Origin: Cordylochernes scorpioides | Taxonomy: Eukaryota; Arthropoda; Arachnida; Pseudoscorpiones; Chernetidae | Direction of reading: 5' to 3' | Length of the DNA: 64,000 nt | NCBI GenBank assembly: GCA_030710605.1 | Contig: CP092876.1 | Coordinates: forward strand, 90,582,890-90,646,889 | In this document: positions 1 to 64,000 of the stretch, piece after piece | Layout: every line of letters begins with the position of its first letter | How positions within the stretch are numbered: position 1 is the first letter of the stretch | Notes under the pieces: generated by a model | What the model was told of the DNA's origin: nothing | The model's input: the letters and a program-made list of their open reading frames with translations, nothing else | The model's database searches: none | Translations under genes and position numbers: made by a program

Positions 1-263
1 TTTATTGAGACCCCGGTTTGTTACTGATTATCCTCTCTTATTGCCAGCTTGTAACGATATCCCCATAATGATCAATCACGATTATCTAGTAGAGGAGTTA
101 ACGATAAATCTCAGTTATTTTTCCTAATTACTGTTTTTGTAAAGTTGAAAGGATATCAAGAACTATAAAATTCTCTCACTACTATTTCCTTATAGTTTAT
201 ATATCACTTTTTATCATCACATCACTTTTATGAGGATTTTGTTATGTTATATTTTAAATGAAA

Positions 264-1112
264 TCTATATACAGTACATATAAAATTGAATGTCTGTATG
301 TCTGTATTTTTGTACTCTATAGATTCAAAAACCATACATCCAATCGCCGTGAAATTTTGGGATATTATTAGGTATATCCCCGGGAAGGTTTTTGAAAAAT
401 AATTTCTTGAATATCTTGAATATCCTTAGAGTTATTTGCAGATTTGTAGATTTAACTCGCAAGCAGCGCCCCCATTGCGACGGAAATAACGAGTTTTATA
501 ACTATAAGTTTGATTACCAACAAGGTTTTTTATCTATAAGTTTTATTATCACTAAGTTTATTATCTTAAATAATGTCAAAAGTAAGATTTTCTACCTATT
601 AATTGCGCACAAGTCAAAGTTAGTTTTATCCTTTATCTACAACATATATATTGGGAGAATAGATAAAATGATGATTTTGTAATGTAGAAAATTAGGAAAG
701 ACAAAATTCAGGATGACACAGCAATTTATTTGAGACAAGAATTATCTATATATATATATAAAATTGGATGTCTGTCTTAATGTTTGTACTCTAATAATTA
801 TTATTTTTTTACATATGTTATATTCAAATGACATTTATGTAGGGATAATTTTATTGTTAATTTTCATTTTGATGTATTGTATACATTTGATCATTAATAA
901 ATTATTATTTAGGTATTAAAACTGCCTTTTTGTTCAAAGACAGCAACGTTTGAACGGGTACAGCTAGGTGGAGCAGATAATCAAACATAAAGTTATCTTG
1001 ACAAGTATAGATTCAGTAGGGATTGGATGTTTTCTAGAATTGTTTTAACAAATGTTCGTTAGACAAACCTTTACTCGGATAAAAACCGGGCGAAGCCGGG
1101 TACATCCGCTAG
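264..1112 (+). mobile_element. Non-autonomous Helitron-like element (Helitron-1)
   Basis: It starts with TCTATATA followed by a TGTCTGTATG-rich stretch and ends in a GC-rich hairpin (about 1086-1100) then CTAG, matching the Helitron pattern of 5' TC and 3' hairpin plus CTRR. It sits between A (263) and T (1113), the usual insertion dinucleotide. A second near-copy of the 5' end begins at 744, so two 5' ends share one 3' end. No Rep/helicase ORF is present, so it would need a helper in trans. The ORF at 392-682 lies inside and looks like chance. Confidence 0.72.
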
Positions 1113-1187
1113 TATTATATATTTCTATTCTCTCATGAAATGAAAATTTACTATGTTCTTAGTATGAGGCAAAGCGTCCTATCTACA

Positions 1188-1345
1188 CTAATGGACAAAA
1201 CATGAGAATTTGTTTTTCAGCATGTATATCAGAAGGATATTTGATGAAGGATATTTAATATGCAGAGAACTTTATTGGAGACACACTAGATAACCAAGTG
1301 TGAACAATATTGCCTGTCTCTTTCAAAAAACACTTTACACTTCCT
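1188..1345. repeat. Dispersed repeat, Tc1-like end
   Basis: The stretch beginning ACTAATGGACAAAAC and running through GAGATAACC-like sequence recurs at about 11972-12190. The ATGGACAAAAC start resembles Tc1-type inverted-repeat ends, but no transposase and no partner end are seen. Confidence 0.35.
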
Positions 1346-1367
1346 TATGCATTTTTTTCTATGAGTG

Positions 1368-1668
1368 TGTGGCGACCAGACTTTGCTTCAGCGAGCGCGA
1401 ACTGGGACAAAGTTTCAATACACATACTACGGGCAATAAAGTGGCGGCCTCACTATGTCTCGGCAAGCACGTGCTGGGAGAACTCGTCACTACGCATGCG
1501 TGGGCGTCATCCGGAACTTTCTAGCCACTGGCGTGGTAAACAAAAAGGCCTGCTCCCAACTGCCGTTACTTCAACCGTTACTTCTTTTCTCTTTATATAT
1601 TTTTGGCTTTAAATAAATTAATTTAAATTATAATTTTATCAGCGGCCTTTCCACAAGCCACACCAACA
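1368..1668 (+). repeat. Candidate solo LTR
   Basis: A GC-richer island that begins TGTGGCGACC and ends ACCAACA, with a TATATA-like run and AATAAA inside, as an LTR would have. There is no second copy in the window and no clear target-site duplication, so this is only a candidate. ORFs over 1300-1612 are shadows. Confidence 0.28.
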
Positions 1669-1925
1669 CATCACGCAACCATCCCACAAGTGTATAGTGA
1701 TTGAATGAAATGATTAGTATCGCTATTTTCCCCTTTTTTAGAAAAAAATTCTTGCTGATCTTACTGCGATGCATGGGGAGGACCTGGCTTTTAGTGGTGT
1801 GGTTGGTTAGACTGGTAAAATTGTGTCGAAAGGATTTACAATTTGTTTTAATTTGAGTAAATCATATCTATAAACATATTCTATTTGGACAATAAAAATT
1901 GCCCAATATTAATTTTCTGTAACAG

Positions 1926-1997
1926 ATGAACAAGCTGGTTTTTCTGGCTCTCTCTTTCTTTGCTGTCCTCTTTTGCGCTTCTATAACTGGAGGAGTA
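1926..1997 (+). CDS. Orphan first coding exon with a signal peptide
   Basis: A pyrimidine-rich stretch ending in TGTAACAG is followed at once by ATG. The 24 codons read M-N-K-L-V-F-L-A-L then a hydrophobic core and C-A-S, a textbook secretory signal peptide. The exon could end at 1997, before GTATGA, a plausible splice donor; read straight on it stops at TGA. The rest of the gene is not visible: Gypsy-1 begins about 110 bases downstream. It may be the stranded first exon of a small secreted protein. Function unknown; a chance hydrophobic ORF cannot be excluded. Confidence 0.45.
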
Positions 1998-2109
1998 TGA
2001 AGTTTCAATATTTATTGATCACATATCTAAAGCGCCTGAACATTATTCAAATATAATATTTTATTTTGTATTTATATAGAGTACAGTTAATTACTTATCA
2101 ACCTTATAT

Positions 2110-2473
2110 TGTTGCACCAAGTTGCAGCTTTGCAGGGTCGTCCGCCTTGGTTTCTTCCTTCTTGGTGTTATACACGTTTCCTTAGCGGGTTTCCATATTC
2201 AAAGCAAATAAATAAAAGTAAATAAAAATAAATTACCTTTCAAAGTTATTATTTTTATTTATTCGTGGTCTTCCTCGTAGGTCGTGATCCGCAGTCTCCC
2301 TCTAGGTCCTCTCTCGCTCCAATAACCAATCAAGATATATGTATAATAAATATTACAAAAGGAATGAAACTATAAAAAGGAATGATGATAATCTAAATAT
2401 TCTGTTTTAAATAAATATTAAATATCATAGAATATTTTGAATAAATGTAAGGCGCATTAAAATTGACGTAACA
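2110..2473 (-). repeat. 3' LTR of Gypsy-1
   Basis: 364 bp, TG...CA ends, same length as and nearly identical to 10971-11334. It carries AATAAA-like sequence. The integrase ORF stops just inside it. Confidence 0.88.
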
Positions 2474-4082
2474 CTTCCCCCTCTCCAGAGGTTGTCACGT
2501 CCTCGTGAATGACCTCATCCATTCTATCATAATAAGGCTTGATTCTTGAAACATGAACTATCAGAGGGTCTTGGCCCGGATTATCTTTCGGTTCTATTAG
2601 ATAATTAACGCTAGACATCTTCTTTAATATTCTATATGGACCAAAATATTTTCTCAGAAGTTTCTCACACTTTCCTATTTTCCTAATTGGTGTCCAAAAT
2701 GCTACTAATTCTCCTGGTTCATAGCTTCTTTCCATGTGTTTCTCGTCATAGTTCTTTTTCATTCTTTCTCTAGTCTTTATTGTGTTGTTAAAAACTAAAT
2801 TTTTTGTTCTGTCTATTTTGTCTAAGTGATGTTTTATGTATTCATCATAATCATCCTTGTCAATGTCCACCGAGATATTCCTGTTGTCCAAAAAAGACGT
2901 GGGTTCTCTTCCAAACATAAGGAAAAAGGGAGAATATCCTGTGGTTTCCTGAATTGTAGTATCGTAAACGTGAGTGATAAATGGGAGTATTTCGTCCCAA
3001 TTCTTCTGATCAGTGTTCACATACATACTGAGCATATTAATCAATGTTCTATTTAACCGCTCTGTCAATCCATTAGTCTGGGGATGATAGCTCGTTGTGA
3101 AGCAATGTTTAATCTTGCACATTTTCATCACCTCTTTCATTAAATTACTGGTAAATTGAGAGCCCCTGTCACTAATAAGAATTGTGGGGCTCCTTGCCAG
3201 AGAAAAATATCCTCTACTAGAAATTTCTTTCACTCTTGCTTCCGAGACTGCTCTTGTTTCTGCATATCTAGTGTAGTAGTCCGTCAGCACGATTATCCAT
3301 TTTTTCCTGTTTTTCGTAGATGGCAATGGACCAACAAAGTCAATTCCATTTTTTCCGAAAGGAAGGTTGGCTGGGGGAATGAGCTGTAGTAGTCCAGAAG
3401 GTGATTGGGTTGAGCCTTTCCTACTTTGGCAAAGGTGACACGTCTTAACGAATTCTGAGACATCCTTTAGCATGGATGGCCAAAAGTATTTACTCTTTAT
3501 TCGGTAAATGGTTCTGGCGACACCCAGATGGCCATTCGATATATTATTGAGATATTCTTTCATAATTTCTCTATTTTTCTTCTCTGGAACCACAAGCAAC
3601 CACGCCCTGCCTTCAGGGTTCGGGTTTTTCTTAAAGAGGCATCCATCTTCTTCTTTAAAGTTTTGCGAAATTGATCGCCTGCTTCCATTAAGGGTTTTCT
3701 TAACACTTTCGATAAACTTATCCTCTTCGTCTGTTATTAGATTTAAAAATAGCCTTTCAAAATCCTCATCCCAATCAGTTTCTGGTAAGGGTCCCCTAGA
3801 TAAGCCATCAGCGTCCAGATGCTTCTTTCCTGATTTATGTATTATATCGAAGTCATATTCTTGAATTTTCAATGCCCATCTTGCCAATCGACCTGTTGGA
3901 TTCTTCAAGTTTTTGAGCCAGCATAAGGTGTGATGGTCTTTTACTATTTTAAAGTGTCTTCCATAAAGGTGGGGCCGTAATTTTGACATTGACCAGACAA
4001 CGGCCAGACATTCTTTTTCAGTGGTTGAATAATTTTGCGCTGCTTTACTTAGGGTACGACTCAAATATGAGATCACCTTCAC
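2457..4082 (-). CDS. Gypsy-1 pol: RNase H and integrase
   Basis: An uninterrupted 541-codon ORF. The N-terminal part is a Gypsy RNase H C-terminus (LSKAAQNYSTTEKECLAVVW; then SGKKHLDADGLSR). Next come an integrase zinc-binding HHCC (GHLGV...CHLCQ) and a catalytic core with all three acidic residues visible: D in IDFVGP, D in ISDRGSQF and E in GLTERLNRT. The end has a GPY/F module (KYFGPYRILKK). The stop falls inside the 3' LTR. It would cut and paste cDNA into the genome, but the element is dead because RT is split and protease is absent. The start is only the first ATG, since the natural pol continues upstream. Confidence 0.85.
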   Translation of the reverse strand: MKVISYLSRTLSKAAQNYSTTEKECLAVVWSMSKLRPHLYGRHFKIVKDHHTLCWLKNLKNPTGRLARWALKIQEYDFDIIHKSGKKHLDADGLSRGPLPETDWDEDFERLFLNLITDEEDKFIESVKKTLNGSRRSISQNFKEEDGCLFKKNPNPEGRAWLLVVPEKKNREIMKEYLNNISNGHLGVARTIYRIKSKYFWPSMLKDVSEFVKTCHLCQSRKGSTQSPSGLLQLIPPANLPFGKNGIDFVGPLPSTKNRKKWIIVLTDYYTRYAETRAVSEARVKEISSRGYFSLARSPTILISDRGSQFTSNLMKEVMKMCKIKHCFTTSYHPQTNGLTERLNRTLINMLSMYVNTDQKNWDEILPFITHVYDTTIQETTGYSPFFLMFGREPTSFLDNRNISVDIDKDDYDEYIKHHLDKIDRTKNLVFNNTIKTRERMKKNYDEKHMERSYEPGELVAFWTPIRKIGKCEKLLRKYFGPYRILKKMSSVNYLIEPKDNPGQDPLIVHVSRIKPYYDRMDEVIHEDVTTSGEGEVLRQF

Positions 4083-4134
4083 TCCACCACCGATGTCTTG
4101 GACAAGTGATGTACCTATGCCGATGTTGGACGCA

Positions 4135-4620
4135 TCAGTATGAATATAAGTAGGCGCATTTGGATTGAAGTGACCTAAAATTGGTGGACTTATTAGGGCT
4201 GTTTTTAGGGTTTGAAACGCTTCCTTTTGCCTTTCTGTCCAGGTAAATGATACACCTTTTTAAAATAAGGATGGTCAAAGAGTCAGCAATTTTTGAGAAA
4301 TCTTTGATAAATTTTTTATAATATGAGCACATTCTCAAAAAGGATTGTACTTCTTTGACCTTTGTGGGCCGAGGAAAATTTCTGACAGCTTTGATGTTTT
4401 GTTCCGCGGGTTCTATACCATGTTTGCTCGTTATATAGCCGAGAATCTCCAATTATTCAAAAGCAAATCGGCATTTTTTGTTGTTTAAACTTAAATTAGA
4501 TTCACGAAAACATCTAAAAACAGCTTCGAGTCTTTTAGGTGCGTTGGAAAATCCGGGCTATATATGATAAAATCATCCAGATAAAACAAACAAATTTGCC
4601 ATCTCAGATTTCCAAGCATA
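4135..4620 (-). pseudogene. Gypsy-1 RT, C-terminal half
   Basis: Reading leftward from the Copia-1 insertion, the sequence encodes NMLGNLRW and the RT active site FYLDDFIIY (about 4560-4615), then the connection region (ILGYITSKHGIEP, LRMCSYYKKFIKDFSKIA). Frameshifts and a stop separate this from the RNase H ORF. It continues the fragment at 10037-10600 across Copia-1. Confidence 0.8.
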
Positions 4621-4625
4621 TTCTT

Positions 4626-5181
4626 TGTTAATTTGGGTTGAATTAAAAAGATAAACCCTTTTTATATCATTATTTTATTTAAGATCCAATTTAAAAACAG
4701 GAAAGAACAAAAATATTATAAACTTCTTGTTTACAAGTTACGAGTTAGAAGAACAAAATACAGAGTTGTCAAATCATTTTTGGTCATCATATATATATAT
4801 ATATATATATGTTATATATTTAAAAAAAAAATAATTAATAGAAATGTCATAGATATAAATGCATGTAAATATTATTTTATTTTAATAATCTGTCTCAAAT
4901 AACTCTGTTATTCTTGGCCACTAGATGGCGCCACTTTAAATATTAATAAATTGTTTTGTTTTTTAGGTAAGGTTAGGTAAGTTAGATTCAATTATATATA
5001 AATATGTAAATAGTGATATAGAATTAATTGTTAAAACTCTATATTTACTTAAATTTAATATATTCTTTTTACTCAAAGAGTTCATAAATAAACTTCTTGA
5101 GACTGATTTTCTCTTTTTAATTAAATTCAAGACGACTGCATCTTCAACTTGAACAAATCTTTTGGATTTACATAGTTTTGT

Positions 5182-5216
<35 letters not shown>

Positions 5217-5445
5217 TAGAAACTATATAACAAAATTATAACAGTGATTCTAATTTTAAGTATGTAATAGAAGTAAAGGATTTTTTTTTTTTTTCTCTCT
5301 CTATCTACAAATTAATAACATTTTACAAATTTTATAATTTGTATTTAAATGATCATAATAGTGAAGATAATTTTAATACAAAACTGGACTATAAAATTAA
5401 ATAACTATTTATTATTATATATATATATATATATATATATTCACA
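4626..5445 (-). repeat. 3' LTR of Copia-1 (long form)
   Basis: About 820 bp. The first 170 bp match 9855-10030. The middle, bounded by (TA)n runs near 4790 and 5420, is absent from the other LTR. Confidence 0.75.
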
Positions 5446-5844
5446 ATTGCCCCCAGTAAATGACACAAAAATGATGATCGATTATCAAATTATATACATA
5501 TTTCAAAACAGTTTCAATAGACTCCGAAAGATGGCGGGACAAGTCCAGGAAATGTTACAGCTAATTAAAACAACCGCCATTTTATTTGTTTACAAAATTA
5601 AATATATAAAATATATATATATAACATTACATATTTATATTAGTCCCTTTGAATTATAAAAATAATATGGCAATATTATCACACAAATTGTACTGTTTAA
5701 ATATATATCTAGAATTTAAACATTTATAAGCTAAAAACATATTTCAAAGTCCAGTCAAAATCAAAATCCCAGACATTCTAGAGCATTAGACAACTTATTT
5801 TTAGTTAAAGCTTTAGTTAAAAAATCAGAAAGATTATTTTCAGA

Positions 5845-6396
5845 TTATATATATTCTAAAATGAAATTATTTGAAATAATTTGTTCATGTAAGTAAGAAA
5901 TAGCTCTGATCATATGTGCTGAATTAGCAGATATATTAAAATTTGTACAAAGTTTTATAGCTGAAATATTGTCACAGCATATTTTAGTGGGTTGATAGCC
6001 ATTTTCTAATTGAAATAGTTCCTCAATAATGTATTGTAAATGGATTGACTTCTTATAGCAACTTAACAATGCTTGTAATTCACTATCGCAAGTAGAAAGT
6101 GAAGGTTGTGCTTGAAATTTAGAGTTCCAAGATATCAAATTGTCTCCAACAGTAAACAAATATCCAGTAACTGATTTCTTTTTGCACTTACCATCTCTCC
6201 AGCTAGCATCAGAAAATCCTGTAAGTTGGGTATTACCTTTATTGTAACATAAAGCAAAGTTAATAGTTTTTTTCAAGTATCCAAAAATTCCTTTTAATGC
6301 ATTAAAAGGATTTTCTCTAGGATCCTGTGAATATTTTGAAAGCTGTGTCAGAGGAAAAGATAGGTCAGGGCTTGTCTTTACACTTATAAACAGCAA
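5845..6396 (-). pseudogene. Copia-1 RNase H
   Basis: Copia-type RNase H: RTs tail KTSPDLSFPLTQLSKYSQDP, then GFSDASWRDGKCKKKSVTGY with the first catalytic D, ISWNSKFQAQPSLSTCDSEL, and CDNISAIKLC. It ends about 400 bases before the polypurine tract at about 5450. The 5446-5844 stretch holds no other gene. Confidence 0.8.
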
Positions 6397-6474
6397 ATTT
6401 CCTAGGATTTCTTGGTATTTTTTTGGATCACATTTCTTGGAGTTTTCATATTGTGAAAAATCAATATTTACATC

Positions 6475-6993
6475 TTAAGGTGTTGACTTAGTTTTGCAGT
6501 TTTCCATTTCAAATTTTATTAAGATATTTTTAATATAAGAATTCTGGTTAATGAATATTTTGTCATTTTCTTTGTATATTTCCATTCCTATCAAATTGGT
6601 ATTTTTAGTATTTTCCTTGAGTATGAATTTATTTTCTATTTTTGATATGGCTTGATTTAGTATATTTGAATCTGAATATATGGCTAGAATATCATCCACA
6701 TATATTCCCAGAATTATCTTAAAATTGTTCTTCTCATATATAAATACACATTTATCTGAGGTTAGAATTTTAAAACCTTCATCTAAAAGATGACTTTTGA
6801 GGGTGTCATAAAATACTTTGGCTGATTGATGAAGACCATATATTGCCTTTTTGAGCTTGCAAACCTTGTTTTTATCACCCATTTCAAAACCTTCAGGTTG
6901 TAACATATATTGTTCTTCTTGGAGGTCACACACCATACAAATATGCTGTTTCAATATCATAATTTTTAAAATCATAATTTTGCATTTCAGCAT
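6475..6993 (-). pseudogene. Copia-1 RT palm
   Basis: Continues the RT: QPEGFEMGDKNKVCKLKKAI, YGLHQSAKVFYD, and the active-site box GIYVDDILAIY. The N-terminal 20 codons overlap the previous ORF in another frame, marking the frameshift. Confidence 0.8.
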
Positions 6994-7654
6994 AACAAAG
7001 TAATATTCTGAGTGTATCAGAACTTATAACTGGTGAAAATGTTTTATAGTAGTCAATTCCATATTTTTGAGAATAACCAGCTGCAACCAATCTGGCTTTG
7101 TATCTTTTTCCTATTATGGGGTCATTTTTAATGGTAAAAATCCATTTGCTTTTGATTGGTTTTGTTCCTTTAGGAAGTGGTTCAATATCCCATACATGGT
7201 GTTCTGATAAAGAATTTATTTCTTTTTTCATGGCTTCTGTCCATTTACTTGCTTGTGGGCATTCATAAGTTTTTGGTATATGATTTTGATACTGAGTCAT
7301 TAATAGAGTATCATTTGGGGCTTGAATAATTGAATTTTCTCCATATTCTTCTTCACTCAAACTTGGTTCATAATAGAAGCCTGGTCTATGTGTGTGTCTA
7401 AAGTTGTATCTTGTATTTGATGCTGGATTCTGAATTTCAACAGAGGATTCTTCATCTCCTGATGATGAATTTGTTTCTTCTTCTGCAGGTCCATCTATCT
7501 TGATGATTGAGTAATCTGTGCTGTCTTGTTCATTAGAAGTTAATAGTTCTGCACCTTTATGATTTTCTAAAAAGGCAACATCTCTTGTTTCTGTAATTGT
7601 AAAATTTTCTGGGTTGCAAATTCTATATGCTTTTCTGCATGAAGAATATCCCAC
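6926..7654 (-). pseudogene. Copia-1 integrase tail and RT start
   Basis: Starts with the integrase tail GYSSCRKAYRI and an acidic linker, then the Copia RT opening (WTEAMKKEINSLSEHHVWD, KPIKSKWIFTIK, YKARLVAAGYSQKYGIDYY, TFSPV). It ends in ...ETAYLYGV and shifts frame into the next fragment. Confidence 0.82.
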
Positions 7655-7666
7655 AAAAATACCTGT

Positions 7667-8608
7667 TCAAGTAATATTTTTAAATTTAGATCTTTTATGT
7701 TTAGGTGTCCAGAATTCTACTTTGCAACCAAAAACCTTTAAGTGAGAGACTGTAGGTTTTTTTCCAGTTAACATTTCTTCTGGAGTATTGTTAGTATTAT
7801 GGTAAGAAGGAGTTCTGTTTTTAAGGTATGTATAGGTATTCATAGCTTCAGCCCAAAATTTTATTGGTAATCCAGATTCTATTAATAGGGCTCTTGTTCC
7901 TTCTATTAGGCTTCTGTTAGCTCTTTCACATCTTCCATTTTGAGCAGGGGAAAAAAAGGTAGTTCTTTGATGTTCTATTCCTTTCCTTTTCAGATAGGAT
8001 TCCAATTCTTGGTTGTTGAATTCAGTACCATTATCACTCCTGAATTTTTTAATCCTTTTATTGGTGGTGTTCTCTATATATTCTATAAATTCTTTAAGTA
8101 TTTCTTGAGTTTCTGATTTTGATTTTAAGAATCTAGTGAATAATTTCCTTGAATAGTCATCTACTATAGTAAGAATAAATCTTGCTTTACCAATAGATTC
8201 CTCTTTTATGGGCCCAATTAAATCAATATGCAAAAGTTCTAATGATTGTGAGGTTTGAATTTTTTCAATTCTTTTAAAAGGTTTTCTTGAGTATTTAGAT
8301 TTAATACATGTAATGCAATCATTCAAGTCTCCTTTAGATATGCAATCAAATTTGTATACTAAGTTTTTGTTTTTCATTATAGTCATGTAATTTTCATTAG
8401 GGTGGCCCAATCTTTTATGCCAAATATCCCAATTAACTTTGAAGACTTTATCTTCTTCATCCCTTGAATCAGAGGAGTTTATTATATAAAAATCATCAAT
8501 TTTTGGAGCTTCCAATATGACTTGATCCTTGAAATCTATTATAGTACATTTGTCTTTGCTAAAAATTATTCTTTGGTAGTCTTGTACTAATTTTCCTACA
8601 GACAACAA
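7667..8608 (-). pseudogene. Copia-1 integrase
   Basis: Begins in the GAG-pre-integrase region (WHKRLGHPNENYM) with the zinc-binding CITC, then the core: D in LLHIDLIGP, D in KFRSDNGTEF, E in GRCERANRS. The catalytic triad is intact, ending in KVFGCKVEFW. It stops before the RT part, so one frameshift separates them. Confidence 0.84.
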
Positions 8609-8701
8609 ATTTCCTTTGATTTGTGGAACAAATAGTACATCTTTGAGGATAAGTAAATTTTCTTCTTTTGTTTTGATTTTTACATTTCCTATAGCTTTGG
8701 A

Positions 8702-9277
8702 TTAAATTTGAGTGTCATCAGCAAGGATTATTTTCTTTTCCTTATTTTCTGAATCTTTTAAAAGTTCAAAACAGGATGTCATATGGCTTGTAGCACCACT
8801 ATCAATTATCCATCCCTGTTCACTCTTTTCTTGATTTTTGGATATCAGAAAATTTTCTGCCTTTTCATTATGTGAATTTCCAGTTTGTTTCTGCTGATTT
8901 CCAAATTTAGGTTTATAGCCACTTGTGCTGGGTTTGTTAAGATCTTCTCTCCTATTATTATTGCCTTTATTTTTTGGATTATGCCAGCAGTCATTAGCTT
9001 TGTGTCCTATTTTGTTACAGATATAACACTCAAGTTTATATTTATATTTATTTTTTGGATAAAATTTCTTTGATTCACTTTGTGATGCTTTATATGCAGA
9101 TGAGGATGAAAAATCTTTCTCATGGTACCTTTCTTGATACAGGGAAAACTGTGATTTAATATCTGAAAGTGTAGGAATATTCATAGTATTTATTTGCATG
9201 GCAATAATATTGTATTTTTGTGGCAGGCCTTTAATTACCGAATAGATAAATTCTTCATCATCTATGGTGGCTCCCAT
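8702..9277 (-). pseudogene. Copia-1 nucleocapsid and protease
   Basis: Carries the gag segment IYSVIKGLPQKYN, a CCHC zinc knuckle CYICNKIGHKANDCW and the Copia aspartic protease motif WIIDSGATSHMT. The zinc knuckle would bind RNA and the protease would mature the polyprotein. Ends at a stop at 8702. Confidence 0.82.
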
Positions 9278-9325
9278 AATTCTGGCATTTTCTAATAATT
9301 TTTCTGATCTATGAAGGTAGTCTTT

Positions 9326-9682
9326 TCAACTTTCTTCAGGAAACATCCGAAGACGAGAAACATTATTCCGTGCCTCAATACTTTTCTTTTTGATGTCTCC
9401 TTCATATCTTTTGGTTAAGGATGCCCATATTTGTTTTGATGTTTTGCATGTGAGAATTAATGAAACCTGAGAATCTGTCATGGCACAAGTTATAATACCT
9501 TTTGCTTGTGAGTCTTTTATTTTCCATTTTTGTCTTTCGGATTCTTCTTCTGGAGGATCTTCAATCAAAAAATTGATCAAATCTTTGCTTTCTAAAATCG
9601 ATTCAAACCTATATTTCCAACTTGGAAAATTATCACCATCAAATTTTGCAATTGATATTTCGTTCATTTTATTTTCCAACAA
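9326..9682 (-). pseudogene. Copia-1 gag, N-terminal part
   Basis: 118 codons in the style of Copia gag: start MNEISIAKFDGDNFPSWKYR, then LTCKTSKQIWASLTKRYEG. The frame breaks near 9326 but the next fragment continues the same protein after about 50 bases. Confidence 0.78.
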
Positions 9683-9854
9683 TTTTTAGTTTATATTGAA
9701 TATTAAAAAGAAAAAAATAATATTTTGTTGAAGATTTTCTCTAGACAACAAAATTTATTTTGCTTTACGCATAAATACCAATTCGGCTTAAGTCGTCTGC
9801 TATTATTTCCTTTTATTACAATATTCAATAAACCACGGACTCTGCTGCCAATTG

Positions 9855-10036
9855 TGCTAATTTGGGTTGAAGTAAAAAGATAAACCCTTTTTATACCATT
9901 ATTTTATTTAAGATCCAATTTAAAAACAGGAAAGAACAAAAAATATTATAAACTTCTTGTTTACAAGTTACGAGTTAGAAGAACAAAATACAGAGTTGTC
10001 AAAACATTTTTGGTCATTTATATATATATATTCACA
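9855..10036 (-). repeat. 5' LTR of Copia-1 (short form)
   Basis: 182 bp. Shares both ends with 4626-5445 but a single short (TA)n replaces about 640 bp, which looks like a collapse between two microsatellites. Confidence 0.75.
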
Positions 10037-10600
10037 ATTCTCCATATGTCTCTCAAAGGTAGCAGGCGCGTTAGAAAGTCCAAAAGGCATCACATTGAAT
10101 TTATATAATCCATGCGCTGTAGTGAAAGCTGTTTTCTCTTTGTCTCTTTCTTCGACTTCAATTTGCCAATATTCAGATCTGAGTTCCATTGTTGAGAAGT
10201 ATGTAGCTCCTTGGAGAGTATCCATAACTTCGTCTATTCTAGCGATCGGATAGACATCTTTTACTGTCACATTATTCAGTTTTCTGTAGTCCACACAAAA
10301 TCTGTATTTACCATCTCGCTTCTTGACCAATATTACTGGAAAAGACCAGGGACTAGAAGATGGCCTAATTATGCCTTCTGTAAGCATCTCATCAATTTGC
10401 TCTTTTATAATATCTCGTTCTTTAGCACTTACCCTGTAAGTCTTGTGTTTAATTGGCTTCGCGTCTTCTGTGTCTATCCGATGTTTTGCCAAATTGGTTC
10501 TCCCTAATCTCGACGAAAACAGATCTCCAAACCTTTCTAAAACTTGTTTTAACTCCTTCTGTTCCTTTTGTGAAAGATTTTCGTTTCTTCTTTCATTGCG
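10037..10600 (-). pseudogene. Gypsy-1 RT, N-terminal half
   Basis: Encodes the start of a Gypsy RT: AKHRIDTEDAKPIKHKTYRV, then RFCVDYRKLNNVT, IARIDEVMDTLQG, and YKFNVMPFGLSNAPATFERH. Codons upstream of the first ATG (10493-10600) also fit. The reading frame runs into Copia-1 at 10036. The canonical TMDLRSGYWQ motif reads TMELRSEYWQ, so a catalytic-motif D is E. Confidence 0.82.
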
Positions 10601-10665
10601 TGGTCAACCTTGTTGCACAACACTAAGATGTCTTCGGTGAACCTGATTGCTGGTTCATTCCAGTG

Positions 10666-10884
10666 TTACATTCTGCTAAGCTTCAGTCTTAATTCTTCTT
10701 TATTCGCGTCCAGAGAAAAGTCCTGAATGAGGCGGATTTTAATATTTTCCCAACTCGTGAAACTAGCTTTGTTCAAATTCAACCAGGTTTTAGGGCGTCC
10801 CGTCATGTCATGGCGGCATAACGGGCAATTATGTAGTCTGCCCAATGGTAGAGGAAACCAATCTCTTCGAGGGATTCTATCCAT
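10666..10884 (-). pseudogene. Gypsy-1 gag fragment
   Basis: A 72-codon remnant with a Gypsy gag signature (RPKTWLNLNKASFTSWENIK, then LIQDF). The capsid C-terminus, zinc knuckle and protease expected between here and the RT at 10600 are gone, so an internal deletion joined gag nearly directly to RT. Confidence 0.6.
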
Positions 10885-10970
10885 GAGCGAGGGTCTTCTA
10901 TCCAGTCATATTTCGGAATTTATATATTGGAGTTCGAAGCAACTGGGTTGGAACCAGCATCTCCACCAAT

Positions 10971-11334
10971 TGTTGCACTAAGTTGTAGCTTTGCAGGGTC
11001 GTCGACCTTGGTTTCTTCCTTCTTAGTGTTATACACGTTTCCCGAGCGGGTTTCCATATCCAAAGCAAATAAATAGAAGTAAAAGTAAATAAATTACCTT
11101 TTAAAGTTATTGTGTTTATTTATTCGCGGTCTTCCTCGTAGGTCGTGATCCGCAGTCTCCCTCTAGGTCCTCTTTCGCTCCAATAACCAATCAAGATATA
11201 TGTACAATAAATATTACAAAAGGAATGAAACTATAAAAAGGAATGATGATAATCTAAATAATCTGTTTTAAATAAATATTAAATATCATAGAATTTTTTG
11301 AATAAATGTAAGGAGCATTAAAATTGATGCAACA
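10971..11334 (-). repeat. 5' LTR of Gypsy-1
   Basis: 364 bp partner of the LTR at 2110-2473, followed (minus strand) by the primer-binding candidate. Confidence 0.88.
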
Positions 11335-11675
11335 ATGTGTTGGTTGTGTATTTGTGTGGAACATACAACATTTTTATATCAATTTATAATAAATAAATAT
11401 AAAAAATATCAAACAATGAGAGAGATTAGAAACCTGATCATTTCAGCTCAGACAGATAGTATTAAATATATATTTACAAAATTTATTGAATATCTGACTA
11501 TTCTCTCTGCTATTTGTAAATTATGCAGATCTTCAACATTAGTAATTGTCTGTTGTCTAACGCTATAGAAAAGAGGGATTCCAGTGCGATTCTTGTTGAT
11601 ATTCTAATTTATTAATATTTTATTTTTCACCTACAACTCAACATGTAGTATTTTTAATGCATAAGGTATTATGTA

Positions 11676-11914
11676 AACAATACTTAAAGTTATGCCGCAT
11701 AAGTTTCTTTTCTATGAAAAATCAATATTTATTTCAAAGAGAAATATTTACTATTTCTAACTTTTTTGAATGAAAAATACTTCATTCAAAAAAAGTTAGA
11801 AATAGTAAATATTTCTCTTTGAAATAAATATTGATTTTTCATAGAAAAGAAACTTATGCGGTGTAACTTTAAGTATTGTTTATAATCACCCGCCGCAGTC
11901 CTTTATAATGAATT
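11676..11914. repeat. Near-perfect palindrome flanked by 14-bp direct repeats
   Basis: Arms of about 100 bp (11676-11774 and 11781-11881) are reverse complements with only a few mismatches and one single-base length difference, around a 6-base spacer. The 14-mer ATAAGGTATTATGT lies on both sides (11662-11675 and 11915-11928), as a target-site duplication would. No ORF. It may be a fold-back element or a snap-back cDNA insertion; its RNA would form one long hairpin. Confidence 0.8.
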
Positions 11915-11971
11915 ATAAGGTATTATGTGTACCTGAAAGATGATATATTTAAAACAAAGCTTTATCATATA

Positions 11972-12190
11972 CACTCATGGACAAAACTTAGTTAAGGAAG
12001 TTGCACCTTTCACCATGTATATCAGGATTCAGACAATAATTCTGAAAATATTTGATACACAGTGACTTTTAATGTGTGCGTGTGTGTGTGTGAAAACACA
12101 CGAGATAACCCAGTTTGAACAAAATGCCTCTGTCTCCATAAAAAAAACAGACGACTAGTGACAACTAGTGAGTTTTGTGCATGAGTGTTG
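11972..12190. repeat. Second copy of the Tc1-like dispersed repeat
   Basis: Matches 1188-1345 from CTCATGGACAAAAC to the GAGATAACCCAGTTTGAAC part. A GT-microsatellite (about 12075-12092) is embedded. No transposase. Confidence 0.4.
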
Positions 12191-12469
12191 TTGGGAGATA
12201 CAGTAAAAACATCAGATTGAATATTTATACTCATTTAGCTACATTACTTTTCAAATGTCACAATACCATACCTATTTTAAATATCACCCAACAATTTTTA
12301 TGAAAATGTTTCCAAATTTATAAAAATAATTAATTACAAGTTCGTGAATCTGTGATAAGTTAGATCTATATATTTATTAAACCATGTCCAACAGCTATTA
12401 CTCTTTTTTAGAGAGAGAGCTTAGATTATCTCATTTCTTGTATTTTCTCAAGGAGAGTAAAATCCATAA

Positions 12470-12860
12470 TAATGAAGCGGTGCAGCAAAAAGAGGAAGAG
12501 AAGATGTGGGCAAAGCCAGAAAAGAAGGTATGCAGGGGCCCCTCCACAAGGGAGTGTGGATTGACAAATTCCAGAGGAGGGGGCGGAGACAGAGAGTCCA
12601 GCTGGTGCCGTGGTGAAGGAAGGATCTGAGATAGCAGCCGGCCTGCAGGCTGGGTTTGTGCGCCGAGACAACATGGCAGTCTGGGGGGAGAAGTCTGTCT
12701 GGTGACAACTGGACCTGCAGCAAGGAGAACGGCGGTGAAGACAGACGCGGCAAGTTGGCGACGGGAAAGTGGGCTCCGGGACCGTGTGGATCAAGAAATG
12801 GAGGACGGAGCAAAGAAGGACGAGGAGGAACCTACCCAGGGCGGACATTGAAGGCAAGTT
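12470..12860. other. Unidentified GC-rich, purine-rich island
   Basis: Strikingly GC-rich against its surroundings, with overlapping ORFs in several frames. None shows a recognisable domain or has splice sites I can defend. It could be a piece of a retroelement or of a CpG-rich host promoter. 12190-12470 and 12860-13080 hold nothing I recognise. Confidence 0.3.
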
Positions 12861-13079
12861 CATCTACTATGTCTAATTATTAACATCCTTTTTAAAGCTC
12901 AGGGAATAAATTTATAGTACTAAACTGTATCCAAAACGAACCCACATTGTTTTCTCAGAAACCTTGCACACAAACATCGATGGCTGAGAAGAGTCGTAAC
13001 AATAATAAGAAAATATTCAAGATATAGGTGACTCCTGATTGTGTAATCAAAATTGCTGATGGCCTTATTGGATTATATC

Positions 13080-13320
13080 TTTGATAAAATCGTGTAGAAA
13101 AAAAAAACAATGATAATTTCTTTGAGATGATCTTTAAAGTAAAACAGTAATCATTTCTTCCAGAAAGTCATGTAGTAAAAAACATTGATCATTTTTTGGA
13201 GAAATTCGTGAGGAAATAAAAGTGATCATCTCTTTGTAAAAATCGTGTAGTAAAAACAGCGACTATTTCTTTAAGAAAATCGTGTAGGATAAAGCAGTCA
13301 TAATTTATTTCAGAATATCA
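13080..13320. repeat. Degenerate minisatellite, about 48-bp unit
   Basis: About five diverged copies of a unit containing AAATCGTGTAG, a short A run, and TGATCATTTCTTT. No coding potential. Confidence 0.6.
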
Positions 13321-13519
13321 ATTAAAATATGTAATTAGAATCATAGGGATGTCAGGAAACAATGAATATAAATTATTCGCCTATTTTATAAATATTATAT
13401 ATAGAAATAAAATATATTTATCAATATTTTGGTATTTCTCTTTATAAGGGTGTGCAACAAAAATATTTTTAAAAATTAACTATAAAAATTAGTAAATAAG
13501 TATAAGTATAAAAATACAT

Positions 13520-14020
13520 CAATCATTAACATTATTTGTTGGTTCTGAAGTTGGATTACATCCTTTTCCACGCTGACGAGGGCCAGCAACACGAAAGGTG
13601 TACCTTGTTGAATTTTTAAAATTAGATTAAAGAAAGCAGTAGATATTTAGTCTATATTATCTAATAATGAAAATAGGGTGTTTTGAAAATAATATTTTGG
13701 TTGGAAGTTGTTTTGGAAAAATATAGCCATTCCTCTGGCAGCGAGACACTGAAACGTCGGGAACTAAATAAATCTTTGGTTGATGTTGCTATAAATATGA
13801 ACGATTAGTTTATATTTATTCCAATAGATGGAGTAACCTATCAGCTATTTCAGTTGCACGATACAGATACCTTTTTTATTTAACCGCCTGATCACAAATC
13901 AATTTCACACTTTTATACTAATCTAATTAAATTGTTTACAATTGGAGAAAGAACTGGTACAATCAAGTTGTGAGAATCTGTCTTCCTAATTTCTGGTAGA
14001 TATGGCTTTGAAAAACACGT
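13520..14020 (-). repeat. Conserved 3' flank of ILP gene 1
   Basis: Close relatives lie 3' of the A-chain exon in gene 2 (29200-29700) and gene 3 (52130-52610), and inverted at 17100-17400 and 39180-39550. It includes an approximately 210-bp unit running from CACGCTGACGAGGGCC to CACTGAAACGTCGGGAA. It therefore belongs to the duplicated block rather than to an independent insertion here. Confidence 0.65.
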
Positions 14021-14040
14021 GTTTTAATTACTTTAAAGAG

Positions 14041-14046
14041 TTTATT
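14041..14046 (-). terminator. Polyadenylation signal of ILP gene 1
   Basis: AATAAA on the minus strand 47 bases after the stop; the same hexamer is at the same place in genes 2 and 3. Confidence 0.55.
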
Positions 14047-14092
14047 AAGAGGCAATAAATAGTTAGACAAGAAGATATTGTTTATTTCAGCC

Positions 14093-14903
14093 CTATTCAG
14101 GCTTGCAGTAGTAGACTCTGATGTGGTAATAGCTGCAGGGAGCGCGACAGCATTCTTCAACAATGCCTCGTTTGATCCCCAACATCAAATTGTTTGCCCT
14201 CTTGTTGTCCAGGAACATTTCTGGGTCTGATGCACCGAGAGAGTCTGGAACACGCACAACAGGGTTATCTAGAATCGAATAAGAATACATAGTGAAATAG
14301 AACACCTAGCTGAAAAATATTCTAATATAAATATAGAATTTATAAATTCAATTGACATTATATCCATAGTGATATGGAACACCAAGCTGAAAATAAATTA
14401 ATAGAAATATAGGCGTTTGTATTAGAAATGGAAGCATTTAAAAACGAATGTTTTTTTTTTTTGCGAATAAAAAATACTTCTACAATCTTTGCTGCCTTGA
14501 AAAAATATTGGGAGTGCCTGGCTCATCATTGATAAATCCTCCCAGCGGTTTCGCCAATTTAATCTACCTGACCGCATCTCGGCGCTCTAATACTGTATTG
14601 AATCATTTTTATATATGCTACAATGGAGGGAAGGGTGAATCTTAAAAATAGTATTCAAGCAAACTATGGACATAAGCTTTTAGGGAAATAAAATTACATA
14701 TAAATATTTGCATCGAGAAATGCACTGGACTCTGTGTACTCACCTGGAAACAAGGGTTGAGCTCTTTTGGTCGGCTCGTAGACGCCATTTGGGCAAATCA
14801 ATGAAACAGCTTCAGCGTGATAATGGCCACATTGCTTTTTTCTGCGCTTCTGGAGTGAGATGGTGCCGCAGAGAGTGATGGTAAATACCAGAGTCACCAA
14901 TAC
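14093..14903 (-). CDS. Insulin-like peptide gene 1 (exons 2 and 3; exon 1 not found)
   Basis: Exon 2 is 14744-14903 (acceptor GTTGATAG, donor GTGAGT); exon 3 is 14093-14268 (acceptor GATTCTAG). The phase-1 join restores one frame: hydrophobic signal core, B chain (QCGHYHAEAVSLICPNGVY), C peptide with internal KR, then KR and an A chain GIVEECCRAPC...YYC. All six insulin cysteines are present. Two B-chain core leucines, the equivalents of LeuB6 and LeuB11, are Gln and His. Intron 2 is about 475 bases, far shorter than in genes 2 and 3. No exon 1 or promoter lies upstream; an unrelated repeat and an inverted ILP copy are there instead. It may be a decaying or specialised paralogue. Confidence 0.82.
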
Positions 14904-16500
14904 CTATCAACACACGAGGATCCAGACTTCAATAGTACCAGAAACCCAATGAATCATTCTTGGAGCAATACAAACCATGAAGAACCTTGTGAAGCCATAA
15001 ACAAAAGTATACAGTTAACATCACAATACGTTCCTCTTCTTTCTTAAAAAAAACTTTAATGGGCAATTACAACAATGGTATAACTCCGCCTTTGCCGGTC
15101 CCCACCCTAGATGAAAAAGGATGATGGGGGAACAGTAACAAGTTCGCTAAAAAACCTGGGCTCAGCTATCCCGGTTGATAGTAGTCTGTAAGGGCTCCTT
15201 ATCCAGGGATACAGAATGGGCAGCGTTTGTATATCATGTTAGGAGGGTTGCACATGGTGTCTCAAGTACACGTGGCCATGATAATCATGGTGTGTAGTTA
15301 GCATCTGCTTTTACTGTATATACATCATACTAGTAGGTCCACACATGTAGAAAACAATTTGACTTTTACTCTTCAAGTGTTTCAGAGGCTCGTTTGGTTT
15401 ATTTATTATCTAACTTCTATATAGATAACCAATTCTCTTACGGATTCTGAGCCTCTATGATTCTTCTGAAATTCTCTGAAATAGATATTATTTTAAATAG
15501 ATATCTGTAAAATTAATTTTTAATGTTAATTAAAATAGTACAAGGTGTGTTGCTGAAGATTAGTTTCTTTTCATTCAAATAAGAATTAATATCGTTTGAC
15601 TTTAAATCTGATCATTTCTGACTTGATAAATTTCATAGCAGCATACTTAATTCAAATAATAATATCATATTGCGTTAATTTCCATTATCTTTAACTTGAT
15701 AAATTTCATATCAACATAATTGATTTGTTTCTCCTGAATATAAATTATAATAATGCAACCGCTTTCTGGACATGATTTTCTTTTAACCTAAATATCAAAT
15801 GAACTATACTCTCTCTCTTCATCTATTTATCTTCATTTAATCTTATTTATTCACAAATATATATTTATTTTATATTTAATCTCATATATAACCTTATATT
15901 GATATATCTATTGTAATAAAGTAGTTTTAATATCAATTTCTCTCCCGCTGCTATAAAAAAATATCTGAAAAACATTAACTGATCAAGGCTTTATACTTTT
16001 GGTTAGATGAAGGAAGTTATCCCGAAGCTCCTCGCTATTTAAATGAAATTAATAGCGCCTTAAATATATCTTCATTTTAATATAATATATAAATGCGAAT
16101 TTTGAAACTGTTTTACATATGAATATATACTCTATAGGTGCGTTGGGGTTCTGTCTCCATTTCCACCTCCGGAATGAGAATCTATTATGCCCCACCCTCT
16201 TGATTCATCTCCACATAAAGAAAAACCTCCTAATTAAACTTATTGAAATTCTTTTAGCATCGCTAATTCGTTATAATCTGAAGTATTTACCAAAAAGGTA
16301 TTTGTCGAAATAAAAAAGTTTCGATATAAAGCTACATCAACCACTTATTTATATTTTGTTCCCGACGTATCAGTGACTCGCTGTCACTCTCCTCTAGGAA
16401 TTAATTCCATAGTTCTATGTGTAAAATAAACATTCATTCTTTAATACTTCAATTTTTATATATAGATGACACACTATCGGCTTATAATTAATTTTCCTAA
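14904..16500. other. Non-coding stretch: unknown repeat plus inverted ILP intron 2
   Basis: 14904-15040 matches sequence 5' of exon 2 in the other ILP genes. 15045-15240 is an unrelated GC-richer repeat that I do not recognise. From about 15250 to 16500 the sequence is the reverse complement of ILP intron 2 as seen at 30500-31700, including the CCATGATAATCATGG palindrome near 15275. No gene. Confidence 0.6.
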
Positions 16501-16901
16501 CTGCCTTGTCCGTATTGTTTGCGGAAGATATTTGCTCTATGCAAATATTTATATGTAATTCTATTGTCATAAAAGCTTATGTCCTTAGTTCGTTTAAATA
16601 CCATTTCTAAGAGTCCACTCTCCATTTTAGGATATACAAGCAGAATGATCTAATACCGTATTAAAACTCTGAGATGCAGTCAGGTAGATTAAATTGGCGA
16701 AACCGCTGCGAGGGTTTACCAATGATGAGCCAGGCACTTCTAATATTTTCTTTTCGCAGCAAATATTGTAGAAGTATATTTCATGTGCAAAAGAAACATT
16801 CGTGCTTCAATGCTTCCATTTATAATTAAACAGTCTATATTTATATTAATTTATTTTCAGCTTGGTGTTCCATTTCACTATGTATTCAAAATCGATTCTA
16901 G

Positions 16902-17073
16902 ATAACACTCTTGTGTGTGTTCCAGACTCTCTCGCCGCATCAGACCCAGAAATGTTCCTGAACAACAAGAGGCTAACAATGTGATAGCGCTCAAGCGGGG
17001 CATTGTTGAATAATGCTGTCACACCAGCTGCAGCTATAACCACATCAGAGTCTACTACTGCAAGCCTGACTAA
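16902..17073 (+). pseudogene. Inverted insulin-like peptide pseudogene, A-chain exon
   Basis: Plus-strand copy of ILP exon 3, preceded by the same ATCGATTCTAG acceptor. It is 172 instead of 176 bases, with a net 4-base loss in the C-peptide part that shifts frame. The A chain KRGIVE is followed by TAA in place of the GAA of the intact genes, then CCHTSC...YYC. A stop in the mature chain, the frameshift and the lack of a B exon make it dead. A polyadenylation hexamer lies at 17123-17128. Confidence 0.85.
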
Positions 17074-17399
17074 GGCTGAAATAAACACAATATTTTCTTG
17101 TCTCACTAGTTATTGCCTTCTTAATAAACCCTTTAAGGTAATTAAAGCACGTGTTCTTCAAAGCCATATCTACCAGAAATTATGAAGACCAATTCTCACA
17201 ACTTGATTGTACCATTTCTTTTTCCAAGTGTAAAACAATTAAATTAGATTAGTAAAAAAGTGTGGAATTGTTATAGGATCAGGTGGTTAAATAAAAAATG
17301 GAACTCAGATCGTTCAAATGTAATTACTGATGAGTTGCGCCATCTATTGGAATAAATATGAACTAATCGTTCATATTTATATTTACATCAACTAATTGT

Positions 17400-18395
17400 T
17401 ATATAGCTCCGACGTCTCAGTGTCTTGGCTGGGCTGAGGTGTGTGATCTTGCATTGTCAGTGTGAAGGACTCCTTTGTGTTGAATTCTTGGTCTGCTTTG
17501 CTTGATATTTCAGATACTGCTGGTAGACATTTTGTTGTATACCAGTCTCTATTAGTTGTCTTTCGGTCTTCTAACTTCACAATATCAGTGAAACCACTTT
17601 TTCTAAAAAAGCGCGACCATTTGTTTTCCAGCACTTCGAGATGTGCGGACTTTCTTAGGAGATGATTTAGAAGAGCACCAAAGAGTAGATTTTATTTCTG
17701 ATTCAAAATTGTAAATCCAAGATTCCTCTTCAATACTAATATTAAAAACACCCTTTGGTTGGCCTTTATCAATTTTTTTCAAAATGAAATTGCACAATTT
17801 AACGCGACCAAGTTTTTGGTGTTCAGTCAAGCTGTGAGGTACCCATTTATAATAAGTTTCCTGTATTTTAAATGATCATTAATGATGGTGTTGATTGCTG
17901 CCGATCTAATGCCAACATTTTTCTCTAACTGCTGATACGTAATTTTTTTATATTTTCAAGTAAAAATCTTACCAGCTCGATATTTTCTAGGGTCCCTGCT
18001 GTTGGTGGTCGACCTGAACAAGGTTCATATACAAGGTTGGTTTTTCGTTAAAACAATTAAGAACTGTTTTAATAGTAGAAGCTTTATCTCCTAAAGCTTT
18101 TATTAATCTTTCATTGGATCTTTAGAGGTTAAATTATTTTAATAATCATAAAATGTAATGGCGGATAAATTTTCTCTAGTCAACTCCATTGTATCTGATG
18201 CCATTTTTAGAAATTACAGCTGTCGCTGTAAACAAAGTCGCGCCCTCTATAAGTCATTGTTGTTACTAGTTATGAAAATATATTTTTTTAGAAACAAATG
18301 CATGTATATTCTGATGGTTTAATTTATTTTTAATATTTCAAATAGTTATTATTGATTGCAGAATCCTTTGGAGTGCCCTTGTATTTGCAGCATTT
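17400..18395 (-). pseudogene. Decayed mariner element with transposase remnants
   Basis: Minus-strand fragments match the mariner pattern: EHQKLGRVKLCNFILKKID, then a degraded EESWIYNF where an intact transposase has a D, and KSSPKKVRTSRSAGKQMVA. The right end resembles the CTTTGGAGTGACCCTT inverted repeat of the copies at 27.8-29.0 kb and 39.7-41.0 kb. It lies just past the inverted ILP pseudogene, the same position mariner holds beside genes 2 and 3. Confidence 0.72.
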
Positions 18396-18416
18396 CCTAC
18401 TCACCAGTATCCATAT

Positions 18417-18752
18417 TGTTACGTGTAAGGCCTCCAAAGAGACTGCTGTGGTCCCGTTTCCTGGGGAGGTTAACTGTGGATACGCTTTTGTGTTGGCCCC
18501 AGGATGTAAGGTAGTGTTTTTAAGATCCACGTTTCCTCCAAGATACAATATCAGCCGGCGCGAGCCGCACGCAGTTCCGAGGTGTTCGGAAGAGAGAAAA
18601 CAAGCCTCAACGCCGGGTTGAAGCCTGGCCGAACAGCCCTGCCGAACGTCTTTGGGTGGCCTGCGGGGAAAAGCTGCAGGGAAGAGCAACGGGAGCCTAA
18701 CTGGGTGAACCACGAAGAAGGAAGAAGCGCATCGTCGCAAAGAACCGCGACA
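18417..18752 (+). repeat. Gypsy-type LTR without a partner
   Basis: 336 bp starting TGTTACGTGT and ending CCGCGACA, followed after two bases by a TGGTGTCAGAAGTGGG primer-binding sequence. The same end plus spacer plus primer site occurs on minus at 20794-20816, so it belongs to a related family. No second copy of this LTR is in the window. Confidence 0.6.
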
Positions 18753-18754
18753 AC

Positions 18755-18803
18755 TGGTGTCAGAAGTGGGATTCGAACCCACGCCTACAAAAGTAGACTG
18801 CGA
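18755..18803 (-). other. Reverse-transcribed tRNA-Leu primer (3' half with CCA)
   Basis: Read on the minus strand these 49 bases are the 3' half of a tRNA-Leu: last anticodon-loop base, CGCAG stem half, a long class II variable arm, T arm GTGGG-TTCGAAT-CCCAC, acceptor TTCTGAC, discriminator A, and CCA. On plus it begins exactly at the primer-binding position two bases after an LTR. Normal Gypsy sites copy about 18 bases. Here the primer was copied up to the anticodon loop. It is not a tRNA gene: no 5' half, and CCA is encoded. Confidence 0.8.
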
Positions 18804-18957
18804 GGGGGTGGTCCGGGCTGTCGCGGAGGAGCCTTTGGGATGTTGCATTGGATTAGCGGAACCAAGAGATTTTTCGCCGAGTTATCAGTTGGTTCCGCTA
18901 ATCCAATGCAACATCCCAAAGGCTCCTCCGCGACAGCCCTGACCACCCCCTCGCTGT
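18796..18957. repeat. Palindromic LTR junction
   Basis: Arms of about 64 bp face each other around a 25-base centre. The inner 18819-18935 begins TGTCGCGGAGG and ends CCTCCGCGACA, so it has LTR-like ends in both directions. The outer arms hold GCGAGGGGGTGGTC, a polypurine-like tract, on both sides. The centre AGAGATTTTTCGCCG recurs at 20868-20884. It looks like two LTR ends joined head to head. Confidence 0.7.
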
Positions 18958-19585
18958 TTCCATTAATGTGCTTATCCTCACAGGCAAACAGTCTGACTCC
19001 TTTCTCTTTTTGACCCTCTTTTGGCAGCACAAAGCTTTCGCTGCCCAATGTCAAAACTCCTTGCGTTGGATCGAACGTAAAATCTTGTCTCCTGAGGATA
19101 TCCATTCCAAGAATGAACTCGTCATCAATCTCCGCCACCAGCACTCGATGATTAAACCGAATTCCTCCGAGTCAGATCTCCACGTCCAGTCCTCCCAAGA
19201 TTGGCGATGTGTCTCCTGTGACTGTTTTCAGCATCATGCCATGCCGCAACGGAGTTGGCGCGCTCCTTATCGCATCCTTTTTTATGAGGGAAACCATCGC
19301 CCCAGTGTCGACAGTGGCCTTCATTCTTATTGAGTTTACAAATATTTCTATCATCAGAATGTCATAGGTCCTTTTTATTTCACGGATAGACACAATATTG
19401 TAGGGCGGGTTCACCACAGCCAACGGTTGCCCCATAACGTTGGCAGAATTTAGTTTTCCGGCTGTCTCTGGTCGGGCAGTCTGACGGTGCACTGCCTCTT
19501 TAGATGACCATGTCGTCCACAGCGGAAACAAGGCCCAGCCGATCGTCTGCCAGGCCTGCCGGTCTCTTCTAGCCGTTCTAGTCAC
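18958..19585 (-). pseudogene. Gypsy-2 nucleocapsid and protease (inverted)
   Basis: Minus-strand remains in two frames. A zinc knuckle CFRCGRHGHLKRQC lies at about 19489-19530 in a frame different from the surrounding ORF. The protease active site is ATVDTGAMVSLI, followed by the C-terminal protease signature EFILGMDILRRQDFTFDP. The stretch ends at ACEDKHING close to the palindromic LTR. The RT expected next is found on the opposite strand at 20887. Confidence 0.78.
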
Positions 19586-19597
19586 TTCATTATTTCC

Positions 19598-20719
19598 TTA
19601 ATGGCGTCCGATTCCCCACCGCCTCCAGTGGTGCTTTGCTCCGCAATCAATTCTGCACCACGGACCCGTGGGTGCCCCCGATTCGCTCACTCGGTAGGCT
19701 GCCTCCACCTCCAGGGCGCGAACCAGCGCCTCTCTTGATTTATCGAAAGAAGCAAGTCGTAACACTCTCTGGACTTCTACGTCTCGAATACCATCGATAA
19801 ACGTCTGGGCGGCCAATTGGTCAAGGAAATCAATGGGAGCACCAGGGTAGGCCAGATGACAGAACCTCTTGACATCAGCTTCAAACCCCTGCAAACTTTC
19901 CCCGACTTTTTGTCTTCTTAGCTTAAGTTGAGCTTGGTACACTTGCCTTAGATGTTGTTCTCCATATCTCAACTCAAGTTTTTCCATCAACATCGCATAA
20001 CTCTGTTGGTCTGCACGCGGAACCGCCTGAAGCATATCTAAGGCCGGTCCCCGAAGAGCCACAATCAAATTTTTCACTTTTTGGGTTTCTCCCCAGCCAT
20101 TGTTGAGAGTCACTGCTTCGAATTGTCGCCTAAAACCCTCGAGGGAAGTTTGTCCGTCAAAGGTAGGCGGAGGTATGTTGCGGCCTGTAGGGGAGATCAC
20201 AGCACCCTCTAGACTCTTCATGCGCGCCAGCTCGATCTCCAGCCTCTTGCACTCTGTTCGGACTTCACCAATATTATGCTCTAAAGCTGCCTGGACCCCC
20301 CCGATCTCACTCTGGAACCTAATCTCCAAATTTGTCACTTTCTGGTGGAACTCTTCTCTCTCCTGCTGTCGAAGAAGCCTTTCTTCCTCTTTCTCTTTTT
20401 CTTTAAGAAGCTTTTCTTCCTCTTTCTCTTTTTTTCTAAGAAGCTTTTCTTTCTCTTTCTCTTCTTCTTTAAGAACTCTTCTTTTTTCTTTAAGAAGCTT
20501 TTCTTTCTCTTTCTCTTCTTCTTTAAGAACTCTTCTTTTTTCTTTAAGAAGCTTTTCTTTCTCTTTCTCTTCTTCTTTAAGAACTCTTCTTTTTTCTTTA
20601 AGAAGCCTTTCTTCCTCTGTTCGGCGCTTTAATTTGTCCCACTCCTCCCGGTGTTCCTGCAGCCTCCGGTCGATCTCGGCCAGCGAGTCCTGCTCAGAGG
20701 CCATCCCTTGGCCTCTCAC
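19598..20719 (-). CDS. Gypsy-2 gag (inverted)
   Basis: A 373-codon ORF. Residues about 15-130 form a highly charged coiled coil with a perfect 54-base DNA repeat (three copies, about 20460-20622) giving KEKRRVLKEEEKEKEKLL units. Residues about 185-330 are a retrotransposon gag capsid domain (PPTFDGQTSLEGFRRQFEAV, LRYGEQHLRQVYQAQLK). It would assemble the particle. The start at MRGQGMASEQ lies close to the primer-binding site. The 3' end runs into a frameshift before the zinc knuckle. Confidence 0.8.
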   Translation of the reverse strand: MRGQGMASEQDSLAEIDRRLQEHREEWDKLKRRTEEERLLKEKRRVLKEEEKEKEKLLKEKRRVLKEEEKEKEKLLKEKRRVLKEEEKEKEKLLRKKEKEEEKLLKEKEKEEERLLRQQEREEFHQKVTNLEIRFQSEIGGVQAALEHNIGEVRTECKRLEIELARMKSLEGAVISPTGRNIPPPTFDGQTSLEGFRRQFEAVTLNNGWGETQKVKNLIVALRGPALDMLQAVPRADQQSYAMLMEKLELRYGEQHLRQVYQAQLKLRRQKVGESLQGFEADVKRFCHLAYPGAPIDFLDQLAAQTFIDGIRDVEVQRVLRLASFDKSREALVRALEVEAAYRVSESGAPTGPWCRIDCGAKHHWRRWGIGRH

Positions 20720-20793
20720 GTCAATGGACCTTTGTCAGCAACTAAAAAAAACTTTTAAATAAAAAAGCCTCCTGGTGACCTCCACGAGGAAGA

Positions 20794-20811
20794 ACCCCAC
20801 TTCTGACACCA
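20794..20811 (-). other. Primer-binding site for tRNA-Leu (Gypsy-2)
   Basis: On minus, TGGTGTCAGAAGTGGGGT starts two bases after the LTR end CGCGACA. It matches the 3' end of tRNA-Leu and the copied primer at 18755-18803 for 16 bases. Confidence 0.72.
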
Positions 20812-20813
20812 GT

Positions 20814-20886
20814 TGTCGCGGAGGAGCCTTTGGGATGTTGCATTGGATTAGCGGAACCAACTGATAATCGGCGAAAAATCTCTTGG
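20814..20886 (-). repeat. Partial Gypsy-2 LTR at the inversion joint
   Basis: 73 bases of the same LTR as 18819-18935. Its right end butts directly onto plus-strand pol codons at 20887. Confidence 0.7.
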
Positions 20887-22228
20887 TAGCCAGAACACTC
20901 GTCAACACTATTCACGGGAAAGTCCCCGTTAGAGTGGCCAACGTTTTTTCTAGTGGAGTTTGCATCAGAAAAGGAGACCTCTTGGCGACTTGTACACCCA
21001 TTTCAAGAATTTCTACGAAAGAAGACGGTCAACACAAAATAATAAGGCAGACGAAGTTGGAACTGGACTTAAAGGATCTGTCGGAAGAAGAGGCTCGGAA
21101 TGCTCGGGCGTTTCTCAAGAAGAACCAGGACGCATTTTCGTCTGGAGATGGAAACTTGGGGAGGACAGATCTGGTCCGGCACCGGATAAATACTGGCGAT
21201 GCTCGGCCTATCCGGCAACCACCTAGACGCCTGCCTATGGCGAAACAAGAAGAAGTGACTGGATTATTAAGGAAAATGAAACGGGACGGAATAATCGAGG
21301 AATACAACGGCCCTTGGTCTTCGCCCGTGGTTCTGGTGACAAAGAAGGACGGTACTACAAGATTTTGTGTAGACTATAGGCGGCTAAACGACATAACCAA
21401 GAAGGACAGCTACCCCTTGCCGCGGATCGATGACACTCTAACAACACTAGCAGGGTCGTCGTGGTTCTCTACTCTAGATCTCAAGAGTGGGTACTGGCAG
21501 GTTGGCATGCATCCAGAGGACAAAGAAAAGACGGCGTTCAGTACAGGCAGCGGGCTCTATCAATTCACGGTGATGCCTTTTGGCTTATGTAATGCGCCGG
21601 CCACTTTCGAAAGATTGATAGAGCTCGTACTTAAAGGTTTGACCTGGAAGACCTGTTTGGTTTACCTTGACGACGTAATGGTCATGGGCAGGACTTTCGA
21701 GGAACACCTTCGGAATTTGCAAGAGGTCTTCGATCGATTTAAGGCAAACAACTTGACATTGAATCCAAAGAAATGTCAACTATTTCAGAAGAGTGTAAAG
21801 TTCCTGGGTCATATAGTGTCCACTGAGGGAATCAGGACCAGTGACGACAAGATCTTCGCCATCAAAAATTGGCCCGAACCAAGAGATAAACATGAATTAC
21901 GGAGCTTCCTTGGGCTGTGTACGTACTATCGACGCTTCGTGGAGGGAAATGCCGATATTGCTGCCCCGTTGCATCGATTAACAGAGGCCAGGGCATCATT
22001 TCATTGGAATGAAGAATGTGAAAAAGCATTCCGAGCTCTAAAAAGAAGCCTTTGTTCCAGTCCAATTTTGGCGTATCCTCAGCCGGGAACAAATTTTATT
22101 TGGATACGGACGCCAGTAACCTTGGTATCGGAGCTGTGTTATCCCAGGTTCAGGATGAGGTTGAACGGGTTATTGAATTCTTTAGTAGGGTACTAACTAA
22201 AGCGGAACGGAATTACTGTGCCACACGG
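20887..22228 (+). pseudogene. Gypsy-2 pol: RT and start of RNase H (plus strand)
   Basis: The first codons (VARTLVNTIHGKVPVRVANV) are the linker that normally follows the protease, so an upstream part has been cut away. RT motifs are intact: RFCVDYRRLNDITKKDSYPL, STLDLKSGYWQVGMHPEDKE, FTVMPFGLCNAPATFERL, VYLDDVMVMG, FLGHIVSTEGI and LGLCTYYRRFV. In the RNase H a frameshift falls near 22090 and a TAG near 22229, so the polyprotein is broken. Confidence 0.86.
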
Positions 22229-22237
22229 TAGAAACTT

Positions 22238-23575
22238 TTGGCTATTGTAAAAGCAGTGGAGCATTTCCATAAATATCTTTATGGGCAGAACTTCCTGATC
22301 AGGACAGATCATGCCGCCCTCACGTGGCTGTTGCAGATGAAGAATCCTGAGGGCCAAGTGGCGAGGTGGCTGGAAAAATTGCAGCAATACCATTTTCAGA
22401 TCAAACACCGGCCTGGAAGAAAACATAACAATGCAGATGCTCTCTCCAAAAGACCTTGTGGCGACTGCGAGCATTGTGAGAGAATTGATGAACATGAAGT
22501 AACCTCAAGGAGGACAACTATGGTGCCGAGCAACGATTGGACCGCTGAAAGTTGTAGGACTATCCAGCAACGGGATCCCAACATCGGCCCAATCTTGGAA
22601 TGGAAAGAAAGGGGGAATGAAAGACCAAGCTGGGAAGTGATATCTGACAAGAGCCCCGAATTGAAGACCTTGTGGTCACAATGGGACTCCCTCAGTATAG
22701 ATAACGGACTGCTGAAAAGAATTTGGGAAAGTGCCGATGGAAGGAGTAAAATCATGCAGCTAGTAGTTCCTAAGGTCCAGGTTCCCAATGTCCTACGGGA
22801 AATACACGATGGGGTCTCGGGGGCTCATTTTGGCATTAATAAAACGCTAAAGAAAGTTAGGGAGAGATTCTATTGGGTCTACTATCACGAGGATGTGGAA
22901 AGGTGGTGCAAAGAATGCGACAGGTGTGCCGCAAGCAAAGGACCAAAAACTAGGTCCAGAGGAGTGATGAGGGAATACAATATGGGCGCAACATTTGAGA
23001 GAATCGCGATCGATGTGGCCAGTCCATTCCCAGTCACAGAAGGCGGCAACAAATATATTTTGGTCGCCATGGATTATTTCACTAAGTGGCCTGAAGCCTA
23101 CGTAATCCCGAATCAGGAGGCTACGACGGTTGCGAAAGTTCTAATAGACAACCTGATTTGTTGGTTTGGAGTGCCACTGGAATTGCATTCGGATCAAGGA
23201 CGAAACTTCGAGGCAGGGGTGTTCCAAGAATTGTGTAGGCTGTTGGGAATTCAGAAGACAAGAACTACTCCCCTTCACCCCCAATCTGATGGAATGGTTG
23301 AAAGGTTCAATAAAACGATGGAGGAACATTTGTCTAAAGTTGTGGAGCAGCACCAAAGGGATTGGGACGTAAGACTGCCGCCATTTCTTATGGCGTACCG
23401 AGCCGCCATTCACGAGACAACTGGGCAGACACCGGCCAAAATAATGTTTGGAAGAGAATTACGACTTCCATGTGATTTGGAGTTCGGTAGTCCTGGGGAG
23501 CCGCCGGCAGAGGTAACTGATTATGTAAACAATCTGAGGAGTATTCTGTTGGAGACTCATGAATTGGAGGGAAGG
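22238..23575 (+). pseudogene. Gypsy-2 pol: RNase H end and integrase
   Basis: RNase H C-terminus (IRTDHAALTWLLQMKNPEGQ, HNNADALSKRPC), a zinc-binding region (HFGINKTLKKVRERFYW ... CDRCAASKG), and a DDE core with D in IAIDVASPFP, D in HSDQGRNFE and E in GMVERFNKT. The ORF runs on to 23773, but after about 23575 the sequence stops resembling an integrase tail and becomes proline/arginine-rich, like the gag end of Gypsy-3. The integrase is therefore truncated at a fusion point. Confidence 0.82.
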
Positions 23576-23787
23576 AGGGAACCAAGGAGACCAACAACAC
23601 TGGGTGACTATATGCCAAATATCGACGAAATTGAGTCTAGGATTCCTCCAGCTCGCCAACCTAGGAGTGCCTCACCCTATCTGGGGAGAGGGATAAGTAC
23701 AGGACGCAGGCCATTAAGATCACCTGCTAGGGTAAACAGCCGCTCATTCACAAGAGAAAGGGAGGAAAACTAGAACTGGCGACCTGC

Positions 23788-24399
23788 TTGAGAGGTAAGG
23801 CCGCACTAGTATTAAATCCTCCATCGACGATTTCAATCAAATTGAAGAACAATTCTGTTATGATTACTATAAAAGGGACTGAGGTGCTGGCTTTGGTGAA
23901 TTCAGGAGCAGATTATTCGGTTATCTCCGAAGATTTCCGTCGTCTCATAAAAGTTCCTATGTTATCTATCAGCGGGCCGATTATAAAGGTAGCTAATTCC
24001 AAATGTGTCAGGACCCTAGGACGATGTATCTTAAGGACAAACGTGAATGAACTTATTCAACCATTCGAGTTTATTGTATTGTGGGAAGGTAGTCATAATG
24101 TAATCCTTGGTAGGGATTTTCTGAAATTAACTCGAGCTGAAATTAATTGTGCGGAAAATGAACTTTACTTAAAAGAAGCTCCTATGAAGGAAGAACTCTG
24201 CCCATTAGACACCTTTCTCACTTTAGAAAATAGAATTATTCCACCCAACTCAATAAAGCAAATAACTGTTGTCTGTAGCAACGTTGCGGGAGTTCAAGAA
24301 GTTCTGATTACTTGCTCTAAAGCTCTTACTTTGGATAATTATTCCGGCCTTCGTTGTCAGTCTCAACCATGGAAGGAGCAAGGTTTGGATGGCTTATGA
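23788..24399 (+). pseudogene. Gypsy-3 protease region
   Basis: About 203 codons. The protease loop reads ALVNSGADYSVIS: the catalytic Asp of the DSGA motif is Asn, so it cannot be active. The flap-side signature NVILGRDFLKLTRAEINC is conserved. Confidence 0.75.
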
Positions 24400-25350
24400 G
24401 AGTGACCTTGCAAAGATAATTCCTGCAGAAAAGAAAGTTGCTGAAATATCTCTCATAGACACCAGTCATTTATGCTGCATAGATGGAGGCAATGATGATT
24501 TTGAGAATAATGAAAATAGATGCACTGAGGACTTGGATAAACTTGTGACCCTTATAGATACTGATATATCCAATGAAGACAGAGTGAGACTGTTGGAAGT
24601 TCTTAGGAAGTACACAGTTGTATTTGAATTTCAAAAAGCGAGCCTTAAAACATCCTCATTGAAAGTTAAACATCGCATTGAAACAGGAGATCATGCCCCT
24701 ATTAAGCAACGCCCATATAGAGTATCACTAAGAGAAAGAAACATTATTCAAACAGAAGTGGACAATATGCTTAAACTAGGAATAATTCAACCATCGGATA
24801 GTCCCTGGTCATCTCCTGTCATCTTAGTTAAAAATAAAGATGGAACCTGGCGATTCTGTGTGGACTACCGCCGATTAAACAAAATAACCAGGAAAGATAT
24901 ATACCCGTTACCTAGAATTGATGACACTTTGGACTCGTTGAGAGGTGCTTCCATATTCTCTACAATGGATTTGAAATCGGGCTATTGGCAGATAGAGGTT
25001 GATGAGACCGACCGCGAGAAGACTGCTTTTGTGACTCCTGATGGCCTCTTTGAGTTTAAAGTAATGCCCTTTGGTTTGTGTAACGCCCCCGCGACCTTTG
25101 AGCGAATTATGGATAATCTCCTACGAGGACTCAAGTGGACCATCTGTCTCTGCTACTTAGATGACATCATAGTATTTTACAAAACTATGGACGAACATAT
25201 ACAACGTCTGGAAATGGTGTTAAGTTGATTTTCAAAAGCGGGTCTCAAACTTAATTTGGAGAAATGTAGTTTTGGTGCTAGTAAAATGAGAGTACTGGGA
25301 CATCTAATTGATCGAGATGGTATTTATCCTGACCCGGAAAAGTAGAAGCT
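24389..25350 (+). pseudogene. Gypsy-3 RT
   Basis: Canonical RT order: LKVKHRIETGDHAPIKQRPY, RFCVDYRRLNKITRKDIYPL, STMDLKSGYWQIEVDE, FKVMPFGLCNAPATFERI, CYLDDIIVF. A stop at about 25227 and a frameshift interrupt the thumb, which continues to 25350 with GHLIDRDGIYPDPEK. Confidence 0.84.
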
Positions 25351-25870
25351 GTGATTAATTTTCCAAGACATGAGAATGTATCAGAAGTCAGAAGCTTTTT
25401 GGGTCTCTGCTCCTACTACCGCCGATTCATTAAGAGCTTTGCTAACATAGCAGGACCGCTAAACGAACTACTAAGGAAGGGGGATAGATTCATATGGACT
25501 GATAGTCGGAAATCTTCTTTCAATCAGTTGAAGTTGGCTCTGACTTCTGAACCCGTTTTAGGTCACTTTGATGAGACTGCACGAATCTACGTCCATACCG
25601 ATGCGAGTGGCTATGGTGTCGGCTCTGTTTTAGTACAAATGAAGGATGGAGGTGAGAAACCAATTGCCTATGCATACCGAACTCTATCTAAAGCAGAGAA
25701 AAACTATACCATAACAGAAAAGGAGTGTTTTGCCGTAATTTGGTCAATCAACAAATTTCGACCATACCTGTTTGGCCGCCCTTTTTCTATCGTGACTGGC
25801 CATCATTCCTTGTTGAAGGACCCTTCTGGACGTCTCGCAAGATGGGCTCTGCGACTTCAGAAGTAAGAGG
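25351..25870 (+). pseudogene. Gypsy-3 RT end and RNase H
   Basis: Continues with FLGLCSYYRRFIKSFANIAG, then the RNase H start YVHTDASGYGVGSVLVQ and AEKNYTITEKECFAVIW. A stop at about 25864 separates it from the tether (HKDADCLSRSPLP at about 25900-25935). Confidence 0.82.
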
Positions 25871-26059
25871 TCACCGTTTGCTATAAAAACGGTCACAAGC
25901 ACAAAGACGCTGACTGCCTTTCCAGAAGCCCATTACCTGACACTTCGGAAGAAACAGAAGAAGATATACCTTCTCTGGCAATGTTGACTGATGTAGAAAA
26001 GGAAAAAAACTAGATCCTTCATTGGCAAAGATGATGAAAAACTGTGATGACCCGAATTT

Positions 26060-27234
26060 TAAGAGATTTGCCATTATGAATGGAATACTTTATAAGAAAA
26101 ATTATGATCCCTTAGGACGACCTTGGTTTTAGTGATTACAAAGTCCTCACGTTTGGAGGTGCTTAGATCATTTCATGACGCCCCTACAGCCGGACATCAA
26201 GGGTTTGCCAAAACGTATGACAGGATACGTAGACGATTTTATTGGCCAGGTCTCTTCAGAAGTGTTCGAAATTATATCTGACATTGCAGAGAATGTCAAC
26301 GGCGCAAAAGCACACCTCAACTACCACCTGTAAACCTTAAACCCATAATCCCTTCTTCAACTCCCTTTCAGAAAATAGGTATAGACTTGTTGGGTAGATT
26401 CTTTTTGTCTAGAGATGGCAACCGTTGAGTGATCGTTTGCACTGATTACCTCACAAAGTACGCTATAACGAAAGCACTACTGACCGGAGGAGCTGTGGAA
26501 ATAGCCAAGTTTATATTGAACGATATCATCCTCAAGCACGGAGCTCCTAGAGAAATGATAACGGACCGAGGACGCTCGTTTTAATCGAAGCTCGTAAACG
26601 AGCTAACTAATATTTTTTGGAATGTCTCAGCTCTTTACAACGGCCTATCACCCACAGACCAACGGACTGACCGAGAGATTGAATAAGACCCTAGGAGACA
26701 TGTTATCGATGTATGTTGACGTGGAGCAGAAGAATTGGGACTCTATTTTACCGTTCGTTACTTTCGCATATAATACGGCTAAGCAAGAAACCACTGGATT
26801 TACACCGTTCTATTTAGTTCATGGACGAGAGGCGGAAACAATACTGGACACTCTTTTACCCTACCAGCCAGATTATGAAAACGACGAATATCTAAGCCAA
26901 TTAATTATAGACGCCGAAAACGCCCGCCAGCTAGCCCGCTTACACACCCTTAGAACTCAGGACATCTATAAGATACGATTCAAGACATAGGCCTGTCTAT
27001 TACAACGTCGGCGACCTGGTCTGAATCTTCACACCCGTGCGTAAAGTCGGTTTATCCGAGAAGCTTTTAAAAAAATATTTCGGTCCATACAAGATAACTA
27101 AAGAGATTTCGGACGTTAACTATGAAGTAATGACAGTGGACGAATCTAGCAGGAGGAAGAGTTCCAAAGATGTAGTGAATGTTTTGCGGCTGAAGCCCTA
27201 CAAAGATCCTGGACAACAGAACAATGTCGATTAA
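26060..27234 (+). pseudogene. Gypsy-3 integrase, fragmented
   Basis: Several short frames together give a zinc-binding region near 26200-26320, a core with ITDRGRSF (about 26560-26580) followed by a stop, then HPQTNGLTERLNKTLGDML (26650-26700) with the catalytic E, and a GPY/F end KYFGPYKITKEI (27070-27110). At least four lesions. Confidence 0.8.
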
Positions 27235-27314
27235 ATATACGGACTTCCTCTATATTTCCTATGCAAAAAGAAAAAAAAAAACATCGGGACGCTATTCTCC
27301 TGGGAAAGGGAATC

Positions 27315-27513
27315 TGTCACGAAATTGGTTTTATGTAAATCAAAAGTAAAGCAAATTATTAAATATGTAAATTCTTTTATGTGTAATGTTATATAAGTAG
27401 TTATGTAAATTCTGTAACTGATTTTTCATTTCTTGTTTCTAGTTTTGTTGTGAGGGAAACATCACTATAAAGTGTATCAATTGATTAATAAAATTCTCAT
27501 TTAAACTGTTACA
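27315..27513 (+). repeat. 3' LTR of Gypsy-3
   Basis: About 199 bp, TGTCACG...TTACA, directly preceded by a GGGAAAGGGAATC polypurine tract and holding AATAAAA near its end. No 5' partner. Confidence 0.65.
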
Positions 27514-27802
27514 ATATTCTCATTTTTCATCTATAGTTTAATGTAGTATTTATGTAATTTTACTTCAGTTTTCTCATTTCCCTTTTACTTTTATCTACAT
27601 TTTTATTGCCTTTTCATTTCATACCTCATCATATTTTTTATGTATTAGAGGCGTCTTCCTACTGTGCAAATTTTCGTTAATACATGTTCAAAAATTGACC
27701 ACACAAGAATACGTCGCAGACGTGACAGGAATCGAGTCAACTTCTGATTTATATAACCCCGAGATAAATCACCTTTCCTAGACACCTAATTATTGTATCT
27801 CC

Positions 27803-29045
27803 AAGGGCCAAAGGTTTTGCAATCAGTTATTTTTCTTAAAGCTGCAACTTTCAAATTTCAGAGTTTCTCAAAGTATTCACCCTTAGCACCTATGCAATAT
27901 TTCATCTGTGAAAATCAATTAACGAAGCACTTACACCTGTCATCTTCGGGGATTGAATTTATGGCATTGATAAAGGCTGCAGTGCTTCATAATCAGTGTC
28001 AAATTTTATCCCTTTCAACAATAAATTAACCTTTAGAAATAAAAAAAAGTCACAAGATGCTAGTTCCGGTGAATATGGTGTATGAGTGAATAATTGTATA
28101 CAAAAGTTGGCTAAAGAGTCTAATGTTTGGGAAGAGGTGTGCGGTGTTGCATTGTCATGGTAAAGAAGGACTCCTCTAAGTTTAGTTCTTGGCCTGCTTT
28201 GCTCGATTTTTTTTAAATACTGCTAGAAGGCAATTTGTTGTATATCAGTCGCTGTCAACTCTTTTTCGATATTCTAACTTCACAATATCAATGAAACTAC
28301 TTTTATAATTGAACAAGCAACCGTTTGTTTTTCATTTCGAATTCTGCGAACTTTCTTAGGAGGAGGTGATTTTAAAACGCACCAAAGAAATTGTGAATCC
28401 AAGTTTCTTCACCTGTAATAATACTAAAACAGCCTTTGACTTCAACAATTTTTTTCAATATTAAATCACACCATTAAACGCAACCAAATTTTTGGTCTTC
28501 AGTCAAGCTGTGAGGGACCGATTTACTAACAAGTTTTCTGTATATTAAATGATCACTTATCACTAATGATCACTAATTACTGATTTGTAATTATCTGATC
28601 TTCTTTAAGTAAAAAATCCTACTAGTTCAATTTTTTCTAGCGTTACTGCTGTTGGTGGTTGACCTGTACGAAGTTCATCCTCAAGGTTGTTTTTTTTTAA
28701 ATAAAAAAATCAATAAACCAATTAAAAACTGTGCTAATAGAAATAGCTTCATCTCCTAAAGCTTTGATCGATCTTTCATAGGATCTTTAGAAGTTAAATT
28801 ACTTTTATAATCATAAAAGATCATGGGGCATAAACGTTCTCTAGTAAACTCCATTAGGTTTAATTTAATATTTAGGAATTATCACTGCGCTGTCAACAAA
28901 GCACGCCTTTCATGATACATTGTTGTTACTTATTTATGGAAAAGTTTTTGTTAGGAAGAAATTGCATATAGGTTTTAATGGTATAAATAATTTTTATTAT
29001 TTTGATAATCTAATATTGATTGCAAAAACCTTTGGAGTGACCCTT
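27803..29045 (-). mobile_element. Decayed mariner 3' of ILP gene 2
   Basis: Inverted ends AAGGGCCAAAGGTTTTGCA and TGCAAAAACCTTTGGAG-type face each other about 1.24 kb apart. Transposase remnants on minus are shattered by frameshifts. Relatives lie at 39708-40959 (inverted) and 47450-51980, each at the same distance from ILP flanking sequence, so this copy was duplicated along with the host gene. 27514-27802 is also shared flank. Confidence 0.7.
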
Positions 29046-29727
29046 GTAATTTATCCTATATTAGAATGGCAGAGATGCTCGAAAGCTTGGGACTATGATA
29101 ATAGAATGAAAAGAAACTTATTTACAGAAATCTGTGGTGTTGTTTATTTTTGTCCAGATTTTTGAATTTTTCATATAATATATATCAATCATTAACATTA
29201 TTTGTTTATTCTAATTTTGAAGTACAGACTATTCAACGCTGGGAGGGCCAACAACACTTGAAGCGTACCTTGTTGGCTTTTTAAAAATTTAATGGAAGTA
29301 ATCAGTATAGATATTTCGCCGATATTCTCGTTTGATAAAAAAATGAAAATTTTGAAGATAATTTGTTGATTGGAAGTTGGTTTGGAAAAAAATATAATCA
29401 CCTGAGGAGAGAGGCAGCGAGTCACTTAAACGTCGGGAACCTAATAAATAATTGGTTGATATGGCTATAAATATGAACGACGTTTATATTTATTCCAATA
29501 GATGGCGTAACCTATCAGCAATTTATCAGCATATCAGCAACGATCTGGATTCCCTTTTTTTATTTAACCACCTGATCACATAACAATTCCACACTTTTAT
29601 ACCAATACAATTTAGCTGATTTTACACTTGGAGAAATAACTGTAACAAACAAGTGTAGAGGCCTGTCTTTATAATTTCAGAGAGATATGGCTTAAAAAAA
29701 AAAACTAAATCCAATTACTTGGAAGAG

Positions 29728-29733
29728 TTTATT
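29728..29733 (-). terminator. Polyadenylation signal of ILP gene 2
   Basis: AATAAA on minus, 48 bases past the stop codon. Confidence 0.55.
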
Positions 29734-29780
29734 AAAAAGTCAATAAATAGTGAGACAAGAATATATTGTTTAATTCAGCC

Positions 29781-32700
29781 CTATTCAGGCTTGCAGTAGT
29801 AGACTCTGATGTGGTTATAGCTGCAGGGAGAGCGACAGCATTCTTCAACAATGCCTCGTTTGATCGCCGACATCATATTGTTCGCTCTCTTGTTGTCCAG
29901 GAACATTTCAGGGTCTGATGCACCGAGAGAGTCTGGAACACGCACAACAGGGTTTTCTAGAATCGAATTAGAATACATAGTGAAATGCATAACTTAGCTG
30001 AAAATATTCTAATATAAATAAAGAATTTATATAAATTTAATTTCATTTTATCGTTAAACATCTCTACAAATAAATTTACTGGCAATGTGTTTATATTAGA
30101 TATCATCAAAAAAAAAAAAACTCCAACTGGCCGAAGTGTCAATTATTTATATAAATATGAATGCCGGCCAGGCAGCCTCTATCTTTCTTTTAAATATTAT
30201 ATCTATAGTCAGGTCTGTCGGTATAATATTTGATGCTATTTCAAAGTAACCTTCGGCAGTGAATATATTTTTACCAAAAATAAATATAGAATGTTTTATA
30301 AGAATAGAAAAATATATAGCATGAAGGTTTATTTTACACATAATTCAAATTTTTACTATCTTTGCTGTGATGGGAAAATATTGGTGAGCCCTTACAATAG
30401 TTACGCCAATTTTATCTACTAGACCTTAGAGCTTTAATACTGTATTGGATCATTCTGCTTATATATTCTATACTGCAGGGTGGAATCTTAGAATGGGATT
30501 CAAGTAAACATTAGACATAAGTTTTACGGCAGTAGAATTTATATAAATATTTGCATCAAACAATGTTCTTCCGCAAACAATAGGGATAAGGCCAGTTAAG
30601 CAAAATTAATTATAAGCCGATAACGGGTCATCTACTTATAAAAAAATTGAAGTATTAAAGAATGAATGTTTATTTTACAATGGAAATAATTCCTAGAGGA
30701 GAGTGACAGCGAGTCACTGAAACGATGGGAACAAAATATAAATAAGTGGTTGATGTAGCTTTATATCAAAACTTTGTATTTTCGATAAATACCTTTTTGG
30801 TAAATACCTCAGCTGATAACGAAGTAGCGATGCTAAAAGAATTTCAATAAGTTTAATTAGGACGTTTTTCTTTATGTGGAGATGAATCAATTCAATCTCA
30901 TTCCGGAGGTGGAAATGTAGACAGAACCCCAACGCACATATAGAATATATATTCATATGTAGAATAGATTCAAAATTAGCGCATTTATATTAAATTAAAA
31001 ATGAGGAGATATTTAATGCGCTATTAATTTCATTCAAATAGCAATTAGTCTTCGGGATACCTTCCTACTTCTACTTAAAGTACAAAGCTAGATCAGATTT
31101 TTTTAGGTATTAGAGAAAGCGATTGCGATATTGGAACTACTTTATTACATATTTATTAATATAAGATTTTATATGAAGTTAAATATAAAATAAATGTATA
31201 TATATGAATAAATAAGATTTATAAGGATGAATAGATAAAGAGAGAGTAGAGTTCATTTGATATTTTTTCAAAAACAAACTCATTTCCAGAAAGATGTTGC
31301 ATTATTATAATTTATATCCAGGAGATTTAAATCAAGTATGTAGATATGAAATTTTATCGAATCAGAGATGATAAAATTTAACGTCAAACGATATCATTTC
31401 TTATTTGAATGAAAAGAACTCAACTCAAGTAATCTTTGGTATTATTTTGATCTATATTTAAATTAATTAAATATCTATTTCAGAGAATTTCAAAAAGAAT
31501 CATAGAACTCAGAATTCGCGAGAGAATTGGTTATCTATATAGATGTCAGATAATAAATAAACCAAACGAGGCTCTGGAACCCTCGTAGGTGCGGAATTCG
31601 AATTGCTTTCTAAAAGTGTGAACATACGGTGTACTTACAGTAAAAGCAGACGCTAATTACACACCATGATTATCATGGCCACGTTTATTTGGTATATATA
31701 CCACCACCATGAAATATATATTAAAATATCGTATAAATATTTATATAATATCAAAAAGGCATATCCTGACCTGGGTCACATGAACTTATAGATTTTAGAG
31801 CGCCACCTAGTGGAACAGATATTAAATAAACGCTTTTTTAGCAGGTTCCCTGAAATTTTGTTAACCTATTTTCTTGATAATTTAAAATAAGCCAACCACG
31901 AATCCGTTTCGGGCAGTTTGGCCCTCGTTAGCGTGGCTTATATAAAGTAGAAATGTTCGCTCTAAAAGACAAAACCTTGATGCAGAGCCAAATGGTCAAT
32001 TTCTTCCAGGACTCGGTGTACTGACCTGGAAAAAGGGCTCTTTTGGTCGGCTCGTAGACGCCATTTGGGCAAACTATTGAAACAGCTTCAGCGAGATAAT
32101 GGCCACATAGATTCTGTCTGCGCTTCTGGAGGGAGATGGCGCCGCAGAGAGTGATGGTCAATACCAGAATCACCAACACCTGTCAACACACGAAGATCCA
32201 GACTTAAATAGCACCAGACACCCAAAGACTCATTCTTGAAGCAATCAAACCATGAAGAACCCTAAACGTTTTTTTTTTCTCTTTTAAAATATCATAAAGG
32301 CATTTTTGGATATTTTTTATAAAAAAACATCTGAACGGTTTCTTATGGGATTAGAAGAATTCCCAGTCATATATCATGGAGGGATTCGAAAGTGCATTTA
32401 AAAAAAATAGATGATTCTTTATATGTTTTGAATTTAATGAACCTATGCTACACATTAATACAATGAATGAACATGTAGTTAAAAATAAACATAGAACACT
32501 CTTTTCTAGTGAACAATTCTACAAGTACGTATTTTTCAGCACTTACACAAAACCCTATACTGCGATAAATCAATGAAAAAACAACTTTTTATCTCACAAG
32601 ATAAACATAGACCTTTTTATTCCAATGAACAATAATTTTCTGCTTCTACAAAATAAACCTAAATCATGATAATTTAATGAATTTTTAAACAGAGCTTACA

Positions 32701-33772
32701 AAATTGATATTTACAATTATTGATATCACTTTGGCTTTTACACAAGTAAACTTTACCAGGCTAAAGACATAAATAAAGCTACTCAGCTTACAAAAAATGA
32801 CACTATTCCAATAAGCATAATGCTAGGTTTGCACTCACAATATATATCTACAACACGGTAGTGTAAGAAAGTATACAGCTTACAAAATAAACATAAACTG
32901 CCTACTCTATTACAATGAACACAATACTATTTATCGCTTACACAGTAAACCTAGTACACGCTAATACAATGAATAAAACATAGAGCTTACAAATATAACA
33001 TAGTCTGGCCCATCTATTCCAATGAACCCAATACTACTTTATCGCTCACGCGCAATAAATTTATACCACGTTACTACCTTGAATGAAACAACTCATCTTA
33101 TAAAAAAAAGAACGGTCAATCTATTCCAATGAACAATTCTACTTTCGCATTTACACAATAAACTTTACCATGCTAATAAAATGAATAAAACAACTTAGAT
33201 TTCAAAATGAGCATATAATGACCAATATAATCCAATGAACAATTCTACTTTAGCACTAACACAAAAAATTTCAAGAGAGATCAATAAACTATAAAAATGA
33301 AGAATAAAGAAATACTATCTTCCGAACTGACATGAATTCACTCGGCTCCCATGTTGATTGGAAGTTGAACTGTTATCTCACTTACAAGGCCATCAATGGC
33401 TTATATTAAATCCTAAGCAACTACACATTGAGATATTTAAAACCAATTTGTATATTTGGCACCTTCGTTAGATGCTACACAATAATGGCAATGCAAGAAA
33501 TATAACTTAAAGGTGAATAGCCTCCTTCTGATAAAAGAAAAAGAGTTAAGTTGCTGATTGGAAGCCACAAACTAATATTAAAACAGAATTTACAAATGAT
33601 AATAATGATAAGAATATATACATTTTTGAGATTATTATTAACTGAGAATAAAAAATTACCACAATAAACAGTAGTTTCAAATTTAAACACAAATTAAAAT
33701 ATAACACAATGAAGATAATTGACTTACCCTGAAACAAGCCATGTCTACTGACACGCTAGAAGGCGGCGCCAT
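29781..33772 (-). CDS. Insulin-like peptide gene 2 (complete, three exons)
   Basis: Exon 1: 33728-33742 from the near ATG, or 33728-33772 from an in-frame upstream ATG; donor GTAAGT. Exon 2: 32026-32179, acceptor TTGACAG, donor GTCAGT. Exon 3: 29781-29956, acceptor GATTCTAG. Joined, it gives 114 codons (124 from the upstream ATG): signal peptide starting MACFRVLVILVL, B chain NLCGHYLAEAVSIVCPNGVY, KR, C peptide, KR, and A chain GIVEECCRSPC...YYC. All six cysteines are present, and insulin B-chain spacing is canonical. Intron 2 is phase 1 within the C peptide, as in insulin genes. The product should be a secreted two-chain hormone. The A-chain loop between the last two cysteines is one residue longer than usual. 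Confidence 0.9.
31650..31945. other. Conserved inverted motifs in ILP intron 2
   Basis: The 15-base palindrome CCATGATTATCATGG (about 31664-31678) and a hairpin pairing ATAAGCC...GTGGCTTAT around GGGC/GCCC (about 31888-31943) are repeated in gene 3 (about 54575 and 54798-54851). A palindrome copy is also at about 15275 and a variant near 35095. The hairpin is about 80 bases downstream of the exon 2 donor. Confidence 0.5.
32455..33270. repeat. AT-rich minisatellite in intron 1 of ILP gene 2
   Basis: About eight imperfect copies of a 105-108-base unit containing CTATTCCAATGAACAA, CTTACACAATAAAC and AATACAATGAATAAAAC. The matching array in gene 3 (55360-56490) has more units. Confidence 0.8.
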
Positions 33773-33773
33773 C

Positions 33774-33780
33774 TTATATA
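33774..33780 (-). promoter_or_regulatory. TATA box of ILP gene 2
   Basis: TATATAA on minus; TCAGT, the arthropod initiator, lies with its A at 33749, 31 bases downstream, then the ATG at 33742. The same layout is found in genes 3 and 4. About 110 bases upstream are also conserved among the three. Confidence 0.6.
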
Positions 33781-33869
33781 CCAGTTCTTACCATCGATTA
33801 CAGACGACCAGAACAGCTGTACATCAGATTAATGTCTTAGAAGCTTGTCAAAACATGTGAGAGAGATAA

Positions 33870-35147
33870 ATATTTGGATATTAAATTATATAGATATTTT
33901 AAGTTAGAATCCCTATTTCTTTTAGATTCTACAATAAAAGTGAATTTAATAGAGGAGGAATTGCCGGATATCATTTCGAAAAAGGAGGAAAATCAAAAGG
34001 CGATGACATTCTTTATTTTAATGATATAATCTTGACAATGCCTCAGACTACTTGTATGACGTCCTTCAACAGTCTATTACTGAATAAATGAATAAAGAGA
34101 ATATATAATATGTATATACATTAAGATATTCACATAATTGACTTCAAATCTTTTCTACATATGAATATATTCTCTATATGTGTGTTTGTGGTTCTTCATC
34201 CATTTTGATATTCCGAAAGAAAATTTATAATACCCTACGTTCTCGATTGATCTCCACGTCAAGGAAAACTCCAATATTTCAACTTTTGGATTTTTCTTGC
34301 ATCGCGAGTTCTTTAACTGCTGAGGTATTTTCCAAAACTGTATTTGTCAAATATACAATAGTTCGATAAATGGCTACCACAACCAATTATTTTTTTTTCC
34401 GACGTTTCAGTGACTCACTGTCATTCTCCTCTAGGGATTCATTCCATTGTTTTATGTGTAAAATAAACATTCGTTCTTGAATTATCCTATTTTTACATAT
34501 AGATGGCACTTATTCGTCTCATAATTAATTATACCTAACTGGCCTTGTTATTACTTTTTTTGCGGGAGAGCATTGCTCGATGCAAATATTTATATGTAAT
34601 CCTACTGTCCAAAAAGCTTATGTCCATAGTTTGCTTGAATACCATTTCGGAGATTCCTCTCTTCAGTGTAGCATATATAGGCAGAATGATCCAAATATTT
34701 TCTTGAAGTGGAGATGAATCGAGGTGGGGTATAATAGGTTCTCACTCAGAATATCGAAATGGACACAGAACCACAAATGCACATATAGAGTATATATTCA
34801 TATGTAGAATATATTTTAAATTGGCGCATTTATATAAAATAATAATAAGGAGACAATTAATGCGCTATTAATTTCACTCAAATAGAGAGAAGCTTTCGGG
34901 ATAACTTCCTTCATCTACCAAAAAGTACAACGCTATTGATTAGTTAATGCTTTCTAGATTTTTATATAAAAGAGAAAGAAATTATAACCTCTTCATTACA
35001 ATGTCCATATAAGATACTAGCCAAGCGAGGCTCTGGCACATTTGGAAGTGAAAATTTGGTGCATTTACAGTAAGAGCAATCGCTTTACCCACCATGAATA
35101 TCATGGCCTGTACCACGTTTTCTACGGATAAGGATAAAATATATATA
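33870..35147. other. ILP upstream region and decayed intron-2 fragments
   Basis: 33870-34120 matches, inverted, the upstream region of gene 4 (63340-63560). 34150-34715 is a plus-oriented and 34720-35110 a minus-oriented relic of ILP intron 2, joined head to head. No ILP exons are left with them. Confidence 0.6.
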
Positions 35148-36605
35148 TCTATATAAATAAAAATGAATGTTTGTATGTTTGTCTGTCTGTTTGTTTGTAT
35201 GACCTATATACAAATTCGCAGTAGTTCATTAATTCAAACCAAAATTTCCATACATAGGTGAAAAATAACGGGGATGACTATAGGCTATTTTAAAAAATAT
35301 ATAAATCAATTATTGAAACTATATATTCAAATTATTCAACTTAGCTCACGAGCAGCGCCCTCTATCAAGTACTAAAAGGTTATAAAAACGTTTAAAATCT
35401 AAATCTTCTCAATATTTTATTAATAATAGTTCGCTTAATAACACATATAATATAAATATTTATAAAACTATTTTAGAGGCGTATTATTCTTTTTAAAATA
35501 AAACAATTTCTACTGTCCTTACTGCGATGAAAAAATTAAAGGGAGGGCCTCTAAAATAGTTTTATAATTTGATAACAGATGGCGCTCTAGTACATCGTAA
35601 TAAATATTTATATAATAACTGCTCTAATTTGAAATATTTGGTAGGTTTTTTTTTAAAATATATTTTCATTTTTAGATATAACTGATCTAATTCGCCGTTT
35701 AAAATATCTAATAATAGTTCGCTTAATAACACATATAATATAAATATTTATATAATAACTGCTCTAATTTGAAATATTTGGTAGGTTTTATTTATTCATA
35801 TATTTTCATTTTTAGATATAACTGATCTAATTCGCCGTTTAAAATAACTGCTCTTGAAATATTTGGTATGTTTTATTTATTTATATATTTTCATTTTTAG
35901 ATATAACTGATCTAATTCGCCGTTTAAAATAACTGCTCTAATTTCAAATATTTGGTATGTTTTATTTGTGTTCACTCTATTTCTATTTATTTGAAGTATT
36001 ATAATTTCCATGTTTCAAAACCCTATTTCAAAAAGGTCGTTAGAAATATGTAAGGCCTGAAATAGCTTTACATGCGAATATTTATGATGCCAAGCGTAGC
36101 TTAATGGTTAGGTGTGCGGCTTCGTATTTCCACAACCTTGGTTCGAAATATAGACTGGGTGTTTTTTTTTTAAATATTATTGAAGCAAAGTTTTTTTTAC
36201 AGTACCAAAATTTCCATACATAGGTAAGAAAAATACGAGGAAAACGATAGGCTATTTTAAATTATATATAAATTAAATATTAAAACACTATATATTCAAA
36301 TTATTCTACTTAGCTCACGAACAGCGCCCTCTATCAAGGTTATAAATACGTTTAAAATCGAAATCTTTTCAAAATTTTATTAAAAATAGTTCGCTTACTA
36401 ATTAGAATACTTGATCTGAATCGAAATATTTATAGACGCTCGCTCGATTTGAAGATTTATATCGTAACTAATCTGACTGTAAAGTTTGGAGCGGGACGTT
36501 TCACAAGAGTGACATCCACGGCGCCAATTTATAATTGTAACGAATAGTGTTTGAATAAAACATTTAATCGGGTAAACCCGGGCGTTGCCCGGGTCATTCG
36601 TCTAG
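35148..36605 (+). mobile_element. Non-autonomous Helitron-like element (Helitron-2)
   Basis: Starts TCTATATAAATA, ends with a 7-bp-stem hairpin CCCGGGC-GTT-GCCCGGG (36577-36593), 8 bases, then CTAG; it sits between A and T. It contains no Rep/helicase. Inside are a 20-bp perfect inverted repeat (35461-35480 with 35547-35566), three to four tandem copies of an about 85-base unit (35626-35960) and a tRNA-like module. Confidence 0.78.
36089..36170 (+). other. tRNA-like module in Helitron-2
   Basis: Has an A-box-like TAGCTTAATGGTTAGG, a B-box-like GGTTCGAAAT and a run of nine T, a Pol III stop. The T stem and acceptor stem do not pair well and there is no CCA. Best read as a tRNA-derived SINE head or tRNA pseudogene carried by the Helitron, possibly still transcribable. 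Confidence 0.5.
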
Positions 36606-36990
36606 TAAGGTTATTTCTTGAAAAAAAGACACCTCGGCCAGTATAAATCTTTTTATTACCTCGACGTTTCGACAAAAAGCTTTTGTCCTCGTCAGGAGCA
36701 AATAAAAATTAAAACATACAGCAAGGCGTTAAAAATCAGTCTAAGGCTCTAAGGGCGTTCTCACGCGATATTCGAAATTTTTGTAAAAAATCCAAAGCAC
36801 GAGTCAAAAATAAATATTTAACTCACAAAGACTACGATCTTTGAAATAAAATTATGATATACATATTTATATATATTAAGAAATTATAAACAAAAATAAA
36901 TATAAAAAATAATAATAACATTTAAAAGATTTCACAATAGTATATATTAATCGATATCTATTATGTACAATTTATACTTACCCTTTATAA

Positions 36991-37641
36991 CTACTTTTTT
37001 AAATTTAAAAACAAATTGTATTGTAGCGGAATATCTTCATATACATTTAAAGTTCTTTTCCCCATTTCCCGTGATACCCACCCCTCTAAAAATAATCTTT
37101 CTTTTTTAAATTTTATATTCCTATGAAATATCTCAATATCATTCCAATCTGGCCTATGTCCTGAATATAATGCATGTTCCCCAATTTTGCTTAACGCCCT
37201 TCTCCCCATTAAACCCTGTTGGTGTTCTTTAATCCTAGTCTCTAAATTACGGCCTGTTTCTCCTACGTAAATTTTGTCACATTGTGTGCATTTAATTCCA
37301 TAAATTACATTACTTGGTTTTAATGTGCCTATGTTATCCTTCATTATTTTATTTCTAGTTAGAAATTCCCTTTTTGTCCCCGTACTATACCAAATATTAT
37401 ATTTAAAATTTCTCAAAATTCTAGATATTTCGTTATCTATATCTCTCAAATATGGAATAATTATATTATTGCAATCATCTTTATTCCTATTTGAATTTGG
37501 CCTATCTATTTCATATCTTCTAATCCATTTGTTTGTGAAACCAACTGGATAATCAGATTGTTCTAGTTCTGCTCGAATTTTCATTATCTCTTTTTTTATA
37601 AATATCTCGGTCTGTGCATACTTGTTTGGCTCTTTGTACAA
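36991..37641 (-). pseudogene. Penelope-like GIY-YIG endonuclease domain
   Basis: Encodes NVIYGIKCTQCDKIYVGETG then RNLETRIKEHQQG: GIY-YIG endonuclease family, with the catalytic R and the conserved CxxC before it. Other invariant positions (FLEGWVSRE) follow. Its ORF overlaps the RT ORF in a different frame (37553-37641), so one frameshift separates the two domains. Confidence 0.84.
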
Positions 37642-38233
37642 GAGATTTTATCACCTGTCTTTTATGCATCATAGGATTATTGGAATTAAAATTTAGATGT
37701 ATACCACAGTCTGTTGGCTTTCTGAAAACGCTGGTTAAAATTGAACCATCTTCTTTGCGAGTTAGTCCTACATCTAAGAATGATAAAAATCCCTCCTTTT
37801 CTGTTTCAACCGTGAATTCTATTCCTCTTTCTAAATTATTCAACATGACCATGATTTCATTAAGATTTTCTTTGCGGATCACTGCAAAAACATCATCTAT
37901 ATATCGGCCCCAGATTCTTATTCCCTCAATCAAGATTGCCTTTTTATCTACTGATGCCATTACGATGTCAGCAATGATCATGCTTGTAGGGCAACCCATA
38001 GCAGTGCCGTCTTTTTGCTTGTAAAATTTATTCCCATATCTGAAGTAAATATTATCTAAACATAACCTAAAGCCTTCTATCATTTCGTTGATTTCTAATC
38101 CCTTGTTTTCGCAATCTTGTCTCTTCACCTCAAAATATTCTCTTATTTCTTTTAATGCTAGAGTTCTATTGATATTGGTGAAAAGTGATTTGACATCAAA
38201 GGATACCATTATTTCATGGTCATTTAACTTCAA
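37553..38233 (-). pseudogene. Penelope-like RT, catalytic part
   Basis: Motif A reads VSFDVKSLFTNI; motif B DGTAMGCPTSMIIADIVMA; motif C WGRYIDDVFAVI. These are the two metal-binding Asp boxes of a Penelope-type RT. The ORF opens directly after a stop that ends the upstream fragment. Confidence 0.85.
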
Positions 38234-38254
38234 AATTTTAGCGATATCTAAAAG

Positions 38255-38979
38255 CTATTTCCTATTTCTAATCTCTAACCCGGAAATTTTACTTGTACTC
38301 GGTATCTGTTTTTTAAGCCAGTCCGCTAAACGTCTGGTGGGGGCCTTGAATCCTGACACAATGGGCCGTAGGGGAACTCCTTCTTTATGGATCTTTGGTA
38401 GTCCTTTGAAGAGAGGTGCGGCAACATCTTCTAGCTTCATTTTTCCTTTATCAATGTCCTTAGACTTCATGTTTTTGATGAATATCGATATTTTGAGTTT
38501 TATCTTTTTAGTAGGGTCTACGCGAATTTCTTCATATGTATTATTATCGTTGAGAAGGCTCCTTATCTTATCATTGTAATCTTCTCTCTTCATCACGACT
38601 GTCTTGCCTCCTTTATCTGCTCTAGTTATAACTATGTCGTCATCATTTTTAATTTCTTTATAGCCTCCCATTCGGAGCGTTTTGTCTTCTCTAACTCAAA
38701 TTTATTTTGTTTTTTTGTTGTCCTTGATATAACATTTGAAATTTTGTTTCTAATATTAATTCTATCATTTTCATTCAAATTCCTAATCCCATTTTCAATG
38801 TTAGAAATTAATCTAATGTAATCAGTTTTGAGAGGCATAGGTCTATAGTTTGACCCTTTATCAAGAAGCCTCAGCTGCTCTTCAGTTAGATCCTTCCCTG
38901 AGATGTTGCATACTCTTCTAGGATCGACCTTCTTGATTCTAGGAGCCCATCTGTCCAGTTTGTTCCTCATTGTGATCAT
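38255..38979 (-). pseudogene. Penelope-like RT, N-terminal part
   Basis: Two overlapping frames (38632-38979 and 38255-38671). The second carries DIVITRADKGGKTVVMKRED and FKGLPKIHKEGVPLRPIVSG, which are RT finger motifs of this class. It ends at a stop just short of motif A. Confidence 0.8.
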
Positions 38980-39019
38980 TAGCCGTTCTTCTATTTTCTT
39001 TATCCCTCTTTAGGTTATG

Positions 39020-39166
39020 TTTAGATAATATTTACTTCAGATATGGGAATAAATTTTACAAGCAAAAAGACGGCACTGCTATGGGTTGCCCTACAAGCAT
39101 GATCATTGCTGACATCGTAATGGCATCAGTAGATAAAAAGGCAATCTTGATTGAGGGAATAAGAAT
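39020..39166 (+). repeat. Inverted RT fragment at the 5' end of the Penelope-like element
   Basis: Plus-strand sequence that appears identical to the reverse complement of about 37917-38062, encoding the GTAMGCPTSMIIADIVMA box. It gives the element an inverted head. Confidence 0.8.
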
Positions 39167-39707
39167 ATATTTATCTGATCAGGCGGTTAAATAAAAAAAT
39201 AATAATTCGGATCGAGCAACTGATGTTGCTGATAGGTTACACCATCTATTGGAATAAATATAAACTAATCGTTCATATTTATAGCCATATCAACCAATTA
39301 TTTATTTATTTTCCGACGTTTCAATGTCTCACTGCCTCTCTCCTTAGGGGATTATATTTTTTCCAAACCAACTTACAACCAACAAATTTTCTTCGAAAAT
39401 TTCATTTTTTATTAACCGAGAATATCGGCGAAATATTTACCGTGCTTTCTTTCAATGAATATTTGAAAATCCAACAAGGTATGCTTTACGTGTTGTTGGC
39501 CCTCGTCAGCGTGGAATAGTCTGTACCTCAACACAAGAATCAACAAATAATGTTAATGATTGATATATAGTATAGGAATTGGTTTGAATATCTCCTGGAC
39601 AAAAATAAACAATACCACAGATTCCTGTAAATAAATTTATTTTCATTTCATTATTGTAGTCTCAAACTTTCGAACATCTCTGCCGTTCTAGTATAGGATT
39701 AATTACA

Positions 39708-40959
39708 AGGGTCACTCCAAAAGTTTTTGCAATTAATAATAAATTATTAAAATATTGAAACATGATTTATTCCATTAAAACCTACTTGAAATAACCTGAC
39801 ATACTTTTTCCATTAAATAGTAACAACAATGTATTATAAAGGGCGCGACTTTGTTGACAGCGCAGCTGTAATTCCTGAACATTGCATCGAGCCCAATGGA
39901 GTTGACTAGAGAAGGTTTATGCCCATTATCTTCTATTAATTTAAAAGTAATTTAATTTCTAAAGATCCTATGAAAATTCAATGAGTGCTTTAGTAGATAA
40001 AGCTCCTACCATTAGAACAGTTTTTAATTGGTTCAATGAATATTTTTCAATTTGAAAAAAACAACTTCGAAGATGAACCTTGTTCAGGTCGGTCACCAAC
40101 AGCAGTGACTCTAGAAAAAATAGAGCTGGATAGATTTTTTACTTAGAGAAGATTGAAGAATTAGGTATAAAAGTTTGGAAATTGAATCGGCAGCAAACAC
40201 AATCAATAGTGATCATATAATATACAGAAAACTTTCTAGTAAATGGGCACCTCATAGTTTGACTGAAGACGAAAAACTTGGTTGCATTGAATGTTATAAT
40301 TTCATTATGAAAAATTGTTTAAATCAAATCAAAGGCTGTTTTCAATTATATTACAGGTGAAGAAACTTTAATTCAAAATTTTGATTAAAAAAAAAAATCT
40401 ACTCTTTGGTGCATTTCAAAATCACCTATTCCCAAGATATTTCGCAGAGCTCACTATGTTTGAAAACAAACAGTCGCTTGTTTATTAAGAAAAGGTTTTT
40501 ATTGATATTTCGTCGTTACATAATCGAAAAAGTGTTAATAATGACTGATATACAATAAAATGCCTTCCACCTGTATTTTAAAAAATCTAGCAAAGAAGGC
40601 CAAGAACTCAACTTAGAGGAGTGTTTGTTTATCATGCCAATGCACGATGGCACATATCATCCCAAACATTAGACTCTTAGACCATATTTACCAGAACTAG
40701 CACCTTGTAACTTTTTTATTTCGAAAAGTTAATGTATTTTTGAAAGGGATAAAATTTGACACTGATGATGAAGCACTACAGCCTTTATCAATGCCATAAA
40801 TTCAACCCCCGAAGATGACAGTTGTAAGTGCTTCGTTATTTGGTTTCCATGGATGAAATATTGCATAGGTGCTAAGGGTGAATATTTTGAGAAACCCTGT
40901 AATTAAAATTCGCTGCTTAAATAAAAATAAGTGATTGCAAAACCTTTGGAGTGACCTTT
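39708..40959 (+). pseudogene. Decayed mariner in the inverted flank
   Basis: Inverted ends AAGGGTCACTCCAAAAG and CTTTGGAGTGACC. Transposase scraps on plus include KWAPHSLTEDEKLGCIECY (about 40230-40295). Frameshifts throughout. Confidence 0.7.
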
Positions 40960-41390
40960 TGATATACAATAATTAAGTGTCTAGAAAAAATTAATTATCT
41001 CGGATATCTCTTAATGAGAAGTTGACTCGATTCCTGTCATGTCTGGAACGTATTCTTGTGTGGTCAATTTTTAAAACATGTACTGAGGAGTATTTACACG
41101 GTTGGGAGTCGATTCTAATGGATAAAAATATGATGAGGTATGAAATAAAGGCAATAAAAATGTAGATGTAAGTAGATGGGAAATGAGAAAACAGAAGTAA
41201 AATTACATAAATACTATATTAAAGGATAGATGAGAAATAAGAATGTATATCTTGTATGTACCATCTAGTGGTAATTTTTTCTTAATTTTAAAAAAAATTT
41301 GAGCTTGTGTTTGAATGTTGGTTGAGTTTTATTCCAAAGAGTATTATTAATTTAATAGATTCATAATTAAAAATAATAGAAAATACCATA

Positions 41391-41560
41391 TGATCATCTG
41401 TTCTGGTCTTATTAATAGGGCAGCAATGGATTCTGTTGACACAAAACTAGCGCTACATAAATGCGCAGTATCTGGTGAGGATTGTATTCGATCCAATATT
41501 TATCAACAGATATATATCAAATATGGAATTATTTATATCAAGGCATCTTGATCTGTTTAT
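41391..41560 (+). pseudogene. Broken copy of the 65-codon hypothetical ORF
   Basis: Begins MIICSGLINRAAMDSVDTKL in parallel with 46823-47017. A two-base loss after the SGED codons shifts the frame. Confidence 0.6.
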
Positions 41561-42031
41561 ATTTCAACTCTTGTTCAATTGGCGAAATATTATTCCATGT
41601 TTTCTCTTGTAGAAGGGCTTCTGTGCCCGAAAGCTAGAGAAAATATGTTTTCGAAAATATATTTTCTCTGGAGGCCTGATATATTTTACTCAGTTTGTAC
41701 TTTTATTGTTTAAGTTCGTAAAGATATTCAATGATAAGTTTATAATATAGCCATTCTATACAACATTAAGTTGCCGGGAGAGAACGTTCTTGTACCAAAT
41801 GAGTCATCTCTTTCTTTAATTATGCATCGGAATTATGCAATATTTTTATCCCACTAGTTGTAAACTTTACTGGTGATGATAAATAATGAGCCACACAACA
41901 CCAGTTTGGTATTTTTAAGATAAAAAGCTATCCTGCATTCCATGGTTTCAGACTATGGCTCTCATCAGTACAGGGCGGCTTCGGTTTGATGCGCGAAGGG
42001 TTGTGAAATCCATTGAATTTACCAAACAGGG

Positions 42032-42388
42032 TGTCGCGTTCAGCGGCGTAGCGCCCAGGCTCTATTTTGCCCAGACGCCCGAAGTCTCTTATTCTGGTCC
42101 CGGGGAGGAAAAAAAACCGTGGAATCTCAAAGGTAGAGAAGAGCGATTCCCAAGAAGTCAAATCTACGGAAGTGTTTAAGGCAGTTATCAACCAAGGCGT
42201 AGACCTCTCGAGAACGGGCCGAGAAACCACACGACTATAACCAGTCAACACAACAGTTTATTTTTTGTCACGAATATATATACATATAAATATTTACATA
42301 TGACAAATATGTTTCTTATAATGGATTAAATTTACATATATTTAGAAAAATATAAATCTATAAGAAAATTAACATTCTATTCCCAACA
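42032..42388 (-). repeat. 3' LTR of the BEL/Pao element
   Basis: 357 bp; pairs with 45675-46031. Confidence 0.9.
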
Positions 42389-42565
42389 TACTCCCACTTT
42401 TTCCACAGAAACTCAACCAATAGTTGGGAAACGACCGTTTTTTCATTCCAGTTCTTTAGGATTGGACTATCTTCGTAGGGTCTTTACTGGCTTCTCCTCG
42501 GGAGCCTCCCCGGCGTGGTTCCGACTGTATACTCCTCAAGGTACTCCCCAGATCGGCGGGTATCT

Positions 42566-42991
42566 CTAAATTGTAGAGCCGTTGAACCGGCCTAATCTGG
42601 ACGCCCTTGCTGGATCTGACTTGGCGACCCTCACAGGTCCATCTCGGCCAGGGTAGACCTCCACAACTCTCGCCAAAGGCCAATTGACTCGCTTAGCATT
42701 ATCTTGTCCAATCAACACCAGATCTCCCACCTTGATAGGTCTTGTCTTCGAGCGTCTTCTAGTCTCCTGCCTTAAGAATCCAAAATACTCCGTCCGGAAT
42801 CTCTTCCGCAGATCTTCTCTTAACCTTTGTCTAAATCGGTATCTCTTCTGAAGACTAGCCCTTTCAATAGAGTCCAAATCTGGAACTCCTATTTCTTTGA
42901 GGTCGTGCAAGAACAAGGCAGGGGTTAATGGACTTGAGTTCATCAAAGACTCTGTGTCACAGATAATGGTGTAAAGTTCCTCAAATTCCAA
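42566..42991 (-). pseudogene. BEL/Pao integrase C-terminal region
   Basis: Carries the BEL integrase tail: FEELYTIICDTESLMNSSPL, RYRFRQRLREDLRKRF, KVGDLVLIGQDNAKRVNWPL, RVVEVYPGRDGPVRV. The core with the DDE triad is missing between this and the 43022-43615 fragment. Confidence 0.8.
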
Positions 42992-43021
42992 ACGAGTTTG
43001 ACCAAGAATCTTCCTAAGGAG

Positions 43022-43615
43022 TTATTTCAGCAAACCAATCAATCTTTCCAGATCTTGTCTCCTACTTATTTTAGTTTTGACCCTCAACAATCCCAAAGAA
43101 TCGCAGCATAACTTGAAATCCTTCAACCTCTTGTCCTCTGGTCCAGTGAAGGATTCCCGTTGGATAACTCTCACCAGCATCAGTTCCGCCCTTTTAATTT
43201 CATTCACAGTAAGATCACCTTTCACTCGCTGACCTATTGTTCCTCTCGCATTTGTTAAAAACCGGTTCATCCAGGCAGTTACTCTCAATATCTTGTAGTA
43301 GTTTGAAAAGCGACAGTAGTACTGATCTTTTTCCCTTTCAATACATGTTGATGTTAAAACAATCTTTCTCTTTTCCGAGTTCACAATATCTGGGTCAGGG
43401 TATATTTCCCTATGGGGCCAATCTCTTCTTGGTCTTCTCAACCAACTCGGGCCCTCCCACCACTTCGATCTCTCCAGAGAATCGGCTAAGCACCCCCGTG
43501 ATGGTAAATCCGCTGGATTCAAACATCCTGGTACACGATACCAATCCTCTGTTTCACTGAGAGATCGGATCTCCATAACTCGATTCATTACAAAAGTCGC
43601 CCAGTTATCTTCCAT
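43022..43615 (-). pseudogene. BEL/Pao RNase H end and integrase N-terminus
   Basis: Begins with the RNase H/integrase hinge WYRVPGCLNPADLPSRGC, characteristic of BEL/Pao, then the WWEGPSWL segment and the region that precedes the integrase zinc finger. It ends at a stop at 43022. Confidence 0.78.
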
Positions 43616-44152
43616 TGCAATTTCTGGAACCTCTTGAGAACATTGAGCTTTACATCCTGAAGAATCAGGATCTTATGCCGAGGCATCGTCTTTAGGCTTA
43701 GAGGTATCGTCTGAAGGCCCAGAGGTATCGTCTGCAGGCCTACAGCAGTCATAGGACTCTGAACTCTTCCTTAGAGATCTCAAACCACTCAATATAATAG
43801 TCCTATGATCTACAGGATTCGCAATCCTTTCCGGTCTAGCACTTCCACCAGACTTTCTGGAGACTAGTCTCCCAAATTAAGACCTTTTCGCTGGAGTAGG
43901 CACTTGCCCCTTTGGAGAACTGGCCGGAGTATATAACATTGGAGTTACTGCAGCTCCAGAAACAGTTTCCTTCGATACAAGTTACATTCCATTGCTTGGA
44001 AGATATTTGCCAATTGAACCTTTTTCTATTGGCTCTCTCCTCATATAGGTGATCTGGACAGTGCAACCCTGCTTAGAAAGCGTTTCACCTTCTCCAACCA
44101 TGCATCATCATTCAACCATTTACTTTTCTTCCGGATTTAGAGGCACGGGCAC

Positions 44153-45673
44153 TCAACCAAAATCGTCTACAACGATTTCCCGCTCAAAACCATCAGTTGT
44201 CCATCTTTTTTTTTTCCAAAGAAATTTGAGGTAGTCCCAATCATTATCTCTGATGGCGATCATCTGGAAATATCTTTTCAGGTCGGCCACAACTCCGAAC
44301 TTATTCCTCCGAAGCTTTATCCTTATCTCAGGGATTCTTCTCAGCAGACTGTGTATCCTCTTCATATATCGCTTCAACGAGAATCCGTTTCGTCCTCGAT
44401 AGGAAGCGCCGTCTTTCGCTGGCCGTACAGGCGCAGCCCTGGAGTCACACCCACATACAGGGCGATCAGGCAAATAGTATCCCTTTACTTTAAATTCCGC
44501 ATCTCCTATCTGTCCTGCTTCCATCAATTTACTCGATGCTGGAATTCTGACAACTCTTTCCTCAATATCATCAATGGACTCAGCCTCACCATCTGCAATC
44601 TCCACTTGATCCGCGCCTTCAGCTACCGCTTTAGAGTTGCTCACCGATTCACAAGCCTCAATTGCAGTTCCAGAATCCTCCACTTCATTATCCTTGGTTT
44701 CAGCTTCAGAATCCTTTACTCCGTCGCCCTTAGGCTCATTTTCAGAGTCTTGTACTCCGTCTTCCTTAGGCTCATTACCTTGTTCTGCATATGGCCTTTC
44801 TGCCATCCTTAAATCGGTACCTTGTTTTACATAGAGCAGCTTCACTTCTTCGGTGTTCTTTGAATCCATTCCTTGTTCCACATCCAGCACTTTCTCTTTA
44901 TCTGCTTCAACGGATTCTTTCTCAACTTCAGCCCTATTACTTTCATCAACTTCTACAACAGACTTCTTCTTGACTTGAGCCTTTTCACCGTCTTCAGCAC
45001 AGCGCTCTCTTACTACTTGAGCCTTATTACTTTCTTCAACAGCAATCTGCTTGGATGGCTCCTTTACCATTTGCTCGGATGATACCACCATCTCAGCATC
45101 TTCCTTAATAGAAGCTGGATCAACTCCTTTCATCAGGGTAACTCCGACAACACTTGGCTTCTCACTCATCCCGATTTCCAAACTGCTCCCATCGCAGATC
45201 CTCATATCCATTGTCAATTTGGGTAACTTAACCATCCCAGTTAGAGTCGGTCGACCGATTTCTCCTGGATATTCCTTCTTCGTGGCAGTTGCAGTTTCCC
45301 TCTGCATTCCTTCCGCTACCACCAGACTTCTTTTCTTTAACAAATATTTCCACGCCACGGCCTTTTCCCGGTATTCCTCTACCATCTTTAGATCTTTCTC
45401 TAGATCTTTGATGTCAATCAGCTTACCGATTTCTTCGTCTACCCGCCTCAGTTCTTCGTAGACATCCGAAAGCTGCCCCAGCAGTTCCTCGTGGTCACAC
45501 TCCTTGTGCACGTCATATTCCTCTATTCTTTTCCCGTACTTGGATAAAGACGTGCGGAGTATGGTTCTCTTCTTCTTGAGTCTCTCTAGCGCTTCTTCTC
45601 TTTCCATCTTCTGATCCAAAAGGGTTCCAAATATAGGCACGGCTTTCTCCTCGCGTCCCGGCTGGGATGCCAA
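44153..45673 (-). CDS. BEL/Pao gag fused in frame to an RT fragment
   Basis: 506 codons. Residues 1-130 are a BEL gag-like coiled coil (LERLKKKRTILRTSLSKYGK, LSDVYEELRRVDEEIGKL). Residues about 200-370 are acidic and repetitive (SNRAEVEKES, NEPKEDGVQDSE). From about 430 the sequence reads LLRRIPEIRIKLRRNKFGVV then ADLKRYFQMIAI, a BEL-type RT segment containing motif A. Nucleocapsid, protease and RT fingers are gone, yet the frame stays open across the joint. It might make a defective Gag that other copies could package. Confidence 0.72.
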   Translation of the reverse strand: MASQPGREEKAVPIFGTLLDQKMEREEALERLKKKRTILRTSLSKYGKRIEEYDVHKECDHEELLGQLSDVYEELRRVDEEIGKLIDIKDLEKDLKMVEEYREKAVAWKYLLKKRSLVVAEGMQRETATATKKEYPGEIGRPTLTGMVKLPKLTMDMRICDGSSLEIGMSEKPSVVGVTLMKGVDPASIKEDAEMVVSSEQMVKEPSKQIAVEESNKAQVVRERCAEDGEKAQVKKKSVVEVDESNRAEVEKESVEADKEKVLDVEQGMDSKNTEEVKLLYVKQGTDLRMAERPYAEQGNEPKEDGVQDSENEPKGDGVKDSEAETKDNEVEDSGTAIEACESVSNSKAVAEGADQVEIADGEAESIDDIEERVVRIPASSKLMEAGQIGDAEFKVKGYYLPDRPVCGCDSRAAPVRPAKDGASYRGRNGFSLKRYMKRIHSLLRRIPEIRIKLRRNKFGVVADLKRYFQMIAIRDNDWDYLKFLWKKKRWTTDGFEREIVVDDFG

Positions 45674-45674
45674 A

Positions 45675-46031
45675 TGTCGCGTTCAGCGGCGTAGCGCCCA
45701 GGCTCTATTTTGCCCAGACGCCCGAAGTCTCTTATTCTGGTCCCGGGGAGGAAAAAAAACCGTGGAATCTCAAAGGTAGAGAAGAGCGATTCCCAAGAAG
45801 TCAAATCTACGGAAGTGTCTAAGGCAGGTATCAACCAAGGCGTAGACCTCTCGAGAGCGGGCCGAGAAACCACACGAGTCTAACCAGTCAACACAACAGT
45901 TTATTTTTTGTCACGAATATATATACATATAAATATTTACATATGACAAATATGTTTCTTATAATGGATTAAATTTACATATATTTAGAAAAATATAAAT
46001 CTATAAGAAAATTAACATTCTATTCCCAACA
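45675..46031 (-). repeat. 5' LTR of the BEL/Pao element
   Basis: 357 bp; followed on minus by TGGCATCCCAGCC, a primer-binding candidate, and the gag ATG at 45673, which therefore almost abuts the LTR. Confidence 0.9.
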
Positions 46032-46195
46032 CAGGGTTTTGAGCTGGTCAAGTGGCAGTTGCCAAGTTTAAGGTAAGAATACAACGTGATATTATGAGAA
46101 GATTATATTAATGTACTTATATTTATGCACAATTAAAGGGAGAGGTGTCTCTTCAGGTAAATAAATATCATCCTCCCCCAACTTCAATTTGAAGT

Positions 46196-46449
46196 CTAGG
46201 CTGAAAAACGACCTTTGTCCTTCATCAGCTTACACACCTTTTCGATAAAATTGACCAATTCTTTAATCCTCTCGTAGGATATTATGAAATTTAAGCGGGC
46301 CTTATACTGATGAGGGCTAGGGCCTGAAACCATAGTATACAGGTTGTTGGCTTCTTGTCTGGTTTGCCAAAACTGGTGACATATTCTTTATTATCATTAG
46401 TAAAGTATTTTACTATTTGTTCTGCTGCATCATAAATGATAAAATGCTT
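46196..46449 (-). pseudogene. Unidentified coding-like sequence, relative of the split exon
   Basis: Minus-strand frame starting around IIYDAAEQIVKYFTNDNKEY, then GKPDKKPTTCILWFQALALI; after a two-base length difference the match continues in another frame (NFIISYERIKELVNFIEK to a stop). It parallels 41925-46072. The family is unknown to me. Confidence 0.4.
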
Positions 46450-46822
46450 TTATGTTTTCAGAAGTATTAAAATCAGAAGATGTATAAGGTAAAATCCTAA
46501 TAAATATCCCTTTTTATTTGGTTCACTCATCACTATTCTACAATATTTTTACCTACATCGATGATTGAAAATTATTGCACAAGAGTAGAGAATATCTTAA
46601 ACATATCTAATTACTGGTTCATTGCAATTTTCGATTCTCCGCGGTTTCATACTGAGATACCTAATTTGACTTTTGTTTTAGAGCGATGTATAATATGATT
46701 TTTTAATGAATCCCATTTGTTGTAACTTTGTTAGTATGCTCCATAACAAATTTTGGCTCGACCTACAAAGTTCATGGCAGCTTATCTGGCGATGATATTG
46801 TCTTCTGGTTTGTAAATCAATT

Positions 46823-47017
46823 CTATTTAATCTCTGGATTCAATCTATTCACGGGGATATTCATTCCCACCATTCTTGTGGATGTAGTTTCAATCCCAAT
46901 AATAAAAATTGGATCGAATACAATGTCTTCACCAGATACTGCGCCTTTATGTAGCGCTAGTTCTGTGTCAACAGAATCCATCGTTGCGCTCTTAATAAGA
47001 CCAGAACAGATGATCAT
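46823..47017 (-). CDS. Hypothetical 64-residue protein or exon
   Basis: Reads MIICSGLIKSATMDSVDTEL ... DPIFIIGIETTSTRMVGMNI to a TAA. No domain recognised. A frameshifted duplicate lies at 41391. It is next to the ILP-linked mariner and so part of the duplicated block. Whether it is translated is unknown. Confidence 0.35.
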   Translation of the reverse strand: MIICSGLIKSATMDSVDTELALHKGAVSGEDIVFDPIFIIGIETTSTRMVGMNIPVNRLNPEIK

Positions 47018-47449
47018 AAAATATTTTCTATTATTCTTAATTATAAATCTATTAAATTAAGAATATTCTGTGAAATAAAACTCAACCAACATTCAAACAC
47101 AAGCTCAAAAATTTTTAAATAAAGAAAAAATTACCACCAGTACTACATACCAGATATACATTCTTATTTCTTATCTATCGTTTAATGTATTATTTATGTA
47201 ATTTTACTGATGTTTTCTCATTTCTCCTTTACTTACATCTACATTTTCATTGCCTTTTGATTTTATAACTCATCATAATTTTATCTATTAGAGTCGTCTT
47301 CTCACCGTGCAAATACTCCTCAGTACATATAAAAAAATTAACCACATTGGAATACATCGCAGACGTGACAGGAATCGTGTCAACTTCGGATTTAGAGAAC
47401 TCCGAGATAATTCACCTTTCCTAGACACCTAATTATTGTATATCCAAGG
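47018..47449. other. Duplicated non-coding flank
   Basis: Matches 27520-27802 and, inverted, 40970-41340. No gene seen. Confidence 0.55.
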
Positions 47450-48364
47450 GTCAGACCAAAGTTTTGCAATCACTTATATTCATCAAAGCTGAACATTTTA
47501 ATTTCAGTGTTTCTTAAAATATTCACCCTTAGCACCTATGCAATATTCCATCCGTGGGAACCAATTAATGAAGCACTTACACTTGTCATCTTCGGGGATT
47601 GAATTTATGGCATTGATAAAGGCTGCAGTGATTCATCATCAGTGTCAAATTGTATCCCTTTCAAAAATACATTAACTCTCAGTAATAAAAAAATCAAAAG
47701 GTTCTAGTTCTGGTGAAAATGTTCTTAGAGTCTAATGTTTGGGAAGAGGTGTACGATCTTGCATTTTCATGGTAAAGAAGGACTCCTCTAAGTTAAGCTC
47801 TTGGCCTTCTTTGCTATATTTTTTTAAATACTGGTGGAAGGCATTTTGTTGTATATAAGTCATTATTAACTCTTTTTCGATCTTCTAAATTCACAATATC
47901 AATGAAACCACTTTTCTAAATAAACAAGCGACCGTTTGTTTTAGAACATAGTGAACTTTGCGAAATATCTTGGGAGGAAGTGATTTTGAAACGCACCAGA
48001 GAGTAGATTTTGTTTCTTTATCAAAATAGTGAATCCAAGTTTCTTCACCTGTAATATAATTAAAAACAGCCTTTGATTTTATTTAAACAATTTTTTCTTA
48101 ATGAAATTTACCATTCAATGCAACCAAGTTTTTCATGTTAGTCAAACTGTGAGGTGCCCATTTACTAGAAAGATTTCTGTATATTAAATGATACTATTGA
48201 TGGTGTTCGCTCTCGTTCCAATGTCCAAACTTTATCTAATTTCTGATACGTAATTCTCCAATCTTCTATAAGCAAAAAATCTAACCAGTTCAATTTTTTC
48301 TTGGGTCGCTGCTGTTGGTGGCCTCCCTAAACAACTTTCATCTTCAAAGTTGGTTTTTCAAATT

Positions 48365-48567
48365 TGCTGGACCGCGGACGGTTGGCTCGGTAACACTGGA
48401 GCTGACGTCACTTCCTGTTGACGCAACCCTGCAAGCGGCGTCGCCACACGCTGACATATTCTCTTTCTCCATGTTTACTATTTAATCTATATATATTCCC
48501 TTTACCTTGTAGTTAATTAAACAATAATTAACGTTGAGCGCTGTGTGTAATCAATTGGAATACAACA
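48365..48567 (+). repeat. 5' LTR of Copia-2
   Basis: 203 bp; holds TGACGTCA, a CRE-like site, and a TATATATT run. Confidence 0.92.
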
Positions 48568-48575
48568 AAGATTAT

Positions 48576-48695
48576 GAGACTGAAGACGCGCAAGGCCTAA
48601 AACGTGAGACTGAAGAAGCGCAAGACCTGAAACGTCAGACTGAAGAAGCGCAAGACCTGAAACGTCAGACTGAAGAAGCACAAGGCCTAAAACGT
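48576..48695 (+). repeat. Four 30-bp tandem repeats in the Copia-2 leader
   Basis: Four copies of a 30-base unit (GAGACTGAAGAAGCGCAAG...AAACGT) between LTR and gag. One frame stays open through all four, giving ETEEAQDLKR-like decapeptides before a TAA at 48699. Confidence 0.85.
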
Positions 48696-48759
48696 GAGTA
48701 ACCAAATTTCCTTTGATTACTTGGACCATCCTTTTTCTACTTACCAAATATTTTGTAAA

Positions 48760-50451
48760 ATGGCAAACACGACGATTACAAAATTAAATGGTGCTAATTA
48801 CTCCAGCTGGAGCTTCCAGATGAAACTCGTTCTAATCGAAAACGATTTGTGGAGTTTGATCAATCCAGAAGAGGCTAAGCCTGACCCTAGAGCCATTGTT
48901 GCAACAAAACTTTTTTTGTCGCGGGAGGGTAAGGCGTTCGCAAAATTTCGCCTCGGGATTAATGATGAACAACAATTGAATGTTCAACATTTGAATACTC
49001 CGAAAGAGGTCTGGGAGGAACTGGAAAAATTATACGCACCAAAGGATAGTAGATATCGAGGCGTACAACTAAGAAAGCAGTTATATGGCGAAAGGTTGAC
49101 TCAGCACAGCAATATGGAAGGGTATATGGGGAAGATAAACTACATTGTAAACGAACTGGCCCAAATTGGCGACAAAATTGATGATGGAGATTTGGCTATG
49201 GTTCTTTTGGGTGGACTACCAGAGGATTGGGACACCGTTGTCTCAACCATATGTAACTTGCCTGATTCAGACTTCACGACCGCCACAGTTAAAAGACTGC
49301 TGTTGGCAGAAGCAGAAAGGCGTTCGTCAAATCTACCAAAAGATGTGGGTGCCATGGTCGTTAATTCCTCTTCGAAGCCCATTGAAACAGAAAAACAATT
49401 TAAAGCAAAGGTTGTTTGTTTCAAATGTGGAGGTAAAGGCCATTATGCAAGGGAATGCGGGAAGAAAGGAAAGAATGAACAAAGACCAAAGAGGTTTAAC
49501 CAAAACAAAGGCGTAAATATGTCGGCAATGTGCAACACTTTGTTTGGAGCTACCGCCGAGACCTGGATCATAGATTCTGGAGCGACGCACCATATGACTC
49601 CCAAGAGAGATTACTTCACATGTCTGAAAGAGTGCACAAGCAATATGAGTTCCATCACTATTGCGAATGGTTCTTCTATAGAAGCATGTGGTATCGGTAC
49701 TGTCAGTGCCAATATTGTTGGACACAAGGGAGATGCCAGCAATATGGTTGCCCAGAACACCTTGTACGTTCCAGATATGCGTCACAGTGTTCTGTCTGTA
49801 CTCCAAATGATAGAAAACGGTAGAAAAGTTGTCTTCAACAAGAGTGGTTGCCACATTATGGACATGAAAGGTAAACTCTTGATAGAGGGAAAGAAGTTGG
49901 GTAGACTTTACTACGTCCAGACTACTCCATCCTCTCCGATTGATCAGAATGATCGTGTTTCTCTTGCATCTGAATGCAAGGAAGAGCTTACACTGGAACT
50001 TTGGCAAAAAAGGCTGATGCATGTAAATGCATATACGATAGCAAAGATGGCCAAGAACCAAAGCGTAAGAGGATTTGATTGCAGCCCGGCAAAGCCAGAA
50101 AAGTGCGAAGACTGCTTGATCGGCAAGTCTTACCGTCTGCCATTCCTTCAACACTCACACAAGGAGCAAAAAGATATCATGCCGTTGGACTTGGTGCATG
50201 TGGACCTGATGGGTCCACTCGACGTATTGAGCTGGGGAGGAGCCAAGTACGTCTTAACCATCATTGATGAATCTACGAGATATACAAGTGAAAATTTCCT
50301 GAAAAACAAAGGCGGAACCCTGGGAAAAGTCAAAGAGTGGATTCAAGAAGCTGAGAAACAAACCAGCCGGAAACTAAAACGAATACGTAAGGATAATGGC
50401 TTGGAATTTTGTTCCAAGGAATGGACATTTTCTGCACGAGCGTTGGAATAG
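48760..50451 (+). pseudogene. Copia-2 gag, protease and integrase
   Basis: The start MANTTITKLNGANYSSWSFQ is the usual Copia gag opening; the ORF is open a little upstream. Domains: gag (ITKLNG to KRLLLAEAERR), zinc knuckle CFKCGGKGHYAREC, protease WIIDSGATHHMT, GAG-pre-integrase (LWQKRLMHVNAYT, CEDCLIGK), and integrase core with D in LVHVDLMGP and D in KDNGLEF. A frameshift/stop near 50450 ends it and the next fragment overlaps in another frame. Confidence 0.86.
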
Positions 50452-50822
50452 TTCATGAACACACTATGACGTATACACCCCAGCAGAATAGTGTGGCAGG
50501 AAGAATGAATAGGACACTCCTAGATCTTGTCAGGAGCACTATATCGGGAAGTGGTCTGCCAAAGGCTTCCTGGGCGGAACTGACTTACACCGCAGCCTAT
50601 GTCAGAAACAGAGTTCTCAACAATCACAATGGTGAAAGCACGCCATATGAACTGTGGACAGGGAACAAGCCTAGTCTTAAACACATAAGAGCTATTGGCT
50701 GTCAAGTATTTGTCCATATTCCAAGACAAGTCCGTAAATCCAAACTCGAAAGGAGAGCTGTCAAAGGTAACCTTGTGGGATATGCACTCAGAGGACGTGG
50801 CTACAGAGTGTGGATTCCTTAG
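50409..50822 (+). pseudogene. Copia-2 integrase, C-terminal part
   Basis: Reads TYTPQQNSVAGRMNRTLLDL, where the family has GVAERMNRT: the catalytic Glu is Gly. Then AYVRNRVLNN, ELWTGNKPSLKHIRAIGC and KGNLVGYALRGRGYRVW. Ends at a TAG. Confidence 0.84.
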
Positions 50823-51338
50823 ATGAAGAAAGTGGTGGAATCTCGGGACTGTGTCTTCAAAGAGAGTGATGTATCGAGGAACGACAGCAACCGGGAGGCG
50901 CTTCCATCAGTTGAACACTACAGCTATGGGACTCAACGGGAGATTGAAGAGTATCCAGTGTCTTTATTAGATCAAGAAGACGTGATACCTACAGAAGAGG
51001 ACAGCCATAATGAAGATACTGTGAAGCCTTCTCCTACTCGATCTCATCCAATGATCCTAAGGAACCAGAGAAATGCTCAGAACTCAATTGAACTCCTCAG
51101 TACTGAAGTAAATAAGGGAGATCCTACTTCGTATAAAGAAGCTATCCAAGGCCCAGAAGCTGAGCATTGGCTTGAAGCAATCGAAGAAGAATTGGAAACC
51201 TTGAGAAAGCACAAAGTTTGGGAACTAACAGAACTACCAAAAGACTCTGCCCCAATTGCTTGTAAGTGTGATTCAACTGGACTATGTTACAAGTGGAAGA
51301 AACCTAGCGGTCATTTTGACCAAGCCACTGGGAAGTAA
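50823..51338 (+). pseudogene. Copia-2 linker and RT start, fused to the polyprotein end
   Basis: Continues the same frame after the TAG: acidic linker, then AIQGPEAEHWLEAIEEELET and HKVWELTELPKDSAPIACK, the first RT residues. At about 51265 the sequence jumps to what looks like the last codons of the polyprotein. The RT palm, YVDD box and RNase H, about 2 kb, are absent. Confidence 0.8.
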
Positions 51339-51415
51339 CCTACAAGAACTTCATCGTTCGAGACTCTTAAGCGGCGAAGTGATCCATGAATAGGAGGTCA
51401 CTTCGAGGGAGGAAG

Positions 51416-51618
51416 TGCTGGACCGCGGACGGTTGGCTCGGTAACACTGGAGCTGACGTCAGTTCCTGTTGACGCAACCCTGCAAGCGGCGTCGCCACAC
51501 GCTGACATATTCTCTTTCTCCATGTTTACTATTTAATCTATATATATTCCTTTTACCTTGTAGTTAATTAAACAATAATTAACGTTGAGCGCTGTGTGTA
51601 ATCAATTGGAATACAACA
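51416..51618 (+). repeat. 3' LTR of Copia-2
   Basis: 203 bp; two differences from the 5' LTR. Confidence 0.92.
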
Positions 51619-52641
51619 AAATTGAAAAATATTCATTGAAACAATTGAAAACTTCTCCAATAGAAGGTGCTTTATCTCCTAAAGCACCCATCTATCTTTC
51701 ATAGGATCTTTAGAAGTTAAATTACTTCTATATTTAATAAAGATCATGGTGCATAAAATTTCTCTAGTCAACTCCAATGGGTTTGATTCAATGTTTAGGA
51801 ATTACAGCTGCGCTGTCAACACAGTTGCGCCATTTATGATACATTGTTGTTACCATTTTATGGAAAAAATTATGTTAGGTTAAAATATAATGTATTTTTA
51901 ATGGTATAAATCATTTTTTAATATTTTAATAATTCAACAGTGATTGCAAACTTTTAGAGTGACCCTTATAATTAATCCGATACTTGAATGACAGAGATTC
52001 TCGAAAGTTTGAGGCTACGATAATAAAATAAAAAGAAACTTATTCACAGAAATCTGTGGTACTGTTTATCTTTGTCCTTGAGATTTTTAAATCAACTCCT
52101 ATACTATATATCAATCATCAACATTATTTGTTGGTTCTGAGGATGAAGTACAGACTATTCCACGCTTACAAGGGCCAACAACACGTGGAGAGTAACTTTT
52201 TGGATTCAAAAAATTCATTGAAAGAAAGCATGATAGATATTTCGCCGATATTCTCGATTAATAGAAAATAAAAGTTTTGAAGATAATTTGTTGGTTGGAA
52301 GTTTGTTTTGGAAAAAATATAATCCCCTGAGGAGAGAGGCAGTGAAACACTGAAATGTCAGGAACTAAATAAATAATTGGTTGATGTGGCTATAAATATG
52401 AACGATTTTTATATTTATTCCAATAGATGGCGTAACCTATCAGCAATATCAGTTGCCCGATCCGAATTATTATTTTTTTATTTACCTCCTGATCAGATGA
52501 ATATTTTACACTTTTGTACTAATCCAATTTAGCTGTTATTACACTTGAAGAAATAACTATAACAATCAAGTGTAGAGGCCTGTTTTTATAATTTCTGAGT
52601 AATATGGCTTAAAAAAAACTAATTTCAATTATTTGGAAGAG

Positions 52642-52647
52642 TTTATT
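52642..52647 (-). terminator. Polyadenylation signal of ILP gene 3
   Basis: AATAAA on minus, 52 bases past the stop. Confidence 0.55.
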
Positions 52648-52698
52648 AAGATGGCAATAAATAGTGATATACAAGAAGATATTGTGTTCATTTCAGCT

Positions 52699-55600
52699 CT
52701 ATTCAGGCTTGCAGTAGTAGACCCTGATGTGGTTATAGCTACAGGGAGAGCGACAGCATTCTTCAACAATGCCTCGTTTGATCGTCGACATTATATTGTT
52801 CGCTCTCTTGTTGTCCAGGAACATTTCTGGCTCTGATGCGGCGAGAGGGTCTGGAACACGCACAAATGGGTTATCTAGAATCGAATTAGAATACATAGTG
52901 AAATGGATAACCTAGCTGAAAATATTCTAATATAAATATAGAATTTATAAATTCAATTTCTTTTTTTGTTAAATTTCTCTACAAATAAATTCACTGGCAA
53001 TGTGTTTATATTAAATATCATCAAATATTATATCTACAGACCTTTCTTTCAAATATTATATCTATAGACAGGTCTGTGGGTCTAATATTTAATGCAATTT
53101 CAAAGAAACCTATTGGCAGTAAATATATTTTTACCAAAAATAAATATAGAATGTTATATAAGAATGGAAGGATATAAAGCATGAAGGTTTCTTTTACACA
53201 TAATTCAAACTTTTACTATCTTTGCTGATATGAGAAAATATAGTGAACCCTCACAGGTGTTAAGTCAATTTTATCTACTAGACCGCTCCTTAGAGCTTTA
53301 ATGCTGTATTGGATCATTCTGCTTATATATTCTATAATGCGGGGTGGTATTTTAGAATGGGATTCAAGTAAACAATAGACATAAGGTTTAGGGCAGTAGA
53401 ATTTTATATAAATATTTGCATCAAACAATGTTCTTCCGCAAACAATAGGGACAAGGCCAGTTAGGTAAATTTAATTATAAGCCGATAATGGGTCATTTAT
53501 TTATAAAACATTGAAGTATTAAAGAATGAATGTTTCTTTTACAATGGAATAAATTCCTAGAGGAGAGTAACAGCGAGTCACTGAAACGTCGGGAACAAAA
53601 TATAAATAAGTGGTTGATGTAGCTTTATATCAAAACTTTGTATTTTCGACAAATACCTTTTTGGTAAATACTTGAGCTGATAACGAATTAGCGATGCTAA
53701 AATAATTTCAATAAATTTAATTTGAACGTTTTTACTTTATGTGGAGATGAATCAAGAGGGTGGGGCATAATAGATTCTCATTCCGGAAATGGAGATAGAA
53801 CCCCAAAATAAACATATAGAGTATATATTCATATGTAGAATAGATTCAAAATTAGCGCATTTATATTTAAATAAAAATGAGGAGATATTTAATGCGCTAT
53901 TAATTTCATTCGTATAGCCAGAAACTTTCGGCATACCTCCCTACATCTACTCAAAAGTACAAAGCTATTGATTAGATAAAGCCTTTCAGATTTTTTAGGT
54001 ATTAGAGAGAGGGATTGAGATTTTGGAACTACTCTATTACATATTTATCAATATAAGGATTTATATGAGGTTAAATATAAAATAAATGTATAAACATTAA
54101 TAAATGATATTTATAAGGATAAATAGATAAAGAGAGAGTAGAGTTCATTTGATATTTTTTTAAAAAGAAACCCATCTCCAGAAAGATGTTACATTATTAT
54201 AATTTATATCCAGGAGATTCAAATAAAGTATGTTGTTATGAAATTTATAAAGTCAGAGATGATATAATTTAACGTCAAACGATATCGTTTCTTATTTGAA
54301 TGAAAAGAAACTCAACTCAAGTAATTTTTTGGTATTATTTTAATTTTTATTTAAATTTATTTAAAATATATATTTAATTTAAATATCTATTTCAGAGAAT
54401 TTCAAAAGAATCATAGAGCTCAGAATTCGCGACAGAATTGGTTATCTATATAGATGTCAGATAATAAATAAACCAACGAGGCTCTGGAACATTTGTAAGT
54501 GAGAAAGTCGAATTGCTTTCTAAAGGTATGGACATATGGTGTACTTACAGTAAAAGCAGACGCTAACTACACACCATGATTATCATGGCCACGTTTACTT
54601 GGTATATATACCACCACCATGGAATATATATTAAAATATGGTATAAATATTTATATTAAGATCAAAAAGACATATCCTGACCTGGGTCAAATGAACTTAT
54701 AGATTTTAGAGCGCTATCTAGTGGATCAGATATCAACTAAACGCTTATTTAGCAGGTTCCCTGAAATTTTGTTACCCTATTTTCTTGCTAATTCACAATA
54801 AGCCAACCACGAATCCGTTTCGGGCTGTTTGGCCCTCGTTAACGTGGCTTATATAAAGTAGAATTCTCTCTAAAAGACAAAACCTTGTTGCAGAGCCAAA
54901 TGGTCAATTTCTTCCAGGACTCGGTGTACTGACCTGGAAAAAGGGCTCTTTTGGTCGGCTCGTAGACGCCATTTGGGCAAACCAATGAAACAGCTTCAGC
55001 GAGATAATGGCCACATAGATTTTGTCTGCGCTTCTGGAGGGAGATGGCGCCGCAGAGAGTGATGGTAAATACCAGAATCACCAACACCTGACAACACACG
55101 AAGATCCAGACATCAATAGTAATAGACACCCAAATACTCATACTTGAAGAAATCGAAAATATGAAGAACACTAAACCTTTTTTATCTTTTAAATCTCATA
55201 TAGGCATTTTGGATAATTTTTATAAAGAAACATCTGAAGTGTTTCTTATGGGATTAGAAAAACTCCTAGTCATATATCATTGAGGGATTCAAAAGAATAA
55301 TAAAAAAAATAGATGATTCTTTATATATTTTAAATTTAATGAACATATGCTACACATTAATACAATGAATGAACTTTTTAGTTAATAATAAACATAGAAC
55401 ACTCTTTTCTAGTGAACAATTCTACAAGCATGTATTTTTCAGCACTTACACAAAAACCCTATACTGCGATAAATCCATGAAAGAACAACTTTTTGGCTTA
55501 CAAGATAAACATAGACCTTTCTATTCCAATGAACAATAAATTTCTGCTTCTACAAAATAAATCTAAATCATGATAAATCAATGAATTTGAAACGTAGCTT

Positions 55601-58600
55601 ACAAAATTGATATTTACAATTAATGATATCACTTTGGCTTTTACACAAGTAAACTATACCAGGCTAAAGACATAAATAAAGATACTCAGCTTACAAAAGA
55701 GTGACACTATTCCAATAAACATAATGCTAGGTTTGCACTCCCACTATAAATCTACAACACGGTAGTGTAAGAAATGATACAGCTTACAAAATAAACATCG
55801 ACTGGCTACTCTCTTTACCAATGAACACAATACTATTTTTCGCTCACACAGTAAGCCTAGTACACGCTAATACAATGAATAAAACATATAGCTTATAGAA
55901 TGAACATAGACTGGCCAATCTATTCCAATGAAAACAATACTACTTTATCGCTCACGTAATGAACAATACCACGCTACTACCATGAGTAAAACAACTTAGC
56001 GCAAAAAATAAACAAAGAATGGCCAATCTATTCCAATGAACAATTCTACATTCGCATTTACACAATGAACCTATACCATGCTAATACAACAAATAAAACA
56101 ACTTAGCTTACAATATGAACAAGGAACAGCCATCTATTCCAATGAACAATACTAATTTAGCGCTTACATAATGAACTTATACCATTCTAATACAATGAAT
56201 AAAACAACTTAGCTTACAAAATAAACAAAGAACGGCCATCTATTTTAATGAACAATACTACCTAAGCGCTTACACAATAAATTTTTACCATGTTACTACC
56301 ATGAATAAACAACTAGGCTTAAAAAAGAAAAAAGAACTGCCATCTATTCTAATGAACAATAGTACTTTGCGCTTACACAATGAATTTATACCGAGCTAAT
56401 ACAATGAATAAAACAAATTATCTTACCCAAATAAATATAGAACGACCAATATACTCCAATGATCAATTCTACTCTAGCACTAACACAATAAATTTCAAGA
56501 GAGTTCAATCAACTATTAAAATGAAGAACAAAGAATTTCTATCTTCCACACTAACATGAATTCACCCGGCTACCAGGTTGATTAGAAGTTGCACTGTTAT
56601 CTCATTTACATGACCATCAATAGTTGATATTAATTCCTAATCAACTACACATTGGATATATAAAACAAATTGGTATATTTAGTACCTTCATGAGATGCTA
56701 AACTGTAATATACCTTATAATAATATTATAATATACTCTGTTTAATTAATTTATTTTGATTGTTTGGATTTGGCAGCACTGTAATTATTGTTGTTGTTAT
56801 GAATCTATTTAAAAAGTGTACGTTTGACATTAAAAATATATATAATAAAAATTAGTTTATTAATTTAATAAAGCATATTTATTTATTTAATCGTAGAGAG
56901 AGAGAGAGAGGAACATAACAAAAATGGCGCAGCCGGCAGGATCGATCATCCTGCATTTTAAGAATAAAAAGGTAATTGGCTATAGCTTTAACCCTGATGC
57001 TAACGTTCTATCTATCCCTGAAGAATTTCAAATGCCCATTTATCACGAGCTCGTGTTTAAATGTGGAAAGAATCTAACTTCTTACTATTTAGAAAAGGAT
57101 TCTAATAGATTTGTTAAAGTTCCATCAAAAATAATTGAAATATACAAAAATCGATCATTTGAAGATTTACAAATTTGCGTAATGGATGAGGAGGAATTAG
57201 ATGCAAAATCTCTATTAACAGAAGACACTTTTAGCAAATTGATAACTACTGTAGCAGAACAACAAAAACTAGTTAATTATTTAGTTCAAAATTTAAGTTT
57301 AAACCAGCATGAATATACACCAAGACATGTCGAAATGAAAGCACCTGATTTCTCCGGTAATAACTTAGATCCAGCCACTTGGATAACCCTATATGAAAAT
57401 ATCTGTGCAAATAATGGTTGGGTAAAAGATCAATCCAAAATATATGGTATGAGAAACTACCTAGGGGGAACTGCACAATTGTGGTTCGATAGCAGACTTG
57501 CTGATGAATGCAACTTTAGCTGGGAAACATGGAAAGAAGATTTTGTATCCTCATTTGGGGATAACCCCATAGACAAATATGATAGGGCGTTCAAGTGGAG
57601 ATATCGAGGCGGCTCTCTGATCGATTACTTCCACCAAAAACAAAGGAAAATGCGATTAGGGATACCCGGCTTAAGTGAAAAGCTATTGATAATTGGAGTG
57701 ATTCATGGGCTACCCCCCAGATATGCAGAATCAGTTGTCCACTGTGAAAATCGAAAACAAAGAGACTCTTCTTCAGCTGCTGAAAAATATCCGTCCCAGT
57801 TTGGAGAAAAAACCTTTTGAACCCAAGCCCTACCAGACAACTGGCAACACAGTGGTCAAGAAGCCAGCCTATTTTGCCAAACTTGATCAAATTGAGGAGG
57901 CATCACAGACAATGAGCAATCAAAATAATTCTGTGTCTTCTCTTCAAAAAAACTAAATTTAGAGGGTTGTTCGATCCCGATGACAAAATCGATCCTATTT
58001 TTGTCTTGCAAAAGTCCCGATTCTATGTAGCCCGCTATTATAAATGGTGTAAAACTTGTTGCTTTCTTGGATCCAGGTTCTTCTATCAATCTAATGAGAA
58101 GAGACCTTTTGGCCAAATATAAATGGAAAAGTTATCCATCAGAGACCACGATAACAACGATTGACGAATGTCATGTCCGAGCTACTGAGAATATTGAGGT
58201 GGAACTTCAGGTTGACGATCAACAGAAAATGATGACGGCGACAATATTGAGGAAGATGCCATTCGAACTGTTAATAGGAAAGCCCACCATGAGGGATCTC
58301 CGCATTCAATGGAACTTTGGGACTGATGAGATTAAGTGCTTGTCTTTGCGGTCAAATGAAGTTATTTTTACCAGTGATGACCTGATCACTATATTCCCCA
58401 AGCTTTGCAATGTCTCCAAAAAGGAATTACCATTGCACGAGATCGACTTTCTATTGAAGCCCAATAATAACATCGTGGCGTGTAAACCTTACCCTATGTC
58501 AGATCACAAGAGAGCATGGACGGCTGGAAAAATCAAGGAGATGCTAGATGGGGATATTATTACTCCTTCAACTTCTGAGTACGCATCACCTTGTATTCTA

Positions 58601-61600
58601 GTTCCTAAAACGGACTCGTCCTACCGAGTCTGTATTGACTATCGACAGTTGAATAAAGAGACTTTTTTGGACCCTTTTCCTTTTCCTAGAATCGACTCAA
58701 TCATTAATAAATTTGGGGGTTGTCGATACTTTACAAAAATTGATTTGAAGGATGGGTTTTGGCAAGTCGGTCTAACTAAAGCCACGAGAAAGTTCTCTGC
58801 TTTTGTAACACCTGATGGACTTTATGAGTTTAAGAGACTACTGTTCGGGTGGAAAAATTCACCTCCTAGATTTCAAAGGGTTATGAGCGAGATGTTGGCT
58901 GATTTATTGGAACTCAGAGTGGTTGTTTACATTGACGACATTTGTTGTGGCGCCCCAACCCTTGAAGAATGTGCTTCCCTCACCTACAAAGTTCTCAATA
59001 GACTGAATCAATATAATATGACAGTGAACTTGGGCAAGTGCCAAATTTGTGTATCTGAGGTGGAACTTTTAGGTAGAATTATCAACGGTAACTCGAAGCA
59101 AATGAAGGAGGAAGTAATCGAAAAGGCTAAACTCATGAAACGCCCATATAATCTTAAGTCACTACAATGTTTTACTGGATTTACAGGTCATTTTCGGGCC
59201 TATATACCAAACTATGCCACGATAGTTCGACCGTTGGACAACCTGAAGAAAAAAAATTCTAGTTTTATGTGGTCTGATAAATGTGAAGAGGCCTATTTAA
59301 AACTCATTGATATCATCACGTCAAAACCAATACTGGCAATCCCAGATGAGTCATTGCCTTATGAAATGTCAACAGATGCTTCATATTATGGAACAGGGGC
59401 TATTCTATACCAGAGAGACGTGAATAAAAGGAAATCACTTCAACTCAGAGTGATTAGTTATTATTCATATACATTTTCCAAGGCTGAACAAAATTATTCC
59501 ATCACCGAAAAAGAATGGCTTGCTGTGTTGAAAGCTGTCAAACACTTCAGATGGTATTTGGAAAGCAAGTCTTTTGCTGTCCACACGGATCATCGCGCAT
59601 TGACACAGCTACTTTCCTGTGGCCATCTACGGGATCGACTTGCGAGGTGGCAGCTGTTTCTGAGCTCTTTCGAAATGAGAGTGAACCACCGTTCTGGCAG
59701 GGACCTCAGCGATGCAGACGCGCTGTCTAGATTGGCTGTAGAAACACCAAATTCCAGCGATCAAACCGTACTGTTTGTTAAACATCAGAGTATTCCTTTA
59801 AAATTAGAAGATCACGGGAAATATTTTGTCCCTCACGAACATCGAACTTCAATTTTATCTATGTACCATGATGATCCCTTATCAGGAGGACATTCGGGGT
59901 TTTGGAGGACATATTATAAAATGAAGCAACGCTTTGTTTGGCCTGGTATGAAGAATGACATAAGGAAATATGTATCTTCTTGTCCTATCTGTCAAAGGGT
60001 CAAGTTCAAGTATAAGAGCCGTCCTTCAAAGATGAGTTTGCCCCATCAATCAAGGGTACCTTTCCATACTGTACATGTAGATTTCGCCGAGGCTCCTTCT
60101 AACATCAAGGATAAGAATTCAACATTTTTACTACTTATTGACGAGGCAACTAGGGTAGTTCAAGCAAAGGCAATGAAACAACATGGCCGTGCTCTAATAA
60201 AATATTTCAACGAACATGAGGATCTGAAATCAGTGAGAACTATAGTCTCCGATCAAGGGAGATCATTTGTGTATGGAAAATTCCCTAGGTGGGCAACCTC
60301 CAAAGACATCCGATTAATAACTACTTCTCCTTATCACCCTGCAGGAAATGGTTTAGCGGAACGAGCTATACGAGATATAAAGACCTTTCTCTCGTGCTAT
60401 CCTCACTTCAAGGGTGGATGGAAAAATGCCTTAGAAGCGGCAGTACGCTACCATAATAGATCCTACAACTCCTACCTGGGTTGCTCCCCTTTATTCAAAC
60501 TTACAAAAACTTCCCCTGTTTTACCTGCCGATAAAGAGCTTAATCTTCACTGTCCCCTTTATGAAACAGAAAAAAGTCAAATTGAGCAAAACCTCTACCG
60601 ACAAAGAACAAAGTTTTATTTTAACAGTCGTAAGAAGGCCCTGCCACCAGAGATGAATATCGACGATTATATTTTGGTAAGACATCAGAAGGTTGGAAAG
60701 GAATGGAAGCTATCTGGTCCGCATCGAGTGACAAGGGTAACCAAAATGGATGGCCACCCCAAATATGTTGAATATGAGTCTGATGATAAAACTCCAAGAA
60801 CGGCTCACATCTCCAATATCCAACCTTATCTGCATCGACATCCCAGGAGGGATGAAGTCGCTTGAAGTCGGGGGAGTTGTAATATACCTTATAATAATAT
60901 TATAATATACTCTGTTTAATTAATTTATTTTGATCGTTTGGATTTGGCAGCACTGTAATTATTGTTGTTGTTATGAATATATTTAAAAAGTGTACGTTTG
61001 ACATTAAAAATATATATAAAAAAATTAGTTTATTAATTTAATAAAGCATATTTATTTATTTAATCGAAGAGAGAGAGAGGAACATTACATAAACAATAAT
61101 GGCAACGCGAGAAATATAAATCAAAGGTGAATAGCCACCTTCTTATAAAAGAAAAAGAATTGAGTTGCTGATTGGAAGCCACAAACTACCAATAAAACAG
61201 AAATTACAAATAATAATAATGATAAGAATATATATATGGTAATTTAAACAAACAACCCCATATTGTATTTACTTTATAACAAGATTTTAATGTTGTATAG
61301 TAGAAACACATCTGTAAATGGTTATATGCATGATTGACATGTGTCATTACATCATCATATGTAATGTAATTTGTACAAACTGAGGATAATAAATAAAACT
61401 CTGTAATAGATTAAGAGTTGAGCTAGAGAGATAGAAGTCAAACACGTCTCTATTCGAGATAGATGGAAGCCACAAAGCAACATCTAAAGATAGATTGAAA
61501 GCTGTCAGGACGGCACCAGTAGAATGTCACCTGACGACCCCCTCTCATATCTGGTGACATGCAAAACCGACTTTCTCAGAAACTGTACATAAAGCCCCGT

Positions 61601-62183
61601 CCTAGCTAAAAATACAGTTAGTTCACCATCTGCAGGAGCTCCACGTCGGTTGTACCCTAGGTCCATCTCATCCATCATGTAGACCAGTAAGAAATCTTCT
61701 ATCTCCCCATCTTTCGCTCCTAGCTCAACTTTTATCTGTTCACGGAACTTTCTTAGTGCAACTGTGTCTTCCTTTTTTGTGTGGACATTCCCAAGCTTTC
61801 CACTCTGCCTCGACCACGACTGCCTGTACTTTGTGAGAACTTTTAAAGGTCTTCCAAGGTGCAGAGAGGTACTAGAAAACTCCCCATCCTGACTGTTTCT
61901 CTCGGTCAACACAGTATAGCGAGAGTTGACAGGGACTCACACCACAGTTTAAGTCGATTGGATACCTCATCACATTTCTAGTCGACAGGATTCTCTACAA
62001 GAGGCTACAGTAACTCAACTCATTCCATATACATTTTTGAGATTATAATTAACTGAGAATAAAAAACTACCACAATAAACAGTAGTTTCAAATTCAAACA
62101 CAAATTACAATGTAAAACAATGGAGAGAAGTGACTTACTCTGAAACAAGCCATGTCTACTGACACGCTAGAAGGCTCCGCCAT
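52699..62183 (-). CDS. Insulin-like peptide gene 3 (complete, Gypsy-4 in intron 1)
   Basis: Exon 1: 62139-62153 (near ATG) or 62139-62183 (upstream ATG); donor GTAAGT. Exon 2: 54934-55087. Exon 3: 52699-52874. The splice sites are the same as in gene 2, and the joined frame is open. Chains: signal MACFRVLVILVF, B chain NLCGHYLAEAVSLVCPNGVY, A chain GIVEECCRSPC...YYC, identical to gene 2 in the A chain and differing by one residue (I to L) in the B chain. The C peptide differs at several sites. Intron 1 is about 7 kb because of a minisatellite, Gypsy-4 and a second insertion carrying an unknown ORF. Expected product: secreted two-chain hormone. Confidence 0.9.
55360..56490. repeat. AT-rich minisatellite in intron 1 of ILP gene 3
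   Basis: About ten to eleven units of 105-108 bases, same family as 32455-33270. Units carry CTATTCCAATGAACAA and AATACAATGAATAAAAC. Confidence 0.82.
56704..56920 (+). repeat. 5' LTR of Gypsy-4
   Basis: 217 bp, ends in a GA-repeat and AACATAACA. Confidence 0.92.
56924..57820 (+). pseudogene. Gypsy-4 gag
   Basis: 298 codons: N-terminal domain (ILHFKNKKVIGYSF), a hinge, then a capsid-like gag domain (APDFSGNNLDPATWITLYEN, WKEDFVSSFGDNPIDKYDRA, YFHQKQRKMRLG). No zinc knuckle is seen. The ATG overlaps the primer-binding sequence TGGCGCAGCCGGC, which begins 5 bases after the LTR. A frameshift near 57740 passes the reading to 57705-57956. Confidence 0.75.
57705..57956 (+). pseudogene. Gypsy-4 gag tail
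   Basis: Alternative frame picking up MQNQLSTVKIENKETLLQLL and continuing to a stop at 57954. The section between this and the protease contains further stops. Confidence 0.5.
58067..60865 (+). CDS. Gypsy-4 pol: protease end, RT, RNase H, integrase
   Basis: 932 open codons. It opens at the protease loop FLDPGSSINLM, where DTG or DSG is expected and a Pro stands in between; the codons before lie in the same frame only back to about 58030. RT: RVCIDYRQLNKETFLDPFPF, TKIDLKDGFWQVGL, VVYIDDICCG (residues about 286-295). RNase H STDASYYGTGAI (about 437). Integrase HHCC (GGHSGFW...CPICQ), then D in HVDFAEAPS (about 670), D in VSDQGRSF (about 728) and E in GLAERAIRD (about 763). Ends with GPHRVTRVTK. 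Best preserved transposon protein in the window. Confidence 0.88.
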   Translation: MDPGSSINLMRRDLLAKYKWKSYPSETTITTIDECHVRATENIEVELQVDDQQKMMTATILRKMPFELLIGKPTMRDLRIQWNFGTDEIKCLSLRSNEVIFTSDDLITIFPKLCNVSKKELPLHEIDFLLKPNNNIVACKPYPMSDHKRAWTAGKIKEMLDGDIITPSTSEYASPCILVPKTDSSYRVCIDYRQLNKETFLDPFPFPRIDSIINKFGGCRYFTKIDLKDGFWQVGLTKATRKFSAFVTPDGLYEFKRLLFGWKNSPPRFQRVMSEMLADLLELRVVVYIDDICCGAPTLEECASLTYKVLNRLNQYNMTVNLGKCQICVSEVELLGRIINGNSKQMKEEVIEKAKLMKRPYNLKSLQCFTGFTGHFRAYIPNYATIVRPLDNLKKKNSSFMWSDKCEEAYLKLIDIITSKPILAIPDESLPYEMSTDASYYGTGAILYQRDVNKRKSLQLRVISYYSYTFSKAEQNYSITEKEWLAVLKAVKHFRWYLESKSFAVHTDHRALTQLLSCGHLRDRLARWQLFLSSFEMRVNHRSGRDLSDADALSRLAVETPNSSDQTVLFVKHQSIPLKLEDHGKYFVPHEHRTSILSMYHDDPLSGGHSGFWRTYYKMKQRFVWPGMKNDIRKYVSSCPICQRVKFKYKSRPSKMSLPHQSRVPFHTVHVDFAEAPSNIKDKNSTFLLLIDEATRVVQAKAMKQHGRALIKYFNEHEDLKSVRTIVSDQGRSFVYGKFPRWATSKDIRLITTSPYHPAGNGLAERAIRDIKTFLSCYPHFKGGWKNALEAAVRYHNRSYNSYLGCSPLFKLTKTSPVLPADKELNLHCPLYETEKSQIEQNLYRQRTKFYFNSRKKALPPEMNIDDYILVRHQKVGKEWKLSGPHRVTRVTKMDGHPKYVEYESDDKTPRTAHISNIQPYLHRHPRRDEVA
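60878..61089 (+). repeat. 3' LTR of Gypsy-4
   Basis: 212 bp partner; the polypurine GTCGGGGGAG precedes it. Confidence 0.92.
61240..62030. other. Second insertion in ILP gene 3 intron 1
   Basis: Gene 2 reads GAATATATACATTTTTGAG here, while gene 3 has about 790 extra bases between the two halves. It has a TTTATAAC and an AATAAA on plus and the ORF at 61505-61912 on minus. No family recognised. A short ATAT lies on both sides. Confidence 0.55.
61505..61912 (-). CDS. Hypothetical ORF inside the intron insertion
   Basis: 135 codons with normal-looking amino-acid use (KLGNVHTKKEDTVALRKF, KVELGAKDGEIEDFLLVYMM, YNRRGAPADGELTVF). GC-richer than its surroundings. It might be a captured or retroposed host exon or part of an unknown element; no motif allows a call. 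Confidence 0.35.
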   Translation of the reverse strand: MLTERNSQDGEFSSTSLHLGRPLKVLTKYRQSWSRQSGKLGNVHTKKEDTVALRKFREQIKVELGAKDGEIEDFLLVYMMDEMDLGYNRRGAPADGELTVFLARTGLYVQFLRKSVLHVTRYERGSSGDILLVPS

Positions 62184-62184
62184 C

Positions 62185-62191
62185 TTATATA
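62185..62191 (-). promoter_or_regulatory. TATA box of ILP gene 3
   Basis: TATATAA on minus with TCAGT 31 bases downstream (A at 62160), then ATG at 62153. The conserved upstream region is cut at 62303 by a mariner. Confidence 0.6.
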
Positions 62192-62302
62192 CTAGTTCTT
62201 TGCATCGATTCCAGACGACCAGAACAGCTGTACATCAGATTAATGTCTTAGAGGCTTGTCAAAACATGTAAGGGAGATAAATCTTTGGAAAATAAATTAT
62301 AT

Positions 62303-62940
62303 ACGAGGAGCATCCAATAAATAAGTTTCCTTATTTTTTAACAAATAAACCACATTATTCACAATTATGCAGTTATTTTATTTTCATTATACAACTCATA
62401 GACTACTTCTCTAAATAATCACCATTTCTGTTCAAACATTTTTGGTACCGTTGTAGCAATTTTTAGATACCACTGTTGTACCAAGCCGTGTCCTGTCTTA
62501 GTAGCCAGTGGTTCGCCTCCGCCTGCACTTCGTCATCATTCGCAAAGTGCTTGCCTCCAAGGTGCCACTTGAGTGCTGGATAAAGATGGAAGTCGCTTGG
62601 GGCAAGTTCCGGAGAATAAGGTGGATGTGTGAAAATTTCCCATTTGAAGTTTTCGATAGCCATAACTTTGCCTGCAGAGATTGTGACCTTCGCCTTATTT
62701 GGTGCACTTTCCTCAGGCGTCTTCCACACCATGCTTTGTCGTTTTGTTTCTGGAGTTGAATGATGCACCCAGCTTTCATCTCCAGTGACAATACGGGAAA
62801 ACAGTTGATCTCCATCTCTTTGATGCATTTCCAGGAAAACTCGGGCTGCCTCCATCCGTTGTTGCTTGTGATTTTCCAAGAGTAATCTTGCGACCCATCT
62901 TGCGCAGACTTTTCGAAAATCCAAAACATCTTTAATAGAT
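62303..62940 (-). mobile_element. Truncated mariner upstream of ILP gene 3
   Basis: Left end ACGAGGAGCATCCAATAAAT is a mariner-type inverted repeat; no right end is seen. The transposase ORF inside is listed separately. It inserted about 112 bases upstream of the gene 3 TATA box. Confidence 0.75.
62463..62924 (-). pseudogene. Mariner transposase, internally deleted
   Basis: Carries the first catalytic D in RIVTGDESWVHH and the last region HPPYSPELAPSDFHLY with the third D. The middle, holding the second D (in a HDNARPH motif in the family), is missing between KVMA and IENFKWEIF. The N-terminal HTH is also cut. It could not cut DNA. Confidence 0.82.
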
Positions 62941-63560
62941 TATCCTGTTTTTCAAGACTACAGAGTCGAAAAAAAAATTAATAGTAAGAGATCCAGGTAT
63001 TTTTATTTCCAATGAGGAAATCAATATTAAATTCAATACCTTTTGTAGATATATTTTAAATTATATATATATAATTTATTTTATTCTCTTTGTACATGTT
63101 GACAGAAACACTCTTTGTACATAATTATTTTTATCGTTTTTTTCTCTCTTTCTCATTGTTAACATCATATGACTATTCCATTCACAGCCTAAAATCATTG
63201 TATATATAAATATAGACAAATGTATTGGCATACATGTATGACATGCATTTACATACATAAAATATTTTAAAAATATATTTTCAATTATATGAATATCTTC
63301 ATGTATATGAATATTATTATTCTCTTAATTCTTGTTTCGGGTAATAGCCTGTTAATGGACGTCATACGAGTAGTCTGATGGCGTGCCATTTTTTATACCA
63401 AATAAATAAAAAATGTCGTCGCCGTTAGGTTTTACTCCTTTTTTGAAATGATATCTGGCAATTCTTCCTCTAGTAAATTCACTTCTATTGTAGAAATCAA
63501 AAAGAAACGAGGATTCTAACAGTTATAATATATTTATAATTTTTATTTTCCAAAGCTTCA
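62941..63560. other. Intergenic region between divergent ILP genes 3 and 4
   Basis: AT-rich, no gene. 63340-63560 is the reverse-complement match of 33870-34120, the upstream region of gene 2, and so probably regulatory. Confidence 0.5.
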
Positions 63561-63646
63561 TCCCCCTCACATGTTTTGACAAACTTCTAAGACATTAATT
63601 TGATGTGCAGCTGTTCTGGTCGTCTGGAATCGATGCCAAGAACTGG

Positions 63647-63654
63647 TATATAAA
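63647..63654 (+). promoter_or_regulatory. TATA box of ILP gene 4
   Basis: TATATAAA with TCAGT downstream (A at 63678, again 31 bases), then ATG at 63685. Confidence 0.6.
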
Positions 63655-64000
63655 ATGGCCCAGCCTTCTGGCGTGTCAGTAGACATGGCTTGTTTCAGGG
63701 TAAGTCTCTTCTCTTCATCAAGTTACATGTTCAATTATTTTCAAATTGGAAACTTTTGTTTATTGTGGTAGTTTTTTATTCTCTGTTGATTATAGCTTCA
63801 AAACTTTCATATATTCTTATCATTATGATTATTTGTAATTTCTGGTTTAATGTTAGTTCGTGAATTTCAATCAAGTCAATTCTTTCAACAGAAGGTGGCT
63901 ATACATCTTTAAGTTATATTTCTGGCATTACCATAAATGTGTGACATCTCATGGAGGTGCTAAATATACGAATTTGTTCTGAATATCTCAATGCGTAGTT
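63655..64000 (+). CDS. Insulin-like peptide gene 4 (first exon, runs off the window)
   Basis: Exon 1 is 63655-63699 from the upstream ATG or 63685-63699 from the near ATG, coding M-A-C-F-R, donor GGTAAGT at 63700. The promoter and exon match genes 2 and 3 almost base for base, and the following intron matches theirs to the end of the window. The B- and A-chain exons must lie beyond 64000. Orientation is opposite to genes 1 to 3. Whether the remainder is intact cannot be seen. Confidence 0.7.

Follow-up and report, generated by a model that had tools for sequence, protein, structure and literature searches.

Insulin signalling usually relies on few ligand genes, tuned by regulation. In the pseudoscorpion Cordylochernes scorpioides, however, a stretch of 64,000 nucleotides (C14:90582890-90646889; hereafter the window) carries several insulin-like sequences side by side. 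This raises the question how many such genes there are, and whether they encode different hormones or more of the same one.

Insulin-like genes in the window

The sequence-only reading of the window had described three A-chain exons with adjoining B-chain exons, one dead inverted copy and a fourth first exon, and all of these are present. Two copies, at 29.8-33.7 kb and 52.7-62.2 kb, are complete three-exon insulin-like genes, whereas the copy at 14.1-14.9 kb is truncated and lacks exon 1. Apart from these, a further gene is represented in the window by its first exon, and a dead A-chain exon lies there in inverted orientation.

Gene 2 lies on the minus strand and consists of an exon 1 of five codons (33728..33742), an exon 2 encoding the signal peptide and the B chain (32026..32179) and an exon 3 encoding the C peptide, the A chain and the stop (29781..29956). 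Exons 1 and 2 are joined in phase 0, and exons 2 and 3 in phase 1. The spliced protein of 114 amino acids scored 47.5 bits against the Pfam Insulin profile (PF00049). An alignment of 14 upstream regions revealed a conserved proximal promoter (33743..33860, minus strand; limits approximate), with the element TATATAAG at 33780-33773 (minus strand) and a TCAGT motif whose A is located 7 nt upstream of the ATG.

Gene 3, also on the minus strand, has its exon 1 at 62139..62153, its B-chain exon 2 at 54934..55087 and an open A-chain exon 3 at 52699..52874 (PF00049, 47.2 bits). Its intron 1 measures 7051 bp and contains a Ty3-type element. The fourth first exon (63685..63699) belongs to gene 4 on the plus strand. 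Exons 2 and 3 of this gene were found to the right of the window, at C14:90648033 and 90654953, so that the gene is complete, and its spliced protein scored 48.1 bits against PF00049. The divergent first exons of genes 3 (minus) and 4 (plus) are separated by the interval 62154..63684.

Gene 1, on the minus strand, retains an exon 2 of 160 bp with the signal-peptide core and the B chain (14744..14903; blastn identity of 90.9% with exon 2 of gene 2 over 143 bp) and an open exon 3 with the C peptide and the A chain (14093..14268). The product of these two exons scored 37.9 bits against PF00049. Exon 1 is missing, the B chain reads QCG instead of LCG, and intron 1 is reduced to about 80 bp. Gene 1 is therefore a truncated member of the array. 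Inverted self-alignments delimit a broken copy on the plus strand (15263..17425), which corresponds to the intron 2, exon 3 and 3' flank portion of a gene; the exon 3 inside it (16902-17074, plus strand) is dead, with a stop and a frameshift.

Prohormone structure and family assignment

A search with an insulin-family profile had been set beforehand as the test of identity. All six array models that we tried passed it, with 37.9-48.7 bits against a curated PF00049 cut-off of 23 bits. The Pfam Insulin E-value was 3.7e-12 for gene 2 and ranged from 3.7e-9 to 1.6e-12 for the five other models, one of which lacks exon 1. At these E-values the match is not due to chance.

The predicted insulin prohormone traits, i.e. 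B-C-A order, six cysteines, dibasic cuts and a phase-1 intron in the C peptide, were recovered in the spliced models. The B-C-A order and a signal peptide, the latter judged by eye, can be read off the spliced array protein, in which RR precedes the B chain, KR follows it, and two KR sites precede the A chain. The cysteine pair of the B chain is 11 residues apart, and the spacers of the A chain are 0, 3 and 9 residues. In the insulin family the last of these spacers usually has eight residues, and the nine residues of the array peptide depart from this common length. Fourteen three-exon sets were found in the window and its right flank. Both acceptors are AG in all 14 sets, and in 11 of them the frame stays open across the phase-1 border in the C peptide; donors are GT in all sets by construction, since exon ends were located via GT motifs.

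Two more specific assignments were rejected, each with a definition taken from the partial text of its source. The modelled exon 3 stops three residues past the last cysteine and lacks the C-terminal extension of an aIGF (PMC7357564). The tick ILP5/DILP7 subgroup, to which relaxin/DILP7-type peptides were referred, has extra residues between the second and third A-chain cysteines, whereas the array A chain has three residues there and none extra (PMC6536706).

Extent of the array

The cluster proposed for the window is real, but its extent proved far greater. Together with 196 kb of right flank the window forms 260 kb without any N, and this stretch holds 17 exon-3 (A-chain), 16 exon-2 and 14 exon-1 copies. 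Among the 14 three-exon sets 11 are intact and three are broken. Outside these sets stand two truncated copies and a lone exon, all of them dead or doubtful. A genome-wide search, in which 150 of 280 candidates were scored, yielded at least 94 A-chain-exon matches, including one fused copy on C12, and at least 56 exon-2 matches. Of the 94 exon-3 matches listed, 68 fall within 1.13 Mb of C14 (90.36-91.49 Mb), between a scaffold gap and the contig end. The cluster in the window is a small slice of this larger insulin-like array. The local expansion by tandem and inverted duplication in transposon-rich DNA that had been suggested for the window is supported. When the C14 array as a whole was inspected by eye, from coordinates, for an inverted symmetry, the spacing fitted in part; strands disagree in several places, chance fits are easy, and we do not claim such a symmetry.

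A homologous-protein search with the gene-2 protein matched only three C. scorpioides models. These public models of the array family, all hypothetical proteins, join exons of the array wrongly, and the array is therefore easy to miss.

Divergent gene pairs

The repeat unit of the array is a divergent gene pair, whose arms have different promoter classes, named L and R. Each of the six divergent pairs combines one L and one R gene, with first exons 1.4-10 kb apart. The ratio of between-class to within-class distance was 1.76 in the promoter, 2.32 in 5' intron 1 and 1.26 at the end of intron 1, compared to 0.98-1.11 in exon 2, intron 2, exon 3 and the 3' flank. Label permutation gave p = 0.0027 for the promoter and p = 0.0003 for 5' intron 1, where L and R had been named by eye from the upstream alignment, which makes the promoter test circular and the intron test partly so. 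Other segments gave p = 0.12-0.53, except the start of intron 2, which keeps some class signal (p = 0.025; p = 0.019 without pair 15/16).

Thus, class identity is held in the promoter and 5' intron 1, whereas the 3' flank and the greater part of the coding body retain little of it. This loss in the coding body with retention at the 5' end is the pattern that gene conversion would predict. It suggests that the arms exchange sequence by ectopic gene conversion, or by unequal crossing-over, and that this homogenises the coding body.

Conservation of the mature peptide

The A chain is identical in all 11 intact copies of the 260 kb, and the B chain occurs in three near-identical forms. Values of pN/pS were 0.59 for the signal peptide, 0.15 for the B chain, 0.41 for the C peptide and 0.00 for the A chain. 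Counting codon variants rather than independent events, nonsynonymous variants in the A and B chains were fewer than random (p = 6.7e-6) and fewer than in the C peptide (p = 0.014). The mean difference among copies was 2.6% in exon 2 and 11-23% in four intron segments and the promoter. The identical A chain was also found at 20 of 21 other loci read, mostly top-scoring matches and three of them inside the 260 kb, while the remaining locus has a single change. These results point to purifying selection that maintains the mature peptide.

What the array may do

We favour, with a probability of about 0.68, a reading in which a megabase-scale array of three-exon insulin-like genes, kept uniform by conversion and purifying selection, would amplify the dose of essentially one hormone. 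Each complete gene has its five-codon exon 1 behind a TATA/initiator-like promoter, followed by an exon for the signal peptide and B chain and then by one for the C peptide and A chain, and its product would be a two-chain peptide released at dibasic sites. The divergent-pair units have multiplied through tandem, inverted and block duplication, while exchange between arms, by ectopic gene conversion or unequal crossing-over, would keep the coding body uniform and purifying selection would preserve the mature peptide. Many copies could then raise the output of one circulating hormone, with an insulin-receptor-type kinase as its putative target. We propose more tentatively, at somewhat less than even odds, that this may be the largest known animal insulin gene array, with dozens of near-identical genes in divergent pairs made uniform by conversion, an A chain longer by one residue, and the dose of a single insulin raised by copy number as in rRNA and histone genes.

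Assembly duplication likely accounts for part of the copy count, because identities of 99-100% occur among some copies, even when one lies on C8 and the other on C14, and uncollapsed haplotypes have probably inflated the copy number. That most copies are such artefacts, i.e. two haplotypes of a modest cluster assembled apart on C14 (in several blocks) and C8, seems unlikely to us. A C8 locus matches a C14 locus at 100% over 3180 bp, and the gene order of the C8 block, compared by eye from coordinates, is similar to that of blocks located at either end of the array on C14. About 1.7 kb separate a 100-N scaffold gap from the first exon found of the main array; on the other side the array continues up to the end of the contig, at which we saw no telomere repeat. 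Sets of four and six loci are about 99% identical, but sets of this size exceed two haplotypes. Moreover, the sole stretch above 98.1% identity in the 260 kb is 1-16081 versus 151483-167328 (two pieces, 99.2-99.3%), whereas all other alignments of at least 1.5 kb (138 alignments in total) are at or below 98.1%.

The remaining alternatives each appear less probable still. Two promoter classes could drive different expression, and a B chain of a second type, with AQPLFP at its end, occurs in the truncated copies and one public gene model, as might be expected of a family of different, subfunctionalised hormones; the fixed A chain and near-identical B chains of the intact copies, and the same A chain at the other loci, make such a family improbable. 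Broken copies and the abundance of transposons would suit a decaying family borne by transposon-driven block duplication without a dosage function, but the constraint on both chains and the intact frames in most sets render this doubtful. We also give little weight to an exocrine bulk product, such as a venom component or a nutrient secretion for brood-sac embryos, rather than a mainly endocrine peptide, even though high copy number and a nearly fixed product would suit bulk secretion and cone-snail venoms are known to contain insulins.

If the dosage reading is true, a megabase-scale array for essentially one insulin would make the evolution of hormone dosage directly testable, and would raise the question how an animal tolerates copy-number variation of its main growth signal. 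The L/R pairs, with class-specific promoters and common coding bodies, provide a natural setting in which to test whether inverted repeats undergo gene conversion with each other.

Comparison with other gene families

In silkmoth chorion arrays, tandem divergent gene pairs undergo gene conversion of their coding parts. Those genes encode eggshell proteins and share short promoters, whereas the array consists of hormone genes with 1.4-10 kb between paired first exons.

Bombyxin of Bombyx mori comprises, according to the text available of PMC3745042, 38 genes summed over families that are about 50% similar to each other and mostly lack introns. Like the array, bombyxin clusters encode insulin-type prohormones in many copies, with gene pairs (and also triplets) and some presumed pseudogenes. 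In contrast, the array has at least 94 A-chain-exon matches, three exons and a single nearly fixed A chain. On the dosage reading, chelicerates would have in it a rare parallel to the bombyxin clusters, but one with uniformity in place of diversity. Among other chelicerates, the available portions of PMC6536706 and PMC7357564 describe four ILPs in Ixodes and local duplications of spider aIGF genes, and contain no mention of a large insulin array in ticks or spiders. Titles and abstract beginnings listed from the open PMC literature on pseudoscorpions, C. scorpioides and insulin-like peptides yielded no description of the array.

The same genome holds a second insulin type, at C14:8794237 (L002) and C14:8880953 (L003). 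In contrast to the array genes, it has one open frame for the B and A chains, a short C peptide and an eight-residue A-chain spacer. The L002 frame scored 47.7 bits against PF00049, and none of three candidates passed in a homologous-protein search with it.

In the copy on C12, exons 2 and 3 are fused and an 11-bp direct repeat flanks the copy. It retains the 3' sequence of intron 1 and has no poly(A). The fusion may provide indirect evidence of splicing; alternatively, the exon join could result from a deletion between TTCCAG repeats.

Structure of the insulin-like genes

The genome comprises 2.62 Gb in 24 contigs, and the window lies at C14:90582890-90646889. Six-frame motif and exon searches recovered all the insulin exons and copies listed in the sequence-only reading. 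Gene 2 is encoded on the minus strand, with exon 1 at 33742-33728, exon 2 at 32179-32026 and exon 3 at 29956-29781. Its spliced product has 114 residues and, as that reading expected, matches an insulin-family profile (Pfam Insulin, 47.5 bits, E = 3.7e-12); the top PDB match was 6b3q_a, an insulin chain (110 residues, E = 5.4e-6). Gene 3, also on the minus strand, has its exons at 62153-62139, 55087-54934 and 52874-52699, and a Ty3-type element sits inside its 7-kb first intron. Gene 4 starts at 63685 on the plus strand and continues beyond the right end of the window. Gene 1 (14.1-14.9 kb) has no exon 1 and retains little of intron 1, and its product still scores 37.9 bits for Pfam Insulin. 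Between genes 1 and 2 there is a copy in inverted orientation, whose exon 3 is dead. Three public proteins match the gene-2 product (86-98% identity over 37-49% of length), all of them hypothetical proteins modelled in Cordylochernes scorpioides; in one, the beginning of an exon 3 is fused with a B-chain exon, and in the other two an array exon runs on into unrelated sequence.

By inspection, the predicted prohormone has a signal peptide whose last residues are CGA; next come a short pro-piece with a terminal RR and a B chain that starts with QNLCGHY and has two cysteines 11 residues apart. These are followed by KR, a C peptide containing a further KR, and another KR before the A chain. The A chain has 24 residues (CC-x3-C-x9-C). 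The usual last A-chain spacer is x8, which is also found, in contrast to the x9 of the array, in another insulin that this genome encodes (C14:8.79 and 8.88 Mb). This second type has its B and A chains in one frame with a short C peptide, and occurs as two very similar copies (L002 and L003) on opposite strands, 87 kb apart. The array protein has no C-terminal extension after the A chain within the same exon and appears not to fit the aIGF type, as defined in PMC7357564. Likewise, it has no extra residue between A-chain cysteines 2 and 3, and appears not to fit the ILP5/DILP7 type, as defined in PMC6536706.

Extent of the array and number of copies

We fetched 200 kb starting 4 kb inside the right end of the window, which gave 260 kb in total with no N. 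This region contains 17 copies of exon 3, 16 of exon 2 and 14 of exon 1. The local insulin-gene expansion proposed by the sequence-only reading was interpreted correctly, but its extent was set too small. There are 14 three-exon units, 11 intact and three broken by an exon-3 frameshift, a lost start codon and one extra base inserted into a T run where exon 2 ends, respectively. The remaining three units are a dead exon and two truncated copies of one type, of which the copy outside the window has lost one A-chain cysteine.

A genome search with the gene-2 protein, in which 150 of 280 candidates were scored, listed at least 94 exon-3 and 56 exon-2 matches. Among the matches listed, at least 68 exon-3 rows fell in C14 90.36-91.49 Mb, at least eight in C14 87.95-88.05, six in C14 87.28-87.35, two in C14 88.69-88.80 and nine in C8 87.98-88.09, and at least one, a fused copy, on C12. 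Within the 260 kb, the matches listed included 16 of the 17 exon-3 copies and only 9 of the 16 exon-2 copies. The earliest exon detected in the main array follows a scaffold gap (C14:90359577-90359676) by ~1.7 kb. About 1 kb separates the last array gene from the end of the C14 contig, and no telomere repeat was seen there.

Among the 3-kb loci compared, one set of four was ~99% alike, as were six others, and one C8 locus was identical to a C14 locus over 3180 bp. This near-identity points to blocks copied very recently, to haplotypes left uncollapsed, or to a mixture of the two. In the 260 kb, a single duplicated stretch (16 kb) reached 99.2%, and all other alignments of at least 1.5 kb were at most 98.1%. 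With just one near-identical stretch, sequence comparison gives at least 16 distinct A-chain-exon units in the 260 kb, dead ones included. The true genome total lies somewhere from 16 to more than 90 such units. The 16-kb stretch carries gene 1 (window 1-16081) and is repeated ~150 kb away at 99.2% identity (C14:90734372-90750217), where the truncated gene is the one without the A-chain cysteine.

Divergent pairs and promoter classes

The 260 kb contains six divergent pairs, with first exons 1.4-10.2 kb apart. The 14 aligned promoters have ~110 bp upstream in common, including TATATAAG (TATATAAA in two copies), and a TCAGT, which we take to be initiator-like, with its A 7 nt before the ATG; the ATG is kept in 13 of the 14. 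The TATA box, TCAGT and ATG are tightly spaced (e.g., window 33780-33743), giving a predicted 5' leader of just 7 nt. Two promoter classes were distinguished by eye, L (n = 8) and R (n = 6), and every pair (6/6) combined one L with one R. L was on the minus strand in five pairs, and the remaining pair was flipped whole. A frame located between exon 1 of gene 3 and that of gene 4 (window 62463-62977, minus strand) is, by eye, presumably a mariner-like transposase.

The ratio of mean between-class to within-class distance was highest in the 250 bp that open intron 1 (2.32), followed by the promoter (1.76) and the intron 1 end (1.26); for exon 2, intron 2, exon 3 and the 3' flank it ranged over 0.98-1.11. 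When class labels were permuted on ranked distances, using all 3003 splits, p was 0.0027 for the promoter and 0.0003 for the opening 250 bp of intron 1, where the naming of L and R from the promoter alignment makes the former test circular and the latter partly so. Some class signal was left at the intron 2 start (p = 0.025); p was 0.13 for the intron 1 end, 0.12 for exon 2, 0.22 for the intron 2 end, 0.53 for exon 3 and 0.12 for the 3' flank. Without two genes from a near-duplicate unit (numbers 15 and 16), the picture was the same (intron 2 start, p = 0.019). Downstream, class signal is weak, at the end of intron 2 and in the 3' flank as well, which fits exchange between the arms by gene conversion or crossing-over.

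Selection and comparison with other insulin clusters

In the 11 intact copies, pN/pS was 0.59 for the signal peptide, 0.15 for the B chain, 0.41 for the C peptide and 0.00 for the A chain (overall 0.29). With half counts rounded, codon variants of the A and B chains departed strongly from the random expectation (p = 6.7e-6) and were also unlike those of the C peptide (p = 0.014), which was mildly constrained too (p = 0.034). Across 14 sets, the mean difference was 2.6% in exon 2, 1-2% in the A-chain part of exon 3, 9% in the 3' flank and 11-23% in the intron and promoter segments. The A chain was the same in 20 of the 21 loci examined (18 outside the 260 kb) and had a single change in the other, in a biased sample of mostly top-scoring matches.

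C. elegans has about 40 insulin-like genes. Bombyx has 38 bombyxin genes summed over families, mostly intronless and in clusters with pairs and triplets (PMC3745042). If even half of the matches are real, the array is comparable or larger in number and opposite in character, with a single product in place of many. The array is an insulin-family cluster that is unusual in its size, divergent L/R unit, uniform product and A-chain spacer; we found no published description of it in the open PMC papers searched by titles and abstract starts. As judged from these sequences, our best inference is that it putatively works as a high-dose hormone source.

Transposons and a fused copy

A Pfam scan of 10 of the 30 long frames of the window identified seven retrotransposon frames, at 2457-4259, 7667-8701 and 37553-38254 on the minus strand and 20868-23773, 24308-25228, 48691-50451 and 58031-60865 on the plus strand. 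Their domains include integrase and RNase H, a Ty3 peptidase in one and a copia-type gag in another, with further reverse transcriptase frames. Two open frames had no Pfam match (44153-45682, minus, 509 residues; 56897-57820, plus, 307 residues).

In the fused copy on C12 (L001, 33.637 Mb), exons 2 and 3 are joined and intron 2 is absent, the 3' end lies ~23 nt past AATAAA, and ACCTCATGTAA on either side forms an 11-bp flanking repeat. In these features the copy resembles a reverse-transcribed insertion, which would provide only supporting evidence for splicing. The 3' tail of intron 1 is still present, and the copy has no poly(A). Exon 3 lacks its initial 24 nt, which may reflect either an acceptor further inside the exon or a deletion between TTCCAG repeats. 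A later insertion, accompanied by a 9-bp repeat, interrupts the copy.
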